Positions 1 through 64,000 of a stretch of DNA of 64,000 nt are shown here, piece by piece. The stretch comes from Labilibaculum manganireducens (GTDB lineage: Bacteria > Bacteroidota > Bacteroidia > Bacteroidales > Marinifilaceae). Below the pieces are notes generated by a model. It was not told the origin of the DNA and did no database searches. It worked only from the letters and a program-made list of their open reading frames with translations. Made by a program: the position numbers and the translations under genes. The stretch spans positions 62,001 to 126,000 of the forward strand of contig NZ_MVDE01000014.1 of NCBI RefSeq assembly GCF_002843385.1, given 5' to 3'. Positions within the stretch are counted from its first letter, which is position 1. Every line of letters starts with the position of its first letter.

Positions 1-408
1 AATATGGTTGATTTTCAGAAAGAGCCAACGGATGTGACACCTCCTAATTATTTTGAAGGACCGGTTATGATGAAAAAGAACGGAACTTATTACCTGATGT
101 ATTCTAATGGAAAAGCAATTGATCATACCTATAATGTTCGATACGCCACAGCAAAAAGTCCTTGGGGCCCATTTGAAGAAGGTTCCAATAGTCCCATCCT
201 TAAAACTTCTGCCGACAGCACAACTTACGGCCCCGGTCATCACTGTCTGTTTTCTCGCGATGGACAGGATTATATGCTCTATCATCGAATTTTTCCGCAG
301 AAAGAAGACTATGTTTTGAGACAACTTTGCCTCGATAGTTTAAATTTTGACTCTCAAGAAAATATCAAAAACGTTAAGCCTCAGGGGGTAGAACCTTTTA
401 TTCATTAA
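1..408 (+). CDS. GH43-family glycoside hydrolase, C-terminal part (5' end outside window)
   Basis: The frame is open from the first base, so this is the 3' end of a longer gene. The remaining ~135 residues carry the late-blade pattern of five-bladed propeller GH43 enzymes: YFEGPVMMKKNGTYYLMYS, then a region where TYGPGHHCLF is followed by YMLYHR. In GH43 enzymes the glutamate of the EGP motif is the general acid; the catalytic Asp base would lie upstream of the window. GH43 members usually remove arabinofuranosyl or xylosyl groups; the substrate cannot be told from this fragment. The next gene starts 13 nt downstream, so the two are probably cotranscribed. Confidence 0.8.
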   Translation, partial: NMVDFQKEPTDVTPPNYFEGPVMMKKNGTYYLMYSNGKAIDHTYNVRYATAKSPWGPFEEGSNSPILKTSADSTTYGPGHHCLFSRDGQDYMLYHRIFPQKEDYVLRQLCLDSLNFDSQENIKNVKPQGVEPFIH

Positions 409-421
409 AAAAGAGAAAAAA

Positions 422-1819
422 ATGAAATATATTATTTGGACTTTATTAGTAGGGATTACTTCAGTTATACAAGCACAAGAACTTATTACATACGAAGTAC
501 CCCAAAAGCTGTTTTATTCGGCACATAATGATGATTTTACAGTTAAAGTTCGCATTCCCGGAGGCGAATGGAAAGATCTTTATGAGTATAAAGTTGGGGT
601 GGATATGGACACCCAAAGCACTGCATCGATGGTTTCATTCGATTTTACCGGAACGGTTGAAGTGCAGGTTCGAAAGAATAATGGATTGGTGAACGCAGTG
701 CAAATCCGTCCGTTGTCATATGGAATTACTCCAAAAGTACAGGAGCGAATCATTACTTTTACGCTCGATCAGCCACGCAAAATATCGCTTGAGGTTAATG
801 GCGACAAGCTACAAAACCTGCATATTTTTGCCAATTCAATCCTGAAAGACAAACCTGATCCAGATGATCCGAATGTGATGTATTTTGGTCCAGGTATTCA
901 TCAACCCAAAGACCTGCCTGGCGATGTATTTCGCATCCCTTCAGGAAAAACAGTATTTATTGATGGAGGTGCTGTTATAAAAGCCAAGTTGTTGGTTGAT
1001 ACCGCGCATGATGTAAAAATAGTTGGGCATGGCATTGTTTTTCAACCGGAAAGGGGAGTTGAAGTTCGTCATTCACAAAATGTGACCATTGACGGCCCCA
1101 TATTCATTAATCCCAAACATTACACAATATATGGAGGCCAAACAACTGGTTTGACTGTGCGAAATATTAAATCGTTTAGCAACCAGGGCTGGAGCGATGG
1201 CATTGACCTCATGTCGTGCTCTGATGTGCTAATTGACGATGTGTTTATGCGAAATTCCGACGATTGTATCGCTATTTACGGGCATCGATGGCAGTTTTAT
1301 GGTAATGCTCAAAATTATCAAGTTAAAAATTCAACACTTTGGGCCGACATTGCACATCCGATAAATATCGGAGGGCATGGAAATGCAGAAGCTGGCGGTG
1401 ATACCATTGAAAATATAACTTTTACCAATATCGATATTTTAGAACACGATGAAGATGATCGAAACTATCAGGGGTGTTTGTCTATAGCCTGTGCTGATAA
1501 TAATCTGGTAAGAAATGTGAGCTACAAAAACATCCGTGTTGAAGATTTTCAGGAAGGACAGCTATTTCATTTCAGAGTTGTGTTTAATCCAAAATACAGC
1601 TCAGCTTCTGGCCGGGGAATTGAAAATATTACGTTGGAAAATATTGAATACAATGGAAATGGTGCAAACCCATCCACCATTCATGGATATAATAAGGACC
1701 GATTAGTGAAAGATATTCAGTTTAAAAACTTAAAAATTAACAGTAAGTTGATTGAGAATGCATCTGAAGGTAGCGTTAAGATTGGTGAATATACGGATGG
1801 TATAAAGTTTAAAAAGTGA
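422..1819 (+). CDS. GH28-like right-handed beta-helix glycoside hydrolase, secreted
   Basis: 465 aa with a signal peptide ending near IQAQ. After an N-terminal beta domain (to about residue 165), the motif DVFRIPSGKTVFIDGGAV leads into a parallel beta-helix. GH28-type catalytic positions are visible: SDGID (D259, D262), NSDDC (D280, D281) and GGHGN (H319). In GH28 these three sites hold the Asp triad and the active-site His of inverting polygalacturonases. The N-terminal domain and the sequence drift suggest a relative acting on another polysaccharide rather than a plain polygalacturonase. GH49-type dextranase is an alternative. It lies 13 nt after the GH43 fragment, probably in the same operon. 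Confidence 0.68.
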   Translation: MKYIIWTLLVGITSVIQAQELITYEVPQKLFYSAHNDDFTVKVRIPGGEWKDLYEYKVGVDMDTQSTASMVSFDFTGTVEVQVRKNNGLVNAVQIRPLSYGITPKVQERIITFTLDQPRKISLEVNGDKLQNLHIFANSILKDKPDPDDPNVMYFGPGIHQPKDLPGDVFRIPSGKTVFIDGGAVIKAKLLVDTAHDVKIVGHGIVFQPERGVEVRHSQNVTIDGPIFINPKHYTIYGGQTTGLTVRNIKSFSNQGWSDGIDLMSCSDVLIDDVFMRNSDDCIAIYGHRWQFYGNAQNYQVKNSTLWADIAHPINIGGHGNAEAGGDTIENITFTNIDILEHDEDDRNYQGCLSIACADNNLVRNVSYKNIRVEDFQEGQLFHFRVVFNPKYSSASGRGIENITLENIEYNGNGANPSTIHGYNKDRLVKDIQFKNLKINSKLIENASEGSVKIGEYTDGIKFKK

Positions 1820-1994
1820 TATAACATGAGTTCGATTATTTAGGTGTGTTTTACTATTTAATGCACCAAATCCCCTAAGACTTTTACCCGGAATTTTAGG
1901 AAGACTTTGTTCTTCTTTAGGGATTGGGGGTATTTATTTGATATATCATCAGGAATCGATAAAATCGAATTAAATTTATAAAGAATTGATAATT
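1820..1994. other. Intergenic gap with imperfect inverted repeat
   Basis: About 175 nt separate the GH28-like gene from the next gene. The sequence AATCCCCTAA near 1869 faces TTTAGGGATT near 1916, forming an imperfect inverted repeat of roughly 10 bp around a 40-nt spacer. It could be a weak terminator or processing site. No ORF or promoter could be supported here. Confidence 0.3.
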
Positions 1995-3626
1995 ATGATG
2001 GAATGCAATAAAGTGAAAATTACTGTTTTGATATGGATCTGTTTAACTTTTGCACCATTTGTCAATGCTGCCGTTTACCAATGGTCGGTACCGATAACAA
2101 GCATAGTTTCTTCTGAAACTAACGAACATCCTACTGCCTTTTTGTGGATACCTGAGCAATGCACGCAAGTTAAAGCTTTGATTTTTGGCCAGCATAACAT
2201 GTGTGAGGAGACCATTTTTGAACACCCCGCTTTTAGAAAAAAAATGTTGGAATTAGGCTTCGCTATTGTTTGGGTTTCACCTGGCATTGACCAGCAATGG
2301 GATGTAAGGAACGGCTGTCAACAGGTATTTGACACAATAGTTAAAGCACTGGCAGAAACAAGTGGGTATCAGGAGCTGGAATATGTCCCTGTTGTTCCGC
2401 TGGGTCATTCGGCAATGGCAACTTTCCCATGGAACTTCGCAGCGTGGAATCCCGACAGGACTTTAGCCGTTATTTCCTATCATGGAGATGCACCCCGGAC
2501 TAACTTGACAGGTTACGGCAGGGAAAATCTTGAATGGGGCAGGAATCGTAATATCGACGGTATTCCAGGGTTAATGGTTGAAGGTGAATACGAATGGTGG
2601 GAGTCCAGGGTAAACCCAGCGTTAGCTTTTCGGATGATGTATCCCGAAAGTTGTGTTTCCTTTCTATGCGATGCAGGGCATGGGCATTTCGATGTGTCCG
2701 ACGAAGTTGTAGATTATCTCTCTCTTTTCCTGAAAAAGGCTGCATTCTACCGTTTGCCAGATAATCAGCCGGGTGATAAACCAGTACTTTTGAGAAACCT
2801 AAACCCACATGATGGCTGGCTTGCAGAAAGATGGCATCCCAATCAGAAAAAGCGGGCAAATACTGCACCTCTTTTTCAATATATAGGCGATGTGCATGAT
2901 GCGTTTTGGTATTTCGATAAGGAAATAGCTGAAGCTACTGAACAATATTATGCCCGGACACGGGGCAAAAAAGAACAATACATTTGTTACATGCAAAATG
3001 GTAGTTTATTGTCTTTTAACGAAAAATCGCATGCGCGGATTGCAGGAAAATTTGAACCCGAAAAAGATGGCGTTACATTTCATTTTACAGCAGTATTTAC
3101 GGATACCATACGAAGTAGAAGAATAGATGACCATGCTAATGGGAACCCGTTGATATCAAGAATTTGTGGGCCCGTAAAAAAAATCAACGACACTACTTTC
3201 AGGTTGGATTTTTATCGCATGGGCTTCAACAATTCAAAGCGAACAGGTGATATATGGTTTATTGCCAGCCATCCTGGCGATGAAAAATATAAAAGTACTG
3301 TTCAGCAGTTCAATATGCGTATCTCTATTGCCAATAAAGAAGGAAAGCAACAAACTATTGAATTTCCGACAATAGAAAATCAACAAACCAACGTTCAGTC
3401 AATTAAGTTGGGTGCAACGGCATCATCAGGGATGCCTGTCTATTATTACGTAAAAGAAGGTCCCGCTGAAGTAAAAGCTGGAAAATTGGTATTCTCCCAA
3501 ATTCCACCTCGCAGCAAATTTCCAATAAAGGTAACAGTGGTGGCCTGGCAGTACGGGCGTATAATTGAGCCCAAAATTCAATCAGGAGAACCAGTCGAAC
3601 AAAGTTTCCTAATCACAAAAAACTAA
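1995..3626 (+). CDS. Secreted alpha/beta-hydrolase-like protein, probable esterase
   Basis: About 543 aa. The ATG at 1995 is chosen because the frame opens only with TTG nine bases earlier; a second ATG follows at once. The N terminus is hydrophobic and ends near FVNAA, a plausible signal peptide. The first half looks like an alpha/beta hydrolase: the nucleophile elbow GHSAMA places Ser139, and GHGHFD about 90 residues later could supply the His. The second half is a beta-rich extension of unknown role. It resembles large secreted hydrolases found in polysaccharide utilization loci. The substrate is not evident; deacetylation or deacylation of the glycan attacked by its neighbours is an inference. 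Confidence 0.5.
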   Translation: MMECNKVKITVLIWICLTFAPFVNAAVYQWSVPITSIVSSETNEHPTAFLWIPEQCTQVKALIFGQHNMCEETIFEHPAFRKKMLELGFAIVWVSPGIDQQWDVRNGCQQVFDTIVKALAETSGYQELEYVPVVPLGHSAMATFPWNFAAWNPDRTLAVISYHGDAPRTNLTGYGRENLEWGRNRNIDGIPGLMVEGEYEWWESRVNPALAFRMMYPESCVSFLCDAGHGHFDVSDEVVDYLSLFLKKAAFYRLPDNQPGDKPVLLRNLNPHDGWLAERWHPNQKKRANTAPLFQYIGDVHDAFWYFDKEIAEATEQYYARTRGKKEQYICYMQNGSLLSFNEKSHARIAGKFEPEKDGVTFHFTAVFTDTIRSRRIDDHANGNPLISRICGPVKKINDTTFRLDFYRMGFNNSKRTGDIWFIASHPGDEKYKSTVQQFNMRISIANKEGKQQTIEFPTIENQQTNVQSIKLGATASSGMPVYYYVKEGPAEVKAGKLVFSQIPPRSKFPIKVTVVAWQYGRIIEPKIQSGEPVEQSFLITKN

Positions 3627-3651
3627 GTTCTAAATTCAAAAGATATTGATC

Positions 3652-5940
3652 ATGAGAAAGATTTTTCTATTTACACTTATTTGTTTTCTTACTCATTCGC
3701 TGTTTGCACAGAAACACAGTTACTTGTTGCATACCGATGCCAATGTTGCCCGGTTGAAAAAGCAAATGGAAACCAGTATAGAGGTGAAAGAAGCCTGGGA
3801 AAAACAATTGCAAAAGGCCGAAGATTTGCTGAAACGCGATAGGAACGGTGCACCTGATTTACAGGAACTGGGCTTGGCGTATCGCATGACCGGCGACAGT
3901 CGTTTTGCTGACCGGATTAAACAAACCTTGATACAAGTATGTGGTAAGGAAACATGGGAAGGTAGAGATTTACTACAACGAACTCCTCCATGGAAAGGTG
4001 GTTTGGGGACAGCACATACAACCTTTTATGTGGCTATCGGATTTGATTGTGTTTATGAATCTTTAAGTACTGAAGAACGTCGTCGGATTGCTGAAGGAAT
4101 AGTCCATCTGGGGATTAAACCTGCAATGGATGATTGGTTGAATGCCGATTCCAGCATTCACACTTTTGACACTATGGGGCACAACTGGTGGAGTGCTTGC
4201 GTAGATATGGCAGGCTTTGCTGCCTTGGCTGTAAGAGACGAAGTTCCTGAGGCCAGGCAGTGGATTAAAGAAATTTCAACATATTCTGTTGAGTGGTTTA
4301 ATTATGCCGGAAGTGTATTGCAAAATAAACCCAAATCATTCGATCGCAATGGTGGATTTTACGAAAGTATTAATTACGCCAACTTTGGTTTTTCGCAATA
4401 CCTGCTTTTTCGTCTGGCACACCAAAATGTGTTTCCTAATATAGATTTACCCGAGATTTTTCAAATGGAGTCCATGGCCGATTTTTTTATTCAAACAACC
4501 TATTATTCAGAAGACGGACCGACAGCCGTTAATTTTGGCGATGGCGGTGCTCATCGGAATGGTAATGCGTGTGTGCTTTTACTTTGGAACTTAGGTATTC
4601 ACAAAGACCGCTATGCCTGGTACCTTAAACAAACGAATCACGGCGATGATAAAGAGGGATTAACAGTTGGTACCGCAAATGGTCTTATTCTTAATCCTGA
4701 TCTTCCTGAGCTCAAAGAAGCCTATAGCCCTGAATTACCCACGATGCAACTATTCCCGGATATGGGGTGGGCGATGTTACGAGATTCGTGGAAAGAGAAT
4801 GCTTCGTTTTTAGCTGTTAAATCGGGATTTACATGGAATCATACACATGCTGATGCCGGATCCTATATTCTCTTTCACAAGGGGAAAAACCTGATCATCG
4901 ATTCAGGGCATTCAGGTTATAGTTCACCGCTTTACACGCAATACGATTGTCAGAGTGCTGCTCATAATGTTGTTTTATTTAATGGAAAGGGTCAACGAAC
5001 AAAAGATGCGCATTTTGGAGTAGTCAATTCCGGAAGCCTTCATAACTTAATAGGAACAGACGATTTTAAATATCTTTTGGCCAATGCAACCGGGCCTTAT
5101 TCTCATCTTCTTTCCAGAAACTACCGGAGCTTTATCTGGATAGGTGATGTGATCTTGGTATTCGATGATTTATTGGCTGACGAACCGGGACAGTTTGAAT
5201 GGTTATTGCATTACGAAGGGGAGTCAAAACGCCGGGGACTTGATTTGTCGATAAAAGATGGAGATGCAGAGGTGCTTGTTCGCCCATTGTTTCCGGAGAC
5301 ATTTCCAGATGGAGGATTGCCACACGATTTCCCGGAGAAATTGCGTTTAGACGAAAAGTTGGGATATAAAGACCGCAACACTCGCCAGGCATACTGGTCA
5401 ATTAGTCATTTTGAGCAAACAAGCCGTACCAAATTTCTTTCTGCCATAATCCTGAAAGATGAAGAAAAAAAAGCTGATTTACCGTTAATCGAGCGATTTC
5501 AGGGAAACAATTTTTTAGGTGTCCGCATCACTCAAAAAGGAGAAACAACAGAGGTTTATTTCAACCTGTTAGCTGATGGACGTTTAAAACACCGCAATAG
5601 TATTATTAACATGCACGGCTGGGAAACTGATGCCTACCTTACTGCAATTACTTTTAATGAAGGTGCTGATAAATCAAAGGTGGAAAATGTGAAAAAATTG
5701 TTTTTGAGTCACGGAAGCTACGTGAGAAGAAACGGACAGGTATTAATGCATGCATTGTCGAAATATACAGCATTGGTCGAGAATTTAAACGGACAGGCCG
5801 AAGTAAGTTTTCAAGGGCAGCCAATAACCAGTTTTAGCCTATATTCTCCAATAAAAAAGTCATCAATATTAGTCAATAATAAAACTTATCATGGTGATTA
5901 TAATGTGCAAACAAAACGAATTAAAACAATTATTAAATAG
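3652..5940 (+). CDS. Heparinase II/III-family polysaccharide lyase-like protein
   Basis: About 763 aa with a signal peptide ending near LFAQ; start placed at the ATG at 3652 rather than the upstream TTG. It has the two-domain plan of heparinase II/III and alginate-lyase relatives: an alpha/alpha toroid with HNWWSACV and RNGGFYESINYANFG, then a beta-sandwich with NHTHADAGSYILFHKG and SAAHNVVLFNG. In this superfamily the Asn, Tyr and His of these motifs act in beta-elimination on uronic-acid glycans. The precise PL family cannot be named from motifs alone. The next gene begins 2 nt after its stop, which implies translational coupling and a shared substrate. Confidence 0.75.
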   Translation: MRKIFLFTLICFLTHSLFAQKHSYLLHTDANVARLKKQMETSIEVKEAWEKQLQKAEDLLKRDRNGAPDLQELGLAYRMTGDSRFADRIKQTLIQVCGKETWEGRDLLQRTPPWKGGLGTAHTTFYVAIGFDCVYESLSTEERRRIAEGIVHLGIKPAMDDWLNADSSIHTFDTMGHNWWSACVDMAGFAALAVRDEVPEARQWIKEISTYSVEWFNYAGSVLQNKPKSFDRNGGFYESINYANFGFSQYLLFRLAHQNVFPNIDLPEIFQMESMADFFIQTTYYSEDGPTAVNFGDGGAHRNGNACVLLLWNLGIHKDRYAWYLKQTNHGDDKEGLTVGTANGLILNPDLPELKEAYSPELPTMQLFPDMGWAMLRDSWKENASFLAVKSGFTWNHTHADAGSYILFHKGKNLIIDSGHSGYSSPLYTQYDCQSAAHNVVLFNGKGQRTKDAHFGVVNSGSLHNLIGTDDFKYLLANATGPYSHLLSRNYRSFIWIGDVILVFDDLLADEPGQFEWLLHYEGESKRRGLDLSIKDGDAEVLVRPLFPETFPDGGLPHDFPEKLRLDEKLGYKDRNTRQAYWSISHFEQTSRTKFLSAIILKDEEKKADLPLIERFQGNNFLGVRITQKGETTEVYFNLLADGRLKHRNSIINMHGWETDAYLTAITFNEGADKSKVENVKKLFLSHGSYVRRNGQVLMHALSKYTALVENLNGQAEVSFQGQPITSFSLYSPIKKSSILVNNKTYHGDYNVQTKRIKTIIK

Positions 5941-5942
5941 CT

Positions 5943-7901
5943 ATGAAAAAATATAATATCGCCATCATTATAGTCCTATTGATATTCAGCAGTAAAACAA
6001 ATGCCCAAAAAATTATTGAATCCACCAAGCAGGTTTTAAAATCGCCAAACGAAAAGTTTGTATTTGAGTTTTTCCAGAAAAGTGATCGTAATGGAAAAAA
6101 ACAAATGTACTATCAGCTTTCTTTTGAAGGTAAGCCTGTTGTTTTGGAATCAGAATTAGGAGTGTTAATAGAAAACAACTTGTTTGAATCGGCTTTAGCG
6201 ATAGAAAACGATCCCAGTGATTTGTGGTGCGAGAATCTGGATTTTAAAGGTGTTGATCGAAATACTGTTGATGAAACCTGGAAGCCGGTTTATGGCGAAC
6301 GGAGTATTGTCAAAAACCACTATAACGAAATAGTGATTCATTTCAATAAATTTGGAACAGAAGGTGATTTGGAAGAAGGATATGCCGGAACGTTTTACGA
6401 TAAACGCCGAAGTTATAATATGGATCTTTTGGTGCGGGCATATAATGAAGGAGTTGCCTTTTCCTATCATTTCCCGGAAACATCAAACGGGCTTTTTATA
6501 CATATCGAAGGGGAACAAACAAGCTACACCTTGCCCAAAGGCACTATGGCCTATTATGAAGGTTGGGCTCAGGGGCCTTATAGTTATTTGCCTCTAAAAG
6601 ATTGGCCGGGAGAGTGTGAACGTCCTTTGACTTTAAACCTAAAGAGCGGATTACATGTGGCCTTACTTGAAGCACAAATGGTTGACTACAGCAGGGGAAA
6701 GTTCATTTTGGATGATGAAAAAGCAAATACCATTAAGCTTTCGATGTATAGTAAGGTTGATGCTGCCAGACCCTATTCAACTCCATGGAGAGTGATCATG
6801 GTTGCAGATACACCCGGAGGATTATTGGAGAATAACGACATTGTCTTAAACCTGAATAAGCCCAATCAAATTCAAAATACCTCGTGGATAAAACCAGGAA
6901 AGGTTGTCCGTTCGAATCTGACAACTCAGGAGGCGAAAGAATGTATTGATTTTGCAGCTGAGCATAACCTGCAGTATGTACATCTCGATGCCGGCTGGTA
7001 TGGGTCAGAAGTGGATGTAACTTCGGACGCAACAACGGTTGATAAAAACAGGGATTTAGACATTCAAAAGCTGGTAAATTATGGAGCATATAAAGGCGTT
7101 GGCATTATTTACTACGTAAATCAACGTGCTTTGACTAACCGATTGGATGAAGTGTTTGAACAATGCAGGAAATGGGGTGTAAAAGGTGTTAAGTTTGGTT
7201 TTGTTCACATCGGTTCAAACCGTTGGACAAGCTGGTTGCATGAGGCGGTAAAAAAAGCTGCCGAGTATCAATTGATGATCGATATTCATGATGAATACCG
7301 TCCAACCGGATTTAGTCGTACTTACCCAAATTTAATGACCCAGGAAGGTATACGAGGAAACGAGGAAATGCCGGACGCAACGCATAATACAACCTTGCCA
7401 TTTACACGATTTTTGGCCGGGGCTGGAGATTACACCATTTGCTATTATGATAACCGCATTAAAACGACTCACGCTCATCAGCTAGCCCTTTCGGTTGTTT
7501 TTTATAGCCCTCTCCAGTTTATGTACTGGTACGATAAGCCATCGGCTTATCAAGGAGAAAAAGAGATTGCCTTTTTTGATGCAGTAAAAACAGTTTGGGA
7601 CGATACTAAAGTAGTAAACGGGGAAATTGGTAAATATATTACGGTGGCCAGAAAATCAGGTGACGAGTGGTTTGCAGGGGCAATTACGAATAAGGAAGCA
7701 CGCGAAGTGGAGATTCCTCTTTCTTTTTTAGAGCGTGGAAAGAAGTATAAGGCCAGTATTTATACCGATGATGACAAAATAAAATCCCGTACTAAGGTGA
7801 AAACGTCTGAAAGCGAAGTAGATGCCTCAAAAATATTGAAATTTAAATTAAAAGAGAGTGGTGGTGTCGCAATTCATTTTGTGATGGTGAAAAATAAATA
7901 A
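5943..7901 (+). CDS. GH97-family alpha-glycosidase, inverting-type active site
   Basis: 652 aa with signal peptide (to about TNAQ). The GH97 N-terminal beta-sandwich is followed by a (beta/alpha)8 barrel with YVHLDAGWYGSE, GVKGVKFGF, IDIHDEYRPTG and RTYPNLMTQEGIRGNE. The retaining branch of GH97 carries an Asp nucleophile in the KVDF motif; here that position is Gly419 (KFGF). Inverting SusB-like members instead use glutamates, and E451 in HDE and the GNEE pair fit that branch. It is therefore likely an inverting alpha-glucosidase-type enzyme in the periplasm. It follows the lyase-like gene by 2 nt. Confidence 0.85.
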   Translation: MKKYNIAIIIVLLIFSSKTNAQKIIESTKQVLKSPNEKFVFEFFQKSDRNGKKQMYYQLSFEGKPVVLESELGVLIENNLFESALAIENDPSDLWCENLDFKGVDRNTVDETWKPVYGERSIVKNHYNEIVIHFNKFGTEGDLEEGYAGTFYDKRRSYNMDLLVRAYNEGVAFSYHFPETSNGLFIHIEGEQTSYTLPKGTMAYYEGWAQGPYSYLPLKDWPGECERPLTLNLKSGLHVALLEAQMVDYSRGKFILDDEKANTIKLSMYSKVDAARPYSTPWRVIMVADTPGGLLENNDIVLNLNKPNQIQNTSWIKPGKVVRSNLTTQEAKECIDFAAEHNLQYVHLDAGWYGSEVDVTSDATTVDKNRDLDIQKLVNYGAYKGVGIIYYVNQRALTNRLDEVFEQCRKWGVKGVKFGFVHIGSNRWTSWLHEAVKKAAEYQLMIDIHDEYRPTGFSRTYPNLMTQEGIRGNEEMPDATHNTTLPFTRFLAGAGDYTICYYDNRIKTTHAHQLALSVVFYSPLQFMYWYDKPSAYQGEKEIAFFDAVKTVWDDTKVVNGEIGKYITVARKSGDEWFAGAITNKEAREVEIPLSFLERGKKYKASIYTDDDKIKSRTKVKTSESEVDASKILKFKLKESGGVAIHFVMVKNK

Positions 7902-7989
7902 TGTCATAAAATAAGTAAAAAACAACGAGTTGTGAGTTACACGGATTAGCTCATACAATCAATTCTATATTCACTCAATCAAAATAAAA

Positions 7990-8925
7990 ATGAAACAATA
8001 CGCGATAGGTGCCGATATAGGTGGAAGCCATATTAGTTGTGCATTGGTTGATATGTTCGAAGGACATATTGTAGCCGATAGTCAAACCGAGATGAAAATT
8101 GATAACAAAGCTTCTGCTAATGAGATATTAAACGGTTGGAAGGATGCCATAGCATCAACGATTGAGAAAGCAGGCCGTGAAAATGTTGCAGGTGCTGGTT
8201 TTGCTATGCCTGGCCCATTTGCTTACGATAAAGGGATTGCTTTATTTGATGAATCAGTGGCTAAATTCGAAAAGCTCTGTAAGGTTAATGTGGCTAATGA
8301 GCTTGCCGGGCGTTTACGAACAAACGGTTCAATGCCATTTCGTTTTATGAACGATGCTTCTGCCTTTGCAGTAGGGGAAGCATGGCTGGGCGAGGCTAAA
8401 GAGGTAGGTAAAAGTGTCTCCATTACTTTGGGTACTGGTTTTGGTTCTGCTTTCGTAAATAATGGAGTACCGGTAGTTGAAGGGGAAGGAGTTCCTAAGA
8501 TGGGATGCGTTTGGCATCTTCCGTTTAAAAATGGAATTGGTGATGATTATTTTTCAACCCGATGGTGCATTGCGCGCTGGAAGGATCTGTCAGGTGAAAA
8601 GGTAAATGGTGTAAAAACCATTGCTGATGCGGTATCAGCAAATCCCAAAGCCAAAAGTTTGTTGGAAGAGTATGGCTCAAATATGGGTGAATTCCTGGGG
8701 CCTTGGTTAAAGAGTTTTGGAGCCGAAATGTTGGTGATAGGAGGAAATGTGAGCGGAGCTTATAACTTGTTTGGTACCGCCTTTGAAGCTGAATTGAAAA
8801 AACAAGGTGCAGATGTTCAAATTGCCATCTCACGATTAAAAGAAGATGCTGCCATTATCGGCAGTGCCCGTATGTTGGATGATGCTTACTTTAAGCAGAT
8901 AGAGAAGGTGTTACCCTTAATGTAA
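7990..8925 (+). CDS. ROK-family sugar kinase
   Basis: 311 aa, cytoplasmic. The N-terminal ADIGGSHISCALVD is the phosphate-binding motif of the ASKHA fold, and GTGFGSAFV is the second phosphate loop. ROK kinases phosphorylate glucose, fructose, N-acetylhexosamines or related sugars. The zinc-binding CxCGxxGCxE motif typical of many ROK proteins is absent; the equivalent stretch reads VWHLPFKNGIGDDYF, so this belongs to the zinc-less type. An MFS sugar transporter follows 100 nt later, which suggests uptake then phosphorylation of a monosaccharide released by the neighbouring hydrolases. Confidence 0.85.
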   Translation: MKQYAIGADIGGSHISCALVDMFEGHIVADSQTEMKIDNKASANEILNGWKDAIASTIEKAGRENVAGAGFAMPGPFAYDKGIALFDESVAKFEKLCKVNVANELAGRLRTNGSMPFRFMNDASAFAVGEAWLGEAKEVGKSVSITLGTGFGSAFVNNGVPVVEGEGVPKMGCVWHLPFKNGIGDDYFSTRWCIARWKDLSGEKVNGVKTIADAVSANPKAKSLLEEYGSNMGEFLGPWLKSFGAEMLVIGGNVSGAYNLFGTAFEAELKKQGADVQIAISRLKEDAAIIGSARMLDDAYFKQIEKVLPLM

Positions 8926-9025
8926 GCTATTTTGGGTATTGTGTGAAGAGCTTGAATCAATAGAAACTTGTCAACCTCTTCTGTATGCTGTTTCTGGATT
9001 TTAATAAAAATATTTTGTAAAGACA

Positions 9026-10210
9026 ATGACAAATAAAAAAATAAACATCTCGCAAATTATGCCGGTTTTGTTTGGCTTTTTTGTAATGGGATTTTGCGAT
9101 GTGGTTGGTATCACGTCAGCTCATGTAAAAGAAGATCTTTTGGGTGGATACGATCCGGCATTTAGAGATACACTTTCGAATCTTATTCCTGTAGCACTTT
9201 TCTCAATGTTTTTGCTTTTTTCTATTCCGACAGGGATGTTGATGAATAAAATTGGCCGAAAAAAAACAGTGATATTGAGTAATGCAATTACTATTGTGGC
9301 CATGTTTATTCCACTAATAGAGTATTCTTTTGTAATGTCTCTTATTGCTTTTGCCCTATTGGGTATTGCTAATACCATCTTACAGGTATCTCTAAACCCG
9401 TTAATTGCAAATGTAGTAAAAGGCGACAGACTGACCAGCAGTTTAACTGCCGGACAGTTTGTAAAAGCAATTTCATCATTTAGTGCCCCTTTTATTGCTG
9501 CATTTGCAGCTTCTCAGCTTGACAACTGGCAGTATATCTTTCCTATTTATGCGCTAATTACCTTGTTATCTACTGTTTGGTTGATATTTACGCCAATAAA
9601 GGAGGATCCAATAGAAGAAAAGGCCAATTCGTTTGGCAGTGTAATGGCTCTTTTGAAAGATAAAACCATTCTGTTGTTATTCTTGGGAATATTGTTTGTT
9701 GTTGGAGTTGATGTGGGGGTGAATACTGCTTCATCTAAAATATTAATGGAACGTTGTGGTCTAAGTTCAATTGAAGCTGGCTACGGACCAAGTGTTTATT
9801 TTGCATTACGTACTTTGGGAGCCTTCTTAGGTGCAATAAGTTTAGCTAAATTCTCTTCTTCTAAATTCTTTAAAATAAATATTGTGGTTGCGGTAGCTGC
9901 ACTGGTGATATTAATTTTTATGCAAAACCAGTATGCTGTTTTTGTTATTTTTGGTGTTATTGGTTTTACTATTGCCAATATTTTCCCTATTATCTTTGGA
10001 ATGGCTATTCAGGCCCGTCCTGATAAAAGCAATGAAATCTCTGGTTTGATGATTACCGGAGTTTTCGGTGGGGCTGTTCTTCCTTTTCTGATGGGAATCC
10101 TATCTGATGTGGTGGGATCCCAGACAGGTTCTGTAATCGTTATTCTAAGCGGGGCACTATACCTTACATTTGCGGCTTTTGCTTTAAGTACTAAAAAACA
10201 CGAAGATTGA
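9026..10210 (+). CDS. MFS sugar transporter
   Basis: 394 aa with about twelve hydrophobic segments. The loop after TM2 carries GMLMNKIGRKKT, the major facilitator signature (G-x-x-x-D/N-R-x-G-R-K). It resembles the sugar:proton symporters that Bacteroidota keep next to sugar kinases. Substrate is inferred from context as a monosaccharide such as glucose, galactose or fucose; sequence alone does not decide. A terminator follows at about 10337. Confidence 0.8.
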   Translation: MTNKKINISQIMPVLFGFFVMGFCDVVGITSAHVKEDLLGGYDPAFRDTLSNLIPVALFSMFLLFSIPTGMLMNKIGRKKTVILSNAITIVAMFIPLIEYSFVMSLIAFALLGIANTILQVSLNPLIANVVKGDRLTSSLTAGQFVKAISSFSAPFIAAFAASQLDNWQYIFPIYALITLLSTVWLIFTPIKEDPIEEKANSFGSVMALLKDKTILLLFLGILFVVGVDVGVNTASSKILMERCGLSSIEAGYGPSVYFALRTLGAFLGAISLAKFSSSKFFKINIVVAVAALVILIFMQNQYAVFVIFGVIGFTIANIFPIIFGMAIQARPDKSNEISGLMITGVFGGAVLPFLMGILSDVVGSQTGSVIVILSGALYLTFAAFALSTKKHED

Positions 10211-10336
10211 GTTGTTCTAAAATTGATTGGCAGAAAAACAGCTAATTTAAGTACAGAACAATTAATTTATTAGAAATTTCACAATCTGAAATTGGTTGTA
10301 ATTCCAGGAGGTGTGTCTTGGATTAATGTGATTTTA

Positions 10337-10373
10337 AAAACCGCATGAAACATTCGTTTTATGCGGTTTTTAT
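10337..10373 (+). terminator. Rho-independent terminator after the MFS gene
   Basis: Perfect 10-bp arms AAAACCGCAT (10337-10346) and ATGCGGTTTT (10361-10370) with a 14-nt loop that can pair further (GAAAC/GTTTT). The second arm ends in a short T run. It closes the kinase-transporter unit before the Sus operon. Confidence 0.8.
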
Positions 10374-10581
10374 GTTTTAGGAATCAGTAGTGAACTAATA
10401 TTGCAGAGGTAACCGAAAAGGATATGTCCTTGAATTGAGATGACTTTGTGTTATCTTTATGAATATGAGTGTTTTAAAATTGATGTTTATTGCTCTTAAT
10501 TAACATCTGTGACACTGATTTGTATCATAAATGACACATGAGTTATCATTTCAACCTTTATCATTAACAAATTTTAACAGG

Positions 10582-10607
10582 TTGAAGTAGGACCCGTAAT
10601 ATATTTG
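10582..10607 (+). promoter_or_regulatory. Candidate Bacteroidota-type promoter for the susC operon
   Basis: TATATTTG at 10600-10607 matches the -7 consensus TAnnTTTG used by the primary sigma factor of Bacteroidota. A TTG at 10582 could serve as the -33 element, though the spacing is slightly short. The susC start codon lies about 40 nt downstream, within a long non-coding gap after the terminator. Confidence 0.45.
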
Positions 10608-10648
10608 CAACATGTTTAATAACCGAGTTTTATTTAAATCAGATTTCT

Positions 10649-13600
10649 ATGATGATTAAAAAAGCGAAATTAAAAATTCCGGTGCAATCGTTATCAAGGC
10701 AGTTGCTAATTTTTACTGGAATTGCGCTGATGTTGCTTTCAGCAACTGTGGCATATGGGCAGACAGAGCGAACCATAACGGGTGTTGTTGTATCTGCGAC
10801 AGACAATACGCCAATACCGGGTACGAATGTAGTTATAAAAGGAACTACAATTGGTGGAATTACCGATATTGATGGAAACTACTCTATTCAGGTTAACGAA
10901 AACGATGTCGTTGTTTTTTCTTTTATTGGATTTAGATCTCAGGAAGTTCTTATCTCCAATCAGCAGGTAATAAATATTATATTGGCTGAAGATGTATCCA
11001 GCCTTGATGAAGTTATTGTTGTAGGTTATGGTGTTCAGCAGAAAAAACTAGTGACTGGTGCTACTTCTCAGATGAAAGGAGACGCAATTCAAAAGCAAAA
11101 TGCGACTAACCCTTTACAAGCCATGCAAGGTCAAACGGCCGGTGTTAATATTGCATCTACTTCAGGGCAACCAGGATCAGACATGAGAGTAAGCATTCGT
11201 GGTATTGGTACGGTTGGAGATTCTCAACCACTCTATATTATTGATGGAGTTCAAGGAGATATCACAACGGTAAATGCTTCGGATATTGAAAGTCTGGATG
11301 TATTAAAAGATGCTGCTTCTGCTGCTATTTATGGTTCTCAGGCTGCTAATGGTGTTGTTTTGGTTACTACAAAACAGGGGAAAGCCGGAAAAGCACAAAT
11401 TTCCTTTGATGCTTATTATGGTGTGCAAAATGTAGCAAGAACCACTGATATGCTTAACAGAGATCAATACATTACAATGATGCAGGAGCAAGCATTAAAC
11501 TCAGGGTCAGCTTTGTATGGCGCAAGTGTTTTTGATGGTGCTGCCGATACTGATTGGGTAGATCAAATGTTTACAGACAATGCTGTTACTGAGAATTATT
11601 CACTTGGAATTACCGGAGGAACAGATGCTTCTGTTTATGCTCTTTCCTTATCTTATATCAATCAGGAAGGTATTGTAGGTGGAGCAGATGTATCAAACTA
11701 TGAACGATATGGTTTTCGTGTTAATACAGAGCATAAACTGTATGAAAATATTTTAAAGGTTGGCCAGCATATGAATTTCAATTATATTAAGAATAATGGA
11801 GTTGCTGTTGGGAATCAATATAGTAACAGCTTAAGAGGTGCATTTGGTACGTCTCCTTTATCACCAGTATATAGTGATAACAATATTTACGGCAGTCCTT
11901 ACAATGACACCTCTAATTCTCCTTGGAATACCGGTGATGGTAATCCTTACGGATTATTAATGACAAACAATAAAAATGCAAGCGATCAGCAAAAAATGCT
12001 TGCTGATATTTATGCGGAGTTAGAGCCTGTTGAAAATTTAAAAATCAAATCATTGTTTGGGTTTAACTATTATGCTTCAGAATATCGAAGTTATTCACCA
12101 TTGTATCAGTTCTCTATTTATTCATACAACAATGATCACACTACAGTGAATCAAAACATGAGTAAAGGACATACCATGACTTGGACGAATACAGCAAGTT
12201 ATAGTTTTGATCTTAACGAAGTACATAAGTTTGATGTATTGGCTGGTATGGAAGTTATTCGTTTTCAGGGAACTAAATTGGAAGGTTCAAATTGGGATCT
12301 GCTCTCACAGTTCGACAATTTCGGAGGTGCTTATCTTGATAACACAAGTGGACAAGCAGAGCTGGATAAAGATCCGGAAACTGGTGAAGTAAAAGGAGTT
12401 ATTGAGAAACGCACAGTTGGAGGTGGACCAGAGGTGAAATCACGTCGTCTGTCCTATTTCGGTCGTTTGGGATACAACTACAAAGAAAAATACATGCTGA
12501 ATGCGACTTTGCGTGCAGATGCTTCATCGAAATTTACCAAAGGGAATCGCTGGGGATATTTCCCATCTGTTTCGGCCGGTTGGGTTGCAACAAATGAACC
12601 ATTTTTAGAATCGGTTAGTACCTGGATGGATTTCCTTAAAGTGCGAGCAAGTTGGGGACAGGTAGGTAACCAGTCTATTGATGATTTTCAGTATGCAGCA
12701 CCTGTTAATACATCAACCAATTTTTCAGGGACTGATCCAGCTGCTAATTATGTGTTTGGTACAGCACTGGTAAATACACCTGGAGCATATCCAAGCAGAT
12801 TATCCAACCCAAATGTAAAGTGGGAGACCTCGGAACAAACCAATATTGGTTTTGATGCTTATTTTATGAATAGTCGATTGGGAGTTAATGCAGATTTTTA
12901 TGTGAAAAAAACCAAAGACTGGCTGGTAACAGCACCAATTTTAGCAACTGCAGGTACATCTGCTCCCGTTATTAATGGAGGTAATGTAAAAAATACAGGA
13001 ATTGAATTGGCCTTGACATGGTCCGATAACATTGGAGATTTGAATTATCATATTGGTGTTAACGGTGCTTATAATAAAAACGAGGTAGGGCAAATCCCTA
13101 CTGATGATGGAATTATTCATGGTTATACAAATCAGTTGTACGATAATTCACCGGAGTTTTACAGAGCTGAAAATGGACATGCCATCGGATATTTCTGGGG
13201 TTATGCAACAGCTGGAATATTCCAAAATGAGGCAGATATACAAGCTTGGCGAAATGCGGGAAATGGAATTTTGCAGGACGATGTAAAACCAGGTGATGTG
13301 AAATATGTAGATCAGGATAAAAATGGAATCGTAAATTCTGACGATAAAGTGGATTTGGGTAGTGGTATTCCTGATTTGACTTATGGTTTTAATCTTAGTT
13401 TGGACTACAAAGGATTTGATTTGGCAATTTCTGCTAATGGTGTTGTGGGTAATGAAATTGTACAGTCGTACCGAAACCAGGGGAATAAAAAAGCTAATTA
13501 CACAACAGCGGTATTGCAGCGATGGACTGGTGAAGGAACATCCAATAACATGCCACGTGTTACAGAGACCAATGTAAACTGGCAATTCTCAGATCTTTAT

Positions 13601-13849
13601 ATACAAAATGGAGACTTCTTGCGCATTAGTAATATTGCTTTGGGATATGATTTTAGCAGATTAACAAAAAACTCACTATTCAGTCAGCTGCGATTATATG
13701 CTGCTGTTCAAAACGCATTTACTTTTACAAAGTATGATGGTATGGATCCGGAAATAGGATATGGAACACAAAGTTGGGTGTCAGGGGTCGATTTAGGATA
13801 TTACCCACGTCCTCGTACTTTCCTGGTTGGTGTTAATCTTAAGTTTTAA
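10649..13849 (+). CDS. susC: SusC-type TonB-dependent outer membrane transporter
   Basis: 1066 aa. Order: signal peptide (ends near AYGQ), carboxypeptidase-D-like domain (ITGVVVSATDNTPIPGTNVV at about 42-120), TonB box region (DEVIVVGYG), plug domain (ATSQMKGDAIQ to VLVTTKQG), and a 22-strand barrel ending in an aromatic residue (GVNLKF). SusC proteins import oligosaccharides made at the cell surface. It precedes susD by 21 nt and heads the xyloglucan-type locus. Confidence 0.96.
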   Translation: MMIKKAKLKIPVQSLSRQLLIFTGIALMLLSATVAYGQTERTITGVVVSATDNTPIPGTNVVIKGTTIGGITDIDGNYSIQVNENDVVVFSFIGFRSQEVLISNQQVINIILAEDVSSLDEVIVVGYGVQQKKLVTGATSQMKGDAIQKQNATNPLQAMQGQTAGVNIASTSGQPGSDMRVSIRGIGTVGDSQPLYIIDGVQGDITTVNASDIESLDVLKDAASAAIYGSQAANGVVLVTTKQGKAGKAQISFDAYYGVQNVARTTDMLNRDQYITMMQEQALNSGSALYGASVFDGAADTDWVDQMFTDNAVTENYSLGITGGTDASVYALSLSYINQEGIVGGADVSNYERYGFRVNTEHKLYENILKVGQHMNFNYIKNNGVAVGNQYSNSLRGAFGTSPLSPVYSDNNIYGSPYNDTSNSPWNTGDGNPYGLLMTNNKNASDQQKMLADIYAELEPVENLKIKSLFGFNYYASEYRSYSPLYQFSIYSYNNDHTTVNQNMSKGHTMTWTNTASYSFDLNEVHKFDVLAGMEVIRFQGTKLEGSNWDLLSQFDNFGGAYLDNTSGQAELDKDPETGEVKGVIEKRTVGGGPEVKSRRLSYFGRLGYNYKEKYMLNATLRADASSKFTKGNRWGYFPSVSAGWVATNEPFLESVSTWMDFLKVRASWGQVGNQSIDDFQYAAPVNTSTNFSGTDPAANYVFGTALVNTPGAYPSRLSNPNVKWETSEQTNIGFDAYFMNSRLGVNADFYVKKTKDWLVTAPILATAGTSAPVINGGNVKNTGIELALTWSDNIGDLNYHIGVNGAYNKNEVGQIPTDDGIIHGYTNQLYDNSPEFYRAENGHAIGYFWGYATAGIFQNEADIQAWRNAGNGILQDDVKPGDVKYVDQDKNGIVNSDDKVDLGSGIPDLTYGFNLSLDYKGFDLAISANGVVGNEIVQSYRNQGNKKANYTTAVLQRWTGEGTSNNMPRVTETNVNWQFSDLYIQNGDFLRISNIALGYDFSRLTKNSLFSQLRLYAAVQNAFTFTKYDGMDPEIGYGTQSWVSGVDLGYYPRPRTFLVGVNLKF

Positions 13850-13870
13850 TGTTGATAAAGATTTAGAATT

Positions 13871-15505
13871 ATGAACAAAATAAAATTAAATATTCTAACA
13901 TTTGGAATGCTGAGTCTGGGATTATTTTCTTGCTCAGAATCATTTCTGGATGTAGAACCGGAAACCTCTATTTTTGATAGTAATTTTTACAAAACGGAGG
14001 CTGATTTTGAAATGGCTTTAGTTGGTTGTTACGATGGATACCAAAGAACAACATCTGATGGCGGAACGGCTTTCTATGTAGCTTCAGAGCTTCTGTCGGA
14101 TGAATGTTTTGGTGGTGCAGGTGCAGGAGACGATAGAAATAATCAGCTTTTGGATCGGTTTGATCTAAGTCAGGCACCCTCTTACAATGATATCTTTAAC
14201 GAGACCTGGAAATCTTATTATGCAGGAATTTTTCGCTGCAATAAGTTGTTAACAAAGCTGGATGATATTAGTTGGGAAGGCAAAGAAGATACTCGCAGCA
14301 GAATTGAAGGTGAGACTCGCTATTTACGTGCGCTATTGTATTTCGATTTGGCACGATTGTTCAATAAAGTGCCCTTGTTGCTTGAACCAACTACCGATAA
14401 TGTGCCGCAATCGGAACCTGCTGCTGTTTATAAAGTAATTGCTGAAGATTTAAAGTTTGCTGCTGAAAATATTAATCAGCCGGCTTATTCCCCTTCATGG
14501 GCTGCCACAAATGACGGACGGGCAACTCAATGGGCTGCAAAAGCCGTGTTGGGAAGAGTGTTCTTATTTTATACAGGTTATTATGGTACTGCCGATTTAG
14601 AAGGAGTGGTTGATAAAGCTTATGTGTTGGCAGGCCTTGAGAATGTGATCGGCGAAGGAGGTTTTTCATTAGTTTCGGAATACAAAAATCTTTGGGAAGC
14701 AGCCTCGACAACACCAGTACCTGAAGATAATACTTTAGTTAGTACCTGGGCCGGAAGAGGAAACTCAGAAGCAGTATTTACACAGAAATTTAACTACACT
14801 TCTGATTATAATGGCAATGTAGATGGAAACAGATGGTTGGTGATGATGGGATTAAGAGAAACTACTTCTTCGCCTTATGGTTACGGATGGGGATTATGCA
14901 CCGTAAATCCAAAAACCGCTCAGAGTTTTGATACTGATGATCAGCGGAAAACTGCCTCGGTTATTGATATGGTTTCTGAAGGTGTGATTGAAGATGTTGA
15001 TCTATCCAAGTGGAGGGAATATACTGGATATTGTAATAAAAAGTACATACCTCTTGCTCTTCCTGATGGAACTTATATTGTTGACGGTTTAGGTGAAGGT
15101 GATAACCAAATTTCACAATTTCAGGATTTTATCGTGATGCGTTATTCTGATGTTTTATTGATGGCTGCTGAATTGGGAAGTGCAAAGGCTCAAACATATT
15201 TTGATGAAGTGAGAGGACGGGCAGGTTTAGGTACTAAAACCGTAACAAAGGAAGCCATTATGGCTGAGCGTAGAGTAGAGTTTGCTTTTGAAGGAATCAG
15301 ATATTGGGATTTATTGCGTCAGGGAATTGATGTGGCGGCTACTGCAATTGCAGAAAGTAATACAGAAGTATTAAGTGCTGATGTGTCTGATTTTATTACA
15401 ATCACAGAGGCAAACATCAAAAAAACAAATGGTTTTATGCAAATTCCAAATACACAAATTACTCTTTCGAATGGTGTCTTGAAGCAAAATGCAGGATGGG
15501 AGTAG
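13871..15505 (+). CDS. susD: SusD-type starch-binding-like outer membrane lipoprotein
   Basis: 544 aa lipoprotein with lipobox LGLFSCSE. It shows the SusD/RagB layout: N-terminal FLDVEPETS, TPR-like helices (TRYLRALLYFDLARLFNKVPL) and the C-terminal signature MAERRVEFAFEGIRYWDLLRQG. SusD forms a lid over SusC and binds glycan at the surface. Its pairing with the SusC gene just upstream is characteristic. Confidence 0.96.
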   Translation: MNKIKLNILTFGMLSLGLFSCSESFLDVEPETSIFDSNFYKTEADFEMALVGCYDGYQRTTSDGGTAFYVASELLSDECFGGAGAGDDRNNQLLDRFDLSQAPSYNDIFNETWKSYYAGIFRCNKLLTKLDDISWEGKEDTRSRIEGETRYLRALLYFDLARLFNKVPLLLEPTTDNVPQSEPAAVYKVIAEDLKFAAENINQPAYSPSWAATNDGRATQWAAKAVLGRVFLFYTGYYGTADLEGVVDKAYVLAGLENVIGEGGFSLVSEYKNLWEAASTTPVPEDNTLVSTWAGRGNSEAVFTQKFNYTSDYNGNVDGNRWLVMMGLRETTSSPYGYGWGLCTVNPKTAQSFDTDDQRKTASVIDMVSEGVIEDVDLSKWREYTGYCNKKYIPLALPDGTYIVDGLGEGDNQISQFQDFIVMRYSDVLLMAAELGSAKAQTYFDEVRGRAGLGTKTVTKEAIMAERRVEFAFEGIRYWDLLRQGIDVAATAIAESNTEVLSADVSDFITITEANIKKTNGFMQIPNTQITLSNGVLKQNAGWE

Positions 15506-15521
15506 TTTTAAAAAATATAAT

Positions 15522-17510
15522 ATGATGAAAAAACTATATAATTTATTAACATTTCTGATTCTATCAGCTGTAGTGTATACGAGTTGTACACCTGATAAAT
15601 ACGATCTGGAAAAAACCGATATCAAATCTGAAGATTTGGTGGAAGGCATAGCTTATACGATAACACATGATACTGAAAATCCAAATATTGTTTATCTGAC
15701 AAGTTTAATGGAATCAAATTATCAGTCTTTATGGAGTCATCCTCAAGGAAGAAGTCAAACGCAAAAGGATACGTTAAAGATTGCATTTCCAGGTGTTTAT
15801 AAGGTTCTTTTTGGTGTGAATACAAGAGGCGGTGTTGTTTTTGCCGCCGATTCTGCAGAATTTGTAATTGATGAATTCTATTCTGGTTTCGTTGATCATA
15901 TACTATGGACTAATTTAACTGGAGGTGTCGGACATGAAAAAACGTGGCGACTGGATTATGGTTCTTATGGCCTTGCTGCAGGACCTTTAACTTATTGTGA
16001 ACCTCAAACAACCTGGGATGAATGGCAAGCCGGTACTGCCTCAATTGGATGGGCTCCTGCATGGGTTGGTAATGAATGGATTATAGAGGAAGCTGATAAA
16101 GACAGTAGAATGACTTTTAGCCTGATTGACGGTGCTGAGATAACTACACATAAAGTTACCGAAGGAGTGGATGAGGAAGGAACTTTTTCACTGGATGTAG
16201 ATAATCATACTATAACTACTACAGATGCTACCATTCTTCGTTCCAACAACTTTATTGCCAATGCAACTAACTGGAACCAGAATTTGGCTATTTTGGAGCT
16301 AACAGAAAATCAGTTGATGGTTGGCGTAAGAAGAACAAATGATGAAGGAGATTACCTGTATGTTTGGAATTTTGTTTCTGATGAATATGCTGAAAATTAT
16401 GTACCGGATGATGTTCCTGATCCTGAACCACCATATGATGGTGATGCTAATAATGATTTAACAACAACAGTTACTGTTTCAAAAACATGGAACATTGATA
16501 TGGATTACCCATACAATTGGTTTGGATTAGATGGCAGTGCACTAAGTGAGGTTGCTACCTACGGAAGTGATCCTGAAGGATTCACTTTTACAACATGGAC
16601 ACCTCCATATGATCAAGCTATTTTTGAATCCATAAACTTATCCTTAACTAAGCAGGGGGATAAAGATGGAAATTATGAATTAGTAACTGCAGACGGCACA
16701 GTGGTTGGAAATTATACAATTGATGATTCTAACAATATAGATTTTGGCCAACCTTTGAGTGTGTTTTCAGGTGTTGGAGGTTGGTTATCTTTTGGTACAA
16801 GCGAAGCTGAAAATCTGACGAATACTTTAAGAGTTATTGTTTCTGAAAAGGATGCTCTTGGGAATATTGAAGCCATATGGTTGGGCATGAGATCGGCTGA
16901 TAAGGATGAATATTTAGCATTGCATTTAAAACCAAGTAGCTCCGGTGGAGAAGAGAATCCAGAAGTAGCTCTTAAGAATATTATTTGTGGAAGTACATGG
17001 AAAATTGATTCCGAGCGTAGCTATGATAAAACTACTAGCTGGGGAGCTGAACAAGGTCCTGTTATTTTTTCAGATTATTCTACTTGGGCTTATAATCCTC
17101 TTCCAGGACAACATTATGCTGCAGGTGAAGCTGATATTGACTATGGTAGTATGAAATTTGAATTAGACGGTACAGTATCTGTTAGTCAACATCGCAGAAT
17201 CTACACGTATGTTGATGAAACATCTGGTGAAACTCTTGTTCGTAATGGTTCTCCTGAAGATGGAGATATTCTGGATACGGATGATATTGTAAATTTAAAC
17301 GGCACATGGACACTTGATTTGGATAATAATAAATTAAGTATGTCTGTTGGAGTTGTTCACCCATGGACCTGCGATTATATGGTCTTGGATTGGGGAGATC
17401 TTACAATTTACCGTATTGATGGAGAAGCTATGTTGTTACAAGCTTTGCGAGATCCTAGATCAGGAGAGGATGCATTTCAAATGAATTATGTTTTTGTACC
17501 TGCTCAATAG
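15522..17510 (+). CDS. Surface glycan-binding lipoprotein (SGBP position)
   Basis: About 662 aa. The start is set at the ATG pair at 15522, since the longer frame would extend back into susD. The N terminus has a lipobox VVYTSCTP followed by a PKD/Ig-like segment, then repeated beta-sandwich modules rich in Trp and Gly (WRLDYGSYGLAAGP, KTWNIDMDYPYNWFG, STWKIDSERSYD), which look like two or three related carbohydrate-binding units. No catalytic motif is seen. Its place right after susCD is that of SusE/F or SGBP-B proteins that capture polysaccharide for the surface enzyme. Confidence 0.75.
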   Translation: MMKKLYNLLTFLILSAVVYTSCTPDKYDLEKTDIKSEDLVEGIAYTITHDTENPNIVYLTSLMESNYQSLWSHPQGRSQTQKDTLKIAFPGVYKVLFGVNTRGGVVFAADSAEFVIDEFYSGFVDHILWTNLTGGVGHEKTWRLDYGSYGLAAGPLTYCEPQTTWDEWQAGTASIGWAPAWVGNEWIIEEADKDSRMTFSLIDGAEITTHKVTEGVDEEGTFSLDVDNHTITTTDATILRSNNFIANATNWNQNLAILELTENQLMVGVRRTNDEGDYLYVWNFVSDEYAENYVPDDVPDPEPPYDGDANNDLTTTVTVSKTWNIDMDYPYNWFGLDGSALSEVATYGSDPEGFTFTTWTPPYDQAIFESINLSLTKQGDKDGNYELVTADGTVVGNYTIDDSNNIDFGQPLSVFSGVGGWLSFGTSEAENLTNTLRVIVSEKDALGNIEAIWLGMRSADKDEYLALHLKPSSSGGEENPEVALKNIICGSTWKIDSERSYDKTTSWGAEQGPVIFSDYSTWAYNPLPGQHYAAGEADIDYGSMKFELDGTVSVSQHRRIYTYVDETSGETLVRNGSPEDGDILDTDDIVNLNGTWTLDLDNNKLSMSVGVVHPWTCDYMVLDWGDLTIYRIDGEAMLLQALRDPRSGEDAFQMNYVFVPAQ

Positions 17511-17534
17511 ATTAGAACTTTAACAGATGTTTTT

Positions 17535-17563
17535 ATCCCGCCCGTTAGTGGGCGGGATTATTC
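17535..17563 (+). terminator. Intra-operon terminator/attenuator between SGBP and GH5 genes
   Basis: ATCCCGCCC (17535-17543) pairs perfectly with GGGCGGGAT (17550-17558) around the loop GTTAGT, preceded by a T run and followed by TATTCTAT. Its GC-rich stem stands out in this AT-rich locus. It probably lets susCD-SGBP be expressed above the downstream enzymes. Confidence 0.75.
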
Positions 17564-17583
17564 TATAATCAAAATCACAAACA

Positions 17584-19266
17584 ATGAAATTACACCATAT
17601 GTTACTATCCATTTTAATTGGGTTAATGGTTTTTGGAGGGTGTTCGAAGGATGAAACCAGTGTAGATCCGGAATTGGTAGTTTCTGTAGATAAGCTGGAT
17701 ATAACAAAAGCCGGGGAAACAAAAACCATTCATGTTAAAAGTAATGTGGATTGGACGATCGAAAGTTCAGAATCGTGGTGTAAAGTTACGCCTGAATTTG
17801 GAGGAGCCGCAACAAATCCTGTTCAAGTTGCTGTTGAGGCAAATGCTGATACCGATGAAAGATCAGCTACTCTTACAGTAAAAGCAGATAACCTGATTAA
17901 AGAAATTCAGGTGGTTCAGGCTCCGGATTATGCATTATTACTAAAACAAAGTGTTTTCAGCCTTACTGCTGATAACCAGGAGTTAAGTATCGGGTTTCAA
18001 ACATCAGGAACGGTAGAAATTGCTATTGACGGAGATTGGATTACAAAGAAAGAAGCAAAAAGTATAGTTGATGGATCTCAGACCTTTATCATAAGTGCAA
18101 ATGAATCTTTTATCGCACGGGAAGGCAGCATCAAATTTACTTTAGATGATATTACTGAAATTGCAACGATTAATCAAAATGGAATCGATGTGAACATTCC
18201 TGCTGACAAAACCGGTGTTGAAAGTGATGCTGTGACTTTAGCCGGTAAAATGATAGCCGGATGGAATATTGGAAACTCTTTGGAGGTAACCGGAGGAGAA
18301 ACAGGCTGGGGAAATCCGGTTGTTTCCAAGCAACTAATAGATGGAGTTAAGGCTGCTGGGTTTAATGCAATTCGTATTCCATGTGCATGGGATTCTTATA
18401 TTACTGATAGAGAAACTTACAGGGTTTCGGATGCTTGGTTTGCCAGAGTAAAAGAAGTGGTTGATTATTGTTACGAAAATGAAATGTATGCTATCTTAAA
18501 CATCCACTGGGATGGTGGATGGTTAGAGAACAATCCAACTTACGATAAACAAGACGAAATAAATAAAGAACAATATGCCCTTTGGCAACAAATTGCTGTG
18601 TATTTCAGAGAATATGATGAGCACTTACTATTTGCAGGAACCAATGAAGTGCATGCTGATTATGGTACACCTTCAACCGAAAACATTATTGTTCAGCAAT
18701 CATTTAATCAAAAATTTGTTGATGCTGTTCGATCTACAGGAGGAAAGAATGCCTACCGAAACTTAGTGGTTCAAACTTATAATACCAACATTGCTCATGG
18801 AGTTAATTTTCATGAAATGCCTACCGATGAAGTTGCAGATCGGTTAATGCTTGAAGTACACTATTATGATCCTTGGGATTTTTGCGGACAGGAAGAAAGC
18901 GGTTTCAAAACCCAATGGGGAGCTGGCTATACAGATGTTTCCAGTTATGGACAGGAAGACTACCTAAATGAACAATTTGGAGCCATGAAAACCAAGTATG
19001 CAGATAAAGGTATTCCTGTAATCTTAGGCGAATACGGAGCCATGTTACGTGCTGATTTGACCGGAGATGCATTAACAACTCATATTGAATCAAGGAATAA
19101 TTATTTGAAAACAGTTACAAGCGCAGCTAAAGCAAGTGGGATGATTCCTTTTATTTGGGATAATGGAGGTACAGGTAATAATAGTTTTGGATTGTTCGAT
19201 AGGAGTACTGGTAATGAAGTTCATTCTGATGCTATTGACGCTATAATTGAAGGAGCGACAGATTAA
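17584..19266 (+). CDS. BACON-domain GH5 endo-glucanase/xyloglucanase lipoprotein
   Basis: 560 aa with lipobox VFGGCSKD. Two BACON-like modules (about 35-115 and 120-200; VDWTIESSESWCKVTP, then GDWITKKEAKSIVDG) precede a GH5 barrel. GH5 markers: GWNIGNSLE, IRIPCAW, NIHWDGGW, acid/base E355 in GTNEVH, nucleophile E483 in LGEYGAM. BACON plus GH5 (subfamily 4 type) is the layout of the surface endo-xyloglucanase of Bacteroides ovatus. As a lipoprotein next to SusCD it is likely the surface enzyme that cuts the backbone before import. Confidence 0.88.
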   Translation: MKLHHMLLSILIGLMVFGGCSKDETSVDPELVVSVDKLDITKAGETKTIHVKSNVDWTIESSESWCKVTPEFGGAATNPVQVAVEANADTDERSATLTVKADNLIKEIQVVQAPDYALLLKQSVFSLTADNQELSIGFQTSGTVEIAIDGDWITKKEAKSIVDGSQTFIISANESFIAREGSIKFTLDDITEIATINQNGIDVNIPADKTGVESDAVTLAGKMIAGWNIGNSLEVTGGETGWGNPVVSKQLIDGVKAAGFNAIRIPCAWDSYITDRETYRVSDAWFARVKEVVDYCYENEMYAILNIHWDGGWLENNPTYDKQDEINKEQYALWQQIAVYFREYDEHLLFAGTNEVHADYGTPSTENIIVQQSFNQKFVDAVRSTGGKNAYRNLVVQTYNTNIAHGVNFHEMPTDEVADRLMLEVHYYDPWDFCGQEESGFKTQWGAGYTDVSSYGQEDYLNEQFGAMKTKYADKGIPVILGEYGAMLRADLTGDALTTHIESRNNYLKTVTSAAKASGMIPFIWDNGGTGNNSFGLFDRSTGNEVHSDAIDAIIEGATD

Positions 19267-19347
19267 AAATACTTGATATATAGAAATTACTAATCTCAGT
19301 TCTTTCGATGAAAAAGAGTATTGCAATGGCTTTTAAAATAATATTTT

Positions 19348-22203
19348 ATGATTTTAAAGAAAAAGAAATTAACTATATTTTGTGCAGGACTGGGGATGTT
19401 GGGAGTTCTTGCTTCCTGTTCGCAGCCAAAATATGAAAAGTTAGAGAATGGGGTAGTTGTTTCTCTTAATAAGAAGGAAAAAACAGAAGCTGCCTTGGTG
19501 AAATTGGAGGTTGTTTCTGACGACATTATTCGCGTTAGTTCCACACCGGAAAATTCATTTCCTGCAAGGGAGAGTTTGGTTGTATTGCCTCAATCAATTA
19601 CAACAGATTATACTGTAGAAGAGAATCAAGATCAAGTAACACTTTCCACAGCAAGTATGAAAGCAAAGGTATCTCTTTCAACAGGAGAAGTGTCATTTTA
19701 TGATTTAGATGGGCAAGTATTATTGAAAGAAGCAGAGGGAGTATCTAAAGGATTTACGCCAATTGAAGCCGATGGTTTTAAAGGATATTCTTTTCAACAG
19801 GTTTTTGATTCTCCTGAAGATGAGGCGTTCTACGGTTTGGGTCAGCACCAAAGTGATGAATGGAACTACAAAGGTAAAAATGAGGAGTTGTATCAGTACA
19901 ATACCAAAGTATCTATCCCTTTTGTTGTCTCGAATAAAAATTACGGTCTTCTTTGGGATAATTATTCGTTAACACGTTTTGGCAACCCTAATGATTACGG
20001 TCAATTGTCACAGTTTAAGCTGTACAATAAAGAGGGAAAAGAAGGTGCTTTAACTGCAACATATACAACAGGAAAGGGTGAAGAATTTGCAAAAAGGGAT
20101 GAAGCAGATATTGATTATGAAAATTTGGAAACAGTGAAGAAGTTTCCTGCAGATTTTCCTTTTAATAATTCCAAAATTGTTTGGGAAGGAGAAATTGAAG
20201 CCAAGGAATCAGGTATTTATCATTTTAAATTGTATTATGCCGGATATACTAGTGTTGAGATAGATGGAAAAGAAGTAGTTGGGGAACGTTGGAGAACAGC
20301 ATGGAATCCGAATACTTATAAGTTTACCGTTGAACTTAAAAAAGGAGAACGTGTTCCTGTTAAATTGGATTGGAAACCTGATGGTGGTATTTCTTATGTC
20401 AGTTTGAAAGCATTAAGTCCTCGTCCTGCAGAAGAACAAGGTAAATTGGCTCTCTGGTCAGAAATGGGACAAGAGCTTGATTATTACTTTATTCACGGCG
20501 ATAATATGGACAAGGTAATTAGCGGATACCGTCAATTAACAGGGAAAGCAACTATTTTGCCTCGTTGGGCATATGGTTTTTGGCAAAGTCGTGAACGTTA
20601 TAAAACTCAAGATGAAGTAGTAGGAGCGTTGGCTGAATTTCGTAAGCGAAAAATACCGATTGATAATATTGTAATTGACTGGTCGTACTGGGAAGAGGAT
20701 CAATGGGGAAGTCATAAATTTGATGCTTCACGTTTTCCTGATCCACAAAAAATGATGGATGATATTCATGCGATGAATGGACATGCTATGATTTCTGTTT
20801 GGCCTAAGTTTTATACAAACACTGATAACTATAAGGAACTTGATGCAAAAGGATTTATGTATCAGCAAGCGGTAAAAGATAGTGTGCGCGACTGGATTGG
20901 GAAAGGACACATTGGCTCATTCTACGATCCATATTGTAAAGAGGCACGCCAGCTTTTCTGGAATCAGATGAAAAGTAACATTTATAATTTTGGAATGGAT
21001 GCCTGGTGGATGGATGCTTCTGAACCTGATATTGTATCTAATTCAAGCATGGAATACCGTAAAAAACTAATGACACCAACCGCTATCGGCTCATCAACAG
21101 AGTTTTTTAACACCTATGCACTAATGAATGCAAAGGCCATTTATAACGGACAGCGAAGTGTAGATCCAAATAAAAGGGTTTTCTTATTAACCCGCTCTGG
21201 CTTTGCCGGATTGCAGCGATATAGCACTGCAACCTGGAGCGGTGATATTGGAACGAGATGGGAAGATATGAAAGCGCAGATTACAGCAGGCATGAACTTT
21301 GCTATTTCGGGGATTCCTTATTGGACAATGGATATTGGTGGTTTTTGTGTTGAAAAACGTTACGAAAACGCAAAAGAAGGCAGTAAAGATTTGGAAGAAT
21401 GGCGCGAATTAAATACCCGTTGGTATCAGTTTGGATCTTTTGTTCCATTATTCCGTGCTCATGGACAGTATCCATACCGCGAGATTTATAATATTGCACC
21501 AAAATCTCATAAAGCATATCAGAGTATTCTGTATTATAATAAGTTAAGATATCGATTAATGCCATATATCTATTCTTTGGCAGGACATGTATATTTTGAC
21601 GATTACACCATTATGCGTGCACTGGTAATGGATTTTACAAAGGATACCAAGGTAAATGATATTGATGATCAATACATGTTTGGACCTTCAATAATGGTGT
21701 GTCCGGTTTCTAAATTTAAAGCACGTGAACGTCAGGTTTATTTACCTGAGGGAAGCGATTGGTATGATGCATACAATGGCTCACTTTTAAAAGGCGGACA
21801 AACGATTAATGCTGATGCTCCTTATGAAAAGATGCCTCTTTTTGTAAAAGCAGGATCAATTTTGCCTGTAGGACCAGAAATTGAGTACACCAGTCAAAAG
21901 TTAAATGCACCAATAAAGTTGGTTGTTTATACCGGTGCTGATGCTCAGTTTGAATTGTATGAAGATGAAGGACTAAACTTTAATTACGAAAAAGGCAGGT
22001 ACAGTACAATCTCAGTCAAATGGTCTGAAAATGACCAAAAGCTGACTATTGGAGGGCGGAAAGGTGAGTTTGAAGGAATGCCGCAGGAACGAATATTTAC
22101 TATTGTGTTTGCCTCTGAAACCAATAAAATAGATTTCAACTTTGATAATTATAAAGGCAAAGAGGTTAAGTACAATGGCAAATTAGTTAAAGTTGAATTG
22201 TAA
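19348..22203 (+). CDS. GH31 alpha-glycosidase with PA14-like insert, probable alpha-xylosidase
   Basis: 951 aa lipoprotein (lipobox VLASCSQP). After the GH31 N-terminal domain (FYGLGQHQ near 170), an insert of about 140 residues (roughly 230-365; WEGEIEAKESGIYHFKLYY, then RVPVKLDWKPDGG) has PA14-domain character. The barrel follows, with nucleophile D556 in WWMDASEPD and acid D633 in TWSGDIGTRW. PA14 inserted at this place is known from bacterial alpha-xylosidases acting on xyloglucan oligosaccharides. With the GH5 upstream this supports removal of alpha-1,6-xylose. Confidence 0.9.
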   Translation: MILKKKKLTIFCAGLGMLGVLASCSQPKYEKLENGVVVSLNKKEKTEAALVKLEVVSDDIIRVSSTPENSFPARESLVVLPQSITTDYTVEENQDQVTLSTASMKAKVSLSTGEVSFYDLDGQVLLKEAEGVSKGFTPIEADGFKGYSFQQVFDSPEDEAFYGLGQHQSDEWNYKGKNEELYQYNTKVSIPFVVSNKNYGLLWDNYSLTRFGNPNDYGQLSQFKLYNKEGKEGALTATYTTGKGEEFAKRDEADIDYENLETVKKFPADFPFNNSKIVWEGEIEAKESGIYHFKLYYAGYTSVEIDGKEVVGERWRTAWNPNTYKFTVELKKGERVPVKLDWKPDGGISYVSLKALSPRPAEEQGKLALWSEMGQELDYYFIHGDNMDKVISGYRQLTGKATILPRWAYGFWQSRERYKTQDEVVGALAEFRKRKIPIDNIVIDWSYWEEDQWGSHKFDASRFPDPQKMMDDIHAMNGHAMISVWPKFYTNTDNYKELDAKGFMYQQAVKDSVRDWIGKGHIGSFYDPYCKEARQLFWNQMKSNIYNFGMDAWWMDASEPDIVSNSSMEYRKKLMTPTAIGSSTEFFNTYALMNAKAIYNGQRSVDPNKRVFLLTRSGFAGLQRYSTATWSGDIGTRWEDMKAQITAGMNFAISGIPYWTMDIGGFCVEKRYENAKEGSKDLEEWRELNTRWYQFGSFVPLFRAHGQYPYREIYNIAPKSHKAYQSILYYNKLRYRLMPYIYSLAGHVYFDDYTIMRALVMDFTKDTKVNDIDDQYMFGPSIMVCPVSKFKARERQVYLPEGSDWYDAYNGSLLKGGQTINADAPYEKMPLFVKAGSILPVGPEIEYTSQKLNAPIKLVVYTGADAQFELYEDEGLNFNYEKGRYSTISVKWSENDQKLTIGGRKGEFEGMPQERIFTIVFASETNKIDFNFDNYKGKEVKYNGKLVKVEL

Positions 22204-22223
22204 TAAGCCATAGCAAGTAATAT

Positions 22224-22258
22224 AATCCCGGCAGGCAATTGTTTGCCGGGATTTTTTA
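22224..22258 (+). terminator. Rho-independent terminator after GH31
   Basis: AATCCCGGCA (22224-22233) pairs perfectly with TGCCGGGATT (22244-22253) around a 10-nt loop, followed by TTTT. The next gene starts only about 10 nt further on, so some readthrough or a separate promoter is expected. Confidence 0.85.
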
Positions 22259-22266
22259 AGGTAAGT

Positions 22267-24687
22267 ATGATGAATATCAGAATAATATTTTTTTTATTGT
22301 TGGCAATGCTAATTCAAGTGTCAACTTATGCACAAAAGGAAAGTGTACCCGAAAAAGGATTTGTAAGTTGGCTGCCTGCAGCCAAATGGGAAGATGCTTT
22401 ACTGTCGGGTAATGGAACTATGGGAGCTATGGTGATGGGGAATCCGTTTAAAGAAACTATTATTCTCAATCATGCTTTGTTGTACTTGCCCAATGAAGCT
22501 CCTGTAATACCGCCGGATATGACTCCTTATTTAGACGAAATTAAACGTTTATCTTTTGAAGGGAAATATCAGGAAGTGGCCGAATTAGGTGTGAAAATTT
22601 GGAAAGATACCGGATATGGTGAAAAAAAATGGACAGATTCCTATGTGCCTGCGGCTAACCTAACGATTGATATGCCGGCGTCAAACGTAAAGAATTACCG
22701 GAGAATGGTAAATTACGAAACAGCGGAAGCCGTAGTTGAATGGACGGATCAAAATGGAACATTTAGCAGGAAAACTTTTGTTTCAAGGGCAGATGGTGTT
22801 GTTGTAACTCAAATTAAAGGAACTGCACCAATAAATGCTCAAATCTCTTTGCATCAACATCCGCACACTTGGGAGCAGAATGGTTTAATTGACTCACTGA
22901 TTAAAAAATCGCAAACAAATATAGAAAGTGATTTGATGCATTATCATGTGGAGTATGCTAAGCCACATTCGCATTCTCCGGATGGTTACGATGGTCTTTT
23001 AAAAGTGATTAACAAAGGAGGTGAGGTTTCAAAAACTAAGGGGTGTTATGAAGTTGAAAATGCACAGGAAGTAATTATTCTTACCTGCATTGAACCATAT
23101 AAAGGAACCAACGAAGAATCATTGTTAACCATTCAAAATAGATTGAATAATGCCGGCAATGATTATAATGCTTTACTTAACAGGCAAATAAACAGTCATG
23201 GTGAATTGTACGATAGAGTTTCTTTAGAACTGAACATTACGGAAGAAGAAAAAGAAATGACTTCAGAAACATTGGTTTCAAAAGTGAGAGTTGGCACAAG
23301 CGCAGGTATTATGCAGCGCCAGTTCGAAGCCGCACGTTACAATATTTTGTGCGCTACGGGAACTAATCCACCAAATTTGCAAGGTATTTGGAGTGGAACA
23401 TGGACACCTCCATGGTCGGGTGATTTTACTCACGATGGTAATGTGGAAGTTGCAGTTTCGAATCTGCTCAATGGCAATATGCCCGAATTGATGATGGCTT
23501 ATTTTGATTATCATGAGCGAATGATGAATGATTACCGAATTAATGCGAAACAATTTTATGGGGCGAGAGGTATTCATGTTGCCGCTCATACCAGTACGCA
23601 CGGTTTTAATAATCATTACGATGAAACATGGTGCATGGAGTACTGGAATGGTGGTGCCGGTTGGACAGCGTCTTATTTTTACGATTATTATTTGTATACA
23701 AAAGACAAAGAGTTTCTGAAGAAGAGAGCTTTTCCGTTTATGAACGAAGCCTTGATGTTTTGGGAAGATTTTTTGACAATGGGTGCGGATGGTAAATACA
23801 TAGTAGTTCCGTCTTATTCTCCTGAAAATAATCCATTGGAGCATCGTTGGCAGAATTGCATCAATGCAACTATGGATATCATGATCATTAAGGAACTAAC
23901 CCGTAATTGGATATCTGCAGCTAAGATTTTGGGTCTTAGTCGAAAAGAGATACAGGAGAAAGAAGAATTCCTGAGTCATCTGCCCGATTATCAAATAAGT
24001 AAAGATGGTGTTTTGCGTGAATGGCTTTGGGATGGATTCACCGATAATCAGGCACATCGTCATGCCTCGCATTTGTACGGATTATATGAGGTGCCGGATC
24101 AAGATATTTTGGAGTCGGAAGCTTTGCAAAATGCGGCTAAAAAAACGATTCATGAACGGATGAAAATTCGAAAGATGTACCAAGGTGGCGAAATGGCTTT
24201 TGGAATGTGCCATTTGGGGTTTGCTGCTGTAAATATGAAGGATAAAGCAACCGCATCAGAGATTCTCGAATATTTATCACGTTTTTACTGGACAAATAGT
24301 ATGGCAACCACACACAATCCTGGTAATCTCTTTAATATGGATATTAGCGGAGGTTTTCCCTCCTTAATAACCCGTATGATTGTGAATAGCAGATCTGGAT
24401 ATATTACCATTTTTCCTACTTTGCCTGATGATTGGGGAAGTGGCGAGTTATCTGGTGTTTTAGCACGTGGAAATATTAAAATAAACTGCATTAAATGGGA
24501 TGAACGGGAAGTTAAAATCCAATTGTCATCACAAAACGAACAGGAGGTAACATTGGAAATCGGAAATGGTATTCAATTGAAGAATTTTAGTGTAAATGGA
24601 GCAAAATATAAAATAAAAGATGGTAAGTTAATGCTCTATTTAAGTAAAGATAAAATTGTCGAAATTGAGGTTTCCCGTTTAAAGTAA
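22267..24687 (+). CDS. GH95-family glycoside hydrolase, probable alpha-L-fucosidase
   Basis: About 806 aa; the ATG at 22267 is preferred because the longer frame crosses the terminator. Signal peptide ends near TYAQ. N-terminal LPAAKWEDALLSGNGTMGAM is typical of GH95, followed by an (alpha/alpha)6 barrel with NLQGIWSGTWTPPW and SYSPENNP, where E520 matches the general acid. The Asn pair that positions the water in bifidobacterial AfcA (TININTEMNYW) reads THDGNVEVA here, so only one Asn is retained; this fits the divergent GH95 branch that also includes alpha-L-galactosidases. In this locus removal of terminal fucose or L-galactose from xyloglucan side chains is likely. Confidence 0.82.
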   Translation: MMNIRIIFFLLLAMLIQVSTYAQKESVPEKGFVSWLPAAKWEDALLSGNGTMGAMVMGNPFKETIILNHALLYLPNEAPVIPPDMTPYLDEIKRLSFEGKYQEVAELGVKIWKDTGYGEKKWTDSYVPAANLTIDMPASNVKNYRRMVNYETAEAVVEWTDQNGTFSRKTFVSRADGVVVTQIKGTAPINAQISLHQHPHTWEQNGLIDSLIKKSQTNIESDLMHYHVEYAKPHSHSPDGYDGLLKVINKGGEVSKTKGCYEVENAQEVIILTCIEPYKGTNEESLLTIQNRLNNAGNDYNALLNRQINSHGELYDRVSLELNITEEEKEMTSETLVSKVRVGTSAGIMQRQFEAARYNILCATGTNPPNLQGIWSGTWTPPWSGDFTHDGNVEVAVSNLLNGNMPELMMAYFDYHERMMNDYRINAKQFYGARGIHVAAHTSTHGFNNHYDETWCMEYWNGGAGWTASYFYDYYLYTKDKEFLKKRAFPFMNEALMFWEDFLTMGADGKYIVVPSYSPENNPLEHRWQNCINATMDIMIIKELTRNWISAAKILGLSRKEIQEKEEFLSHLPDYQISKDGVLREWLWDGFTDNQAHRHASHLYGLYEVPDQDILESEALQNAAKKTIHERMKIRKMYQGGEMAFGMCHLGFAAVNMKDKATASEILEYLSRFYWTNSMATTHNPGNLFNMDISGGFPSLITRMIVNSRSGYITIFPTLPDDWGSGELSGVLARGNIKINCIKWDEREVKIQLSSQNEQEVTLEIGNGIQLKNFSVNGAKYKIKDGKLMLYLSKDKIVEIEVSRLK

Positions 24688-24709
24688 GCGAAAAAAGAAA
24701 ATTAAAGGA

Positions 24710-26893
24710 ATGAATATGAAAAATATACTATTATATATAGGAATAACACTTGGAGTGATGACCAATGTAAATGCACAAAGTGATGCAAAAACAGAAAAGA
24801 AAATTGATGAAATAATCAATCATTTGACTCTTAAAGAGAAAGTAGCGATGTGTCATGCGCAGTCAAAATTTAGTTCTCCGGGTATTCCGCGTTTGGGTAT
24901 TCCAGAGTTGTGGATGTCTGACGGACCTCATGGAGTGAGAGGTGAAATAAACTGGGATGATTGGGGCTATGCTAACTGGACAAACGATTCGATAACTGCA
25001 TTTCCTGCACTAACTTGTTTGGCGGCAACTTTTAATCCTGAACTTTCGCATGAATATGGTGCAGCCATTGGAGAGGAGGCACGATTTAGAAAAAAGGATG
25101 TTTTATTGGGACCTGGCGTTAATATTTACCGGACACCACTTAATGGACGTAACTTCGAATACATGGGAGAAGATCCTTATTTGGCATCAGTTATGGTTGT
25201 TCCTTACATAAAAGGAGTTCAGGAAAATGGTGTTGCAGCATGCGTTAAACATTACGCACTTAATAATCAGGAAGAATGGCGCGGACATATCAATGTAAAC
25301 CTTAGTGACAGGGCCCTTTATGAGATTTATCTGCCGGCATTTAAAGCGGCAGTTGAAAAAGGTCATGTCTGGTCCATAATGGGAGCTTATAATCAGGTTC
25401 GGGGCGAGCATTGTTGTCATAGCAATTTACTGCTAAATAAAATATTGAAAGGAGAATGGAATTTCGATGGAACCGTAATTACAGATTGGGGTGGAACTCA
25501 TGATACAAAACAAGCAGCTTTTAATGGATTGGATATTGAAATGGGAACGTGGACCAACGGATTAACTTCTTCTGCTAAGTTCGCTTACGACAACTATTTT
25601 TTAGCGGATCCTTTTTTGAAAATGATTCAAGATGGCGGAATTGACGAATCGGTTGTTGATGACAAAGTACGACGAATCCTGCGGTTGATGTACAGAACCA
25701 ATATGAACCTAAATCGTTCGCTTGGCCGAATGAATAATGTTGAACATACTCAGGCAGCACGAAAAGTTGCCGCAGATGGTATTGTATTATTGAAAAACAA
25801 GAATGAGTTTTTCCCTATCAATCCGGACACGAATATCAAGATTGCTGTAATTGGTGAAAATGCTACTCGTTCAATGACTGTTGGCGGCGGTTCGTCAGAA
25901 TTAAAAGCAAAATATGAAATATCACCATTGGAAGGTATTAAAAACCGCTTCAAAAATGCGACCATTCTTCATTCAATGGGTTATGCTTCCGGACCATCAG
26001 CTTATGGACGTGAAATACCTTCCAAATTGAATGCCGATTCGTTGGTGAAAGCGGCAATTGATGTGGCTTCAAAAGCAGATGTTGTATTATTTATTGGAGG
26101 ACTCAATAAAAATCATTTTCAGGATTGTGAAGGTGGAGACCGCAGGCATTTTGAATTGCCGTTCGGGCAAAATGAATTGATTGCAGAATTGTTAAACGTA
26201 AATAGCAATCTGGGAGTTGTGTTGGTTAGTGGAAATGCGGTTGAGATGCCTTGGTTAAATCAGGTTAACGGATTAATACAATCATGGTACAATGGTAGTG
26301 AGGCCGGAAACGCTTTGGCTGATGTTATTTCGGGAGATGTGAATGCTTCAGGAAAACTTCCTTTCTCATATCCGGTTAAATTAAAAGACAATGCAGCTCA
26401 TTATTTTGGAGAACTTTCATACCCGGGCGATAGTATTAATCAGTACTACAAAGAAGATATTTTAGTTGGTTACCGTTGGCACGATACAAAAAAAATTAAA
26501 CCTTTGTTTGCCTTTGGTTACGGATTGTCCTATACGGACTTTAAGATATCCGATCTTACTGCAGACAAGCAGATTTACTCTAAAGGAGATAAGATAAAAG
26601 TTAGCTGCTTGTTGGCAAATACAGGAGAAGTAAAAGGATCAGAAGTTGTTCAGGTTTATATTGGTAAGCTAAAATCAAAAGTTGAGCGGGCTCTAAAAGA
26701 ACTCAAAGGTTTTAAAAAGGTTTCTTTGGATTCAGGTAAAGAAGAACAGGTAGAGATTGAAATTTCTGTTGATGATCTGGCATTTTACGATGAAGCAATA
26801 TCAGATTGGAATCTGGAAAAAGGCACTTATATTATTTATATTGGTAATTCTTCTGATAATATTATTCAAAAACAAAAAATAAATATAAAATAG
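24710..26893 (+). CDS. GH3 beta-glucosidase, periplasmic
   Basis: 727 aa with signal peptide ending near NVNAQ. Two-domain GH3: a TIM barrel (LWMSDGPHGVRGE, GPGVNIYRTPLNGRNFEYMGEDP, KHYALNNQE) with nucleophile D259 in VITDWGGTHD, an alpha/beta sandwich (VLLKNKNEFFPI to DVISGDVNASGKLPFSY), and a C-terminal fibronectin-like domain (VQVYIGKL). It lies 22 nt after GH95. It probably finishes degradation by releasing glucose from the non-reducing end of xyloglucan fragments. Confidence 0.93.
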   Translation: MNMKNILLYIGITLGVMTNVNAQSDAKTEKKIDEIINHLTLKEKVAMCHAQSKFSSPGIPRLGIPELWMSDGPHGVRGEINWDDWGYANWTNDSITAFPALTCLAATFNPELSHEYGAAIGEEARFRKKDVLLGPGVNIYRTPLNGRNFEYMGEDPYLASVMVVPYIKGVQENGVAACVKHYALNNQEEWRGHINVNLSDRALYEIYLPAFKAAVEKGHVWSIMGAYNQVRGEHCCHSNLLLNKILKGEWNFDGTVITDWGGTHDTKQAAFNGLDIEMGTWTNGLTSSAKFAYDNYFLADPFLKMIQDGGIDESVVDDKVRRILRLMYRTNMNLNRSLGRMNNVEHTQAARKVAADGIVLLKNKNEFFPINPDTNIKIAVIGENATRSMTVGGGSSELKAKYEISPLEGIKNRFKNATILHSMGYASGPSAYGREIPSKLNADSLVKAAIDVASKADVVLFIGGLNKNHFQDCEGGDRRHFELPFGQNELIAELLNVNSNLGVVLVSGNAVEMPWLNQVNGLIQSWYNGSEAGNALADVISGDVNASGKLPFSYPVKLKDNAAHYFGELSYPGDSINQYYKEDILVGYRWHDTKKIKPLFAFGYGLSYTDFKISDLTADKQIYSKGDKIKVSCLLANTGEVKGSEVVQVYIGKLKSKVERALKELKGFKKVSLDSGKEEQVEIEISVDDLAFYDEAISDWNLEKGTYIIYIGNSSDNIIQKQKINIK

Positions 26894-26899
26894 AGAATT

Positions 26900-26926
26900 A
26901 GGGATGGGGTTTGCCATCCCTTTTGT
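26900..26926 (+). terminator. Terminator after GH3
   Basis: GGGATGG (26900-26906) pairs with CCATCCC (26913-26919) around GGTTTG, followed by TTTTGTATTTT. It separates the enzyme operon from the regulator gene, whose ATG is at 26960. Confidence 0.8.
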
Positions 26927-26959
26927 ATTTTAACCCTGAAATAAATTTACAATTTATCT

Positions 26960-29900
26960 ATGCATAGACTGATTGGCATAATCCTGTTTTTTGTTTTATC
27001 AAGTTTCTCAATTCATGCAGAAAGACAATATTCTTTCTTGAAGGTTAATAGTGCCGATGGGTTGGTGAATAATCAGGTAACCTGCATACACAAAGATGCA
27101 AGAGGGTTTATCTGGATCGGAACAACTGCAGGTTTAAGTCGGTATGATGGTTCAAGCTTCGTCAATTATAAACACAAATCTTCCGATTCAACATCAATTA
27201 TTGATAATTATATTGTAGGTATTCAGGAAGATATGAATGGAAATTTATGGATTAAAACAAGGTGGAGCAATATTGTTTATGATATCAATAAAGAGAAATT
27301 TTATAGTGATTTGTCCTTATTTCTAGGACAAAAAGGTTCTGAATATAATATTGAGAATATCTACATCGATAAGAATAAGAAAATTTGGGTAAAGGAATTT
27401 GAAAAGCTGTATTATCAAGCTATTGATTCAGTTACAGGTAGGCTTAGGAATGATTTTCCAGAGTCAAAAGAGGAATCTTCTCTGGTTGTAGATTTCGTGC
27501 ATACCAATGGCGATTATTATTACCTGTTGAGTAATGGCTGTGTCGAATGTTTTGATGGGCAGGACTATAAGCTTAAGTTTAAGAACGATTTCCTTTCAGG
27601 AAAATTAGGAGCCGATAGCTTAAATACAGCCATTTTTATTGATGCTGAGAATGATATTTGGTTTTATGGAAACAATGATGGACTTTATCAATACCAAATA
27701 AAAAATGATAAGTGGAATCATTATACCGTTCATTCAGATAAAATACGTTTAACAAGTAACATCGTAAAAAAAGTTATTCAAGATGACAAAGGATTAATTT
27801 GGGTAGGTACTGACCATGGAGGTATTGATGTGATTAATAAATTCTCAGGAGAAACCACTAAAATTTATCACCAGTCAGATAATGATAAAAGTTTGGCTCA
27901 GAACTCGATAACTGAATTGTACATGGATAATAATAATGTTATCTGGATTGGTACATTTAAGAATGGAGTAAGTTATTACCATGAAAGTATTCATAAATTT
28001 CCACAGTACAGGAATTTCCTGTCCGACGAATCGAGTCTGCCGTATAATGATGTTAACTGTTTTGTTGAAGATAAAAAGGGAAATTTATGGATTGGTACGA
28101 ATGGTGATGGTCTCATTTATTTTAACCGCAGGAATAATACATTCAAAAGCTATAAGTTTGATGAAGCCAATTCTAATTCCTTAATTAATAATGTTGTTGT
28201 AAGTTTATTTATTGATAGTAATGGTGAATTGTGGGTAGGAACATTTACGGGAGGATTAAATCGTTTTAATGGAAAAACCTTTAAAAAATATCAATATTCA
28301 CCAAATGGAAATAATGGTCTTACGAGCAACAATATATGGTCAATTAATGAAGATAATCAGCAAAATTTATGGATCGGCACCCTTGGCGGAGGTATCGTAA
28401 TATTCGATCGTAACAATGAAATTTTTAAACCTGTTCCAAATAAAGGCAATGTGAAATTGCCTGCGGAATATGTGAATCAAATCTATAAATTGGATAATGG
28501 TAACATGTTTATTGCAACAGCTAATGGAGTGACATTTTATGATGTTAAAGAGCAGCGGTATAAAAATTATCCCTTAGTTACGAGATCAGGAGCACCGCCT
28601 TTAAGCAGTAAAAATGTGAATGGAGTATTTGAAGATTCAAGAGGTCTTTTATGGATTGCTACAAGAGAAGGACTAATTGTGTTTGATCCCAATACAAGTT
28701 ATTCGAAACATTTTACCAGCGAAGATGGATTACCTGAAGATGTATTTAACTGTATACAAGAAGATGAATTTCAGTCAATTTGGGTCAGTAAATCAACAGG
28801 ATTAAGTCAGATTATTGTATCGAAAACAGCTCCTGATAAAGAGTATTCTTTTCAGATTTATGATTTTACAGAAGAGGATGGATTGCAGGATAAAGAGTTC
28901 AATCCCAATGCAAGTTATAAAACAACAAATAATGAATTGATTTTTGGCGGGCGTAATGGTTTTAATCTGTTTGAATCAAAGAATATTAAATACAATCAGA
29001 TTTTACCCAAAGTGGTCTTTACAGATTTTCAGGTTTACAATCAAAGTGTATCTCCGGGTTCAAAAGTGAAAAATGTTAAATTACTGGAATCTTCAATAGT
29101 ATCAACAAAAAGTATCGAGATTAAACATTCTATGAATGTTTTTTCCATTGGATTTACGGCGCTTAACTTTTTTATTCCGAGTAAAATTAAATATCAATAT
29201 AAATTGGAGGGATTCGATGATGATTGGGTGTCGCTGGATGCGAATCGAAATCGGGTAACCTACACCAATCTTAATCCGGGAGATTATTATTTTAAAGTTA
29301 AGGCTTCCAACAATGATGGAATTTGGAATGAGGATTACGCAGAATTACGTATTATTGTGTTACCACCTTTGTATGCAACACCATTTGCCTACCTTATTTA
29401 TATTTTATTAGGTATTGGGATCTTGGGGTATTACAGATATTCTATGCTTCGGAAAGAGCGTCTGAAATTTAATGTTGAACAAGGGCGACTGCAAGCAGAA
29501 CGCAACCACGAAATGGATGAAATGAAACTGAGGTTTTTAACGAATGTCAGTCATGAATTTCGTACGCCATTAACGCTGATTTTAACACCTTTGGATAAAT
29601 TGTTAAAGCAAACCAGATCCGAATCGGATAAAAGATTGCTTGATACCATTGAGCGAAACGCCAAACAACTTCTTAATCTGGTAAATCAATTGCTGGATTT
29701 TCGTAAGTTGGAGCTGCATGGATTGCGATATAATCCATCTTACGTTGATATTGTTACTTTTTTAAATGACGTGACTCATAATTTTGAGGATGCCTTTAAC
29801 AAGAAGCGAATCAAATTCACATTCGAGCATTCAACAGAACACTTTATATTCAATTTCGATAAAGAAAAACTGGAGAAGGTAATGATGAACCTATTATCCA

Positions 29901-31057
29901 ATGCTTTAAAATTTACTCACGAAAAAGGGAATGTAAAATTAAAGTTGGAGATAAAAGATGAAGATGGAATTGTTAATATTATTATTCAGGATAATGGTGT
30001 TGGAATAGATGAAGAGGATATCGACAAAATATTTGTTCGTTTTTATCAGTCCGAAAAAAATAAGAAATTGGGACTGTCCGGAAGTGGAATTGGATTGAAT
30101 CTCGCCCGTGAGATGATTCAACTGCACAATGGCATTATTGAAGTGGAAAGCGAACGGGGTAAAGGAGCCAAATTTAAAGTGAGTTTGCCAATTGATAAGA
30201 CAGTTGTAGTAGATAATGAAGATTTGGAAAGAGTAGATGAAGATTTTGCCAGACCTCAGCAAGAGTCTGAAAGTAGCGAGAAAATCAAAAAGCCAATTAT
30301 TTTATTGGTTGAAGATAATATTGATTTCAGATCGTTTATGAAAGAAACACTGCAGGAACAATTTAAGATCTACGAAGCTCAGGATGGTCAAAAAGGATAC
30401 GATACAGTTCATAAGGTACTTCCTGATTTAATTATTAGCGATGTGATGATGCCCAATGTGGATGGCCTTGAATTGTGTACAATGCTTCGTAAAGATATCC
30501 GGACATCTCATATTCCGTTTATCCTTTTAACTGCACGAACTGCTGATGAGGACAAAATTAAAGGGCTGGAAATTGGTGCAGACGATTACATAACAAAACC
30601 CTTTAATATGGATTTACTTCTTTTGCGGGTTCGTAAATTATTGGAAAAAAGAAGTCAGTTCCAAAAGCAATTTCAAAAAACGGTTGATATAAGTCCAAGC
30701 GAAGTTCAAATTACTTCAATGGATGAAAAATTGATTAAAAAAGCCGTTGCAACAGTTGAAAAAAACATTTCAGAATCTAAATTTTCAGTCGAAGATTTAA
30801 GCCGTGAACTGGGTATGAGTCGTGTCTATCTTTATAAAAAATTAATTTCGATTACGGGTAAATCTCCTATTGAGTTTATTAGAATTATCAGATTAAAAAG
30901 AGGACTGCAGCTTTTGGAAAAAAGCCAGATGAATATTGCAGAAATTGCCTACGAAGTTGGTTTTAATAGCCCGCGTTATTTTAGTAAGTATTTTAAAGAA
31001 GAGTATGGTATTTTACCAACGGCTTATGCGAAAAGGCATAAGGAAGATGGAGAATAA
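26960..31057 (+). CDS. Hybrid two-component system regulator (HTCS)
   Basis: 1365 aa. Order: signal peptide; about 12-14 Reg_prop propeller repeats forming two sensor propellers (WIGTTAGLSRYD, WVGTDHGGIDVI and others, to about residue 690); Y_Y_Y domain (YQYKLEGFDDDW, about 750); one TM helix (FAYLIYILLGIGILGYY, about 810-830); HisKA with H865 in NVSHEFRTPLT; HATPase (NLLSNALKF, GSGIGLNLA); receiver with D1161 in IISDVMMPNVDG; C-terminal AraC-type HTH (IAEIAYEVGFNSPRYFSKYFKEEYG). All phosphorelay residues are present. HTCS proteins sense an oligosaccharide in the periplasm and activate the adjacent locus. Confidence 0.96.
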   Translation: MHRLIGIILFFVLSSFSIHAERQYSFLKVNSADGLVNNQVTCIHKDARGFIWIGTTAGLSRYDGSSFVNYKHKSSDSTSIIDNYIVGIQEDMNGNLWIKTRWSNIVYDINKEKFYSDLSLFLGQKGSEYNIENIYIDKNKKIWVKEFEKLYYQAIDSVTGRLRNDFPESKEESSLVVDFVHTNGDYYYLLSNGCVECFDGQDYKLKFKNDFLSGKLGADSLNTAIFIDAENDIWFYGNNDGLYQYQIKNDKWNHYTVHSDKIRLTSNIVKKVIQDDKGLIWVGTDHGGIDVINKFSGETTKIYHQSDNDKSLAQNSITELYMDNNNVIWIGTFKNGVSYYHESIHKFPQYRNFLSDESSLPYNDVNCFVEDKKGNLWIGTNGDGLIYFNRRNNTFKSYKFDEANSNSLINNVVVSLFIDSNGELWVGTFTGGLNRFNGKTFKKYQYSPNGNNGLTSNNIWSINEDNQQNLWIGTLGGGIVIFDRNNEIFKPVPNKGNVKLPAEYVNQIYKLDNGNMFIATANGVTFYDVKEQRYKNYPLVTRSGAPPLSSKNVNGVFEDSRGLLWIATREGLIVFDPNTSYSKHFTSEDGLPEDVFNCIQEDEFQSIWVSKSTGLSQIIVSKTAPDKEYSFQIYDFTEEDGLQDKEFNPNASYKTTNNELIFGGRNGFNLFESKNIKYNQILPKVVFTDFQVYNQSVSPGSKVKNVKLLESSIVSTKSIEIKHSMNVFSIGFTALNFFIPSKIKYQYKLEGFDDDWVSLDANRNRVTYTNLNPGDYYFKVKASNNDGIWNEDYAELRIIVLPPLYATPFAYLIYILLGIGILGYYRYSMLRKERLKFNVEQGRLQAERNHEMDEMKLRFLTNVSHEFRTPLTLILTPLDKLLKQTRSESDKRLLDTIERNAKQLLNLVNQLLDFRKLELHGLRYNPSYVDIVTFLNDVTHNFEDAFNKKRIKFTFEHSTEHFIFNFDKEKLEKVMMNLLSNALKFTHEKGNVKLKLEIKDEDGIVNIIIQDNGVGIDEEDIDKIFVRFYQSEKNKKLGLSGSGIGLNLAREMIQLHNGIIEVESERGKGAKFKVSLPIDKTVVVDNEDLERVDEDFARPQQESESSEKIKKPIILLVEDNIDFRSFMKETLQEQFKIYEAQDGQKGYDTVHKVLPDLIISDVMMPNVDGLELCTMLRKDIRTSHIPFILLTARTADEDKIKGLEIGADDYITKPFNMDLLLLRVRKLLEKRSQFQKQFQKTVDISPSEVQITSMDEKLIKKAVATVEKNISESKFSVEDLSRELGMSRVYLYKKLISITGKSPIEFIRIIRLKRGLQLLEKSQMNIAEIAYEVGFNSPRYFSKYFKEEYGILPTAYAKRHKEDGE

Positions 31058-31164
31058 CTGCATTTAATTCGGAATAAATACATTTAGTTACCCTTTTGGA
31101 AACATTTGGTAAGTAAAAATATTGCGTTTGTAATTATTTTTAGCCTTTAAATTAAAATAGAGTT

Positions 31165-32562
31165 ATGAGTTCAAAATTTTTAGCTAAAGTAAGCCTTGTG
31201 CTTATGCTTTTTTATTTATTTCCTGATACTGCTTATTCCAATGTTTCATTGCCCGCTATTTTTGGCAAACACATGGTGATGCAGCAAAATTCCGAGGTGA
31301 AACTATGGGGTTGGGGCAAACCAATGGAAAAAATTAGAGTAATTACCTCTTGGGACAATGATACCCTAAATACTGTGACCACTAATAATGCAAAATGGTC
31401 GGTAGTGTTAAAAACTCCTGAAGCAGGAGGTGCTTATTCAATAAAAATAGAGGGATACAATTCTGTAGTTATCGATGACATACTAATGGGAGAGGTGTGG
31501 TTACTTTCGGGACAGTCGAATATGGAATGGAAAACCAGCTTTGGAATTAATAATATAGGAGAAGAGGTTGAAAATGCTGACAATAATGAAATTCGGTTTT
31601 TTTCAGTAACGATTAAAACATCACCAACTAAATGTATTGATGTTTCAGGTCAGTGGATGAAATGTACGTCCGAAAGCATGAATGATTTTAGTGCTATAGG
31701 TTACTTTTTTGGAAAGGAATTGAATAAGGAACTTAAGATCCCTGTTGGGTTAATCAGCTCCAATTGGGGTGGAACGCCAATTGAAACATGGGTTCCGGAG
31801 CAAGAAATTTTGGCTTCGAATGAGTTAACAGAATCTGCTCAAAAGGTACCTTATTTTCCTTGGGCACCCAATATGCCTGGTTGTGTTTACAATGCAATGA
31901 TAGCACCGATTATGCCTTTCCCAATGAAAGGAGTTTTGTGGTATCAGGGAGAAGCGAATGTCGATAATTCAGCAACATATACCAAAACCCTTGAGACTTT
32001 AGTGAGAAGTTGGAGGAAAGGTTTTAAAACTGATCTTGCTTTTTATTATGCTCAAATAGCTCCTTTTACTCACTACGCTAAAGATGCAGGAGTAAAAGTC
32101 CGCGAAGCGCAGCGCCGAGCTTTGAAATCTATTCCAAATTCGGGAATGGTTGTAATGAGTGATATTGGAGATACTCTTGATATTCATCCACGTAATAAAA
32201 TTGACGCAGGGAAGCGGTTTGCAAATCTGGCACTTAATAAAACCTATAAGTTGAGTGATTTTCCAGCATCAGGACCGCTTTTTAAGACTTTTTTGATTAA
32301 AGGATCTGAAGTCGAAGTAATTTTTGATTGTGCGGAAGGATTGCATTGTGAGAAAGCTGATTTGCCCTATTTTGAATTAGCAGGAGAGGATGGAACCTGG
32401 TTTTCTGCTCAGGCTTTTATTAAAAACGACAAAGTACTTGTGAGATCAGAGGAAGTTAGGAATCCTGTAAATGTGAGATTTGCCTGGGCCAATTCAGCCA
32501 CACCAAAACTTTTTAACATGGATAATTTACCGGCTTCCTGTTTTACTACAATTGATTTCTGA
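31165..32562 (+). CDS. Sialate O-acetylesterase-like SGNH esterase
   Basis: 465 aa with signal peptide ending near AYSN. The start of the mature part (LPAIFGKHMVMQQNSEVKLWGWG) and GEVWLLSGQSNMEW are typical of the SASA family, with nucleophile S118. GVLWYQGEAN is the family oxyanion region. Length is shorter than multi-domain members. Despite the family name, members in plant-glycan loci remove acetyl groups from hemicellulose or pectin. Acetylated galactose of xyloglucan is a sensible substrate here. It lies 20 nt before another SGNH esterase. Confidence 0.85.
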   Translation: MSSKFLAKVSLVLMLFYLFPDTAYSNVSLPAIFGKHMVMQQNSEVKLWGWGKPMEKIRVITSWDNDTLNTVTTNNAKWSVVLKTPEAGGAYSIKIEGYNSVVIDDILMGEVWLLSGQSNMEWKTSFGINNIGEEVENADNNEIRFFSVTIKTSPTKCIDVSGQWMKCTSESMNDFSAIGYFFGKELNKELKIPVGLISSNWGGTPIETWVPEQEILASNELTESAQKVPYFPWAPNMPGCVYNAMIAPIMPFPMKGVLWYQGEANVDNSATYTKTLETLVRSWRKGFKTDLAFYYAQIAPFTHYAKDAGVKVREAQRRALKSIPNSGMVVMSDIGDTLDIHPRNKIDAGKRFANLALNKTYKLSDFPASGPLFKTFLIKGSEVEVIFDCAEGLHCEKADLPYFELAGEDGTWFSAQAFIKNDKVLVRSEEVRNPVNVRFAWANSATPKLFNMDNLPASCFTTIDF

Positions 32563-32582
32563 AAACCATATAATTTTTATAA

Positions 32583-33668
32583 ATGAGAGCTATAGTAAAG
32601 AATATCATTTCATTGTCCTGCGTATTTGTTTTTGGATTTTGTAATGTTCAAAATCAGGATATTGCATTCGATCAGCCAAATTTAACTTACGAAGGCAGAA
32701 TTATGTTTCGACCCGATGCTGCGGAGCTTTCATGGTCGGGTTCTTCGGTAAGTATCCAATTTAAGGGAAGCAGTATTTCAGCTACTCTGCAGGATTTGGA
32801 TACGGCAAATTATTACAATGTGATTGTGGACTGTAAGGTGATTTCGAAATTGCATACCGATACACTGAAAACAAAATACATACTAGCCTCAGGCTTATCC
32901 GAAGGAACACATCAAGTACAATTGTATAAACGTACCGAATGGGATAAAGGGAAAACATTGTTTTATGGTTTTGAATTACCCGGGGATGCAAAGCTTCTGC
33001 CGGCGGAAAAACCAAAAAAGAGAAAAATAGAGTTCTACGGAAACTCCATTACCTCTGCGTATGGAAATGAAGATACTAGTGGTAAAGATCGTCCGTATGG
33101 TTATTTTCAAAATAACTATGAATCATACGCAGCTATTACAGCAAGACATTTTAATGCTCAATACCATTGTATTTCTAAAAGCGGTATCGGAGTATTGGTT
33201 AGTTGGTTTCCATTGATTATGTCCGAAATGTATGATCGAATCGATCCAAATGACTCAGTTTTAAAATGGGATTTTTCCAAATATACACCTGATGTAGTAG
33301 TAATTAATCTTTTTCAGAACGATTCATGGATCGTAAATATCCCCAAAAATGAGCAGTTTAAAAATAGATTTGGTAAGGAGGCACCCGATTCAACAACTAT
33401 TATTGCGGCCTACAAAGATTTCGTAAGTTCCATTCGCGGTAAGTATCCACATTCGTCTATTATCTGTACCCTTGGCAGTATGGATGCAACCAAGGAAGGA
33501 TCTCAGTGGCCTGGATATGTACAAACAGCAGTAAGTCAATTAAAGGATGATAAGATATTCTCTTGTTTTTTCCCGTTTAAAAATTCAGGCGGACATCCAA
33601 ACATTAAGGAACATCATGCAATGGCTGACCAATTAATCGGGTTCATTGAAGAAAATATTGAATGGTGA
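32583..33668 (+). CDS. CE2-type carbohydrate esterase (jelly-roll plus SGNH domain)
   Basis: 361 aa. The N terminus is a probable signal or lipoprotein region (VFVFGFCNVQ). An N-terminal beta-sandwich (GRIMFRPDAAELSWSGSSVSI, about 35-130) is followed by an SGNH hydrolase domain: block I IEFYGNSIT with S155, block III VINLFQND, and block V GGHPN with H338. This two-domain plan matches CE2 acetyl esterases, which act on acetylated hemicellulose side chains. Together with the adjacent esterase it suggests that the target glycan is heavily acetylated. Confidence 0.8.
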   Translation: MRAIVKNIISLSCVFVFGFCNVQNQDIAFDQPNLTYEGRIMFRPDAAELSWSGSSVSIQFKGSSISATLQDLDTANYYNVIVDCKVISKLHTDTLKTKYILASGLSEGTHQVQLYKRTEWDKGKTLFYGFELPGDAKLLPAEKPKKRKIEFYGNSITSAYGNEDTSGKDRPYGYFQNNYESYAAITARHFNAQYHCISKSGIGVLVSWFPLIMSEMYDRIDPNDSVLKWDFSKYTPDVVVINLFQNDSWIVNIPKNEQFKNRFGKEAPDSTTIIAAYKDFVSSIRGKYPHSSIICTLGSMDATKEGSQWPGYVQTAVSQLKDDKIFSCFFPFKNSGGHPNIKEHHAMADQLIGFIEENIEW

Positions 33669-33739
33669 TTTAGAGACTAATTTAAAAAACTGCACTTAAA
33701 TTGATATCATTAGCGTATTATTAAGGACCAAATGCAGTT

Positions 33740-33777
33740 GAGAGGTAGTGCTAGGAAACTAGTACTACCTCTCTTTA
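33740..33777 (+). terminator. Long hairpin terminator with GAAA tetraloop
   Basis: A 15-bp stem (33740-33754 with 33759-33773, one G.U pair) closes on a GAAA loop and is followed by TTTA. Arms read GAGAGGTAGTGCTAG and CTAGTACTACCTCTC. It ends the esterase unit and separates it from the GH42 gene. Confidence 0.8.
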
Positions 33778-33890
33778 CTAAAGTTATCCTGTTAACAATC
33801 GATTTTTGATCTAATCAGAAGGCATTGAAAAAAAATAGCTTACGATTTAGGCAGGACACCAAAATTAAGAAGATCTAATAAAGAAAAAAT

Positions 33891-35969
33891 ATGGCAAAGA
33901 AAATTAGCTTACTGGCATTACTAATCAGCAGTTGGATTGGTGTTTTATCTGCACAGGATTTTTTCCCTAAAAAGGATTTGATGTCTGTTGGTGTGTATTA
34001 CTATCCTGAGCAATGGTCTGAAAATCAATGGGAAAGAGATATTGAGAATATTGCCGGTCATGGATTCGAATTTATTCATATGTCTGAATTTGCCTGGGCT
34101 CAGATGGAACCATCTGAGGGCAAGTATGATTTTACCTGGCTTGATAAAGTAATTGAGTTGGCTGATAAAAATAAGCTGAAAGTGATTTTGGGAACACCTA
34201 CGCCATGTCCTCCGGTATGGCTCGGAATCAAGTATCCCGAAATATACATACAAGATGGTAATTATCAATCTAAAGAGCATGGCACCCGTGCAAACATGTC
34301 ATTATCCAACCCGATTGTTTTGGAGTATACACAAAAAATTGTTGATGAAATGGCTAAGCATTATGCACACAACAAAGCTGTAATGGGATGGCAAATTGAC
34401 AATGAGCCGGAGGCTAAAGAAGATTACAGTTCGTCTGCGCAATTGGCATTTCGGGAATGGTTACAAAATAAATATGCAGATATTACTGAATTGAATAAGG
34501 CATGGGGAACGGCATTTTGGAGTCAGTTGTATTCGGCTTTTGATGAAGTTAGAATTCATAATGCTCAAAATGTTGGTTGGTGGGGTGCAAATCCTATTGC
34601 TTTATTGGATTTTAAACGCTTTACAGCGGATACGCAAGCATCTTTTTTAGATTTTCAGGCTGAAGAATTGCGGAAATATATTGATGAGTCACAGTTTATA
34701 ACCACAAACTATGTGGCAAAAGGCAGCCAGACGGATCCGAAAAGAAGTAAAAAACTTGATTTTGCTTCATTTACAGCTTATCCCAATTATGGAAGCAATA
34801 ATCTGGGAGACTTGGGTTTTCGTTTAGGTGATCACTCCGTTTTAATGTATGCCAATGATTATTATAAGTCGGTAAAAGGTATTTCAGGTGTTATGGAACT
34901 GCAGCCCGGACAGGTAAATTGGGCCAATCACAATTCATTGTTACAACCCGGAACCGTTCGAATGTGGTTGTGGCATTGTTTTGCAGGAGGGAATTCTTTT
35001 GCATGTACCTATCGTTACAGACAAGTACTTTATGGTGCCGAGCAATATCATCATGGTGTGGTTCGAACCGATGGTGTTACTTTGAGTCAGGGAGGAGAGG
35101 AGTATGTACAGGTGATCAACGAGGTGAATGAATTGAGGAAAAAATACAGCAAGAATACTCAAATGCCTGAAGCTATTAAGAAGAGGAAAACTGCTGTCAT
35201 GTGGTCGTTTGACAACCTTTGGAATCTGGAAAGACAGAAGCAAACCAACCAATGGAATACATGGAAGCACATGCAGCGTTATCAGCAGATATTGCATTCA
35301 TTTGGTGCTCCGGTGAGTTTCATTTCAGAGGAAGATGATTTTGATGATTATGAATTTATTATAGTTCCTTCTTACGAAATGGTAGACGAGGCGTTGGTTC
35401 AGAAATGGAAAAAGTTCGTTTCAAAAGGAGGTAAGCTTATTGTCTCACCAAGAACCGGAGCTAAAGATAAAAATGCTCATTTATGGGAAAATAATTTATC
35501 GGGCATTATGAATGAACTAATTGGTGGAAAGATTTATTCATTTGATATGCTTCCATTCGGAAAACAAGGTGATATTTTAATGGATGGGAAAAATTACAAA
35601 TGGAGTTCATGGGGAGATTTAATTACACCGGAAGATAAAACTGAGGTCGTAGCTAGTTATACCGATCAATTTTACAAAGGAACTGCCTGCATTTTAAAAA
35701 ATGAAATTGGTAAGGGGCAGGTTTGGTATATTGGAACAGAATCTGTTGATGGGGATTTGGAACGCAATCTTCTGAAAAACATATACCAACAAAATAATGT
35801 CGGGGTAGAAAATTATCCTGAAGGTGTTTTTGTTCAGTATCGCGATGGTTTTATGGTGGCTGTTAATTATTCTTCCGGTGAGTATATTTTAAATTATAAT
35901 GGAGATTACCTGATAGGAGATAAAGTGTTAAAACCAGCAGATGTTGCCGTGTGGCGCATTGAGAAATAG
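33891..35969 (+). CDS. GH42 beta-galactosidase
   Basis: 692 aa with signal peptide ending near LSAQ. The GH42 barrel shows GVYYYPEQW near the start, FAWAQMEPSEGKYDF, acid/base E172 in GWQIDNEPEA and nucleophile E336 in VMELQPGQVNW. A trimerization-type Rossmann-like domain follows (FIIVPSYEMVDEALVQKW, about 480-570) and a small C-terminal beta domain. GH42 enzymes release terminal beta-galactose. This would trim galactosyl side chains once GH95 has removed fucose. It is separated from the preceding genes by a strong terminator and about 115 nt. Confidence 0.92.
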   Translation: MAKKISLLALLISSWIGVLSAQDFFPKKDLMSVGVYYYPEQWSENQWERDIENIAGHGFEFIHMSEFAWAQMEPSEGKYDFTWLDKVIELADKNKLKVILGTPTPCPPVWLGIKYPEIYIQDGNYQSKEHGTRANMSLSNPIVLEYTQKIVDEMAKHYAHNKAVMGWQIDNEPEAKEDYSSSAQLAFREWLQNKYADITELNKAWGTAFWSQLYSAFDEVRIHNAQNVGWWGANPIALLDFKRFTADTQASFLDFQAEELRKYIDESQFITTNYVAKGSQTDPKRSKKLDFASFTAYPNYGSNNLGDLGFRLGDHSVLMYANDYYKSVKGISGVMELQPGQVNWANHNSLLQPGTVRMWLWHCFAGGNSFACTYRYRQVLYGAEQYHHGVVRTDGVTLSQGGEEYVQVINEVNELRKKYSKNTQMPEAIKKRKTAVMWSFDNLWNLERQKQTNQWNTWKHMQRYQQILHSFGAPVSFISEEDDFDDYEFIIVPSYEMVDEALVQKWKKFVSKGGKLIVSPRTGAKDKNAHLWENNLSGIMNELIGGKIYSFDMLPFGKQGDILMDGKNYKWSSWGDLITPEDKTEVVASYTDQFYKGTACILKNEIGKGQVWYIGTESVDGDLERNLLKNIYQQNNVGVENYPEGVFVQYRDGFMVAVNYSSGEYILNYNGDYLIGDKVLKPADVAVWRIEK

Positions 35970-36005
35970 CTTAGCGATTTTGAGTAAGTGCTCTTATAAA
36001 ATTTC

Positions 36006-36040
36006 AAGAGGCTGTCCCAAAAGGCAGCCTCTTTAGTTTT
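36006..36040. terminator. Hairpin at GH42 end / outer end of IS remnant
   Basis: AAGAGGCTG (36006-36014) pairs with CAGCCTCTT (36025-36033) around TCCCAAAAGG, followed by TAGTTTT. It can terminate the GH42 transcript. GAGGCTGTCCCAAAA is also the kind of sequence found at ends of insertion sequences in this phylum, so it may be the residual terminal repeat of the IS1182-type element that follows. Confidence 0.65.
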
Positions 36041-36449
36041 ATACTGATATTTGAAAATGGTTTAGATTTTCGAATTCTAAGCATTTCTGCAAAATATTTC
36101 TATAAAAACCACTCAGATATACTCTTAAATTTGAAATAAGTATAAAAAAGGCTGTTTTTAATAAAGAAAAATGGTCTTTTGCTACCATTTTTCTAAGATT
36201 GTGCCCAATAGCAAGCAAACCAAACTCTATGGTTACTTTTTCAAGACCTTTAAGAGTAAAACGATTGAATTTATTGTTGAATTTTATCTGACCAAATACA
36301 GCTTCAGGTTCTATGGGGCGTTTGCTTCTGTGATAGAGGTCTTCTTCGCTTAAAAGTTTATCTCGTGCTTGTTTTCTGAGTCGATTGAGGTTATGGTTGA
36401 TTTCAATTTTTCGATTGCTTTTCCCTTTATGACATTGCCCTCTGAGCCA
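36039..36449 (-). pseudogene. IS1182-family transposase, C-terminal remnant
   Basis: On the minus strand an open frame of about 135 codons ends at the stop at 36039-36041. It reads RGQCHKGKSNRKIEINHNL, then HRSKRPIEPEAVFGQIKFN, FTLKGLEKVTIEFGLLAI and GHNLRKM. These are the last conserved blocks of IS1182/IS4-type DDE transposases, including the glutamate region. There is no start codon or upstream part; the frame breaks off near 36450, where the IS630-type element begins. The missing 5' part is not found on the far side of that element within the next 600 nt, so this is a truncated remnant, not a cleanly interrupted gene. Confidence 0.8.
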
Positions 36450-37044
36450 TAAAGCAGTTATTGTAAGTTGATGTTTTTGTTAGCGACTTTATCCTTTCCT
36501 GAGAAAGATTATTTTTAATAAATTCTTGAACCCAATCTTTTACATTTTCAATATCATCAAAAACTTTGTTCCTAAAAAATGACTTAAAGTATCCCCATAC
36601 TCTTTCGCATGGATTAAGCTCTGGTGTATTTGGAGGAATATTTATCAATATGATATTTTCAGGAATAACTATATTTTTTGTCGAATGAAAGCCTGCATTA
36701 TCAATAACAACTAATTTTAATTCTCTTGGATTTTGTTTTGAAAACTCCTTGAGATACATTTCAAATATTTGTGTTGATAAACCGTTTATTTCCCACATAA
36801 ACGCATCCCCTGTTAGTGGTGAAAAACTGCCATATACATAAGTGCTTTTAAATGCATGTTTGTATTTCACAATTGGCTTAACTCCTTTAGCAGTAATGTA
36901 TCTCCCAATATGGGTCATCAGTTCAAATCGACTTTCATCCTGAAAATATATATTAGCGGTATCATATTTATCCTTATTTAATCCTATTCTATGCGAGTTT
37001 ATCAAATCAGGAAGTTTTTTTGAAGACCTCAACGGCCTGCTCAT
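36427..37044 (-). CDS. IS630-family transposase, DDE catalytic part (ORF B)
   Basis: 205 aa. Catalytic motifs of the IS630/Tc1 superfamily are intact: first Asp in IYFQDESRF, second Asp in LVVIDNAGFHS, and NTPELNPCERVWGYFK with the third acidic residue. It overlaps ORF A in a different frame. Homology resumes at KKLPDLINSHRIGL, so the first eight codons (MSRPLRSS) are probably not the native N terminus. The last residues (AQRAMS) are read from flanking remnant DNA. Alone it lacks a DNA-binding domain. Confidence 0.85.
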   Translation of the reverse strand: MSRPLRSSKKLPDLINSHRIGLNKDKYDTANIYFQDESRFELMTHIGRYITAKGVKPIVKYKHAFKSTYVYGSFSPLTGDAFMWEINGLSTQIFEMYLKEFSKQNPRELKLVVIDNAGFHSTKNIVIPENIILINIPPNTPELNPCERVWGYFKSFFRNKVFDDIENVKDWVQEFIKNNLSQERIKSLTKTSTYNNCFMAQRAMS

Positions 37045-37555
37045 CTTTCTTATAATGCGATTTTCTTGGACTTTTCAATTTGGATTTAAAATGTCGAATC
37101 ATATAGGTTCTCAATGTTTCGTATTTAACTTCGATTTTATAACTCTCTTCAAGCCAAAGCACGACTTCTTTATAGCTTATAAAAGCAGATTCACTATCAT
37201 GCAGCCTTTCAAATAATGCATTGTGAACCTCTTCAGTAATACTGTTTTTTCTTCCCGTACTCTGCTTGATACAAAGCAGAGCTGCGAAGCCCGATTCCCG
37301 ATATATTTTTAGCCATCGCTTTAGAGATGCATAGCTAATACAAAGATTAGCTGCTAAATCTTTTCGCTTTTTAAACTTTTCCTCTTTAAGAAGAACCAAA
37401 CATCGAATACGATTAGCAACTATAGAATCTCGTTCTGATTTGAGCAGTGAGATAAGGTAACTCAAATCCTCTTTTATGTTTATTTTAATTGTTGATGCCG
37501 TAAGGTTGCTAAAATACTTAAAATAGCTCAATTATTAATTGTTTTGGTATAATAT
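36450..37555 (-). mobile_element. IS630-type insertion sequence (ends approximate)
   Basis: Two overlapping minus-strand frames (HTH part and DDE part) make up an IS630-family transposase of about 350 codons. The left limit is set where the IS1182 remnant stops, at a TA dinucleotide at 36450-36451; IS630 elements insert at TA. The right limit is just outside the first transposase codon, near 37550. I could not align convincing terminal inverted repeats, so both limits are estimates. ORF B reads about 20 nt across the left limit into the remnant. Confidence 0.65.
37007..37531 (-). CDS. IS630-family transposase, DNA-binding part (ORF A)
   Basis: 174 aa. It contains a helix-turn-helix (DLAANLCISYASLKRWLKIYRESGFAALL) and the winged-helix linker typical of the N-terminal half of IS630 transposases. 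The frame ends at EVFKKTS just after a run of seven A on the coding strand (near 37014-37020). Removing one A would join it smoothly to ORF B as VFKKLPDLIN. This could be a disabling frameshift, a homopolymer sequencing error, or slippage used to make the fusion protein. Confidence 0.85.
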   Translation of the reverse strand: MSYFKYFSNLTASTIKINIKEDLSYLISLLKSERDSIVANRIRCLVLLKEEKFKKRKDLAANLCISYASLKRWLKIYRESGFAALLCIKQSTGRKNSITEEVHNALFERLHDSESAFISYKEVVLWLEESYKIEVKYETLRTYMIRHFKSKLKSPRKSHYKKDEQAVEVFKKTS

Positions 37556-38099
37556 CTTATTTAGTGGTATAGGTTTGAGCATATTGTTTTGCAATTTTAT
37601 GAATCGGCTTTTTTGAGGATGTTCTTATGATTATTATTTTTGTGATGTAAGTCTGTTTTTATGATCTGTAATATTTATTTTTTTTGTAAGTGTTAGTATG
37701 ATTATTTTAAAATGGTGAAATTGAAATTATGTGTTGTTTTTGAAAGAATGGGATTATGAAGTTTGTTGTTCTTTATTTTAATGTGTGTTAAGTAAGAACG
37801 TTACTGTAAACAGAAGTTTTTTGCTTTTTAGTATGTTGTTTATGAGCTTATATCCTTATTTCATAAGGTTCGTGTGATCTTTATAATATTTTATTGTGTA
37901 GTATGTTAAAGTGTAAAAAACACATATGTGCAAGTCATTTACACATATGTGATAAGGTAAGTATGTGTTTGTAATTACTTTTATGTCAAAATCATTGTCG
38001 ATGTTTTAGTTTGATTACGTAAATTCATTAAGGTGGAAATAGGGTCATTAATCTGTTAATAAATTTAGAGCTAAAAATAATGCTGTAACAATAGAATTT
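37556..38099. other. 544-nt AT-rich non-coding region
   Basis: No gene is supported here. The stretch is T-rich on the + strand with little coding character in any frame. It contains a pair of identical 10-bp palindromes (annotated separately), and presumably the promoter of the 38.1-kb operon. I found no clear TAnnTTTG -7 element with a well-spaced -33 box. Confidence 0.6.
37921..37951. promoter_or_regulatory. Paired palindromes CACATATGTG, candidate operator
   Basis: The perfect palindrome CACATATGTG occurs at 37921-37930 and again at 37942-37951. Their centres are 21 bp apart, two turns of the DNA helix, so two dimers would bind on the same face. They lie about 150 bp upstream of the first gene of the secretion-type operon. 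No regulator gene is adjacent, so the protein is unknown. Confidence 0.55.
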
Positions 38100-40031
38100 A
38101 TGGATGTATCCAAAAATATTATCAGGACATTTCATTTGTTAATGAGCATTCTACTTTTAAGTAGTTGTTTCGTTGTTGATGCTTCTTTAATGAATTATTT
38201 AGTTTCATCAAAATGGGTCTTCTTTAATGGTGTGGCTATTTTAATAGGTTTTTATTTGGCAATTGACTTGTTGTGTAAGCGAAAAGCGATCAATGTACAT
38301 AAAGTTGATCTGGTTATCGGTTTTGGAGGCCTTTTTGTTATTGTTCGTGATTTTGTTTCCCCCTTAGCTTCAAATGAGCATTTTATTGCTATTGTTTCAG
38401 GGGTGTTACTATTGCTGGGTATGCGACGTATTTTCTCTTGGGTTGAAAATGTAATTCAAACAATATTTGTAGTATACTTATTAGTAATACTTGTAGCTGG
38501 TTTACAAGGCTTGCTTCAGTTGTATGGGATAATTTCTTCTAACCACAGCCTTTTTTTAGTGACAGGATCATTTCATAATCCCGGACCATTTTCCGGATTT
38601 ATTATGAGCGGATTTCCAATTGCTTTGGGACTTTATCTATCCAATAGGAGTACAAAACACTATTGGGAAATACAAATAATTCACATTTCCAGATTCGAGT
38701 ATGAATTGCCTTTTCAAGTCCGGATTCCAAATAAAAGTGCATTGCTATGTTATTTTTCTCAACTTGTTCTTGGGCTTTTATTTTTAGTGTTGCCTGTTGC
38801 TCGTTCAAGGGCATCATGGCTGGGGGTAGTAATTGGGAGTTTGTATGTTTTACGGTTTTTCCGGAATGATTTTAGCACCTTAGAAAAATTGGTCGTTTTT
38901 TATAATAATGCGACTAAATGGTGGCGGTTAAATTTCATTGCAATAAGTGTATGTGTATTGTGTTTGGGATTTTTAGGCATCTATAAGTTAAAGCAAGGCT
39001 CTGCGGATGGTCGTATGCTTATATGGCAGGTTTCGTGGGAGATGATAAAAGACAAACCATTGTTGGGCTGGGGAGCTGGAGGCTTTGAAGCCAAGTATGG
39101 AAATTATCAGGCGGAATGGTTTCGTAGTGGAAAAGGGACGGGCGAACAGGAAATGTTTGCGGGAATGCCTGATGTGCCCTTTAACGAATTGATAAGAATA
39201 GCAGTAGCTTACGGTGCAATTGGGATATCATTAAGTTTTACTTTTCTAATTCTACTTTTTCGAAAGGAAGGTTCTGGAAAAAGTCAATCAAAGTTTACTT
39301 CGGTTGAAAAGAATGCAGTATTTATAAAAGGGGCTTTGCTCTCTATCCTGTGTTTTAGTTTATTTTCTTACCCAATAGATGTGGCTCCAATAGTTGTACA
39401 ATTCTTAATATTGTGTGCTTTACTCATTCACCTGAAATCCAATGAAAAGAATGCTGTAGAGGAAAGTATGCTAACCGGTATCCAATTTTGGGTCAATAAA
39501 TTATTGGCTCTTGTTCTGTTTGCTCTGCTGCCCATATTAGGCAGTTTTATATGGCAGCAATACAGAGGCTATCAACATTGGCGAGAAGCCTACCAACTAT
39601 ATCAGTTTCAGATTTATGATGATGCCTCCGAGGAGTATCAAAAGGCATCTAATTGTTTGCCTAATAACGGATTGTTGCTCCAAATGTATGGCAAGTGTTT
39701 GTGTATGGGCAAGCAATACTCGGAAGCAAAAAATGTATTGAAGCAGGCAAGACTGTATCGCAGTGATCCTATTTTATATACTGCACTTGGGGATGCTTAT
39801 AAAGCGTTAAAAAAATATGATAAAGCTGAAAAGGCATACTTGCAGGCCTGGTGTATAATACCTCATAAATTTTATCCTAAGTATTTATTGGCAAAACTTT
39901 ATGTTGAAAAGGGAGAAAATGATAAGGCCAGGGATATTGCAAAGGAATTATTAAGTAAAGATGTTAAGGTAGAATCCAAAGCGATTGAGGAGATAAGAAA
40001 TGAATTAAATAAGATGTTAGATAAGGAGTAA
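38100..40031 (+). CDS. O-antigen-ligase-like polytopic membrane protein with C-terminal TPRs
   Basis: 643 aa. About 12 hydrophobic helices span residues 10-490, with a large periplasmic loop containing SADGRMLIWQVSWEMIKDKPLLGWGAGGFEAKYG, the Wzy_C/O-antigen ligase signature region. VTGSFHNPGPFSGF is another motif of this group. Residues about 500-640 form tetratricopeptide repeats (ASEEYQKASNCLPNNGLLLQMYGKCL, YTALGDAYKALKKYDKAEKAYLQAW). Family members transfer glycans to lipid A or protein. No polysaccharide biosynthesis genes are nearby, so the acceptor may be different here. It starts the operon and lies 2 nt before the signal peptidase gene. Confidence 0.78.
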   Translation: MDVSKNIIRTFHLLMSILLLSSCFVVDASLMNYLVSSKWVFFNGVAILIGFYLAIDLLCKRKAINVHKVDLVIGFGGLFVIVRDFVSPLASNEHFIAIVSGVLLLLGMRRIFSWVENVIQTIFVVYLLVILVAGLQGLLQLYGIISSNHSLFLVTGSFHNPGPFSGFIMSGFPIALGLYLSNRSTKHYWEIQIIHISRFEYELPFQVRIPNKSALLCYFSQLVLGLLFLVLPVARSRASWLGVVIGSLYVLRFFRNDFSTLEKLVVFYNNATKWWRLNFIAISVCVLCLGFLGIYKLKQGSADGRMLIWQVSWEMIKDKPLLGWGAGGFEAKYGNYQAEWFRSGKGTGEQEMFAGMPDVPFNELIRIAVAYGAIGISLSFTFLILLFRKEGSGKSQSKFTSVEKNAVFIKGALLSILCFSLFSYPIDVAPIVVQFLILCALLIHLKSNEKNAVEESMLTGIQFWVNKLLALVLFALLPILGSFIWQQYRGYQHWREAYQLYQFQIYDDASEEYQKASNCLPNNGLLLQMYGKCLCMGKQYSEAKNVLKQARLYRSDPILYTALGDAYKALKKYDKAEKAYLQAWCIIPHKFYPKYLLAKLYVEKGENDKARDIAKELLSKDVKVESKAIEEIRNELNKMLDKE

Positions 40032-40033
40032 TA

Positions 40034-41146
40034 ATGAAAATTAAAACAAGTAAATATTTACGATTGATTGAAAAGCTCTGTTATGTAGTGTTTTATGTTC
40101 TGGTTTTTGTGTTCGTGATGAAGACTTTTTTCATTTCGATATATCAAATTCCTTCAGAATCGATGTGGCCAACAATTCAACCAGGAGATTGGATTTGCGT
40201 GGATAAGATTGGCTTTGGAGGAACGAAACATTTGTTTGGAAGAGAATTTTCATTGCCAAAATATAGAACTGTAAAAAGAGGAGATGTTATGGTATTCCAT
40301 TTTCCCGAAGGGGATACCGTATTTCTTGACAATCCACAATTGAACTATTACGAAACATTGGAACTGAAGAAAAGAAATGAAGATTCAAATTTTACTTACA
40401 TTAATTGTAACAAAAAGGTTTCTCTTCCTTTAAGTTATCAGATTCCTTATGTGAAAAGATGTGTTGGTCTGCCTGGAGAGGTAATTCAGACGATTGATTA
40501 TAAGCTTTATATAAATGGAAAAGCCTTGGGTGAAAATAGGGAGGAAAAGAAGTTGTGCAATGTTTATTATCAGGATAAAATGGCGGTTTTTAAATTGAAA
40601 ACAACATTCAGGTTTTGTTGGAACCCTAGTGAAGATTGCAGTGTTTTTTCTCTTACCAATCAGGAGCAGAAGTTGTTTAAGTTGTCAGAAAATATTGATA
40701 GTGTGCGGATAAGGAAGAAGCACAGGTGTTGTATTTATTATTTTCCGAAAGAATTAGATAAAGAAAAAGATTGGGACGCTATAAATTATGGGCCAATTGA
40801 AATACCTAAAAAAGGGAAAAGATTATCAATAAATACAGGAAATATCGCAGCCTATAAAAGGCTGATTGAAACGTATGAAGGCAACAGTTTGGCAGTAAAG
40901 CAGGACAGCATAAAAATAAATGGAATTACTACAGATTATTATGTGCCTAAGCAAAATTACTATTTTATGATGGGAGATTATCGAACGAATAGTATTGATA
41001 GTCGTAATTGGGGTTTTGTTCCCGAAGACCATTTGATTGGTAGAGCATTTGCTGTTGGGTGGAGCAGAGAACCCGGACAATATGCCTGGGAAGGAATTAG
41101 ATGGGCTAGAGTCGGTAACAGTTTGACTGGTAATCAAAGTGAATAA
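40034..41146 (+). CDS. lepB: Signal peptidase I (S26 family)
   Basis: 370 aa. One N-terminal TM segment (about 14-32) leads to the catalytic Ser43 in IPSESMWPT; box C/D is YRTVKRGDVMVF; the general base is K141 in YVKRCVGLPGE; box E is MMGDYRTNSIDSRNWGFVP. A long insertion between boxes D and E is usual for Bacteroidota. It is cotranscribed with the ligase-like gene, 2 nt apart. Placement inside this cluster rather than with housekeeping genes suggests a dedicated or extra peptidase acting on the peptides encoded just downstream. Confidence 0.92.
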   Translation: MKIKTSKYLRLIEKLCYVVFYVLVFVFVMKTFFISIYQIPSESMWPTIQPGDWICVDKIGFGGTKHLFGREFSLPKYRTVKRGDVMVFHFPEGDTVFLDNPQLNYYETLELKKRNEDSNFTYINCNKKVSLPLSYQIPYVKRCVGLPGEVIQTIDYKLYINGKALGENREEKKLCNVYYQDKMAVFKLKTTFRFCWNPSEDCSVFSLTNQEQKLFKLSENIDSVRIRKKHRCCIYYFPKELDKEKDWDAINYGPIEIPKKGKRLSINTGNIAAYKRLIETYEGNSLAVKQDSIKINGITTDYYVPKQNYYFMMGDYRTNSIDSRNWGFVPEDHLIGRAFAVGWSREPGQYAWEGIRWARVGNSLTGNQSE

Positions 41147-41210
41147 GTGTGATTATATGTGCTGATGAATTTGAAAAATATTTGGGGTTCTAATGTAAAG
41201 AGATGGTAGT

Positions 41211-41633
41211 ATGAAAAAGCTTTTTTTTGTATCGGTGGGTGTTATTGGCCTTTTGTTTTGTGTTTGGTTTTTTGCTGAAGATTATTCTGTGTGCCCAATT
41301 AGTACACAAGTTACTCAAATTAAGTTTGACATAATGGAGATTGATATGGGGCAGTTAGAGCAAGGGAAACCGAAAACAGTCAGTTTTCAGTATAAAAATA
41401 TAGGTGAACACCCACTTTTAATCCAACATGTAGAAACCTCTTGTGGCTGCACTCAACCAGAATGGACTAAACAACCAATAAAACCAGGTGATAGTGCAGA
41501 AATTAAAGTGAGTTATGATGCAAAATATTCCGGGCGTTTTTTTAAGACGATTACGGTGTTTTGCAATACTCTAAACGGGATGAATGAATTGAAAATTAAA
41601 GGAGAAGTAAAACTCTCAGTAAATAATAAATAA
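41211..41633 (+). CDS. DUF1573 protein, membrane-anchored
   Basis: 140 aa. One N-terminal TM segment or uncleaved signal (FFVSVGVIGLLFCVWFFA), then a single Ig/ASPM-like beta domain with the DUF1573 signature: KTVSFQYKNIGEHPLLI, VETSCGCTQPEW, KPGDSAEIKVSYDA. The CGC pair is characteristic of the family. Function is unknown; members are common next to NVEALA-type peptide genes and surface lipoproteins. A degenerate piece of its 3' end appears to recur at about 48075-48112. Confidence 0.85.
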   Translation: MKKLFFVSVGVIGLLFCVWFFAEDYSVCPISTQVTQIKFDIMEIDMGQLEQGKPKTVSFQYKNIGEHPLLIQHVETSCGCTQPEWTKQPIKPGDSAEIKVSYDAKYSGRFFKTITVFCNTLNGMNELKIKGEVKLSVNNK

Positions 41634-41849
41634 AATGGGAATAAAGAACAGAAGCTTGTTGCGCCTTAGAAACAAAACAAAGCTTCTGTTCGGGCTCCCT
41701 CCAAAATAAGAAAGGAGGTAATAGGGCAAAGGTATACTAAAATAAGAAAAGGTCTATATGACTTATGCTGTGAAAGGATATATCAGTGTATTTATGAACA
41801 GGAGTAGAGTAACCCCTTTAAGTTTACTTAAAACATTAAATTTAAGAAC
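41634..41849 (+). promoter_or_regulatory. Structured leader upstream of Cys-rich peptide 1 (repeat copy 1)
   Basis: Roughly 200 nt that recur, with only scattered differences, at 48105-48325 ahead of the second peptide gene. First hairpin: GAACAGAAGCTT (41646-41657) pairs perfectly with AAGCTTCTGTTC (41680-41691). Second: CCTCC (41698-41702) faces GGAGG (41714-41718) in AAAGGAGGTAAT, a Shine-Dalgarno-like string 130 nt before the start codon and therefore not an ordinary ribosome binding site. Similarity continues to the ATG (CTTTAAGTTT, then TTTAAGA). It may be a cis-acting 5' UTR, a small RNA, or a recombination site. Confidence 0.7.
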
Positions 41850-42104
41850 ATGAAAAAAATATTAGTTTTTTGTACAGTCGCATTTTTTTTAGCTTTTAGT
41901 ATTAACGAAAACTATGGTGATGCTAATCAGAAATATAGTGAGTCGTTGCAAGATATTTCGTCAATTGCAATGGCAGGCGGTGAAACAGGAGGAGCATTGT
42001 ATCAAACAATGGCATATTGCTCTGCATGGCAAATTAAATTGGCATGTACAACAAAGAAATACAGTTCTCGCTGTAGTAGCTATTATTGTATTGTTAATTA
42101 TTAA
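41850..42104 (+). CDS. NVEALA-type small secreted Cys-rich peptide 1
   Basis: 84 aa. Signal segment ILVFCTVAFFLAFSI, then a propeptide-like stretch whose SLQDISSIAMAGGETGG matches the place and shape of the NVEALA motif (conserved N-x-E-A-L-A followed by Gly/Glu). The final ~35 residues hold four cysteines (AYCSAW, LACTTK, SRCSSY, YCIVNY), able to form two disulfides. It is transcribed behind the duplicated leader and closed by its own hairpin. Function is unknown; the context suggests a processed and exported peptide. Confidence 0.75.
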   Translation: MKKILVFCTVAFFLAFSINENYGDANQKYSESLQDISSIAMAGGETGGALYQTMAYCSAWQIKLACTTKKYSSRCSSYYCIVNY

Positions 42105-42113
42105 TTTGTTTTT

Positions 42114-42140
42114 GAGGGTGTAATTAAGTACACCCTCAAT
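42114..42140 (+). terminator. Hairpin terminator after peptide 1
   Basis: GAGGGTGTA (42114-42122) pairs perfectly with TACACCCTC (42129-42137) around ATTAAG. It lies 10 nt past the peptide stop codon and 36 nt before the next gene, so the peptide message can be produced in excess of downstream genes. Confidence 0.75.
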
Positions 42141-42172
42141 CTGTTCATTATATTTAATATTTGTAATTAATT

Positions 42173-43294
42173 ATGAAAGCAATAATTTTAGCAAAGTTAA
42201 TAGTGATAAGTTTTGTAGTTTGTTCATGTACTGATACAGGTAAAGTATGCGAGGAAGGTAAAAGAATACCCGCTATTGGTAATAACAAGTTCCTTTTTGA
42301 TTCTATTTATGCTGTCCCATTACAAATATTGGAAAATAATATGCTTGGTGATAGAATAAAAGTTGTACAACAACAATGTGGTGATATTTATGTAGGTGAA
42401 TTTAGCGCACATTTCAAGGTTTTTCGGTTTGACAGAAATGGGGAATATAAAAATGAAATAGGCTTTCGAGGTAAAGGGCCAGGTGAATATACATCTTTTG
42501 ACGATTTTATTGTAAGTGCAGATACTGTTGAAATATTGACAGGAACAGGAATGCAATCCAGAATTGTTCGTTATTTAAATAACGGAAAATTCCTATCAGA
42601 GACTCAAATTGATCTAAACGCCATATCGTTTGAGAAAATGAAGTCGACATATCTATTTTCTACCAGTTACCAAAAGAATAGGCATTCAGATCGATTATAC
42701 GTTACCAATTTGGATGGAGGGCAGTGTGTTTCATTTTTACCAGATAAAACGGCTTTTAATATGCCTATAACAGAATGGAAGTTTACGAGGTCAGATACTT
42801 CTGTTTTTTTCAAAGAGGCATTTGATAACTTGGTTTACGAGTTTAATCAAGGAAAATTGAGCGTGCTTTACAATTTGGATTTTAGGAAATATTCTATTCC
42901 CTCTGAATTTTTCTCTAAGCCTATGGTTGAGGGGTTCGAAATGCTTTACAAACAGGGTTTTGGGGTTGTTAAAAATTATTATGAAACACAGGAGTATTCT
43001 GTGTTTGAAATTTTAATTCAAAAGAAGAATGATCCTTCTGTAAAAAATATAATTATATATAATAAAAAAACAGGCGAGATTCAAGAAAATTCTATTTTAG
43101 AAAAAGAGCAAAATTGTTTAGGGCGATTAGTAGGTGTTACGAACTCAAATGAATTAGTTTATTTAGAATATCCATACCACATAATTGATGAAATAGATTC
43201 TTTTATGCGTTTACCTATAGTCAATAAAGAAATACTGAAAGACATTACATTGTATGATAATCCAGTATTATTTTACTGTAAACTTAAAGATTAA
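42173..43294 (+). CDS. 6-bladed beta-propeller lipoprotein 1
   Basis: 373 aa with lipobox FVVCSCTD. The segment FRFDRNGEYKNEIGFRGKGPGEYTSF near residue 95 carries the GxGPGEY hallmark of the 6-bladed propeller (NHL/BF3164-like) lipoproteins of Bacteroidota. Several shorter blade repeats follow. Such proteins are presumed surface or periplasmic binding proteins; the ligand is unknown. It sits between peptide 1 and a CxxC protein, the same order as at 48.3-50.3 kb. Confidence 0.8.
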   Translation: MKAIILAKLIVISFVVCSCTDTGKVCEEGKRIPAIGNNKFLFDSIYAVPLQILENNMLGDRIKVVQQQCGDIYVGEFSAHFKVFRFDRNGEYKNEIGFRGKGPGEYTSFDDFIVSADTVEILTGTGMQSRIVRYLNNGKFLSETQIDLNAISFEKMKSTYLFSTSYQKNRHSDRLYVTNLDGGQCVSFLPDKTAFNMPITEWKFTRSDTSVFFKEAFDNLVYEFNQGKLSVLYNLDFRKYSIPSEFFSKPMVEGFEMLYKQGFGVVKNYYETQEYSVFEILIQKKNDPSVKNIIIYNKKTGEIQENSILEKEQNCLGRLVGVTNSNELVYLEYPYHIIDEIDSFMRLPIVNKEILKDITLYDNPVLFYCKLKD

Positions 43295-43380
43295 ATTTCG
43301 TGATATATGAGCTTAGTTGGAATATTTCCAATGTTTTTTTTTGTTAAATTAATAGATTGATTGTTGAAAAACATAAACTG

Positions 43381-43974
43381 ATGAATAGTAAAATTATTGT
43401 TACAATAACGGTAGTTGTAATCCTATCCATATTTATAACATATAAATATCAAGTTGCAAGCTTGAGAAAAGAACGTGATATTCAAATGAGAATGATTGCG
43501 AAGGAATCATTAATTAGAGATTCAATTTTATTTATGATAGCACCAAAGTTAGCACCTATTGTATCCAAATCATGGTCAATTAAGAAGAGAGATAAAAATA
43601 AGGCTTTGTTTGTAATTATTCCAGAAGAGGGATGTTGGGCTTGCTTTGAGCCAAAGTTAAAAGGTCTTTCATACTTGGAGAAAATATATTCAATGGAAGT
43701 TATTTTTATTACCTCTGATATACATATTAGAACTTTGAGAATTATTTTGAAAGATGAATTATTCTCAAAGAACGTTATCAATATCTCAAGTTTGGACTCA
43801 GAATATGTGAAATCACTTCCAGGAAAAGATATTGTATTTGTACTGTATGACAGCGTGAGTCAGGTAAGTATTCCTTATGTGGAGAGTAAGTTTGAAGATC
43901 CGATAGAATTTATTAAGCGGAATTATAATGCATGTTATTTGGATAATGAAAAAGCAAATAAATGTTATGAATAA
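43381..43974 (+). CDS. Membrane-anchored thioredoxin-like CxxC protein 1
   Basis: About 197 aa from the ATG at 43381 (the frame opens with TTG 24 nt earlier). One N-terminal TM helix (IIVTITVVVILSIFITY), a charged helix, then a beta strand ALFVIIPEEGCWACFEP with CWAC at residues 85-88. The strand, the CxxC and the later KDIVFVLYDS match a reduced thioredoxin/TlpA-like fold, although the cis-Pro motif is not obvious. It probably acts in the periplasm on thiols or disulfides. It always follows a propeller gene in this cluster. Confidence 0.6.
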   Translation: MNSKIIVTITVVVILSIFITYKYQVASLRKERDIQMRMIAKESLIRDSILFMIAPKLAPIVSKSWSIKKRDKNKALFVIIPEEGCWACFEPKLKGLSYLEKIYSMEVIFITSDIHIRTLRIILKDELFSKNVINISSLDSEYVKSLPGKDIVFVLYDSVSQVSIPYVESKFEDPIEFIKRNYNACYLDNEKANKCYE

Positions 43975-44082
43975 GTAGACATTAAAAAATAATTAAGGTG
44001 GAGTAGTAAGGTGTTGTGAGTATTTAATTGATAGCATTTTAGAGAAGAGAGAGACATGAAATTAAAGTTTTAAAAACAAATT

Positions 44083-44565
44083 ATGAAAATAAATTTTGTG
44101 TATGTCTTAGTTGTAGTATTTGTCCTTATTGTAATTCTTATTCGTAATAATATTGGTGGGGATAAAAAAAAGAGAGAAATAATCTTGGATAGGAATTGTG
44201 AAATTGTGGGGATAGAAGATTCTGTCATTTTTAAAGTTGATCCCTTTGGAGAACATTTTAAATGTGTTACATTTTTACAAGATGAAGTAATTTTAGAATT
44301 AAGACATTATAAGCCTTATCTAAAAAAGTATCCTGATATATCGTTTCTATTTTATATTGAAACTGATGATAAAGAATATGTAATTGAAACGTTAAAAGAA
44401 ATGAGCTTTACTTATCCCGTTTTTATTGAATCCAAGAATAATGAAAAGATGATATTTATAAATTATTTGTTGGATTCTAAAAGCTGTATTTTGGAAATAA
44501 CCAATCCATCTATTTCTAATTTTGGAGAGCAGTTAGAACACTATTCAGGGGGCAATAGATATTAG
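44083..44565 (+). CDS. Small membrane-anchored protein, degenerate thioredoxin-like
   Basis: 160 aa. N-terminal TM helix (FVYVLVVVFVLIVILI), then a soluble domain. Where neighbours have a strand plus CxxC, this has FKCVTFLQDEVILELRH without a CxxC pair, followed by DISFLFYIETDDKEYVIETL, resembling the second strand and helix of the thioredoxin-like neighbours (compare YTVLFIINGDNYKDL at 50.05 kb). It may be a decayed or non-redox paralogue. Codon use is like that of its neighbours. Confidence 0.45.
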   Translation: MKINFVYVLVVVFVLIVILIRNNIGGDKKKREIILDRNCEIVGIEDSVIFKVDPFGEHFKCVTFLQDEVILELRHYKPYLKKYPDISFLFYIETDDKEYVIETLKEMSFTYPVFIESKNNEKMIFINYLLDSKSCILEITNPSISNFGEQLEHYSGGNRY

Positions 44566-44666
44566 GATATGCAACCAGTAAGATTGCGTTAGATACAATC
44601 AGATGTATTATGATTAAATTTAAGTGATTGTCTTTTAGTGATATGAATGAATTTATTTTATTTGTT

Positions 44667-44810
44667 ATGCGAATACCTTTAATCCTATTATGCGTTGCCT
44701 GTTTGACAGTTAGTTGTAAACCTTCACAAGGAAAGATTGACGAAGAATCCTCGAAAATTGCTTTTCGGGAAGAATTAAACGAAGTAAAAACAGTTAAGTT
44801 GGTAACTTAA
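44667..44810 (+). pseudogene. Truncated 5' copy of the membrane fusion protein gene (copy 1)
   Basis: 47 codons from ATG, starting RIPLILLCVACLTVSCKPSQ. It matches the first ~140 nt of the complete gene at 47012 with about five substitutions, then stops at GGTAACT followed by TAA. It keeps the lipoprotein signal but none of the transport domains. Similarity begins exactly at the start codon; upstream sequence is unrelated. It is probably a duplication scar, though a short lipoprotein could still be made. Confidence 0.85.
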
Positions 44811-44841
44811 ATTATGTATTTTTCACACTAAATATCAATCA

Positions 44842-45972
44842 ATGAATAAAGTATTTATTATGTGTTCCCTTATCTTTTTATCTTCTTGTTTAAATTCTGA
44901 AGAAAAAGTTAATGACTTACTCGTGGGAAATGGAACTGTGGATGTTCTGAAAAATATTGGTGACGTTAAAAAATTATCAATACAAATAGACAGAGTAATC
45001 CCCTTAGAAACAAGCGATAGTTGTATTATTGGTTCAATTAGTAAAATTGATATAGACCACGGAGATTTTCTAATTCTGGATCGATGGAAGTCTAAATCAG
45101 TTTTTTGGTTTTCAGGGCAAGGGGAATTCAGAAATAAAATTAATACTATAGGCAAAGCCGAAGGTGAATATTTGGGTTTAGAGGATTTTTTAAGAAATTC
45201 AAACGGAAAAGAGTATCTGCTGTATGATAGAACACTTAGTAAATTATTAACCTATAACAATAAAAGGAATTTTGTAAAAGAAGCCTCCTTAAATAAACAG
45301 ATTTGTAATATTGTGAATACAACAAGTAGTGATTTTTTGATACAAACCACATCAGGAGAAGATTTTTTGTTGGAATTATGGGATCAAAATTTCATAAAAA
45401 AGCACGAGTTTTTGCACCGACCTGAATATGTAAAGAATTATTTTATGGGTGCAGAATTTACTTTAAAGAAAGATAATACAAATACAATTTCTTTTTGCCC
45501 TCCATTTTCTAATATTATCTATAAATGGAAGAATGAAAAGATGGCCGTATCTTATGCGATTAAAAATATTGATCTTTTTCCTAATAAAGCTTTTTTTGAC
45601 AAATACAAAGGAAGACATCCAAGTCTGCTTTTAGAGGAAATTAAAAAACAAAAATATATAAATTTTCTTGATTTTATCGAAAATTCTGATGTGCTGATTT
45701 TGAAATATTACAGAGGAGAACAGAAAACAGTTACTTTATTTAATAAACATTCAGAGACTTCCGTTTCTTATAAGGTAGGGAATAGTTGTATTGCTAACCT
45801 TATTTTTAATTCCATATCCGTTACAGAAGGAGGACAATTCATTAGCTATATTTTCCCTTATCAAATAAATAGTTTAAGTAACAATAATGTGTTGATGGAG
45901 CATGTGTCTGTTTCTTTTAGTGAAAATAATAATCCATACATTGTTTATCTAGACGTAGCGGGGGAAGAATAA
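44842..45972 (+). CDS. 6-bladed beta-propeller lipoprotein 2
   Basis: 376 aa with lipobox IFLSSCLN. Blade motifs include DIDHGDFLILDRWKSKSVFWF and GKAEGEYLGLEDF, a variant of GxGPGEY in which Pro is lost. It differs strongly from propeller 1, so the repeats of this region are not recent tandem copies of the whole unit. Eight nt separate it from the next CxxC gene. Confidence 0.75.
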   Translation: MNKVFIMCSLIFLSSCLNSEEKVNDLLVGNGTVDVLKNIGDVKKLSIQIDRVIPLETSDSCIIGSISKIDIDHGDFLILDRWKSKSVFWFSGQGEFRNKINTIGKAEGEYLGLEDFLRNSNGKEYLLYDRTLSKLLTYNNKRNFVKEASLNKQICNIVNTTSSDFLIQTTSGEDFLLELWDQNFIKKHEFLHRPEYVKNYFMGAEFTLKKDNTNTISFCPPFSNIIYKWKNEKMAVSYAIKNIDLFPNKAFFDKYKGRHPSLLLEEIKKQKYINFLDFIENSDVLILKYYRGEQKTVTLFNKHSETSVSYKVGNSCIANLIFNSISVTEGGQFISYIFPYQINSLSNNNVLMEHVSVSFSENNNPYIVYLDVAGEE

Positions 45973-45979
45973 TTTAGTT

Positions 45980-46591
45980 ATGAAAAATAATATATTGATA
46001 GTTATTGGATTTGTTTTACTTATTAGTGTTTTTGTGACTGTTTTTTATAAGCAATTACAAAAACAAAAAGAACTTCAATCAGAAATTAGTTCTTCTATTT
46101 TTCAAAAGGAGAAATTTTATGCGCTTCAAAATATTTATGTTAAATCATTGGAAGTGATAACTATGCTTCAGGATTCGAAAATTCCTGAAAATCTCACATT
46201 AAAAGTAAATGCAAGAGCCAAAAATAAGTTGACATTGGATCAGGTTGTTACGACAAAAAAGATTGTGATTTTTATTCCAAAAAATAGTTGTAAAGATTGT
46301 ATTAACGAGGTTTGCAATATATTAGGTTCAAGCCCGAAACTCCTGGCACAAAAAAACATTATTTTAACTGATATTTTTGATGAAGAAGAAAAAATGAGAT
46401 TTTATAGTACTTACAATGTATTAGAAAAGAATTGGGATGTTTATCACTTAGAATCCACTGAGTATTTTAATAAGTTGAATCGGAAAATAGTTATTGCACA
46501 AATATCTAATGATTTAACCATTAAGAGTTGTTTTGTTTATGACACAAACTTATCGATTGAATTGTTAAAAAAATATCTACTAAAATTATAA
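45980..46591 (+). CDS. Membrane-anchored thioredoxin-like CxxC protein 2
   Basis: 203 aa. N-terminal TM helix (ILIVIGFVLLISVFVTVF), a coiled-coil-like stretch (KQLQKQKELQSEI), then strand KIVIFIPKNSCKDCINEV with CKDC at 104-107. It has the same layout as the proteins at 43.4, 49.8 and 52.3 kb. It lies between propeller 2 and a small secreted protein (2-nt gap), so translation is likely coupled. Confidence 0.6.
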   Translation: MKNNILIVIGFVLLISVFVTVFYKQLQKQKELQSEISSSIFQKEKFYALQNIYVKSLEVITMLQDSKIPENLTLKVNARAKNKLTLDQVVTTKKIVIFIPKNSCKDCINEVCNILGSSPKLLAQKNIILTDIFDEEEKMRFYSTYNVLEKNWDVYHLESTEYFNKLNRKIVIAQISNDLTIKSCFVYDTNLSIELLKKYLLKL

Positions 46592-46593
46592 TT

Positions 46594-46959
46594 ATGCGTT
46601 GTTTATTTATTTGTATTGTCTTATTGCTTGCAGGAATCCAATCTATTAGTGCTCAGAATTCAATGATAATGGAGAAACGCTATATAACCCTAATGTCGGA
46701 TTATGAGCCGATGCATGGAAAAATTATTAAGCTGGAAAAAAAAGAAGAACGCCTGCTGATTACATTGGAAATAAAAGATGTTTCTAAAGAAATTATTCTT
46801 CAGAACACAATTGAAAATTTAGTTTTATTTGAATCTGCAAAAGTTGGCTATATGTTTGTTTGTAAAAAATCAGAGGCGCAATCGACAGTTGCTATTTATT
46901 ACCAAAATGAAGATGGGGGAGTTCGTGTATATCCATTTTATCTGAAAGAGGAAAAATAG
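46594..46959 (+). CDS. Small secreted protein of unknown function
   Basis: 121 aa with a clear signal peptide ending near SISAQ. The mature part is beta-rich (HGKIIKLEKKEERLLITLEI, ENLVLFESAKVGYMFVCKK) and could be a small OB-like barrel. It loosely resembles the 110-aa protein at 50884 in length, position and strand pattern (GKV followed by EHVVILKFENEGKETK), so the two may be distant paralogues. It is probably cotranscribed with the CxxC gene 2 nt upstream. Function not recognised. Confidence 0.55.
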   Translation: MRCLFICIVLLLAGIQSISAQNSMIMEKRYITLMSDYEPMHGKIIKLEKKEERLLITLEIKDVSKEIILQNTIENLVLFESAKVGYMFVCKKSEAQSTVAIYYQNEDGGVRVYPFYLKEEK

Positions 46960-47011
46960 TTTAAGCTTTGAGTTATGTAGTTCATTTTGAATAGAAATTC
47001 AATTTTATGAT

Positions 47012-48070
47012 ATGCGAATACCTTTAATTCTATTATGCGTTGCCTGTTTGGCAGTTAGTTGTGCACCTTCACAAGGAAAGATTGACGAAGAATCCTCGAA
47101 AATTGCTTTTCGGGAAGAATTAAACGAAGTAAAAACAATTAAGTTGGTAACTACCACTTTTCAAAAGGAACTGGTGAGTAATGGAAAGCTGCGGGCCTTT
47201 TGCAAGTGCGACTTAAACTTTAAGATTTCCAGTGTAGTTAAGAAGCTTACTGTTAGCAATGGCACTTTTGTAAAGAAAGGTGCTGTATTGGCAACATTGG
47301 AAGATTTTGAGCAAAAAACCAGTTTAGAGAAAAGCAGACAGGCATTGGCAAAGGCTCAACTTGAGCTGGAGGATGTTCTCATTGGTCAGGGGTACGATGG
47401 GAAAGATACCCTTGAAATACCAAAAGAAGTGTTGCGGATTTCGAAATTAAAATCCGGTTTTTTTTCTGCTGGCTTAGAATACAAAAAAGCACTGTACGAT
47501 ATGCAGGCAACCCGCCTTCTTGCTTCTTTCGATGGCGTTGTAGCCAATCTGAATAGTAGGATTTATGACAAAACAGACGGTAGCAAGCCATTCTGCACGC
47601 TGATAGACCGCAAAAGTTTCGAGGTTGAATTTTCGGTAATGGAATCGGAATTGAAAGATTTACAAAATGGTCAAACTGTTAGTATATTTCCTTTTGCTTT
47701 CGAGAAGGAATATAAGGGTAAGGTGACCCAAATAAATCCAGTTGTTGAGGAGAATGGATTGGTAAAAATTACAGCAAGAGTAACCAATAATGGAGGTAAG
47801 TTATTGGAAGGAATGAATGTGCGGGTTCTTGTTCAGAATAGTTTGCCAGATCAACTGGTTGTTCCTAAGTCGGCAGTGCTGCTCCGTCAAAACAAAGAGG
47901 TTGTTTTTACCCATCAGGAAGGAACAGCCATTTGGCACTATGTAAGTACAGGGCAAGAAAACAGTTCATCTTACACAATTACCGAAGGACTGCAAGCCGG
48001 TGATGAAGTGATTGTTGATGGAAACTTGAATTTAGCACACGAGGCGAAGGTGAGAGTACTTGGGGATTGA
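47012..48070 (+). CDS. RND-type periplasmic membrane fusion protein (HlyD/AcrA family), lipoprotein
   Basis: 352 aa with lipobox LAVSCAPS. Layout: membrane-proximal strand (TTTFQKELVSNGKLRA), first half of the lipoyl domain (VVKKLTVSNGTFVKKGAVLATL, about 68-90), a short helical hairpin (about 95-165), second lipoyl half (LLASFDGVVANLNSRIYDKTDG), beta-barrel (EFSVMESELKDLQNGQTVSIFP) and C-terminal domain (GLQAGDEVIVDG). It would link the RND permeases and the TolC-type protein encoded 5 kb downstream. It is the only complete copy; two truncated 5' copies flank it. Confidence 0.9.
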   Translation: MRIPLILLCVACLAVSCAPSQGKIDEESSKIAFREELNEVKTIKLVTTTFQKELVSNGKLRAFCKCDLNFKISSVVKKLTVSNGTFVKKGAVLATLEDFEQKTSLEKSRQALAKAQLELEDVLIGQGYDGKDTLEIPKEVLRISKLKSGFFSAGLEYKKALYDMQATRLLASFDGVVANLNSRIYDKTDGSKPFCTLIDRKSFEVEFSVMESELKDLQNGQTVSIFPFAFEKEYKGKVTQINPVVEENGLVKITARVTNNGGKLLEGMNVRVLVQNSLPDQLVVPKSAVLLRQNKEVVFTHQEGTAIWHYVSTGQENSSSYTITEGLQAGDEVIVDGNLNLAHEAKVRVLGD

Positions 48071-48325
48071 TTAAAATGAAAAGAGAAGTGAAATTCTCAT
48101 AAAAAGAATAAATAAAATGGGAAAAAGAACAGAAGCTTGTTGCGCCTTAGAAACAAAACAAAGCTCCTGTTCGGGCTCCCTCCAAAATTAGAAAGGAGGT
48201 AATACGGCAAAGATATACTAAAATAAGAAAAGGTCTATGTGACCTGTGCTGTGAAAGGATAGATCAGCACAATAAGGAGATATGTAATGCCTTTAAGTTT
48301 GCATATGGTATAGAAAAAATTTAAG
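48071..48325 (+). promoter_or_regulatory. Structured leader upstream of Cys-rich peptide 2 (repeat copy 2)
   Basis: The same sequence as 41634-41849, starting right after the membrane fusion protein gene. Its first ~45 nt (AGAGAAGTGAAATTCTCA, then AATAAATAAAATGGG) resemble the 3' end of the DUF1573 gene at 41600, so the duplicated block began inside that gene. The first hairpin has one A.C mismatch (arm GCTCCTGTTC instead of GCTTCTGTTC); the CCTCC/GGAGG element is intact. TATACTAAAATAAGAAAAGG is identical in both copies. Confidence 0.7.
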
Positions 48326-48547
48326 ATGAAAAAAAGAATATTTGCAGGTATCGCAGCAAGTTTATTTGCCACAGCATTGTTTTTTAATTTAAGTGAGGCA
48401 AATGTGAATAGTAATATTTCATTGAATGATATTGAAACTATGGCGCAGGCATCAGGGGAAGGTAGTTTTACTTGTCCAAATGGATGTTTGGCTAAAGTGG
48501 GAATGTGTTATTGCAATGGTTTCCATAAGTACAAAGAGAATGTTTAA
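48326..48547 (+). CDS. NVEALA-type small secreted Cys-rich peptide 2
   Basis: 73 aa. Signal segment IAASLFATALFFNL is followed by a propeptide with LNDIETMAQASGEG, close to the NVEALA consensus. The mature part has a tight four-Cys block CPNGCLAKVGMCYC. Compared with peptide 1, the start and the pro-region agree in layout but the mature part is unrelated in spacing, as expected of diversified secreted peptides. Its hairpin terminator follows 30 nt after the stop. Confidence 0.78.
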   Translation: MKKRIFAGIAASLFATALFFNLSEANVNSNISLNDIETMAQASGEGSFTCPNGCLAKVGMCYCNGFHKYKENV

Positions 48548-48576
48548 CATAGGGTTTTAGAATGTTCAAATATTTA

Positions 48577-48600
48577 AGAGGCCACTTATGTGGTCTCTAT
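48577..48600 (+). terminator. Hairpin terminator after peptide 2
   Basis: AGAGGCCAC (48577-48585) pairs with GTGGTCTCT (48590-48598) with one G.U pair around the loop TTAT. As after peptide 1, it isolates the peptide message from the propeller gene downstream. Confidence 0.7.
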
Positions 48601-48709
48601 ATAACTTAAATATTGTGAAATGGGAAAATGAAGTATATAACATTAGCGGGAATTAACGCTATAAACTTTTAATAAAAATATCAATGAATTCTTTATAAGA
48701 TATATAGTA

Positions 48710-49744
48710 ATGAAAAATACTTTTTTATTTAGTTGTCTGGTTTTAATCTTATTTCTTAGTTGTAATAATATGGATTCGGATAAATCTAAAACATTTCAGG
48801 AATCTTCAGATAAAACTGTAAATGTTAAAGATAAAATTACAGACATAAAAACTGATCTTCTATTTCAATATTGTAGTATGACAATTTCTGACTCTATATT
48901 GATTATTAACGAATTGACTCCTTCTAATGCGAAAGGCATTCATTTTTTCAATAAAAACAGTTTTAAATATATTACGAGTACTGGTTTTATGGGTAAAGGT
49001 CCTGGTGAAATAACGGTTTTAGGAGAGAGTAGGAGTAGTTACAATTCCAAAGCTATTTGGGTAGATGATTACGGGAAAATGGTTAGTTGGAAATTTCCGA
49101 TTGATAGTATTTTAAGCAATGAAAATTTTATTCCAACTGAAAAATTGAAAATGAATAAAGATTCGTTTCAAGTTAAAAGTGTATTCATAAATGATAGTAT
49201 AACAATAGGAAGATCAGTAATTCCAACAAGCTATCATTCCATGGATATATCCACAACAAAGTTGAATAATTATACATATAAGATTGAAGAATATGGTTAT
49301 ATCTATCCCGATCTTAAAGGGAGAGAATCGTATTCTAGTTTTGATCTATCTACTAAAAATGAAATATATACAACTTGCTTTAGTTATGTAGACTTAATCA
49401 CGATTTGTGATTTAAAGGGCAATTTGAGATATAATATATATGGGCCTCAATGGAATCCTAAAGAGACAAAAGGAATTCAGTTTTACGGAGTAGTAAAAAC
49501 ATATAAAAATTATATTATTGCTTCTTATATTGGTGATAAACATGTTGTATTTACTGATGAAGGTGGTCGAGTTGATATTGCACCATCAAAATTATTAGTT
49601 TTTGACATTAATGGAAATTATGTTAAAACAATTGAAGTTGGGTATGAGTTTAGTGAATTTTGTATAGATGAAGAAAATAATAGAGTAATCGCCTATTTTG
49701 ATAATAGAATAAATCCATTAGGTTATTTTTCATTAGATATTTAG
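48710..49744 (+). CDS. 6-bladed beta-propeller lipoprotein 3
   Basis: 344 aa with lipobox LFLSCNNM. TGFMGKGPGEITVLGE near residue 92 is the family hallmark; later blades include KLLVFDINGNYVKTIEVG. It follows peptide 2 and its terminator by about 110 nt, repeating the peptide-terminator-propeller order seen at 41.8-43.3 kb. Ligand unknown. Confidence 0.8.
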   Translation: MKNTFLFSCLVLILFLSCNNMDSDKSKTFQESSDKTVNVKDKITDIKTDLLFQYCSMTISDSILIINELTPSNAKGIHFFNKNSFKYITSTGFMGKGPGEITVLGESRSSYNSKAIWVDDYGKMVSWKFPIDSILSNENFIPTEKLKMNKDSFQVKSVFINDSITIGRSVIPTSYHSMDISTTKLNNYTYKIEEYGYIYPDLKGRESYSSFDLSTKNEIYTTCFSYVDLITICDLKGNLRYNIYGPQWNPKETKGIQFYGVVKTYKNYIIASYIGDKHVVFTDEGGRVDIAPSKLLVFDINGNYVKTIEVGYEFSEFCIDEENNRVIAYFDNRINPLGYFSLDI

Positions 49745-49766
49745 ATCGTAATTACATTTTATTAAT

Positions 49767-50300
49767 ATGAAATATTTAACAGTAACTGCAGTTATAATCT
49801 CAATTATTTGTGTTTCATGCCTTTCAGATAAAGAGAAGGATTTGAGAAGCATTGTAAATCATCCTGTAAACATAGATATATCTGACACTGTTTGGCATAG
49901 AGACACAGCATTGAGTTTTGTTGATTTTCGTCGAAAGTATAAATATTTATCGGTTGTATATCTATTAAATGGGTGCCGACCTTGTTATCAAGAATTCATC
50001 AATTGGCATAAGAAAATGGAATCTTTTACAACATCCAAAGATTATACGGTTCTTTTTATTATCAATGGAGATAATTATAAGGATTTGATGTCTAAAGTAG
50101 ATGAAATAGATCAGGTTGATAAGAAATATTACATATTGATGGATCCTCATTCTAAATTCGTGGGTAAAAATTTAAATATTCCGAAATGGATAAGGGATGG
50201 TTCTGTCCTAATTGATAAAGAAAACAAAATAAAGATGGTTGGAAAGCCATGGGTTAATAGTTCTATGATAGAATTGTTTAATAGGGTGTGTGTAAATTAA
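49767..50300 (+). CDS. Thioredoxin-like CxxC lipoprotein 3
   Basis: 177 aa with lipobox ICVSCLSD. Strand YLSVVYLLNGCRPCYQEF places CRPC at residues 70-73; then YTVLFIINGDNYKDL, and a late strand DGSVLIDKENKIKMVGKP like the C-terminal hairpin of AhpC/TlpA proteins. It is the clearest thioredoxin-fold member of the four. It lies 22 nt after propeller 3. Confidence 0.7.
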   Translation: MKYLTVTAVIISIICVSCLSDKEKDLRSIVNHPVNIDISDTVWHRDTALSFVDFRRKYKYLSVVYLLNGCRPCYQEFINWHKKMESFTTSKDYTVLFIINGDNYKDLMSKVDEIDQVDKKYYILMDPHSKFVGKNLNIPKWIRDGSVLIDKENKIKMVGKPWVNSSMIELFNRVCVN

Positions 50301-50395
50301 TGTTTTTCAATAGTTTGCAAGGTGGATATGGTTGATTGTTTCTACTTTTATTACTTAAATATTCTGGTTTGTTAAACGGTTTTAAGTTCTATTTC

Positions 50396-50758
50396 ATGCG
50401 AATACCTTTAATCCTATTATGCGTTGCCTGTTTGGCAGTTAGTTGTGCACCTTCACAAGGAAAGATTGACGAAGAATCCTCGAAAATTGCTTTTCGGGAA
50501 GAATTAAACGAAGTAAAAACAATTAAGTTGGTAACTACCACCTTTCAAAAGGAACTGGTGAGTAATGGAAAGCTGCGGGCCTTTTGCAAGTGCGACTTAA
50601 ACTTTAAGATTTCCAGTGTAGTTAAGAAGCTTACTGTTAGCAATGGCACTTTTGTAAAGAAAGGTGCTGTATTGGCAACATTGGAAGATTTTGAGCAAAA
50701 AACCAGTTTAGAGAAAAGCAGACAGGTATTGGCAAATAATACCTCTTTATGGATATAG
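50396..50758 (+). pseudogene. Truncated 5' copy of the membrane fusion protein gene (copy 3)
   Basis: Starts at the ATG at 50396. It matches the first ~340 nt of the gene at 47012 with only about three substitutions by eye, then leaves it at GGCAAA and runs into unrelated sequence (NNTSLWI, stop). It includes the signal peptide and half of the lipoyl domain only, so it cannot work as a fusion protein. As in copy 1, identity begins at the start codon. Confidence 0.88.
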
Positions 50759-50800
50759 GAGTGCCAATTAATTTTTAATTAGTTATTTTTTATGATAGGT

Positions 50801-50836
50801 ATTGTTGGTGGCATTCATGCTGCTAACAATACTCTT
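50801..50836 (+). terminator. Hairpin after truncated fusion-protein copy 3
   Basis: ATTGTTGGTGGC (50801-50812) can pair along all 12 positions with GCTGCTAACAAT (50819-50830), including three G.U pairs, around the loop ATTCAT. A 15-codon frame (MIGIVGGIHAANNTL) runs through it and is judged accidental. It probably ends the transcript coming from propeller 3. Confidence 0.6.
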
Positions 50837-50883
50837 TAGGATAGGTTTTGATAATTAAAGTGAAACGATTAAATACGAATGAA

Positions 50884-51216
50884 ATGAAATTACTTGCAAC
50901 GACGTTAATTATACTAATTACAATAGAGGGGCAGATTCTATCTGGGAATATTATCAAAGGTAAAGTAGAGGATTTTTTTTATAATAAAAGAGAACATGTT
51001 GTTATTCTCAAATTTGAAAATGAAGGCAAAGAAACAAAGACTATCTCTATTGGTTTATTTAATCGAGGTACTCTAATGGAAAATTGGGACTCGTTAAGCA
51101 TTGGTGATTCAATATATTATGAGCCTCAATCAGATACTTTAAATATTATTAAAAAGGATGATAATAAGCTGATAAAAGTATATTTTAAAAATCGATCAAA
51201 AAAAATGAAGTTATGA
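50884..51216 (+). CDS. Small secreted beta-rich protein of unknown function
   Basis: About 110 aa from the ATG at 50884; the frame is open further upstream with a TTG start. Signal peptide LLATTLIILITIEGQILSG. The mature part (GKVEDFFYNKREHVVILKF, SLSIGDSIYYEPQ) is beta-rich and ends with basic residues. It may be a distant relative of the protein at 46594. Its stop overlaps the ATG of the next gene (ATGA), so the two are coupled. Confidence 0.5.
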   Translation: MKLLATTLIILITIEGQILSGNIIKGKVEDFFYNKREHVVILKFENEGKETKTISIGLFNRGTLMENWDSLSIGDSIYYEPQSDTLNIIKKDDNKLIKVYFKNRSKKMKL

Positions 51217-52259
51217 TAAGGGGATATATGTGTGTATTGTTTGTGCTGTTAATGTTCCACTCATGTGCTGAACATTCTCTGTACGAACAATTTGAAAATA
51301 GTTTTTCTATAAAAAGGGAATTAAGTTCTCAAAAAATAGAGCATGATAAAGATTTATTTGGAAATCCAACTAATTTGAGAATCTCGGATTCTTTACTATT
51401 TGTTTTAGATCCCGATTCACATAATTTCATTAAGGTAATTAATTTAAATAATTTATCCTTAATTAAAAATTTATGCTTAAAGGGGAGAGGTCCAGGAGAA
51501 TACGGGATGATATGTCGGTTTGAATTGTTGGAATCGCAGAAGATTGGTTTTTACGATGATTTAAATACTACTTATTATGAGGCAGATATAGAACCAAATC
51601 ATTGTAATCTGAAAATAATTTTGAACAGAAACCTTAACATTGAAAAAGAACGAATTGCAAATACTGTGCGTTTAAATGGTTTTTTTGTAAGTTCAGGATT
51701 GTTTCAAAATAAAGGAAGATTATTAATAAGTGCAATGGATAGTATTGGTTTATGTGAGTATGTTGACGATTACCCGATTGATGATTATCCTAATATGTCG
51801 AGTATGAATAAAGGTATGGCTTATCAGACACATTTCACCAATAGTATTAATGGTTATTTTACAGGATATACATTAGCTTCTGGTGAGATATTTTTTTATT
51901 CTAAAAAGAGAAATGGGATTATAAAGGAAAATGCTTACCAATTATTTACACCAGATTTTACACCTAATTCAGATTTTGGTTATGGAGTTGTTTTCGCAAA
52001 AGAATCTTGTATAGGATTTTTAGACGTTGTAAGTAAGGATAATTTTATTTATGCATTATATTCGGGGCGCACACGTAAGGAATTTGGAATGGAAGCGTAT
52101 ATGGGGAATAAAATATTCGTTTTCACACATTTGGGAGTGCCTGTTGAGTACTACAAACTTGATATAGATATTAGAACTTTTGATATTGATGAAAATGGTG
52201 CTATATGTGGTCTGACAATAAATCCCTACCCACAATTGGTAAAATTTCCTATAAAATGA
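51213..52259 (+). CDS. 6-bladed beta-propeller lipoprotein 4
   Basis: 348 aa with lipobox LMFHSCAE. LKGRGPGEYGMICRFE near residue 90 is the family hallmark; KIFVFTHLGVPVEYYKLD is a late blade. Both ends overlap neighbours by ATGA: the upstream small gene at 51213 and the downstream CxxC gene at 52256. This makes a tightly coupled trio. Confidence 0.82.
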   Translation: MIRGYMCVLFVLLMFHSCAEHSLYEQFENSFSIKRELSSQKIEHDKDLFGNPTNLRISDSLLFVLDPDSHNFIKVINLNNLSLIKNLCLKGRGPGEYGMICRFELLESQKIGFYDDLNTTYYEADIEPNHCNLKIILNRNLNIEKERIANTVRLNGFFVSSGLFQNKGRLLISAMDSIGLCEYVDDYPIDDYPNMSSMNKGMAYQTHFTNSINGYFTGYTLASGEIFFYSKKRNGIIKENAYQLFTPDFTPNSDFGYGVVFAKESCIGFLDVVSKDNFIYALYSGRTRKEFGMEAYMGNKIFVFTHLGVPVEYYKLDIDIRTFDIDENGAICGLTINPYPQLVKFPIK

Positions 52260-52861
52260 ATGCAAAGTGTAAATTATCTTATCCTGTTGGATTAATAATA
52301 AGTTCTGTTTTCCTAATAATGTTATTGTTTAGCACCTGTAACAGTAATAAGAAAAGTCAAGAATATGCTAAAGTCGTTAAATATTGGATGAATCGAGAAT
52401 TGGTTTTACCAAGTGATACAGTAATTATTGGAACTATTGGTCGCGATTTTAATCTAGAATGTATTGAAAATAAAGAATTCAAAATTGTAACAAGAATTGA
52501 CGGAGATTGCTCTGTTTGTATCGATGAATTGTTAGAATGGAAAAAATTAGTACAAGATTACGGTAGCGAATTAAATTTATCATTTCATTTTTATGTTATT
52601 ACAAATAATTTTGAAATTTTCAAGGAAATAAATAAAAGTACAATTAGGTTTCCATATCCACTTATTTTTGATCGTTTAGATGATTTAAGAAGAAAAAATA
52701 ACTTAAAAAAAGACAAGCGATTTAACACTTTTCTTTTGGATAGTGACAATAAAGTTGTATTAATAGGAAATCCGATACGTAACAAGAAGATTAAACAATT
52801 GTATTTTGAAAAAGTACGTAAAAAAACTGTTGAGTATCCTCAAGATTTAAGAGGGGACTAG
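52256..52861 (+). CDS. Thioredoxin-like CxxC lipoprotein 4
   Basis: About 201 aa from the ATG at 52256, which overlaps the propeller stop codon (ATGA). Lipobox LFSTCNSN. Strand KIVTRIDGDCSVCIDELLEW places CSVC at 85-88, followed by LSFHFYVITNNFEIFKEI and a late hairpin FLLDSDNKVVLIGNP. This is the same thioredoxin-like plan as the protein at 49767. The RND permease gene follows after about 107 nt. Confidence 0.7.
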   Translation: MNAKCKLSYPVGLIISSVFLIMLLFSTCNSNKKSQEYAKVVKYWMNRELVLPSDTVIIGTIGRDFNLECIENKEFKIVTRIDGDCSVCIDELLEWKKLVQDYGSELNLSFHFYVITNNFEIFKEINKSTIRFPYPLIFDRLDDLRRKNNLKKDKRFNTFLLDSDNKVVLIGNPIRNKKIKQLYFEKVRKKTVEYPQDLRGD

Positions 52862-52968
52862 ATCCTATTTTTTTCGTTTCTAATTAATTCATGGAATATG
52901 TCGTAATATACAAATGTATATATATATTGCTATGTGTAGTCTGTTTTGATAAATTATTAAATAAACTT

Positions 52969-55900
52969 ATGGTTCGATTTCTACTTTCCCGCCCCATTGC
53001 TGTTACAATGACATTTATAGCTATTCTTTTGTTGGGGATGGTATCTATTGGGCTTTTGCCAGTGTCCTTAATGCCCGACATCTCGATTCCGGAAGTAACG
53101 GTACAGATGAATTATAAGAATGCCTCAGCCCGTGTGCTCGAAAATTCGGTTGTTGCTCCTGTTCGGCGGCAATTGATGCAGGTAGCACATTTGGAGGATA
53201 TTCACAGTGAAACCCGTGATGGCAGTGGAATTATTCGCTTGAAATTGGCCTATGGCAGTGATATTAATTTGGCATACATCGAGGTGAACGAAAAAATTGA
53301 TCGGGCCATGTCTTCCCTGCCAAGGGATATGCCACGGCCTAAAGTGATAAAGGCCAGCGCAAGTGATTTACCTGTATTTCACCTTAATTTAAGTTTAAAG
53401 CAGGAAGGTAACGAGCAGAAGTTTATGGAATTGAGCGAATTTGCCGATGCTGTAATTCGAAAGCGAATAGAACAAATGCCCAAAGTGGCTATGGTAGATT
53501 TAACAGGACGAAGTTTTCAGGAAATATTGATTGTGCCTAATGAGTTGCAGATGAAATCATTGGGATTCATATTGAAAGATCTGGAAACACTTATTCAAGA
53601 GAATAATATCGATTTTGGGAATCTAAGTATTCGCGATGGCTACTATCAGTACAGCATTTGTTTTTCTTCCCGCTTGCGAAACAAGAAGGATATTGAGGAA
53701 CTTTATTTGAAAGCCGGAGATCGGTTGATCCAGTTGAAAGATCTGGCTGAAGTGAAAATTGTTACACAGCCCCGAAAAGGCATGGCCTTAATTAATGGAC
53801 AGGAAGGCATTTCTTTGGCAGTTATCAAACAATCGGATGCCCGCCTTCAGGAAATGGAGGAGGAATTAAAAGAGATGGTTGGGATTTTTGAAAAAGATTA
53901 TCCCGAGATTGCGTTTGAAATTTCTCAGGATCAGACTCGTTTATTGGATTATTCAATTAACAATTTGAAACAGAGTTTATTGTGGGGAGCGGGATTGGCT
54001 TTTTTGATCATGTTCTTTTTTCTGAAAGACTTTAAAGCTCCCTGGCTGATTGGGATATCCATTCCTGCATCTCTAATTATTTCTCTTCTTTTTTTCCATT
54101 TGCTTGGTTTGTCTTTAAATATTATCTCTTTATCCGGTTTGGTATTGGGAATTGGAATGATGATTGATAACTCGATTATTGTTATTGATAATATTGTCCA
54201 GTTCCGGGAACGGGGGGAGAATTTATTCTCCTCTTGTGTGAAAGGAACCAATGAAGTCATTCGTCCACTTCTGAGTTCTGTTTTAACTACTTGTGCAGTG
54301 TTCATACCCATGATTTTTATTTCGGGGATAGCAGGTGCCATGTTCTACGATCAAGCCATGGCTGTAACTATTGGTCTTTTCGTTTCCTTTTTTGTTTCTA
54401 TAAGCTTACTGCCAGTGTATTATCGCTTATTTTACAGAAAAGAAAGAAGGGGAAGAATGGATCGTCTGGTGTCTAAAATTAGTGGTGTTGATTACGCGAA
54501 ATTGTATGAAAAAGGACTTCGTTTGGTATTTCGAAATCAGTTGGCTTCCAGTTTGTTTTTTTTAATGTTCATTTTTGTTGGAGCTGTTTTGATATTTAAA
54601 ATGGAGAAATCCCGCTTGCCAAAAGTTGAACAGCATGAGTTAATGTTGCAAGTAGATTGGAATGCCCGGATTCATGTCGATGAGAATAAAAAACGGGTGA
54701 AGGAACTGCTTTCCTTGGTAGTCGATTCTATTCAGCAATCATCAGCCTTGGTTGGAGAACAGCAGTATTTATTAAATAGAGAACAAGAATTCTCGAGTTC
54801 GGAGAGTCGGATTTACTTAAATACGGAAAACGAAAAGCGAATGCATGTGGTGGAAAATGTATTACATCATTATTTAACAGAGCAATATCCTTCAGCCAGA
54901 ATTCAATTTTATGCACCACCGAATTTATTTGAGCAGATTTTTGGAGCTAATGAAGCTCCTCTAGTTGCCAGATTAAGTGTGCGGAGTAGTGAGGAAACCA
55001 AACAGGTAAATTTATTGAAATTACTCGAGAAGGATTTTCGAAAGTGTTTTTCTGATCAGTTGGAAATATCTCAAAGTATGCAGGAACAGCTGCAACTAAC
55101 CATTGATCCTGTTCAGTTGCTGAGTTATAATCTGGAGCCGGATGTGGTATATCAAAAGTTACGAACAGCTTTTAACGACAATCAGTTGGCGGTTATTAAA
55201 GAGAATCAGAGTTTTGTTCCAATTGTTTTGGGTGAGGGGCAAAAGAGAATTTCTAATATTCTGGAAAAGACTCTTATTCAGAATTCGCAAGGTGATGATT
55301 ATTCTTTAAACCAATTGGTTTGTGAGGAATCCCGTGTTAGTTTGAAAAGTATTGTTGCCGGAAAAGAAGGAGAATATCTTCCATTTAATATAAATATAAA
55401 GGAATCGGATTTGCTGTCTTCTCAAAATAAGATTCGTAAAATCAACAGAAAATATCCAGATGTAAATTTATCCTTTTCGGGAAGTGTTTTTTCAAATCGG
55501 GTATTAATGAGGCAGCTGGGACTGGTTCTGATAATTTCTTTGCTGTTGCTTTATTTTATTTTGGCGGCGCAATTTGAATCATTAAGTCAGCCATTAATTG
55601 TACTGCTGGAGGTCCCGATCGATATTGGAGGTGCTTTGCTGCTTTTAAGCATGTTTGGCGGAAGTCTGAATTTGATGTCTCTCATAGGAATTATTGTGAT
55701 GTCAGGAATCATTATCAATGATTCGATTCTAAAAATTGATACGATCAACCGTCTTCGAAAAGAGGAAGGTTATGGATTGATTCGCGCCATCAGTACTGGA
55801 GGACAACGAAGATTAAAGCCTATTTTAATGACTTCTTTAACCACCATATTGGCATTGATTCCTTTTCTTTTTACAAATGGTCTGGGCTCCGATTTGCAAA

Positions 55901-56001
55901 AACCTTTGGCAATAACTGTTATTGGAGGTATGGGAATTGGAACTATAGTGAGTTTATATTTTGTGCCTCTTTGTTATTATTATTTGAATAGGAAAAAATA
56001 G
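52969..56001 (+). CDS. RND-family efflux permease 1 (HAE1/AcrB type)
   Basis: About 1011 aa. The start is moved to the ATG at 52969 (VRFLLSRPIAVTMTF), the usual RND N terminus; the longer frame adds unrelated residues. Twelve TM helices in the standard 1+5+1+5 plan with two periplasmic loops. TM4 has LGIGMMIDNSIIVIDNI, where an Asp of the proton relay is kept; the second half has MSGIIINDSILKIDTI and TSLTTILALIPF. Tripartite RND pumps export drugs, lipids or peptides; the local context favours peptides or redox-active molecules. Confidence 0.93.
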   Translation: MVRFLLSRPIAVTMTFIAILLLGMVSIGLLPVSLMPDISIPEVTVQMNYKNASARVLENSVVAPVRRQLMQVAHLEDIHSETRDGSGIIRLKLAYGSDINLAYIEVNEKIDRAMSSLPRDMPRPKVIKASASDLPVFHLNLSLKQEGNEQKFMELSEFADAVIRKRIEQMPKVAMVDLTGRSFQEILIVPNELQMKSLGFILKDLETLIQENNIDFGNLSIRDGYYQYSICFSSRLRNKKDIEELYLKAGDRLIQLKDLAEVKIVTQPRKGMALINGQEGISLAVIKQSDARLQEMEEELKEMVGIFEKDYPEIAFEISQDQTRLLDYSINNLKQSLLWGAGLAFLIMFFFLKDFKAPWLIGISIPASLIISLLFFHLLGLSLNIISLSGLVLGIGMMIDNSIIVIDNIVQFRERGENLFSSCVKGTNEVIRPLLSSVLTTCAVFIPMIFISGIAGAMFYDQAMAVTIGLFVSFFVSISLLPVYYRLFYRKERRGRMDRLVSKISGVDYAKLYEKGLRLVFRNQLASSLFFLMFIFVGAVLIFKMEKSRLPKVEQHELMLQVDWNARIHVDENKKRVKELLSLVVDSIQQSSALVGEQQYLLNREQEFSSSESRIYLNTENEKRMHVVENVLHHYLTEQYPSARIQFYAPPNLFEQIFGANEAPLVARLSVRSSEETKQVNLLKLLEKDFRKCFSDQLEISQSMQEQLQLTIDPVQLLSYNLEPDVVYQKLRTAFNDNQLAVIKENQSFVPIVLGEGQKRISNILEKTLIQNSQGDDYSLNQLVCEESRVSLKSIVAGKEGEYLPFNINIKESDLLSSQNKIRKINRKYPDVNLSFSGSVFSNRVLMRQLGLVLIISLLLLYFILAAQFESLSQPLIVLLEVPIDIGGALLLLSMFGGSLNLMSLIGIIVMSGIIINDSILKIDTINRLRKEEGYGLIRAISTGGQRRLKPILMTSLTTILALIPFLFTNGLGSDLQKPLAITVIGGMGIGTIVSLYFVPLCYYYLNRKK

Positions 56002-56085
56002 TACCTGCTTAATTATTATGACTTTGTTAATGGAAATAAAGCTTGCCACTGGTCGCTTAAACGGATTGAATAAAAACGATTATTT

Positions 56086-57558
56086 ATGTTTCAAAAGAGA
56101 ATTTTAGTAAGTATAATATTGATATTTCTGAGTACTGTATTTGCTCATGGTCAAAAACAAAACCTCACTTTGAGCCAGGTGTTGGATAGGGCTCAAAGTA
56201 ATTCTTTGGATGCCTTTATTCAGAAGAATATGTACTTGTCTCAGCAGTGGGAGTATAAGGCTTATGTGGCCGATCGTTTACCTAATCTGAGTTTGGCTGT
56301 AACTCCTTTTAATTACAATCGATCTTTTACGCAGAGATACAATTCTATTACCGATAAGGACGAGTATAGAGAACAACAAAGTATGTATTCTTATACACGC
56401 ATGTCTTTATCCCAAAACATTGGACTTACAGGAGGAACCATTTATGTGGATTCGGATTTGGGACGATTGGAGAGTTATGGTGAGGGAAGCAGTAAAAGTT
56501 ATAGTTCTACACCTGTCCGTGTTGGCTTATCACAACCTTTGTTTGGTTTTAATGAATTTAAATGGCAGAGCAAATTGGAACCTTTAAAGTTCGAGAAGGC
56601 AAAAAAAGAGTATATCCTCAATTTACAGAATGTGAATGTAACAGCTGTAGGATTATTTTTTGATCAGGTTTTGGCTCAGTTGAATGTTGAGATGGATAGC
56701 TCTAATCAAATTAATGCATTTGCCTTATACGAAATGGGAAAAAAGAGGTTTAAGATTGCTGCAATCAAACAAAATGAGTTGTTAAATTTAGAATTGAATG
56801 TTCTGAAAGCAAAAACGAATCTTGCAAAATCGTTAAAAGAATTGCAGCAAACAAGGTTTAATTTGAATGTGTTTTTGGATTTTAATGAAAATGAATTAAA
56901 GCATTTGATTTTGCCTGATGATGTTCCTAAATTAATTGTAGATGTTACCAATGCACTTGAGTTGGCTTTAAAAAATCATCCTCTTTTAATGGAAGAACAG
57001 CAAAATGAGTGGGAAGCTGATATGCAAGTTGACAAAGCAAGAAAAGCCAGACATTTTCAAGCCAATCTTGTTGCAAGCTATGGTTTAAATCAACAATCCG
57101 AAACATTTTATAATGCCTATCAAAACCCCTTAAATCAGCAGAAAGTTCAGATGAGTTTGGAGATTCCTATTTTAGATTGGGGCAAACGTAAAGGGAATTA
57201 CAAAATGGCACAAAGTGATCGGGAAGTAATCCGCTTGTCCTCAAAGCAAAAGCAGATTGACTTTAAACAGGAGGTGAGTCGTAAAGTTATTGATTTTAAC
57301 CTTCAGGGAGAATTGGTTTACAATGCACAAAGAGCCGATGAAATTGCGCGAAAATCTTATCAGGTAACGCTGGAACTTTTTAAAGAAGGAAAAGCCAGTG
57401 TTTTGCAATTGGATGACGCCTTAAATAAACAGGATCAATCCAAAGAGGAATATATTACAAGTTTGAAAAATTACTGGGAGTATTATTATACCATTCAGAT
57501 GTTAACATTCTACGATTTTAGATCTGGAAAAGCTTTGAAGGCAGAATTGGGAATTTAG
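56086..57558 (+). CDS. TolC-type outer membrane efflux protein
   Basis: 490 aa with signal peptide ending near FAHGQ. The two halves each show the OEP pattern of long amphipathic helices (LTLSQVLDRAQSNSLDAFI; LNLELNVLKAKTNLAKSLKE; QVTLELFKEGKASVLQLDDA) with QPLFGFNEFKWQ and IPILDWGKRKG motifs. It would form the outer membrane channel for the fusion protein at 47.0 kb and the flanking RND permeases. Confidence 0.92.
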   Translation: MFQKRILVSIILIFLSTVFAHGQKQNLTLSQVLDRAQSNSLDAFIQKNMYLSQQWEYKAYVADRLPNLSLAVTPFNYNRSFTQRYNSITDKDEYREQQSMYSYTRMSLSQNIGLTGGTIYVDSDLGRLESYGEGSSKSYSSTPVRVGLSQPLFGFNEFKWQSKLEPLKFEKAKKEYILNLQNVNVTAVGLFFDQVLAQLNVEMDSSNQINAFALYEMGKKRFKIAAIKQNELLNLELNVLKAKTNLAKSLKELQQTRFNLNVFLDFNENELKHLILPDDVPKLIVDVTNALELALKNHPLLMEEQQNEWEADMQVDKARKARHFQANLVASYGLNQQSETFYNAYQNPLNQQKVQMSLEIPILDWGKRKGNYKMAQSDREVIRLSSKQKQIDFKQEVSRKVIDFNLQGELVYNAQRADEIARKSYQVTLELFKEGKASVLQLDDALNKQDQSKEEYITSLKNYWEYYYTIQMLTFYDFRSGKALKAELGI

Positions 57559-57617
57559 TTTTTCTTCGTAATAGAACAATAGATACGCTCATTATAAAAC
57601 TATAAAGTAACACACAA

Positions 57618-60600
57618 ATGTCTTTAAACCGGAACTCTTCATTTTCTATAATTGTTGTATTTATTGTTTTTTTTATTATTGGATGCAGCCTATTGCCTTC
57701 ACTTTCAGTAAAGCTGAATCCATCCCGCGAATTGCCTGGTATTACAGTTGGATATTCGTGGCACAAGAGTAGTGGTAGAATTCTTGAGAAAGAGGTGACT
57801 GCGAGGTTAGAGGGTGTTTTTAATTCCATAAAAGGTGTAAAAGAGATTAAATCCAGATCGTCCGCAGGAGAGGGAGACATTCAGATTTTTTTTAACAAAG
57901 GCACCAATATGGATGTTTCACGTTTTGAGGTAGCTACCCTCATTCGACAGGTGTATCCCCAATTGCCGGAAGGTGTAAGCTATCCCTATATCCAAGTGAA
58001 GACAGGGGATGAAGGGAGAAGTTCTTTATTGGTTTATACTTTAAATGGAAGTGCCAGTCCCCATTTTATCCAAAAGTATGCTGAAGAAAATCTGGTATCC
58101 TATATTAGTTTGCTGCAGGGTGTGAATGCTGTAGAGGTTTATGGAGCTAATCCTTTCGAATGGGAAGTTTGTTATCAAGCTAAAAAGTTGAGGCAATTGG
58201 GCATGAAGATTGGTGAAGTACAAATTGCGGTGAGTAACTATTTTAAGAGTAAAGAGCTGGGTGTTGGCTGGGAGAATGCTTCCGGTTTGCAATCCTCTAT
58301 TTTAAAGCAGGTGTATTTTTCATATCGTAATAACAGAGAATTTAAGCCTGAAAGAATTCCTGTAGGAAAAGTAGAACAACGAATTGTTTATCTGGGAGAT
58401 ATTGCCAAAATACGATATAAAGAAAAAGAGCCAAACAGCTATTTTCGGATTAATGGTTTGAATACCATTAATATGGTTGTATATGCTGAAAAAACAGCTA
58501 ACCAATTGGATCTGGCGGACAAAGTAAAGGCTAAGATAGAGGATCTGAAGATTAGTTTGCCTGCTGGTTATTCAATTTTGAATAGCTATGATGCTACTAA
58601 GTTTATTCAAAAAGAATTGGGAAAAATTGCCTGGCGAACAGGTTTATCCTTACTGATATTATTACTTTTTGTGCTATTAATTAGTAAGCGGTGGCGTTAT
58701 CTGTTTTTAATTCTGATTAGTCTGCTGATTAATCTGTCAGTTGCAGTTGTCTTTTACTATTTGTTAGGACTGGAGATCCATTTGTATGCTATGGCAGGAA
58801 TCACTGTGTCATTGGGAATGATGATTGATAGCAGCATTGTAATGATAGATCATTTGCGGTACCAGGGAAATAAAAAGGCTTTTTTGGCAATATTGGCTGC
58901 AACGCTTACTACAATAGGCTCATTGAGTGTTATTTTCTTTTTGGGTGAGGAGCAAAAAATAAAATTAATCGATTTTGCTTTGGTTATGATTATTAATTTG
59001 GCAGTTTCCCTAGCCATTGCTTTGTTTTTGATTCCCGCCTTGTTGCAAAAGTTGCCTATTGAACCAAAAAAAAATGAACTGTTTTTTCGGAGAAAGCGAC
59101 GAGTGTTAGCATTTACGAAAGCTTATGCTTCGGTACTTTTATTTATGAAACATTGGCAGGTGGCTTTCGTGATTGTAATTGTGCTTGCTTTTGGTTTGCC
59201 TGTACATTTACTTCCCGAAAAGTTGGAGGGAGATGGTTTTTGGTATGGAGTATATAATAAAAGCTTAGGTTCTTCCTGGTATCAGGACAATGTAAAAGAA
59301 ACAGCCGAATTGGTATTGGGGGGAAGTTTGCGATTTTTTGCACAGAATGTATTTGCCAATTCATTTTACAGCGAACCGGAACGTACTAAATTGAATGTGA
59401 TAGGGAAGATGCCAGAAGGAGCAACCCTTGTTCAGTTGAATGAAGCCATGATGTTGATGGAGAATTTTATATCGAAGTTTGATGAAATTGATCAATTCCA
59501 AACTTCTATTTGGAATTCAAGAAATGGACAGATTCAAATTTCGTTTAAACCGGAAGTGGAGAACTCATTTTTTCCATATCAACTTAAGAATTTAATTACA
59601 GATAAAGCTATCAGTATGGGAGGGATGGATTGGGGAGTGTTTGGTGTAGGGCGTGGGTTTTCCAATGAAATTGCGGAAGGAGGAGGCAATTCGCATATTA
59701 GTCTGTACGGATACAATTACGAAGAACTTTATTTGTATGCCGAACGTTTGAAGAAAGAATTGTTAAAACATACCCGAATTAAGCAAGCCGATATTGTAGG
59801 GCGTGTGAGTTGGGGGGCGGACCTAAAGCATGAGTATCGATTCTATGCTGACGGAAGTTTAATGACCTTACAAAATTCTAATTATAATAAAATATACAAT
59901 TATTTACGGGAAGTTTTAGGAGCTGAAAGCTCTCAGCAATTTTTATTGGAGGGAGAATTACAAACTCTTAGGATGGTTTCTGACCAGGCAGGGCATTTTG
60001 ATATGTGGCAGTTACGTAATTTACCCATATCATTGAGTGATCGTAGTCTGAAATTGGATAATCTGGCGCAGGTAAGAAAGGAACGCACGGGTAACGATAT
60101 TTACAAAAAGAACCAGGAATACCAATTGGTCGTTCAGTACGATTTTATTGGCCCACAGCAACTTGGTAAAATTGTTTTGGATGAAAATATCGGAAAAATT
60201 CAACAAATATTACCGATTGGGTATCGAACTGAAAAAGCAAATTATGGATCTTGGTGGAGTAATGAAGATAGAACATCCTACTGGCTAATTTTGTTGGTAA
60301 TTGGGATTATCTATTTTATATGTGCCATATTATTAGAATCGTTACTTCAACCTTTGGCAGTTATTGGAATGATCCCAATCTCATTTATTGGCGTGTTTGT
60401 TACGTTTAGTTTTTTCGAGCTTAATTTCGATCAAGGGGGATATGCGGCCTTTATTTTATTGTGTGGAATCTCCGTAAATGCTGCGTTATACATTATTAAC
60501 GATCAAAATAATTTAAAACGTTTGGATGAAAAAAGGAGTGATTTTAAGCTTTATATAAAAGCATTTAATCATAAAATTGTTCCGATTTTACTAACGATTG

Positions 60601-60779
60601 TTTCAACGATTTTGGGGCTTGTTCCTTTTTTGTTATCCGGGCAAAATGAAGTGTTTTGGTTTGCCTTGGCAGCGGGTACAATTGGAGGATTGCTATTTTC
60701 GTTGTTGGCAATCATATTTTACCTGCCCTTGTGGGTTACTAAAAATACAAAACAAACAATATTTCGTGATGGGCAATAA
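57618..60779 (+). CDS. RND-family efflux permease 2 (divergent)
   Basis: 1053 aa with RND architecture: N-terminal TM (IIVVFIVFFIIGCSLL), periplasmic domains beginning PGITVGYSWHKSSGRILEKEV, TM4 VSLGMMIDSSIVMIDHL with the relay Asp, and a second half with LILLVIGIIYFICAILLESLLQP and GISVNAALYIINDQ. The periplasmic domains diverge strongly from permease 1. Having two RND genes around one TolC gene suggests a heteromeric or two-substrate pump. Confidence 0.9.
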   Translation: MSLNRNSSFSIIVVFIVFFIIGCSLLPSLSVKLNPSRELPGITVGYSWHKSSGRILEKEVTARLEGVFNSIKGVKEIKSRSSAGEGDIQIFFNKGTNMDVSRFEVATLIRQVYPQLPEGVSYPYIQVKTGDEGRSSLLVYTLNGSASPHFIQKYAEENLVSYISLLQGVNAVEVYGANPFEWEVCYQAKKLRQLGMKIGEVQIAVSNYFKSKELGVGWENASGLQSSILKQVYFSYRNNREFKPERIPVGKVEQRIVYLGDIAKIRYKEKEPNSYFRINGLNTINMVVYAEKTANQLDLADKVKAKIEDLKISLPAGYSILNSYDATKFIQKELGKIAWRTGLSLLILLLFVLLISKRWRYLFLILISLLINLSVAVVFYYLLGLEIHLYAMAGITVSLGMMIDSSIVMIDHLRYQGNKKAFLAILAATLTTIGSLSVIFFLGEEQKIKLIDFALVMIINLAVSLAIALFLIPALLQKLPIEPKKNELFFRRKRRVLAFTKAYASVLLFMKHWQVAFVIVIVLAFGLPVHLLPEKLEGDGFWYGVYNKSLGSSWYQDNVKETAELVLGGSLRFFAQNVFANSFYSEPERTKLNVIGKMPEGATLVQLNEAMMLMENFISKFDEIDQFQTSIWNSRNGQIQISFKPEVENSFFPYQLKNLITDKAISMGGMDWGVFGVGRGFSNEIAEGGGNSHISLYGYNYEELYLYAERLKKELLKHTRIKQADIVGRVSWGADLKHEYRFYADGSLMTLQNSNYNKIYNYLREVLGAESSQQFLLEGELQTLRMVSDQAGHFDMWQLRNLPISLSDRSLKLDNLAQVRKERTGNDIYKKNQEYQLVVQYDFIGPQQLGKIVLDENIGKIQQILPIGYRTEKANYGSWWSNEDRTSYWLILLVIGIIYFICAILLESLLQPLAVIGMIPISFIGVFVTFSFFELNFDQGGYAAFILLCGISVNAALYIINDQNNLKRLDEKRSDFKLYIKAFNHKIVPILLTIVSTILGLVPFLLSGQNEVFWFALAAGTIGGLLFSLLAIIFYLPLWVTKNTKQTIFRDGQ

Positions 60780-60968
60780 TAGATGTGATTCCTTGGATTC
60801 AAAAGATGCTGGGGGGTTAATACTGAAGAAAAACATATGCAGGAAATCCAGCCTGATTTTATTTTCAAATAATGAAGAGGGAATCCAATGGGCAAGATTA
60901 GATTCATAATATCAACTAATCATTGAATAGTATATAAAAACCATGTTAATTCATAAATCTATTGTTAA

Positions 60969-62960
60969 ATGAAATCCATTCCAGAAATTATTTTATTTGG
61001 TTTAATAGCTTTCTTACTAAATTCATGTACACAAAATGTACCATCCGGAGTAAAAAACACTTTAAAATTTTCAGGAGAGAATAGGTTTGAACTTGAGAAA
61101 GTTATTGAGCATTATCAAACAAAAGAAGATAGTCTTAAGTTGAAAGCCGCTTATTTTCTTATTGAGAATATGCCCTATCACTTCTATTTTGCTATAGAAG
61201 ACCATAATCGGTATGATGAACTATTCGATAGTATTTCTGTCTGCAGAATTTCTGTTAAATCAGGTGATGAATGTTTTGATAATGAGCTTCGGGGAAAAGC
61301 AATTGATCGGTATGTAAATCAGTTTTTGAATGAAAATCGTTTGGGAAGATATCGGGGACAAATTTGTTCTGATGCTCAAACAATTGATTCTGAGTTTTTA
61401 ATTGAAAATATTGATTATGCTTTTAAGGCATGGGAGTTCCCTTGGGCCCGTCAATATTCTCTTGATGAATTTTGCAGATATATATTGCCTTATCGATATG
61501 GGAACGAAGCTCCGGACAGATGGCGAAAGAAATTTTACAATCAGTTTAAGTGGGTTGTCGATTCGATTAAAAATCCCAAAGATGTTCTTGAAGTGACTTC
61601 ATATATGAATAAGCTTTTTAGAAATAAGGTATCACATTCTCATGCGCTTTCCAGATTGGAGAATAATATTAAACCATCTCAATTGGCAAAAGGAATGGTT
61701 GTTGAGGGGTGTGAAGGACAAACTGGCATGGGTGAATGCATCTTACGCTCAATAGGAGTTCCTGTTTCTATAATAACTTTCCCTTGGTGGGGGAATCGAA
61801 ATGTAGGGCATAATATGAATGCATTACTTGATTCCTCGAAACAATGGCAATATTTTGCGTTTGATGATTGGGATCCATCACATAAATTAAGAGATTTTGC
61901 CCCTAAAATTTATTTTAAGCAATTTGCGAGGGTTTTGGATCAGAGTATAGTGAATCAACAATTTATGGAGGATGGTAGCAGGAATTTTCAAAATGTTAAA
62001 AACATAAATATTAATGTTATAGATAAACGAATAGTTTATTTATATGTTTTTGGAGATCGTTCATGGTCGCCAATTGACAAAGCTAAGAATAATTGTTCTG
62101 GAATTGTATTCGAAAATGTTGGAACGAATGATTATATGTATATGGCTGCAGTGTTACAAGACGAACATTTAGAGCCTGTTACTTATCCTTTTAGAGCTGA
62201 TAGTATTGGGAATCCAATATATTATATTCCAGATTCTTTGTCTACAATATCTTTTACTTTTGACAGGAAATATCCTCCTAAGGATAGGGAAGCTCGTTGT
62301 GACGCATTAATCGATGGACAATTCCAAACTGGGGATAAATTTAATTTTTCAAAAAGCAGAACAATTTATTCCATCAAAGATCGGTTGAAATATCAAGAGA
62401 ATATTCTGAAAATTAAATCTGTACAGAGCAAGTATATACGGTATGTTTTTCCTGAAGGAGTTGCTTCTTGTTGGGATGGACCGGCCGAAGTAGCTTTTTA
62501 TCATGCTGATTCAACGGGTATAAAAAAATTAACCGGAAGATATTTTGGATCATCTCAACTTAGCAGTGAGCAGATAAAGATTATGACGGATGGAGACATA
62601 CTAACTTATGTTGAGTGGAAAACAAATCCAAAGTTGCAGGATGCTCCTACGGGGAATATAATTATGAAGGAGTACGCCGAAAATCCTATCTGGATTGGAC
62701 TTGAACTTGATTCCATAACAGAGATCACTCATGTTGGAATTTGTCCTCGAAATGATAAAAACGGTATTTATCCCGGTATGTACTACGAATTATTTTATTG
62801 GGATAATCAGTGGAAATCTTTAGGAAAAAAAATAGCCATGACTGACATGATAACGTATGATCATATTCCATCTAATGCCCTTTTATGGTTGCGTAATTTT
62901 TCTGAAGGAAAAGAAGAACGTATTTTTACAATAAAAGATGGCAAACAAATTTGGTGGTAA
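60969..62960 (+). CDS. Transglutaminase-like lipoprotein with C-terminal discoidin-like domain
   Basis: 663 aa with lipobox FLLNSCTQ. A transglutaminase core is visible: Cys248 in EGCEGQTGMGECILRSIGVP, His281 in NVGHNMNALL, Asp299 in FDDWDP, in the order Cys-His-Asp. The helical N-terminal part (YFLIENMPYHF) is typical of large Bacteroidota members. The C terminus (about 510-660; WIGLELDSITEITHVGICPRND) resembles an F5/8-type (discoidin) module. It may cleave, crosslink or amidate proteins or peptides at the cell surface; processing of the cluster peptides is an inference. It lies about 190 nt past RND permease 2. Confidence 0.8.
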   Translation: MKSIPEIILFGLIAFLLNSCTQNVPSGVKNTLKFSGENRFELEKVIEHYQTKEDSLKLKAAYFLIENMPYHFYFAIEDHNRYDELFDSISVCRISVKSGDECFDNELRGKAIDRYVNQFLNENRLGRYRGQICSDAQTIDSEFLIENIDYAFKAWEFPWARQYSLDEFCRYILPYRYGNEAPDRWRKKFYNQFKWVVDSIKNPKDVLEVTSYMNKLFRNKVSHSHALSRLENNIKPSQLAKGMVVEGCEGQTGMGECILRSIGVPVSIITFPWWGNRNVGHNMNALLDSSKQWQYFAFDDWDPSHKLRDFAPKIYFKQFARVLDQSIVNQQFMEDGSRNFQNVKNININVIDKRIVYLYVFGDRSWSPIDKAKNNCSGIVFENVGTNDYMYMAAVLQDEHLEPVTYPFRADSIGNPIYYIPDSLSTISFTFDRKYPPKDREARCDALIDGQFQTGDKFNFSKSRTIYSIKDRLKYQENILKIKSVQSKYIRYVFPEGVASCWDGPAEVAFYHADSTGIKKLTGRYFGSSQLSSEQIKIMTDGDILTYVEWKTNPKLQDAPTGNIIMKEYAENPIWIGLELDSITEITHVGICPRNDKNGIYPGMYYELFYWDNQWKSLGKKIAMTDMITYDHIPSNALLWLRNFSEGKEERIFTIKDGKQIWW

Positions 62961-63054
62961 ATCCATAAATTTTATTTTCTAATGTTTACATGGTCAGCCT
63001 TACTGTTTCATTTTTCAAGTGCTCAAAATTGTTTGAAAGAAAGTTTGGTTCTGT

Positions 63055-63600
63055 CAGCGCCAACTACTATTTTTTGAGATTTTGGCTAAGATAAAGCCTG
63101 ACTTGTTTCCAAACTCAAATTTCTTTGCTTCTTTTCCTTTTGTAATACAACTAACTTCCGGTTCATGGATGCTGTAGATTTTATTCTTATCTCCTTTTTG
63201 TTGTGCTAAGATCTTCTTAATAATGATCAGTAATTCTTAATATTTATGTTGTTGGACAGAGTAAAATGTCTTTCTATATCTCTGACCTGGCGACCTGCGC
63301 TAGTCTTGATTTTTCGTAATGCAGCTTTGGCTTTATTTCTTCTTTTCGGATAATTATGAAAACGCTGGTCTATCATCAGTGCTTTAAAGTTATGGTGTAA
63401 GTTTGACGCAATATTATTCCCTCTTGTTTTGCTGTTTTGTTAACCCGCTCAATTAATACAAACTCATGCTTTAAATTGATGAAACTTTTCAGGGAGGTGT
63501 CAAAAATACTTAACTGAGATGTTTTGTCTTGTTTTCCAACCATATCAGCAAGCTTTATGTCTAAATACATATTTACTTGCAAATTTAGAAACCTTAACAA
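63055..63600 (-). pseudogene. Decayed IS5-type transposase remnant
   Basis: Minus-strand fragments in several frames match the conserved order of IS5-group transposases: KTSQLSIFDTSLKSFINLKHE (63600 side, 74-codon ORF), then PKRRNKAKAALRKIKTSAGR, then KIYSIHEPEVSCITKGKEA and KFEFGNKSG toward 63055. Frame changes and a missing central block show it is inactive. It is on the far side of the peptide/export cluster from the IS630 and IS1182 remnants. Confidence 0.68.
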
Positions 63601-63890
63601 AAAGTTTATCTGCTGGTTATCAGAATTATAATGCTTTTTTTTAAGTTTGATTAGTTATGCTTATCAGTGTTTAAAATTATTTAAACGAAACTCTCACGCA
63701 TATAATGTGTTAAAATAAGACTTTGACAGAAAGAAATATTCTGGGGTAATAAATAATATGTTGAAATTTTTCGCCAAATTTGAAACTTATTTATTTTTCT
63801 TTCGTCAAAGCAAAAGATTCTTTAACGCAAAGGAATGTATGTTTCTACCTAGGACAATTAGGATGTCGATTTATAGGAAAACCGATTATT

Positions 63891-64000
63891 ATGAAAAGAA
63901 ATGGAGCAAGTCTACTACTAATATTATTTTTACAATTAACATATTTATCTGCAGAAGCAAGTGATTTCTACTGGATTGGTGGTTCGGGTAATTTCAATGA
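63891..64000 (+). CDS. Start of a secreted protein (3' end outside window)
   Basis: 36 codons from the ATG: KRNGASLLLILFLQLTYLSA is a signal peptide, followed by SDFYWIGGSGNFN. The YWxGGSGNW/F motif right after the signal peptide is common at the N terminus of large Bacteroidota surface proteins exported by the type IX system with gliding-motility C-terminal domains. Only the beginning is in the window, so this is a guess. The ~290 nt upstream hold no other gene I can support. Confidence 0.5.
   Translation, partial: MKRNGASLLLILFLQLTYLSAEASDFYWIGGSGNFN

What the first reader, a model, noticed from the sequence alone, without database searches (positions are those of the whole stretch)
41211..62960. 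Modular peptide maturation/export cluster: two NVEALA-type peptides, four propeller + CxxC pairs, one tripartite pump
The sequence shows an ordered repetition: peptide, terminator, propeller, CxxC protein (twice), plus two more propeller-CxxC pairs, all on one strand between a signal peptidase/DUF1573 set and an MFP-RND-TolC-RND set, ending in a transglutaminase-like lipoprotein. NVEALA peptides, propeller lipoproteins and DUF1573 are known families with unknown jobs. Inference: the CxxC proteins set disulfides in the Cys-rich peptides, the signal peptidase releases them, the RND pump exports them, and the propellers bind or sense them. I know of no described function for such a system.
Basis: partly seen in the sequence, partly recalled or inferred. 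Interest (0 to 1): 0.9.

Follow-up and report, generated by a model that had tools for sequence, protein, structure and literature searches.

The report
Swappable secreted-peptide cassettes in Bacteroidota
A stretch of DNA in a Bacteroidota bacterium encodes small cysteine-rich peptides together with matching partner proteins, carried as exchangeable cassettes inside a recurrent set of genes that looks built to release and export them, and similar sets occur widely in the phylum although no function for them was found in the papers that could be searched.

Summary
The genes are as described, with corrections. The pump adaptor (MFP, 47012-48070) is not next to the RND genes: a 4.8-kb cassette separates them. 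Neither window peptide matches Pfam NVEALA; 7 of 10 relatives' peptides do.

Comparison makes it more interesting. Of genomes with NVEALA peptides 23 of 28 carry this RND family, against 45 of 364 without. Near this pump family, propellers, a signal peptidase and a transglutaminase-like lipoprotein recur (30, 17, 16 of 45 loci), but hardly near other RND pumps of ten of these genomes (1, 0, 0 of 20). Propeller subtype tracks the mature peptide far more than its leader, so propellers are probably cognate partners. A covarying leader RNA without Rfam match precedes a part of the peptide genes.

Best reading: Sec-exported Cys-rich peptides, cut by a dedicated signal peptidase, oxidised by a ResA-like thioredoxin, exported by RND-TolC, with cognate propellers as immunity proteins or receptors. 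Gene set, exchange and pairing rest on sequence comparison; processing, export, redox direction and activity are inferred.

The parts
38100..40031 (+). Wzy_C (O-antigen-ligase-like) membrane protein with TPR tail; recurrent neighbour of the pump
   Evidence: Pfam Wzy_C 54.2 bits; in 15 of 45 pump-family loci vs 2 of 20 control RND loci, Fisher 0.07
40034..41146 (+). type I signal peptidase (S26); 'dedicated' is inferred
   Evidence: Pfam S26 136.3 bits; 17 of 45 vs 0 of 20
41211..41633 (+). DUF1573 protein; its 3' end is duplicated behind the MFP
   Evidence: 118.8 bits; repeat
41646..41789 (+). leader RNA copy 1: H1 41646-41691, H2 41698-41718 (CCUCC/GGAGG), H3 41765-41789 (stem, UGAAAGGAUA loop, stem)
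41850..42104 (+). peptide precursor 1 (84 aa; leader ends AMA/GGE; Cys-rich mature part)
   Evidence: no Pfam hit; preceded by leader RNA
42112..42139 (+). hairpin behind peptide 1 (11 pairs), possible processing or attenuation site
   Evidence: such sites not enriched over shuffles
42173..43294 (+). propeller lipoprotein 1 (DUF5128)
   Evidence: 93.5 bits; best relative is the L170 propeller, beside a peptide of similar Cys spacing by eye
43357..43974 (+). CxxC thioredoxin-like protein 1
   Evidence: member of alignment A6, whose profile matches ResA
44083..44565 (+). thioredoxin-like relative without CxxC (160 aa)
   Evidence: matches the session's cxc profile
44667..44810 (+). truncated copy 1 of the MFP start
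   Evidence: 92.8% over 167 columns to the intact MFP with upstream bases; 97% to copy 2
44842..45972 (+). propeller lipoprotein 2 (DUF5128), orphan: no peptide gene seen in its module
   Evidence: 125.9 bits
45980..46591 (+). CxxC thioredoxin-like protein 2
   Evidence: A6
46594..46959 (+). 121-aa secretory protein of unknown family
   Evidence: no Pfam family, no NCBIfam match near a cut-off
47012..48070 (+). intact membrane fusion protein (MFP) of the pump
   Evidence: HlyD_D23 44.8 bits; other matches in the genome have 21-27% identity, apart from the two truncated copies
48127..48270 (+). leader RNA copy 2, behind a 3' remnant of DUF1573 (48073-48115)
   Evidence: 94% to copy 1; two copies in the genome at E 0.001; H3 stem of 6 pairs
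48326..48547 (+). peptide precursor 2 (73 aa; leader ends AQA/SGE; mature CPNGC..CYC)
48710..49744 (+). propeller lipoprotein 3 (TolB_like, just below cut-off), partner of peptide 2
49767..50300 (+). CxxC thioredoxin-like protein 3
   Evidence: AhpC-TSA E=0.003, below cut-off; A6
50396..50758 (+). truncated copy 2 of the MFP start, joined to the remnant below
   Evidence: 99.1% over 341 nt
50733..50771 (+). 3' remnant of a third peptide gene that is whole in relative L039 (78-aa NVEALA peptide)
   Evidence: identical stretch; collinear from here to the pump; L039 peptide 33.9 bits to PF14055
50881..51216 (+). 111-aa secretory protein, conserved in L039 (75% aa)
51213..52259 (+). propeller lipoprotein 4 (TolB_like), open although the peptide gene before it is a remnant
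   Evidence: 63 bits; dS 0.25 and dN/dS 0.23 to L039
52256..52861 (+). CxxC thioredoxin-like protein 4
   Evidence: AF2 model pLDDT 85.4, best PDB match ResA; dN/dS 0.16
52891..56001 (+). RND transporter 1
   Evidence: ACR_tran 586.7 bits
56086..57558 (+). TolC-type outer-membrane channel
   Evidence: OEP 106.8 bits
57618..60779 (+). RND transporter 2 (used as the marker of this pump family)
   Evidence: ACR_tran 311.5 bits
60969..62960 (+). large lipoprotein with Cys and His as in transglutaminase-like folds (motif level, recalled) and a galactose-binding-like part in its C-terminal third
   Evidence: A5: C248 and H281 nearly invariant; profile positions 449-515 of 646 match CBM6 chains, E 3e-22; F5_F8_type_C below cut-off; 16 of 45 vs 0 of 20 loci

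Best explanation
The locus is a chassis plus cassettes. The chassis (SPase, DUF1573, Wzy_C/TPR protein, MFP, RND, TolC, RND, transglutaminase-like lipoprotein) releases and exports small peptides. A full cassette carries a leader RNA, a peptide precursor, a propeller lipoprotein and often a ResA-like CxxC protein; cassettes are exchanged by recombination. Most likely path: the precursor enters the periplasm by Sec and stays anchored by its N-terminal hydrophobic segment; the signal peptidase of the locus cuts behind A-x-A about 42 residues in; the CxxC protein oxidises or proof-reads the disulfides; the MFP/RND/TolC pump exports the mature peptide from the periplasm. The propeller of the same cassette recognises that mature peptide. 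I take the peptides to act on close competitors, with propellers (and possibly CxxC proteins) as immunity, because modules without a peptide gene, or with only a remnant, keep propeller and CxxC protein. SHOWN by sequence comparison: gene set, recurrence, cassette exchange, co-segregation of propeller with mature peptide, covarying leader RNA; thioredoxin fold by profile and model. INFERRED: processing, export, redox direction, antagonism. My odds: secretion by this pump 0.75; propeller is the cognate partner 0.75; antagonism 0.4, signalling 0.3, other 0.3.
For: Recurrence: 45 pump-family loci of at least 12 kb, found by RND2 alone, against 20 other RND loci from ten of the same genomes: propeller 30 vs 1, SPase 17 vs 0, lipoprotein 16 vs 0, at least 3 of 5 accessory families 19 vs 0. 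Genome level: RND2 family in 23 of 28 NVEALA+ and 45 of 364 NVEALA- genomes; 24 of 54 NVEALA matches over cut-off in such genomes lie within 30 kb of RND2. Spread: of 53 named-collection loci of at least 15 kb, 40 have a propeller and 25 at least two accessory families. Exchange: against L039 the pump block is 84% identical in DNA while the cassettes between constant blocks do not align; prop4/cxc4 dS 0.25/0.29 against 0.70-0.88 for RND1, TolC and MFP; G010 and G006 carry propellers in permuted order, one block 98.5% identical among others at 68-91%. Pairing: all 10 of 246 propellers (prop3 itself included) with a C-x-[NDSG]-G-C...C-x-C peptide nearby rank in the top 15 by similarity to prop3; over 68 peptide-propeller pairs from 49 loci, mature-peptide similarity follows propeller similarity (z 4.9-6.0), leader similarity weakly or not (z 0.7-2.3). 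CxxC behind propeller: 50 of 73 vs 42 of 250.
Against: No export, processing or activity was measured. 15 of 45 pump-family loci show no propeller; 23 of 54 NVEALA matches lie on other contigs than the pump and 7 more on the same contig but further off. The regular expression for peptides did not separate test from control loci (20 of 45 vs 5 of 20, p=0.17), nor did the Wzy_C protein clearly (15 vs 2, p=0.07). The profiles were built on the test loci, which favours detection there. Only 50 of 200 propellers with a close gene behind them have a CxxC protein there. Only 15 of 98 peptide candidates before propellers have the H3 loop upstream. Co-segregation of neighbours can reflect linkage as well as function, and different dS can reflect regional rates. 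In L039 the prop4 frame is broken near its start although its peptide gene is whole, the reverse of what immunity predicts, unless it is a sequencing error. ResA is a reductase as far as I know (recalled).
Confidence: 0.6

Rival explanations
1. Peptide signalling: the exported peptides are strain-specific pheromones and the propellers are envelope receptors that pass the signal on, in some genomes to a linked two-component system.
For: Histidine kinase and response regulator genes lie beside peptide-propeller modules in L049 and L161, and near a propeller in L164. Propeller-peptide co-types fit receptor and ligand. The sensor kinase at 26960-31057 in this window carries propeller repeats, but a beta-galactosidase and an esterase close by point to polysaccharide use.
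Against: No regulator among the genes of the window cluster scanned. A kinase/regulator-like cluster was found in 6 of 64 loci. Orphan propeller modules are easier to explain as immunity.
Confidence: 0.3
2. Maturation and envelope quality control: propellers and CxxC proteins are generic folding or assembly factors for secreted Cys-rich peptides that stay on the surface as structural or adhesive elements.
For: Thioredoxin fold; in bacteroidetocin loci deletion of the thiol oxidoreductase attenuates activity and its expression does not protect a sensitive strain (PMC6671954, passages); transglutaminase-like lipoprotein in the set.
Against: Generic factors should not track the type of mature peptide, nor be swapped with it or kept without it.
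Confidence: 0.2
3. Chance neighbourhood: propellers, TlpA-like proteins and RND pumps are all common in Bacteroidota, and the cluster is several unrelated operons side by side.
For: The families are common (recalled); the window shows duplicated, broken pieces; 8 of 8 congeners lack the RND2 family at E 1e-60.
Against: Control RND loci rarely have these neighbours; similar sets recur in loci from Marinifilaceae to Flavobacteriaceae.
Confidence: 0.05

Closest known systems
Bacteroidetocins (class IIa-like peptide toxins of Bacteroidetes; PMC6671954, passages seen)
   Same: small secreted peptides with four cysteines; a thiol oxidoreductase in the locus
   Different: 15-16-residue double-glycine leader and ABC exporter with double-glycine peptidase there; here a ~42-residue leader ending A-x-A, a signal peptidase and an RND-TolC pump; no immunity protein known there, probable cognate propellers here; the terms 'RND' and 'propeller' have 0 occurrences in that text
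NVEALA proteins, Pfam PF14055
   Same: leader with N-terminal Lys, hydrophobic segment, then ...NVEALA[SDR]GE; 7 of 10 relatives' peptides scanned are members
   Different: the two window peptides are not detected; a text search for NVEALA found no paper
B. thetaiotaomicron BT0662-BT0669 (gene table of PMC10434189, passages seen)
   Same: by annotation an O-antigen ligase family protein (BT0662), a hypothetical protein (BT0663), a 6-bladed beta-propeller (BT0664), signal peptidase I (BT0667) and an RND adaptor (BT0669) close together
   Different: sequence not seen here; in the passages seen the genes are only rows of an iron-response table with P values of 0.11 to 0.44, and no function is proposed
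Polymorphic toxin-immunity loci with exchangeable cassettes (PMC3482391, abstract start and passages seen)
   Same: variable cassette inside a constant export context; orphan partner genes (orphan immunity recalled)
   Different: no large toxin with a variable C-terminal domain; that paper states that beta-propellers had not been found among immunity proteins
agr-type pheromone loci (recalled, no call)
   Same: variable peptide/partner module between constant parts
   Different: no AgrB-type membrane peptidase and no kinase/regulator pair among the cluster genes scanned
ResA/TlpA thiol-disulfide oxidoreductases
   Same: fold and CxxC
   Different: very divergent, with varied CxxC dipeptides, and encoded behind propellers
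MdtABC-like pumps with two RND subunits (recalled, no call)
   Same: one MFP, two RND proteins, TolC
   Different: accessory set that points to peptides; one RND far diverged

Membership tests
NVEALA (PF14055) | profile score over the curated cut-off of 27 bits | tested here: not met
   0 matches in the genome at E 0.001 and none for either peptide; 7 of 10 relatives' peptides scanned score 27.3 to 55.0
NVEALA (PF14055) | leader architecture: Lys, hydrophobic segment, A-x-A at about residues 40-42, then [SGD]GE | tested here: met
   regular expression and by eye
Bacteroidetocin | short leader with GG cleavage site | tested here: not met
   window leaders are about 42 residues and end AMA / AQA
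Bacteroidetocin | ABC exporter with double-glycine peptidase in the locus | tested here: not met
   none among the genes of 38100-62960 scanned with Pfam
Bacteroidetocin | thiol oxidoreductase in the locus | tested here: met
   ResA-like CxxC proteins
Polymorphic toxin-immunity system | variable cassette inside constant context, with orphan partners | tested here: met
Polymorphic toxin-immunity system | toxic activity neutralised by the cognate partner | not testable with these tools
   needs a killing assay
agr-type peptide signalling | membrane peptidase and kinase/regulator pair in the locus | tested here: not met
   no such Pfam family among the cluster genes scanned; kinase/regulator genes beside some relatives only
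Tripartite RND pump | MFP, RND, TolC encoded together | tested here: met
   the MFP is separated by a cassette
Thioredoxin-like ResA/TlpA | thioredoxin fold with CxxC | tested here: met
   profile E 4.6e-9 to a thioredoxin-like chain and 4.5e-7 to ResA; model pLDDT 85.4, TM normalised by target 0.67-0.73 for chains described as ResA in the list
Any Rfam family for the leader RNA | score over a family's gathering threshold | tested here: not met
   0 matches in window 36000-64000 and in 6 loci with the element

The most novel reading that the evidence does not exclude
A system spread through the phylum Bacteroidota, not described in the literature I could search, in which strain-specific Cys-rich peptides are made from Sec-type precursors, released by a dedicated signal peptidase, exported by a two-RND pump, and recognised by cognate six-bladed propeller lipoproteins that serve as immunity or receptor; the whole module is exchanged as a cassette, and in a part of the Bacteroidales expression is controlled by a new structured leader RNA in which an upstream helix and a GGAGG hairpin compete for the same CUCC stretch.
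Probability: 0.45. Interest if true: 0.92.

Novelty: new variant of a known kind. Interest (0 to 1): 0.8.

Why it matters
NVEALA peptides, DUF5128/TolB-like propellers and DUF1573 proteins are Bacteroidota families without a known job (as far as I know). Tying them to one chassis, and showing that propeller subtype goes with the type of mature peptide, turns them into a testable hypothesis: peptide-specific immunity or reception in a dominant phylum of gut and sea. It would add an export route for ribosomal peptides (Sec plus signal peptidase plus RND-TolC instead of an ABC/double-glycine exporter), a use for beta-propellers that a survey of polymorphic toxins had not seen among immunity proteins (PMC3482391, passage), and a new leader RNA. 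A similar set, by annotation, lies in Bacteroides thetaiotaomicron (BT0662-BT0669; PMC10434189, passages), where genes can be removed easily.

Tried and rejected
Chance neighbourhood: rejected by the control loci. Plasmid or phage origin: no near match to the pump DNA in the plasmid collection, and none of 3 pattern matches in viral contigs encodes a relative of the MFP. Anti-phage defence: of 10 proteins scanned with PADLOC one had a weak match (Csm5, 16.6 bits, for CxxC protein 3), taken as chance. Known RNA family: none at gathering scores; the best sub-threshold match in 41600-42300 was L20_leader (26.8 of 58.7 bits, E 0.005) over the end of peptide 1 and its hairpin, taken as chance. NCBIfam gave only weak matches far below cut-off.

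Results that count against or weaken the case. The peptide regular expression does not discriminate. The leader-RNA pattern search is noisy: of 31 distinct places found (24, 9, 2 shared), 10 are followed by a small secretory peptide, 6 of these in genomes not used to frame the pattern; for the other 21 I did not test whether they lie inside genes; the reversed control pattern gave 8 matches in 295 genomes and 2 in 56. In one search H3 has a stem of at least 4 pairs at 14 of 15 sites before a peptide and at 6 of 43 other sites; one of those six (L021) is a cut copy of L125 and was dropped for the test (14 of 15 vs 5 of 42). In one search the measure 'pairs with a change on both sides' does not exceed shuffles (6 vs 5.6). 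Of 98 peptide candidates upstream of propellers 15 have the H3 loop; many of the 98 rows look like spurious ORFs, and some of the 68 pairs do too. Leader similarity is not quite free of signal (54 of 2000 shuffles as high for the top 20 pairs).

Sampling. The 45 test loci are those of at least 12 kb among 60 fetched (L039-L098); 15 were dropped as too short; one of the 45 (L079) is the downstream side of a locus already counted and adds to none of the accessory counts. Some genomes give two loci. Not all RND2 matches were fetched. The profiles came from the test loci and the window, with later propeller rounds on all loci. Some genomes appear in both the unnamed and the named collection (for example L084 and L204); identical proteins were dropped, not. 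The genome counts are for sets of the same size and with the same handles, which I take to be the same genomes; the window's own genome counts as NVEALA-negative. None of the tests corrects for phylogeny.

The model of the large lipoprotein, made without an alignment, failed (pLDDT 31) and is not used. Literature: nine searches in an open-access library without preprints; 'not described' is limited to that. Papers of which I saw passages or term counts: PMC6671954, PMC3482391, PMC10352776, PMC10434189, PMC8939145, PMC4573289; the others only as listings with the start of the abstract.

Full report
What is there. The window lies in G000:C14. From 38100 to 62960 the main genes are on the + strand: Wzy_C/TPR membrane protein, signal peptidase S26, DUF1573, peptide 1, propeller 1, CxxC 1, a CxxC-less relative, a truncated MFP start, propeller 2, CxxC 2, a 121-aa protein, the intact MFP, peptide 2, propeller 3, CxxC 3, a second truncated MFP start, a 111-aa protein, propeller 4, CxxC 4, RND1, TolC, RND2 and a large lipoprotein. 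The intact MFP is thus separated from RND1 by a cassette. Apart from the two truncated copies, MFP matches elsewhere in the genome have 21-27% identity.

Scars. The MFP start is repeated (99% between intact and second copy, 97% between first and second copy, 93% between first and intact including upstream bases), and the stretch from the DUF1573 tail to the peptide start is repeated (82%), its second copy fused directly behind the MFP stop. Relative L039 (genome G050, read as reverse complement) shows the same fusion behind its MFP and a third leader copy before a 78-aa NVEALA peptide (33.9 bits). In the window only the last 39 nt of that peptide gene remain (50733-50771), joined to the second truncated MFP start. 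Propeller 4 and CxxC 4 behind it are open and 87 and 91% identical to L039.

Constant and variable parts. Between the window and L039 these blocks align in DNA: Wzy_C protein to signal peptidase (68%), DUF1573 and leader (79%), MFP (82%), and 50721 onwards through the pump (84%); propellers 1-3, CxxC 1-3 and both peptides have no DNA counterpart at E 1e-5, and three of these eight (propeller 1, CxxC 3, peptide 2) have only local protein matches of 24-38%. Synonymous divergence is 0.25 for propeller 4 and 0.29 for CxxC 4, but 0.88 for RND1, 0.70 for TolC and 0.82 for MFP; the simplest reading is that the cassette is younger in the two genomes than the pump, though regional rates can differ. G010 and G006, of one genus, have 11 and 18 propeller ORFs in the stretches compared, against 3 and 3 ORFs that fit the peptide pattern; matching blocks lie in permuted order, one block is 98.5% identical while others are 68-91%, and one shared leader (89.9% over 237 bp) precedes two different peptides. 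These are signs of cassette exchange. The dN/dS of propeller 4 (0.23) and CxxC 4 (0.16) shows purifying selection over the whole branch between the two genomes; it cannot show that selection went on after the peptide was lost.

Recurrence. RND2 relatives at E 1e-60 occur in 21 of 56 genomes of the family and in none of 8 congeners, and at 1e-180 in 68 of 392 genomes of the order: an accessory system. In 45 loci of at least 12 kb against 20 other RND loci from ten of the same genomes, propellers occur in 30 vs 1, SPase 17 vs 0, lipoprotein 16 vs 0, CxxC profile 12 vs 0, DUF1573 12 vs 1, Wzy_C 15 vs 2, peptide pattern 20 vs 5; at least three of five accessory families 19 vs 0 (caveats under Tried and rejected). 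A separate scan with RND1 in named genomes gave the best 80 of 324 relatives, with titles from Bacteroidales, Prolixibacteraceae, Flavobacteriaceae and others; of 53 with at least 15 kb, 40 have a propeller and 25 at least two of the five families. Across 392 genomes the RND2 family is present in 23 of 28 with an NVEALA match and in 45 of 364 without (Fisher 5e-15); in the family 13 of 20 and 8 of 36 (p 0.003). Of 54 NVEALA matches over cut-off in RND2-positive genomes, 24 lie within 30 kb of RND2, 7 further off on the same contig, 23 on other contigs.

Cognate pairs. Peptide 2 has a mature CPNGC...CYC core. Of 246 propellers in the loci used, 10 have a C-x-[NDSG]-G-C...C-x-C peptide nearby, in five loci (window, L071, L095, L154, L242), and all 10, propeller 3 itself included, are among the 15 propellers most similar to propeller 3 (five of the ten are paralogues of one array in L154, and two in L242 flank one peptide, so the independent loci are five). 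The leaders in L154 and L095 differ clearly from that of the window by eye. Propeller 1 has one outstanding relative, in Puteibacter (34%, 209 bits; next 23%, 89 bits), and the peptide before that one has a similar cysteine spacing (by eye, alignment score low). Over 68 peptide-propeller pairs from 49 loci, the 20 or 40 most similar propeller pairs have more similar mature peptides than shuffled pairs (z 4.9 to 6.0; 0 to 3 of 2000 shuffles as high) and more similar last 30 residues (z 4.8 to 5.8; 1 to 6 of 2000), but leaders weakly or not (z 0.7 to 2.3; 54 to 471 of 2000). Over 1683 pairs with an MFP on both sides, propeller similarity correlates with that of the last 30 residues (0.24), with MFP (0.17) and with leader (0.07). 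So propellers go with the mature peptide, which argues for recognition; persistent linkage alone is the remaining alternative.

CxxC proteins. Where a gene of 130-310 aa follows a propeller it has CxxC more often than where such a gene follows another gene (50 of 73 vs 42 of 250), although only 50 of 200 propellers with a close gene behind them have one. The profile of 21 of them (chosen for having CxxC) finds a thioredoxin-like chain at 4.6e-9 and ResA at 4.5e-7; the AF2 model of CxxC 4 (pLDDT 85.4) has ResA as best PDB match. Whether they oxidise, reduce or isomerise is open. Bacteroides lack the general machinery for disulfide formation according to PMC6671954 (passage), which makes a dedicated oxidant plausible.

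Leader RNA. Upstream of both window peptides and of peptides in other genera lies a structured element: H1, a long stem of varying sequence; H2, CUCC or CCUCC pairing with GGAGG; H3, a stem around UGAAAGGAUA. On 15 sequences H3 has 76.7% standard pairs, 31 cells changed on both sides against 13.1 in shuffles, and 7-12 when slid. H3 pairs at 14 of 15 sites before peptides and at 6 of 43 other sites. H1/H2 regions fold with mean z -2.95 (n=15, range -0.7 to -4.9). In several of the predicted folds a short helix that encloses H1 uses the CUCC stretch of H2, so the two may exclude each other; this switch is a suggestion. No Rfam family matches at gathering score. The H3 loop precedes 15 of 98 peptide candidates, so the element is not general.

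How it most likely works, and what is open, is given under Best explanation. The most doubtful step is the role of the propeller. Immunity is favoured by orphan modules and by arrays with many more propellers than peptides, signalling by linked kinase/regulator genes in some genomes. Nothing here measures activity.

Known or new. No paper in the open library holds the word NVEALA. A search for PF14055, TIGR04149, DUF5128, PF17170 and 'NVEALA domain' gave seven papers: five hold only the string PF14055 and by title are mostly about Plasmodium; the two with TIGR04149 concern other peptide classes. Combined searches found no description of such a locus. One paper listed, an iron-response study, has in its gene tables BT0662 (O-antigen ligase family), BT0663 (hypothetical), BT0664 (6-bladed beta-propeller), BT0667 (signal peptidase I) and BT0669 (RND adaptor) of B. 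thetaiotaomicron (PMC10434189, passages): by annotation the same kind of set in a model strain; I have not seen its sequence. Against bacteroidetocins leader and exporter differ. The locus works like a polymorphic peptide/partner system but is a member of none that I could test.

Noticed in passing
window 36427-37531 (-): IS630-like transposase in two overlapping ORFs (DDE_3 and HTH domains; the IS630 label is recalled) between a polysaccharide-use region and the peptide cluster; may mark the left border of an acquired island.
   Followed up: partly
window 10649-35969: Polysaccharide-utilisation-like region: TonB-dependent receptor-like protein, hybrid two-component sensor with propeller repeats (26960-31057), esterase, GH42 beta-galactosidase (only some genes scanned).
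   Followed up: no
L154 (G340:C1:3523000-3542900): Tandem array of near-identical units of a 78-aa Cys-rich peptide plus a propeller, four peptide copies found, in front of an MFP.
   Followed up: partly
L039, propeller 4 (rc 12180-13226): Frame broken near the N-terminus in a run of A, whereas the window copy is open; sequencing error, decay or phase variation not distinguished.
   Followed up: no
L049, L161, L164: Histidine kinase and response regulator genes near peptide-propeller modules.
   Followed up: partly
L094 and L194: Peptides from a Bacteroidales genome and a Cellulophaga record share a C-terminal DC.GW.G.C ending, and their propellers are among the most similar pairs in the pair table.
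   Followed up: no
   Followed up: partly
B. thetaiotaomicron BT0662-BT0669 (literature, not fetched): By annotation the same kind of gene set in a model strain, seen only as rows of a gene table (PMC10434189).
   Followed up: no
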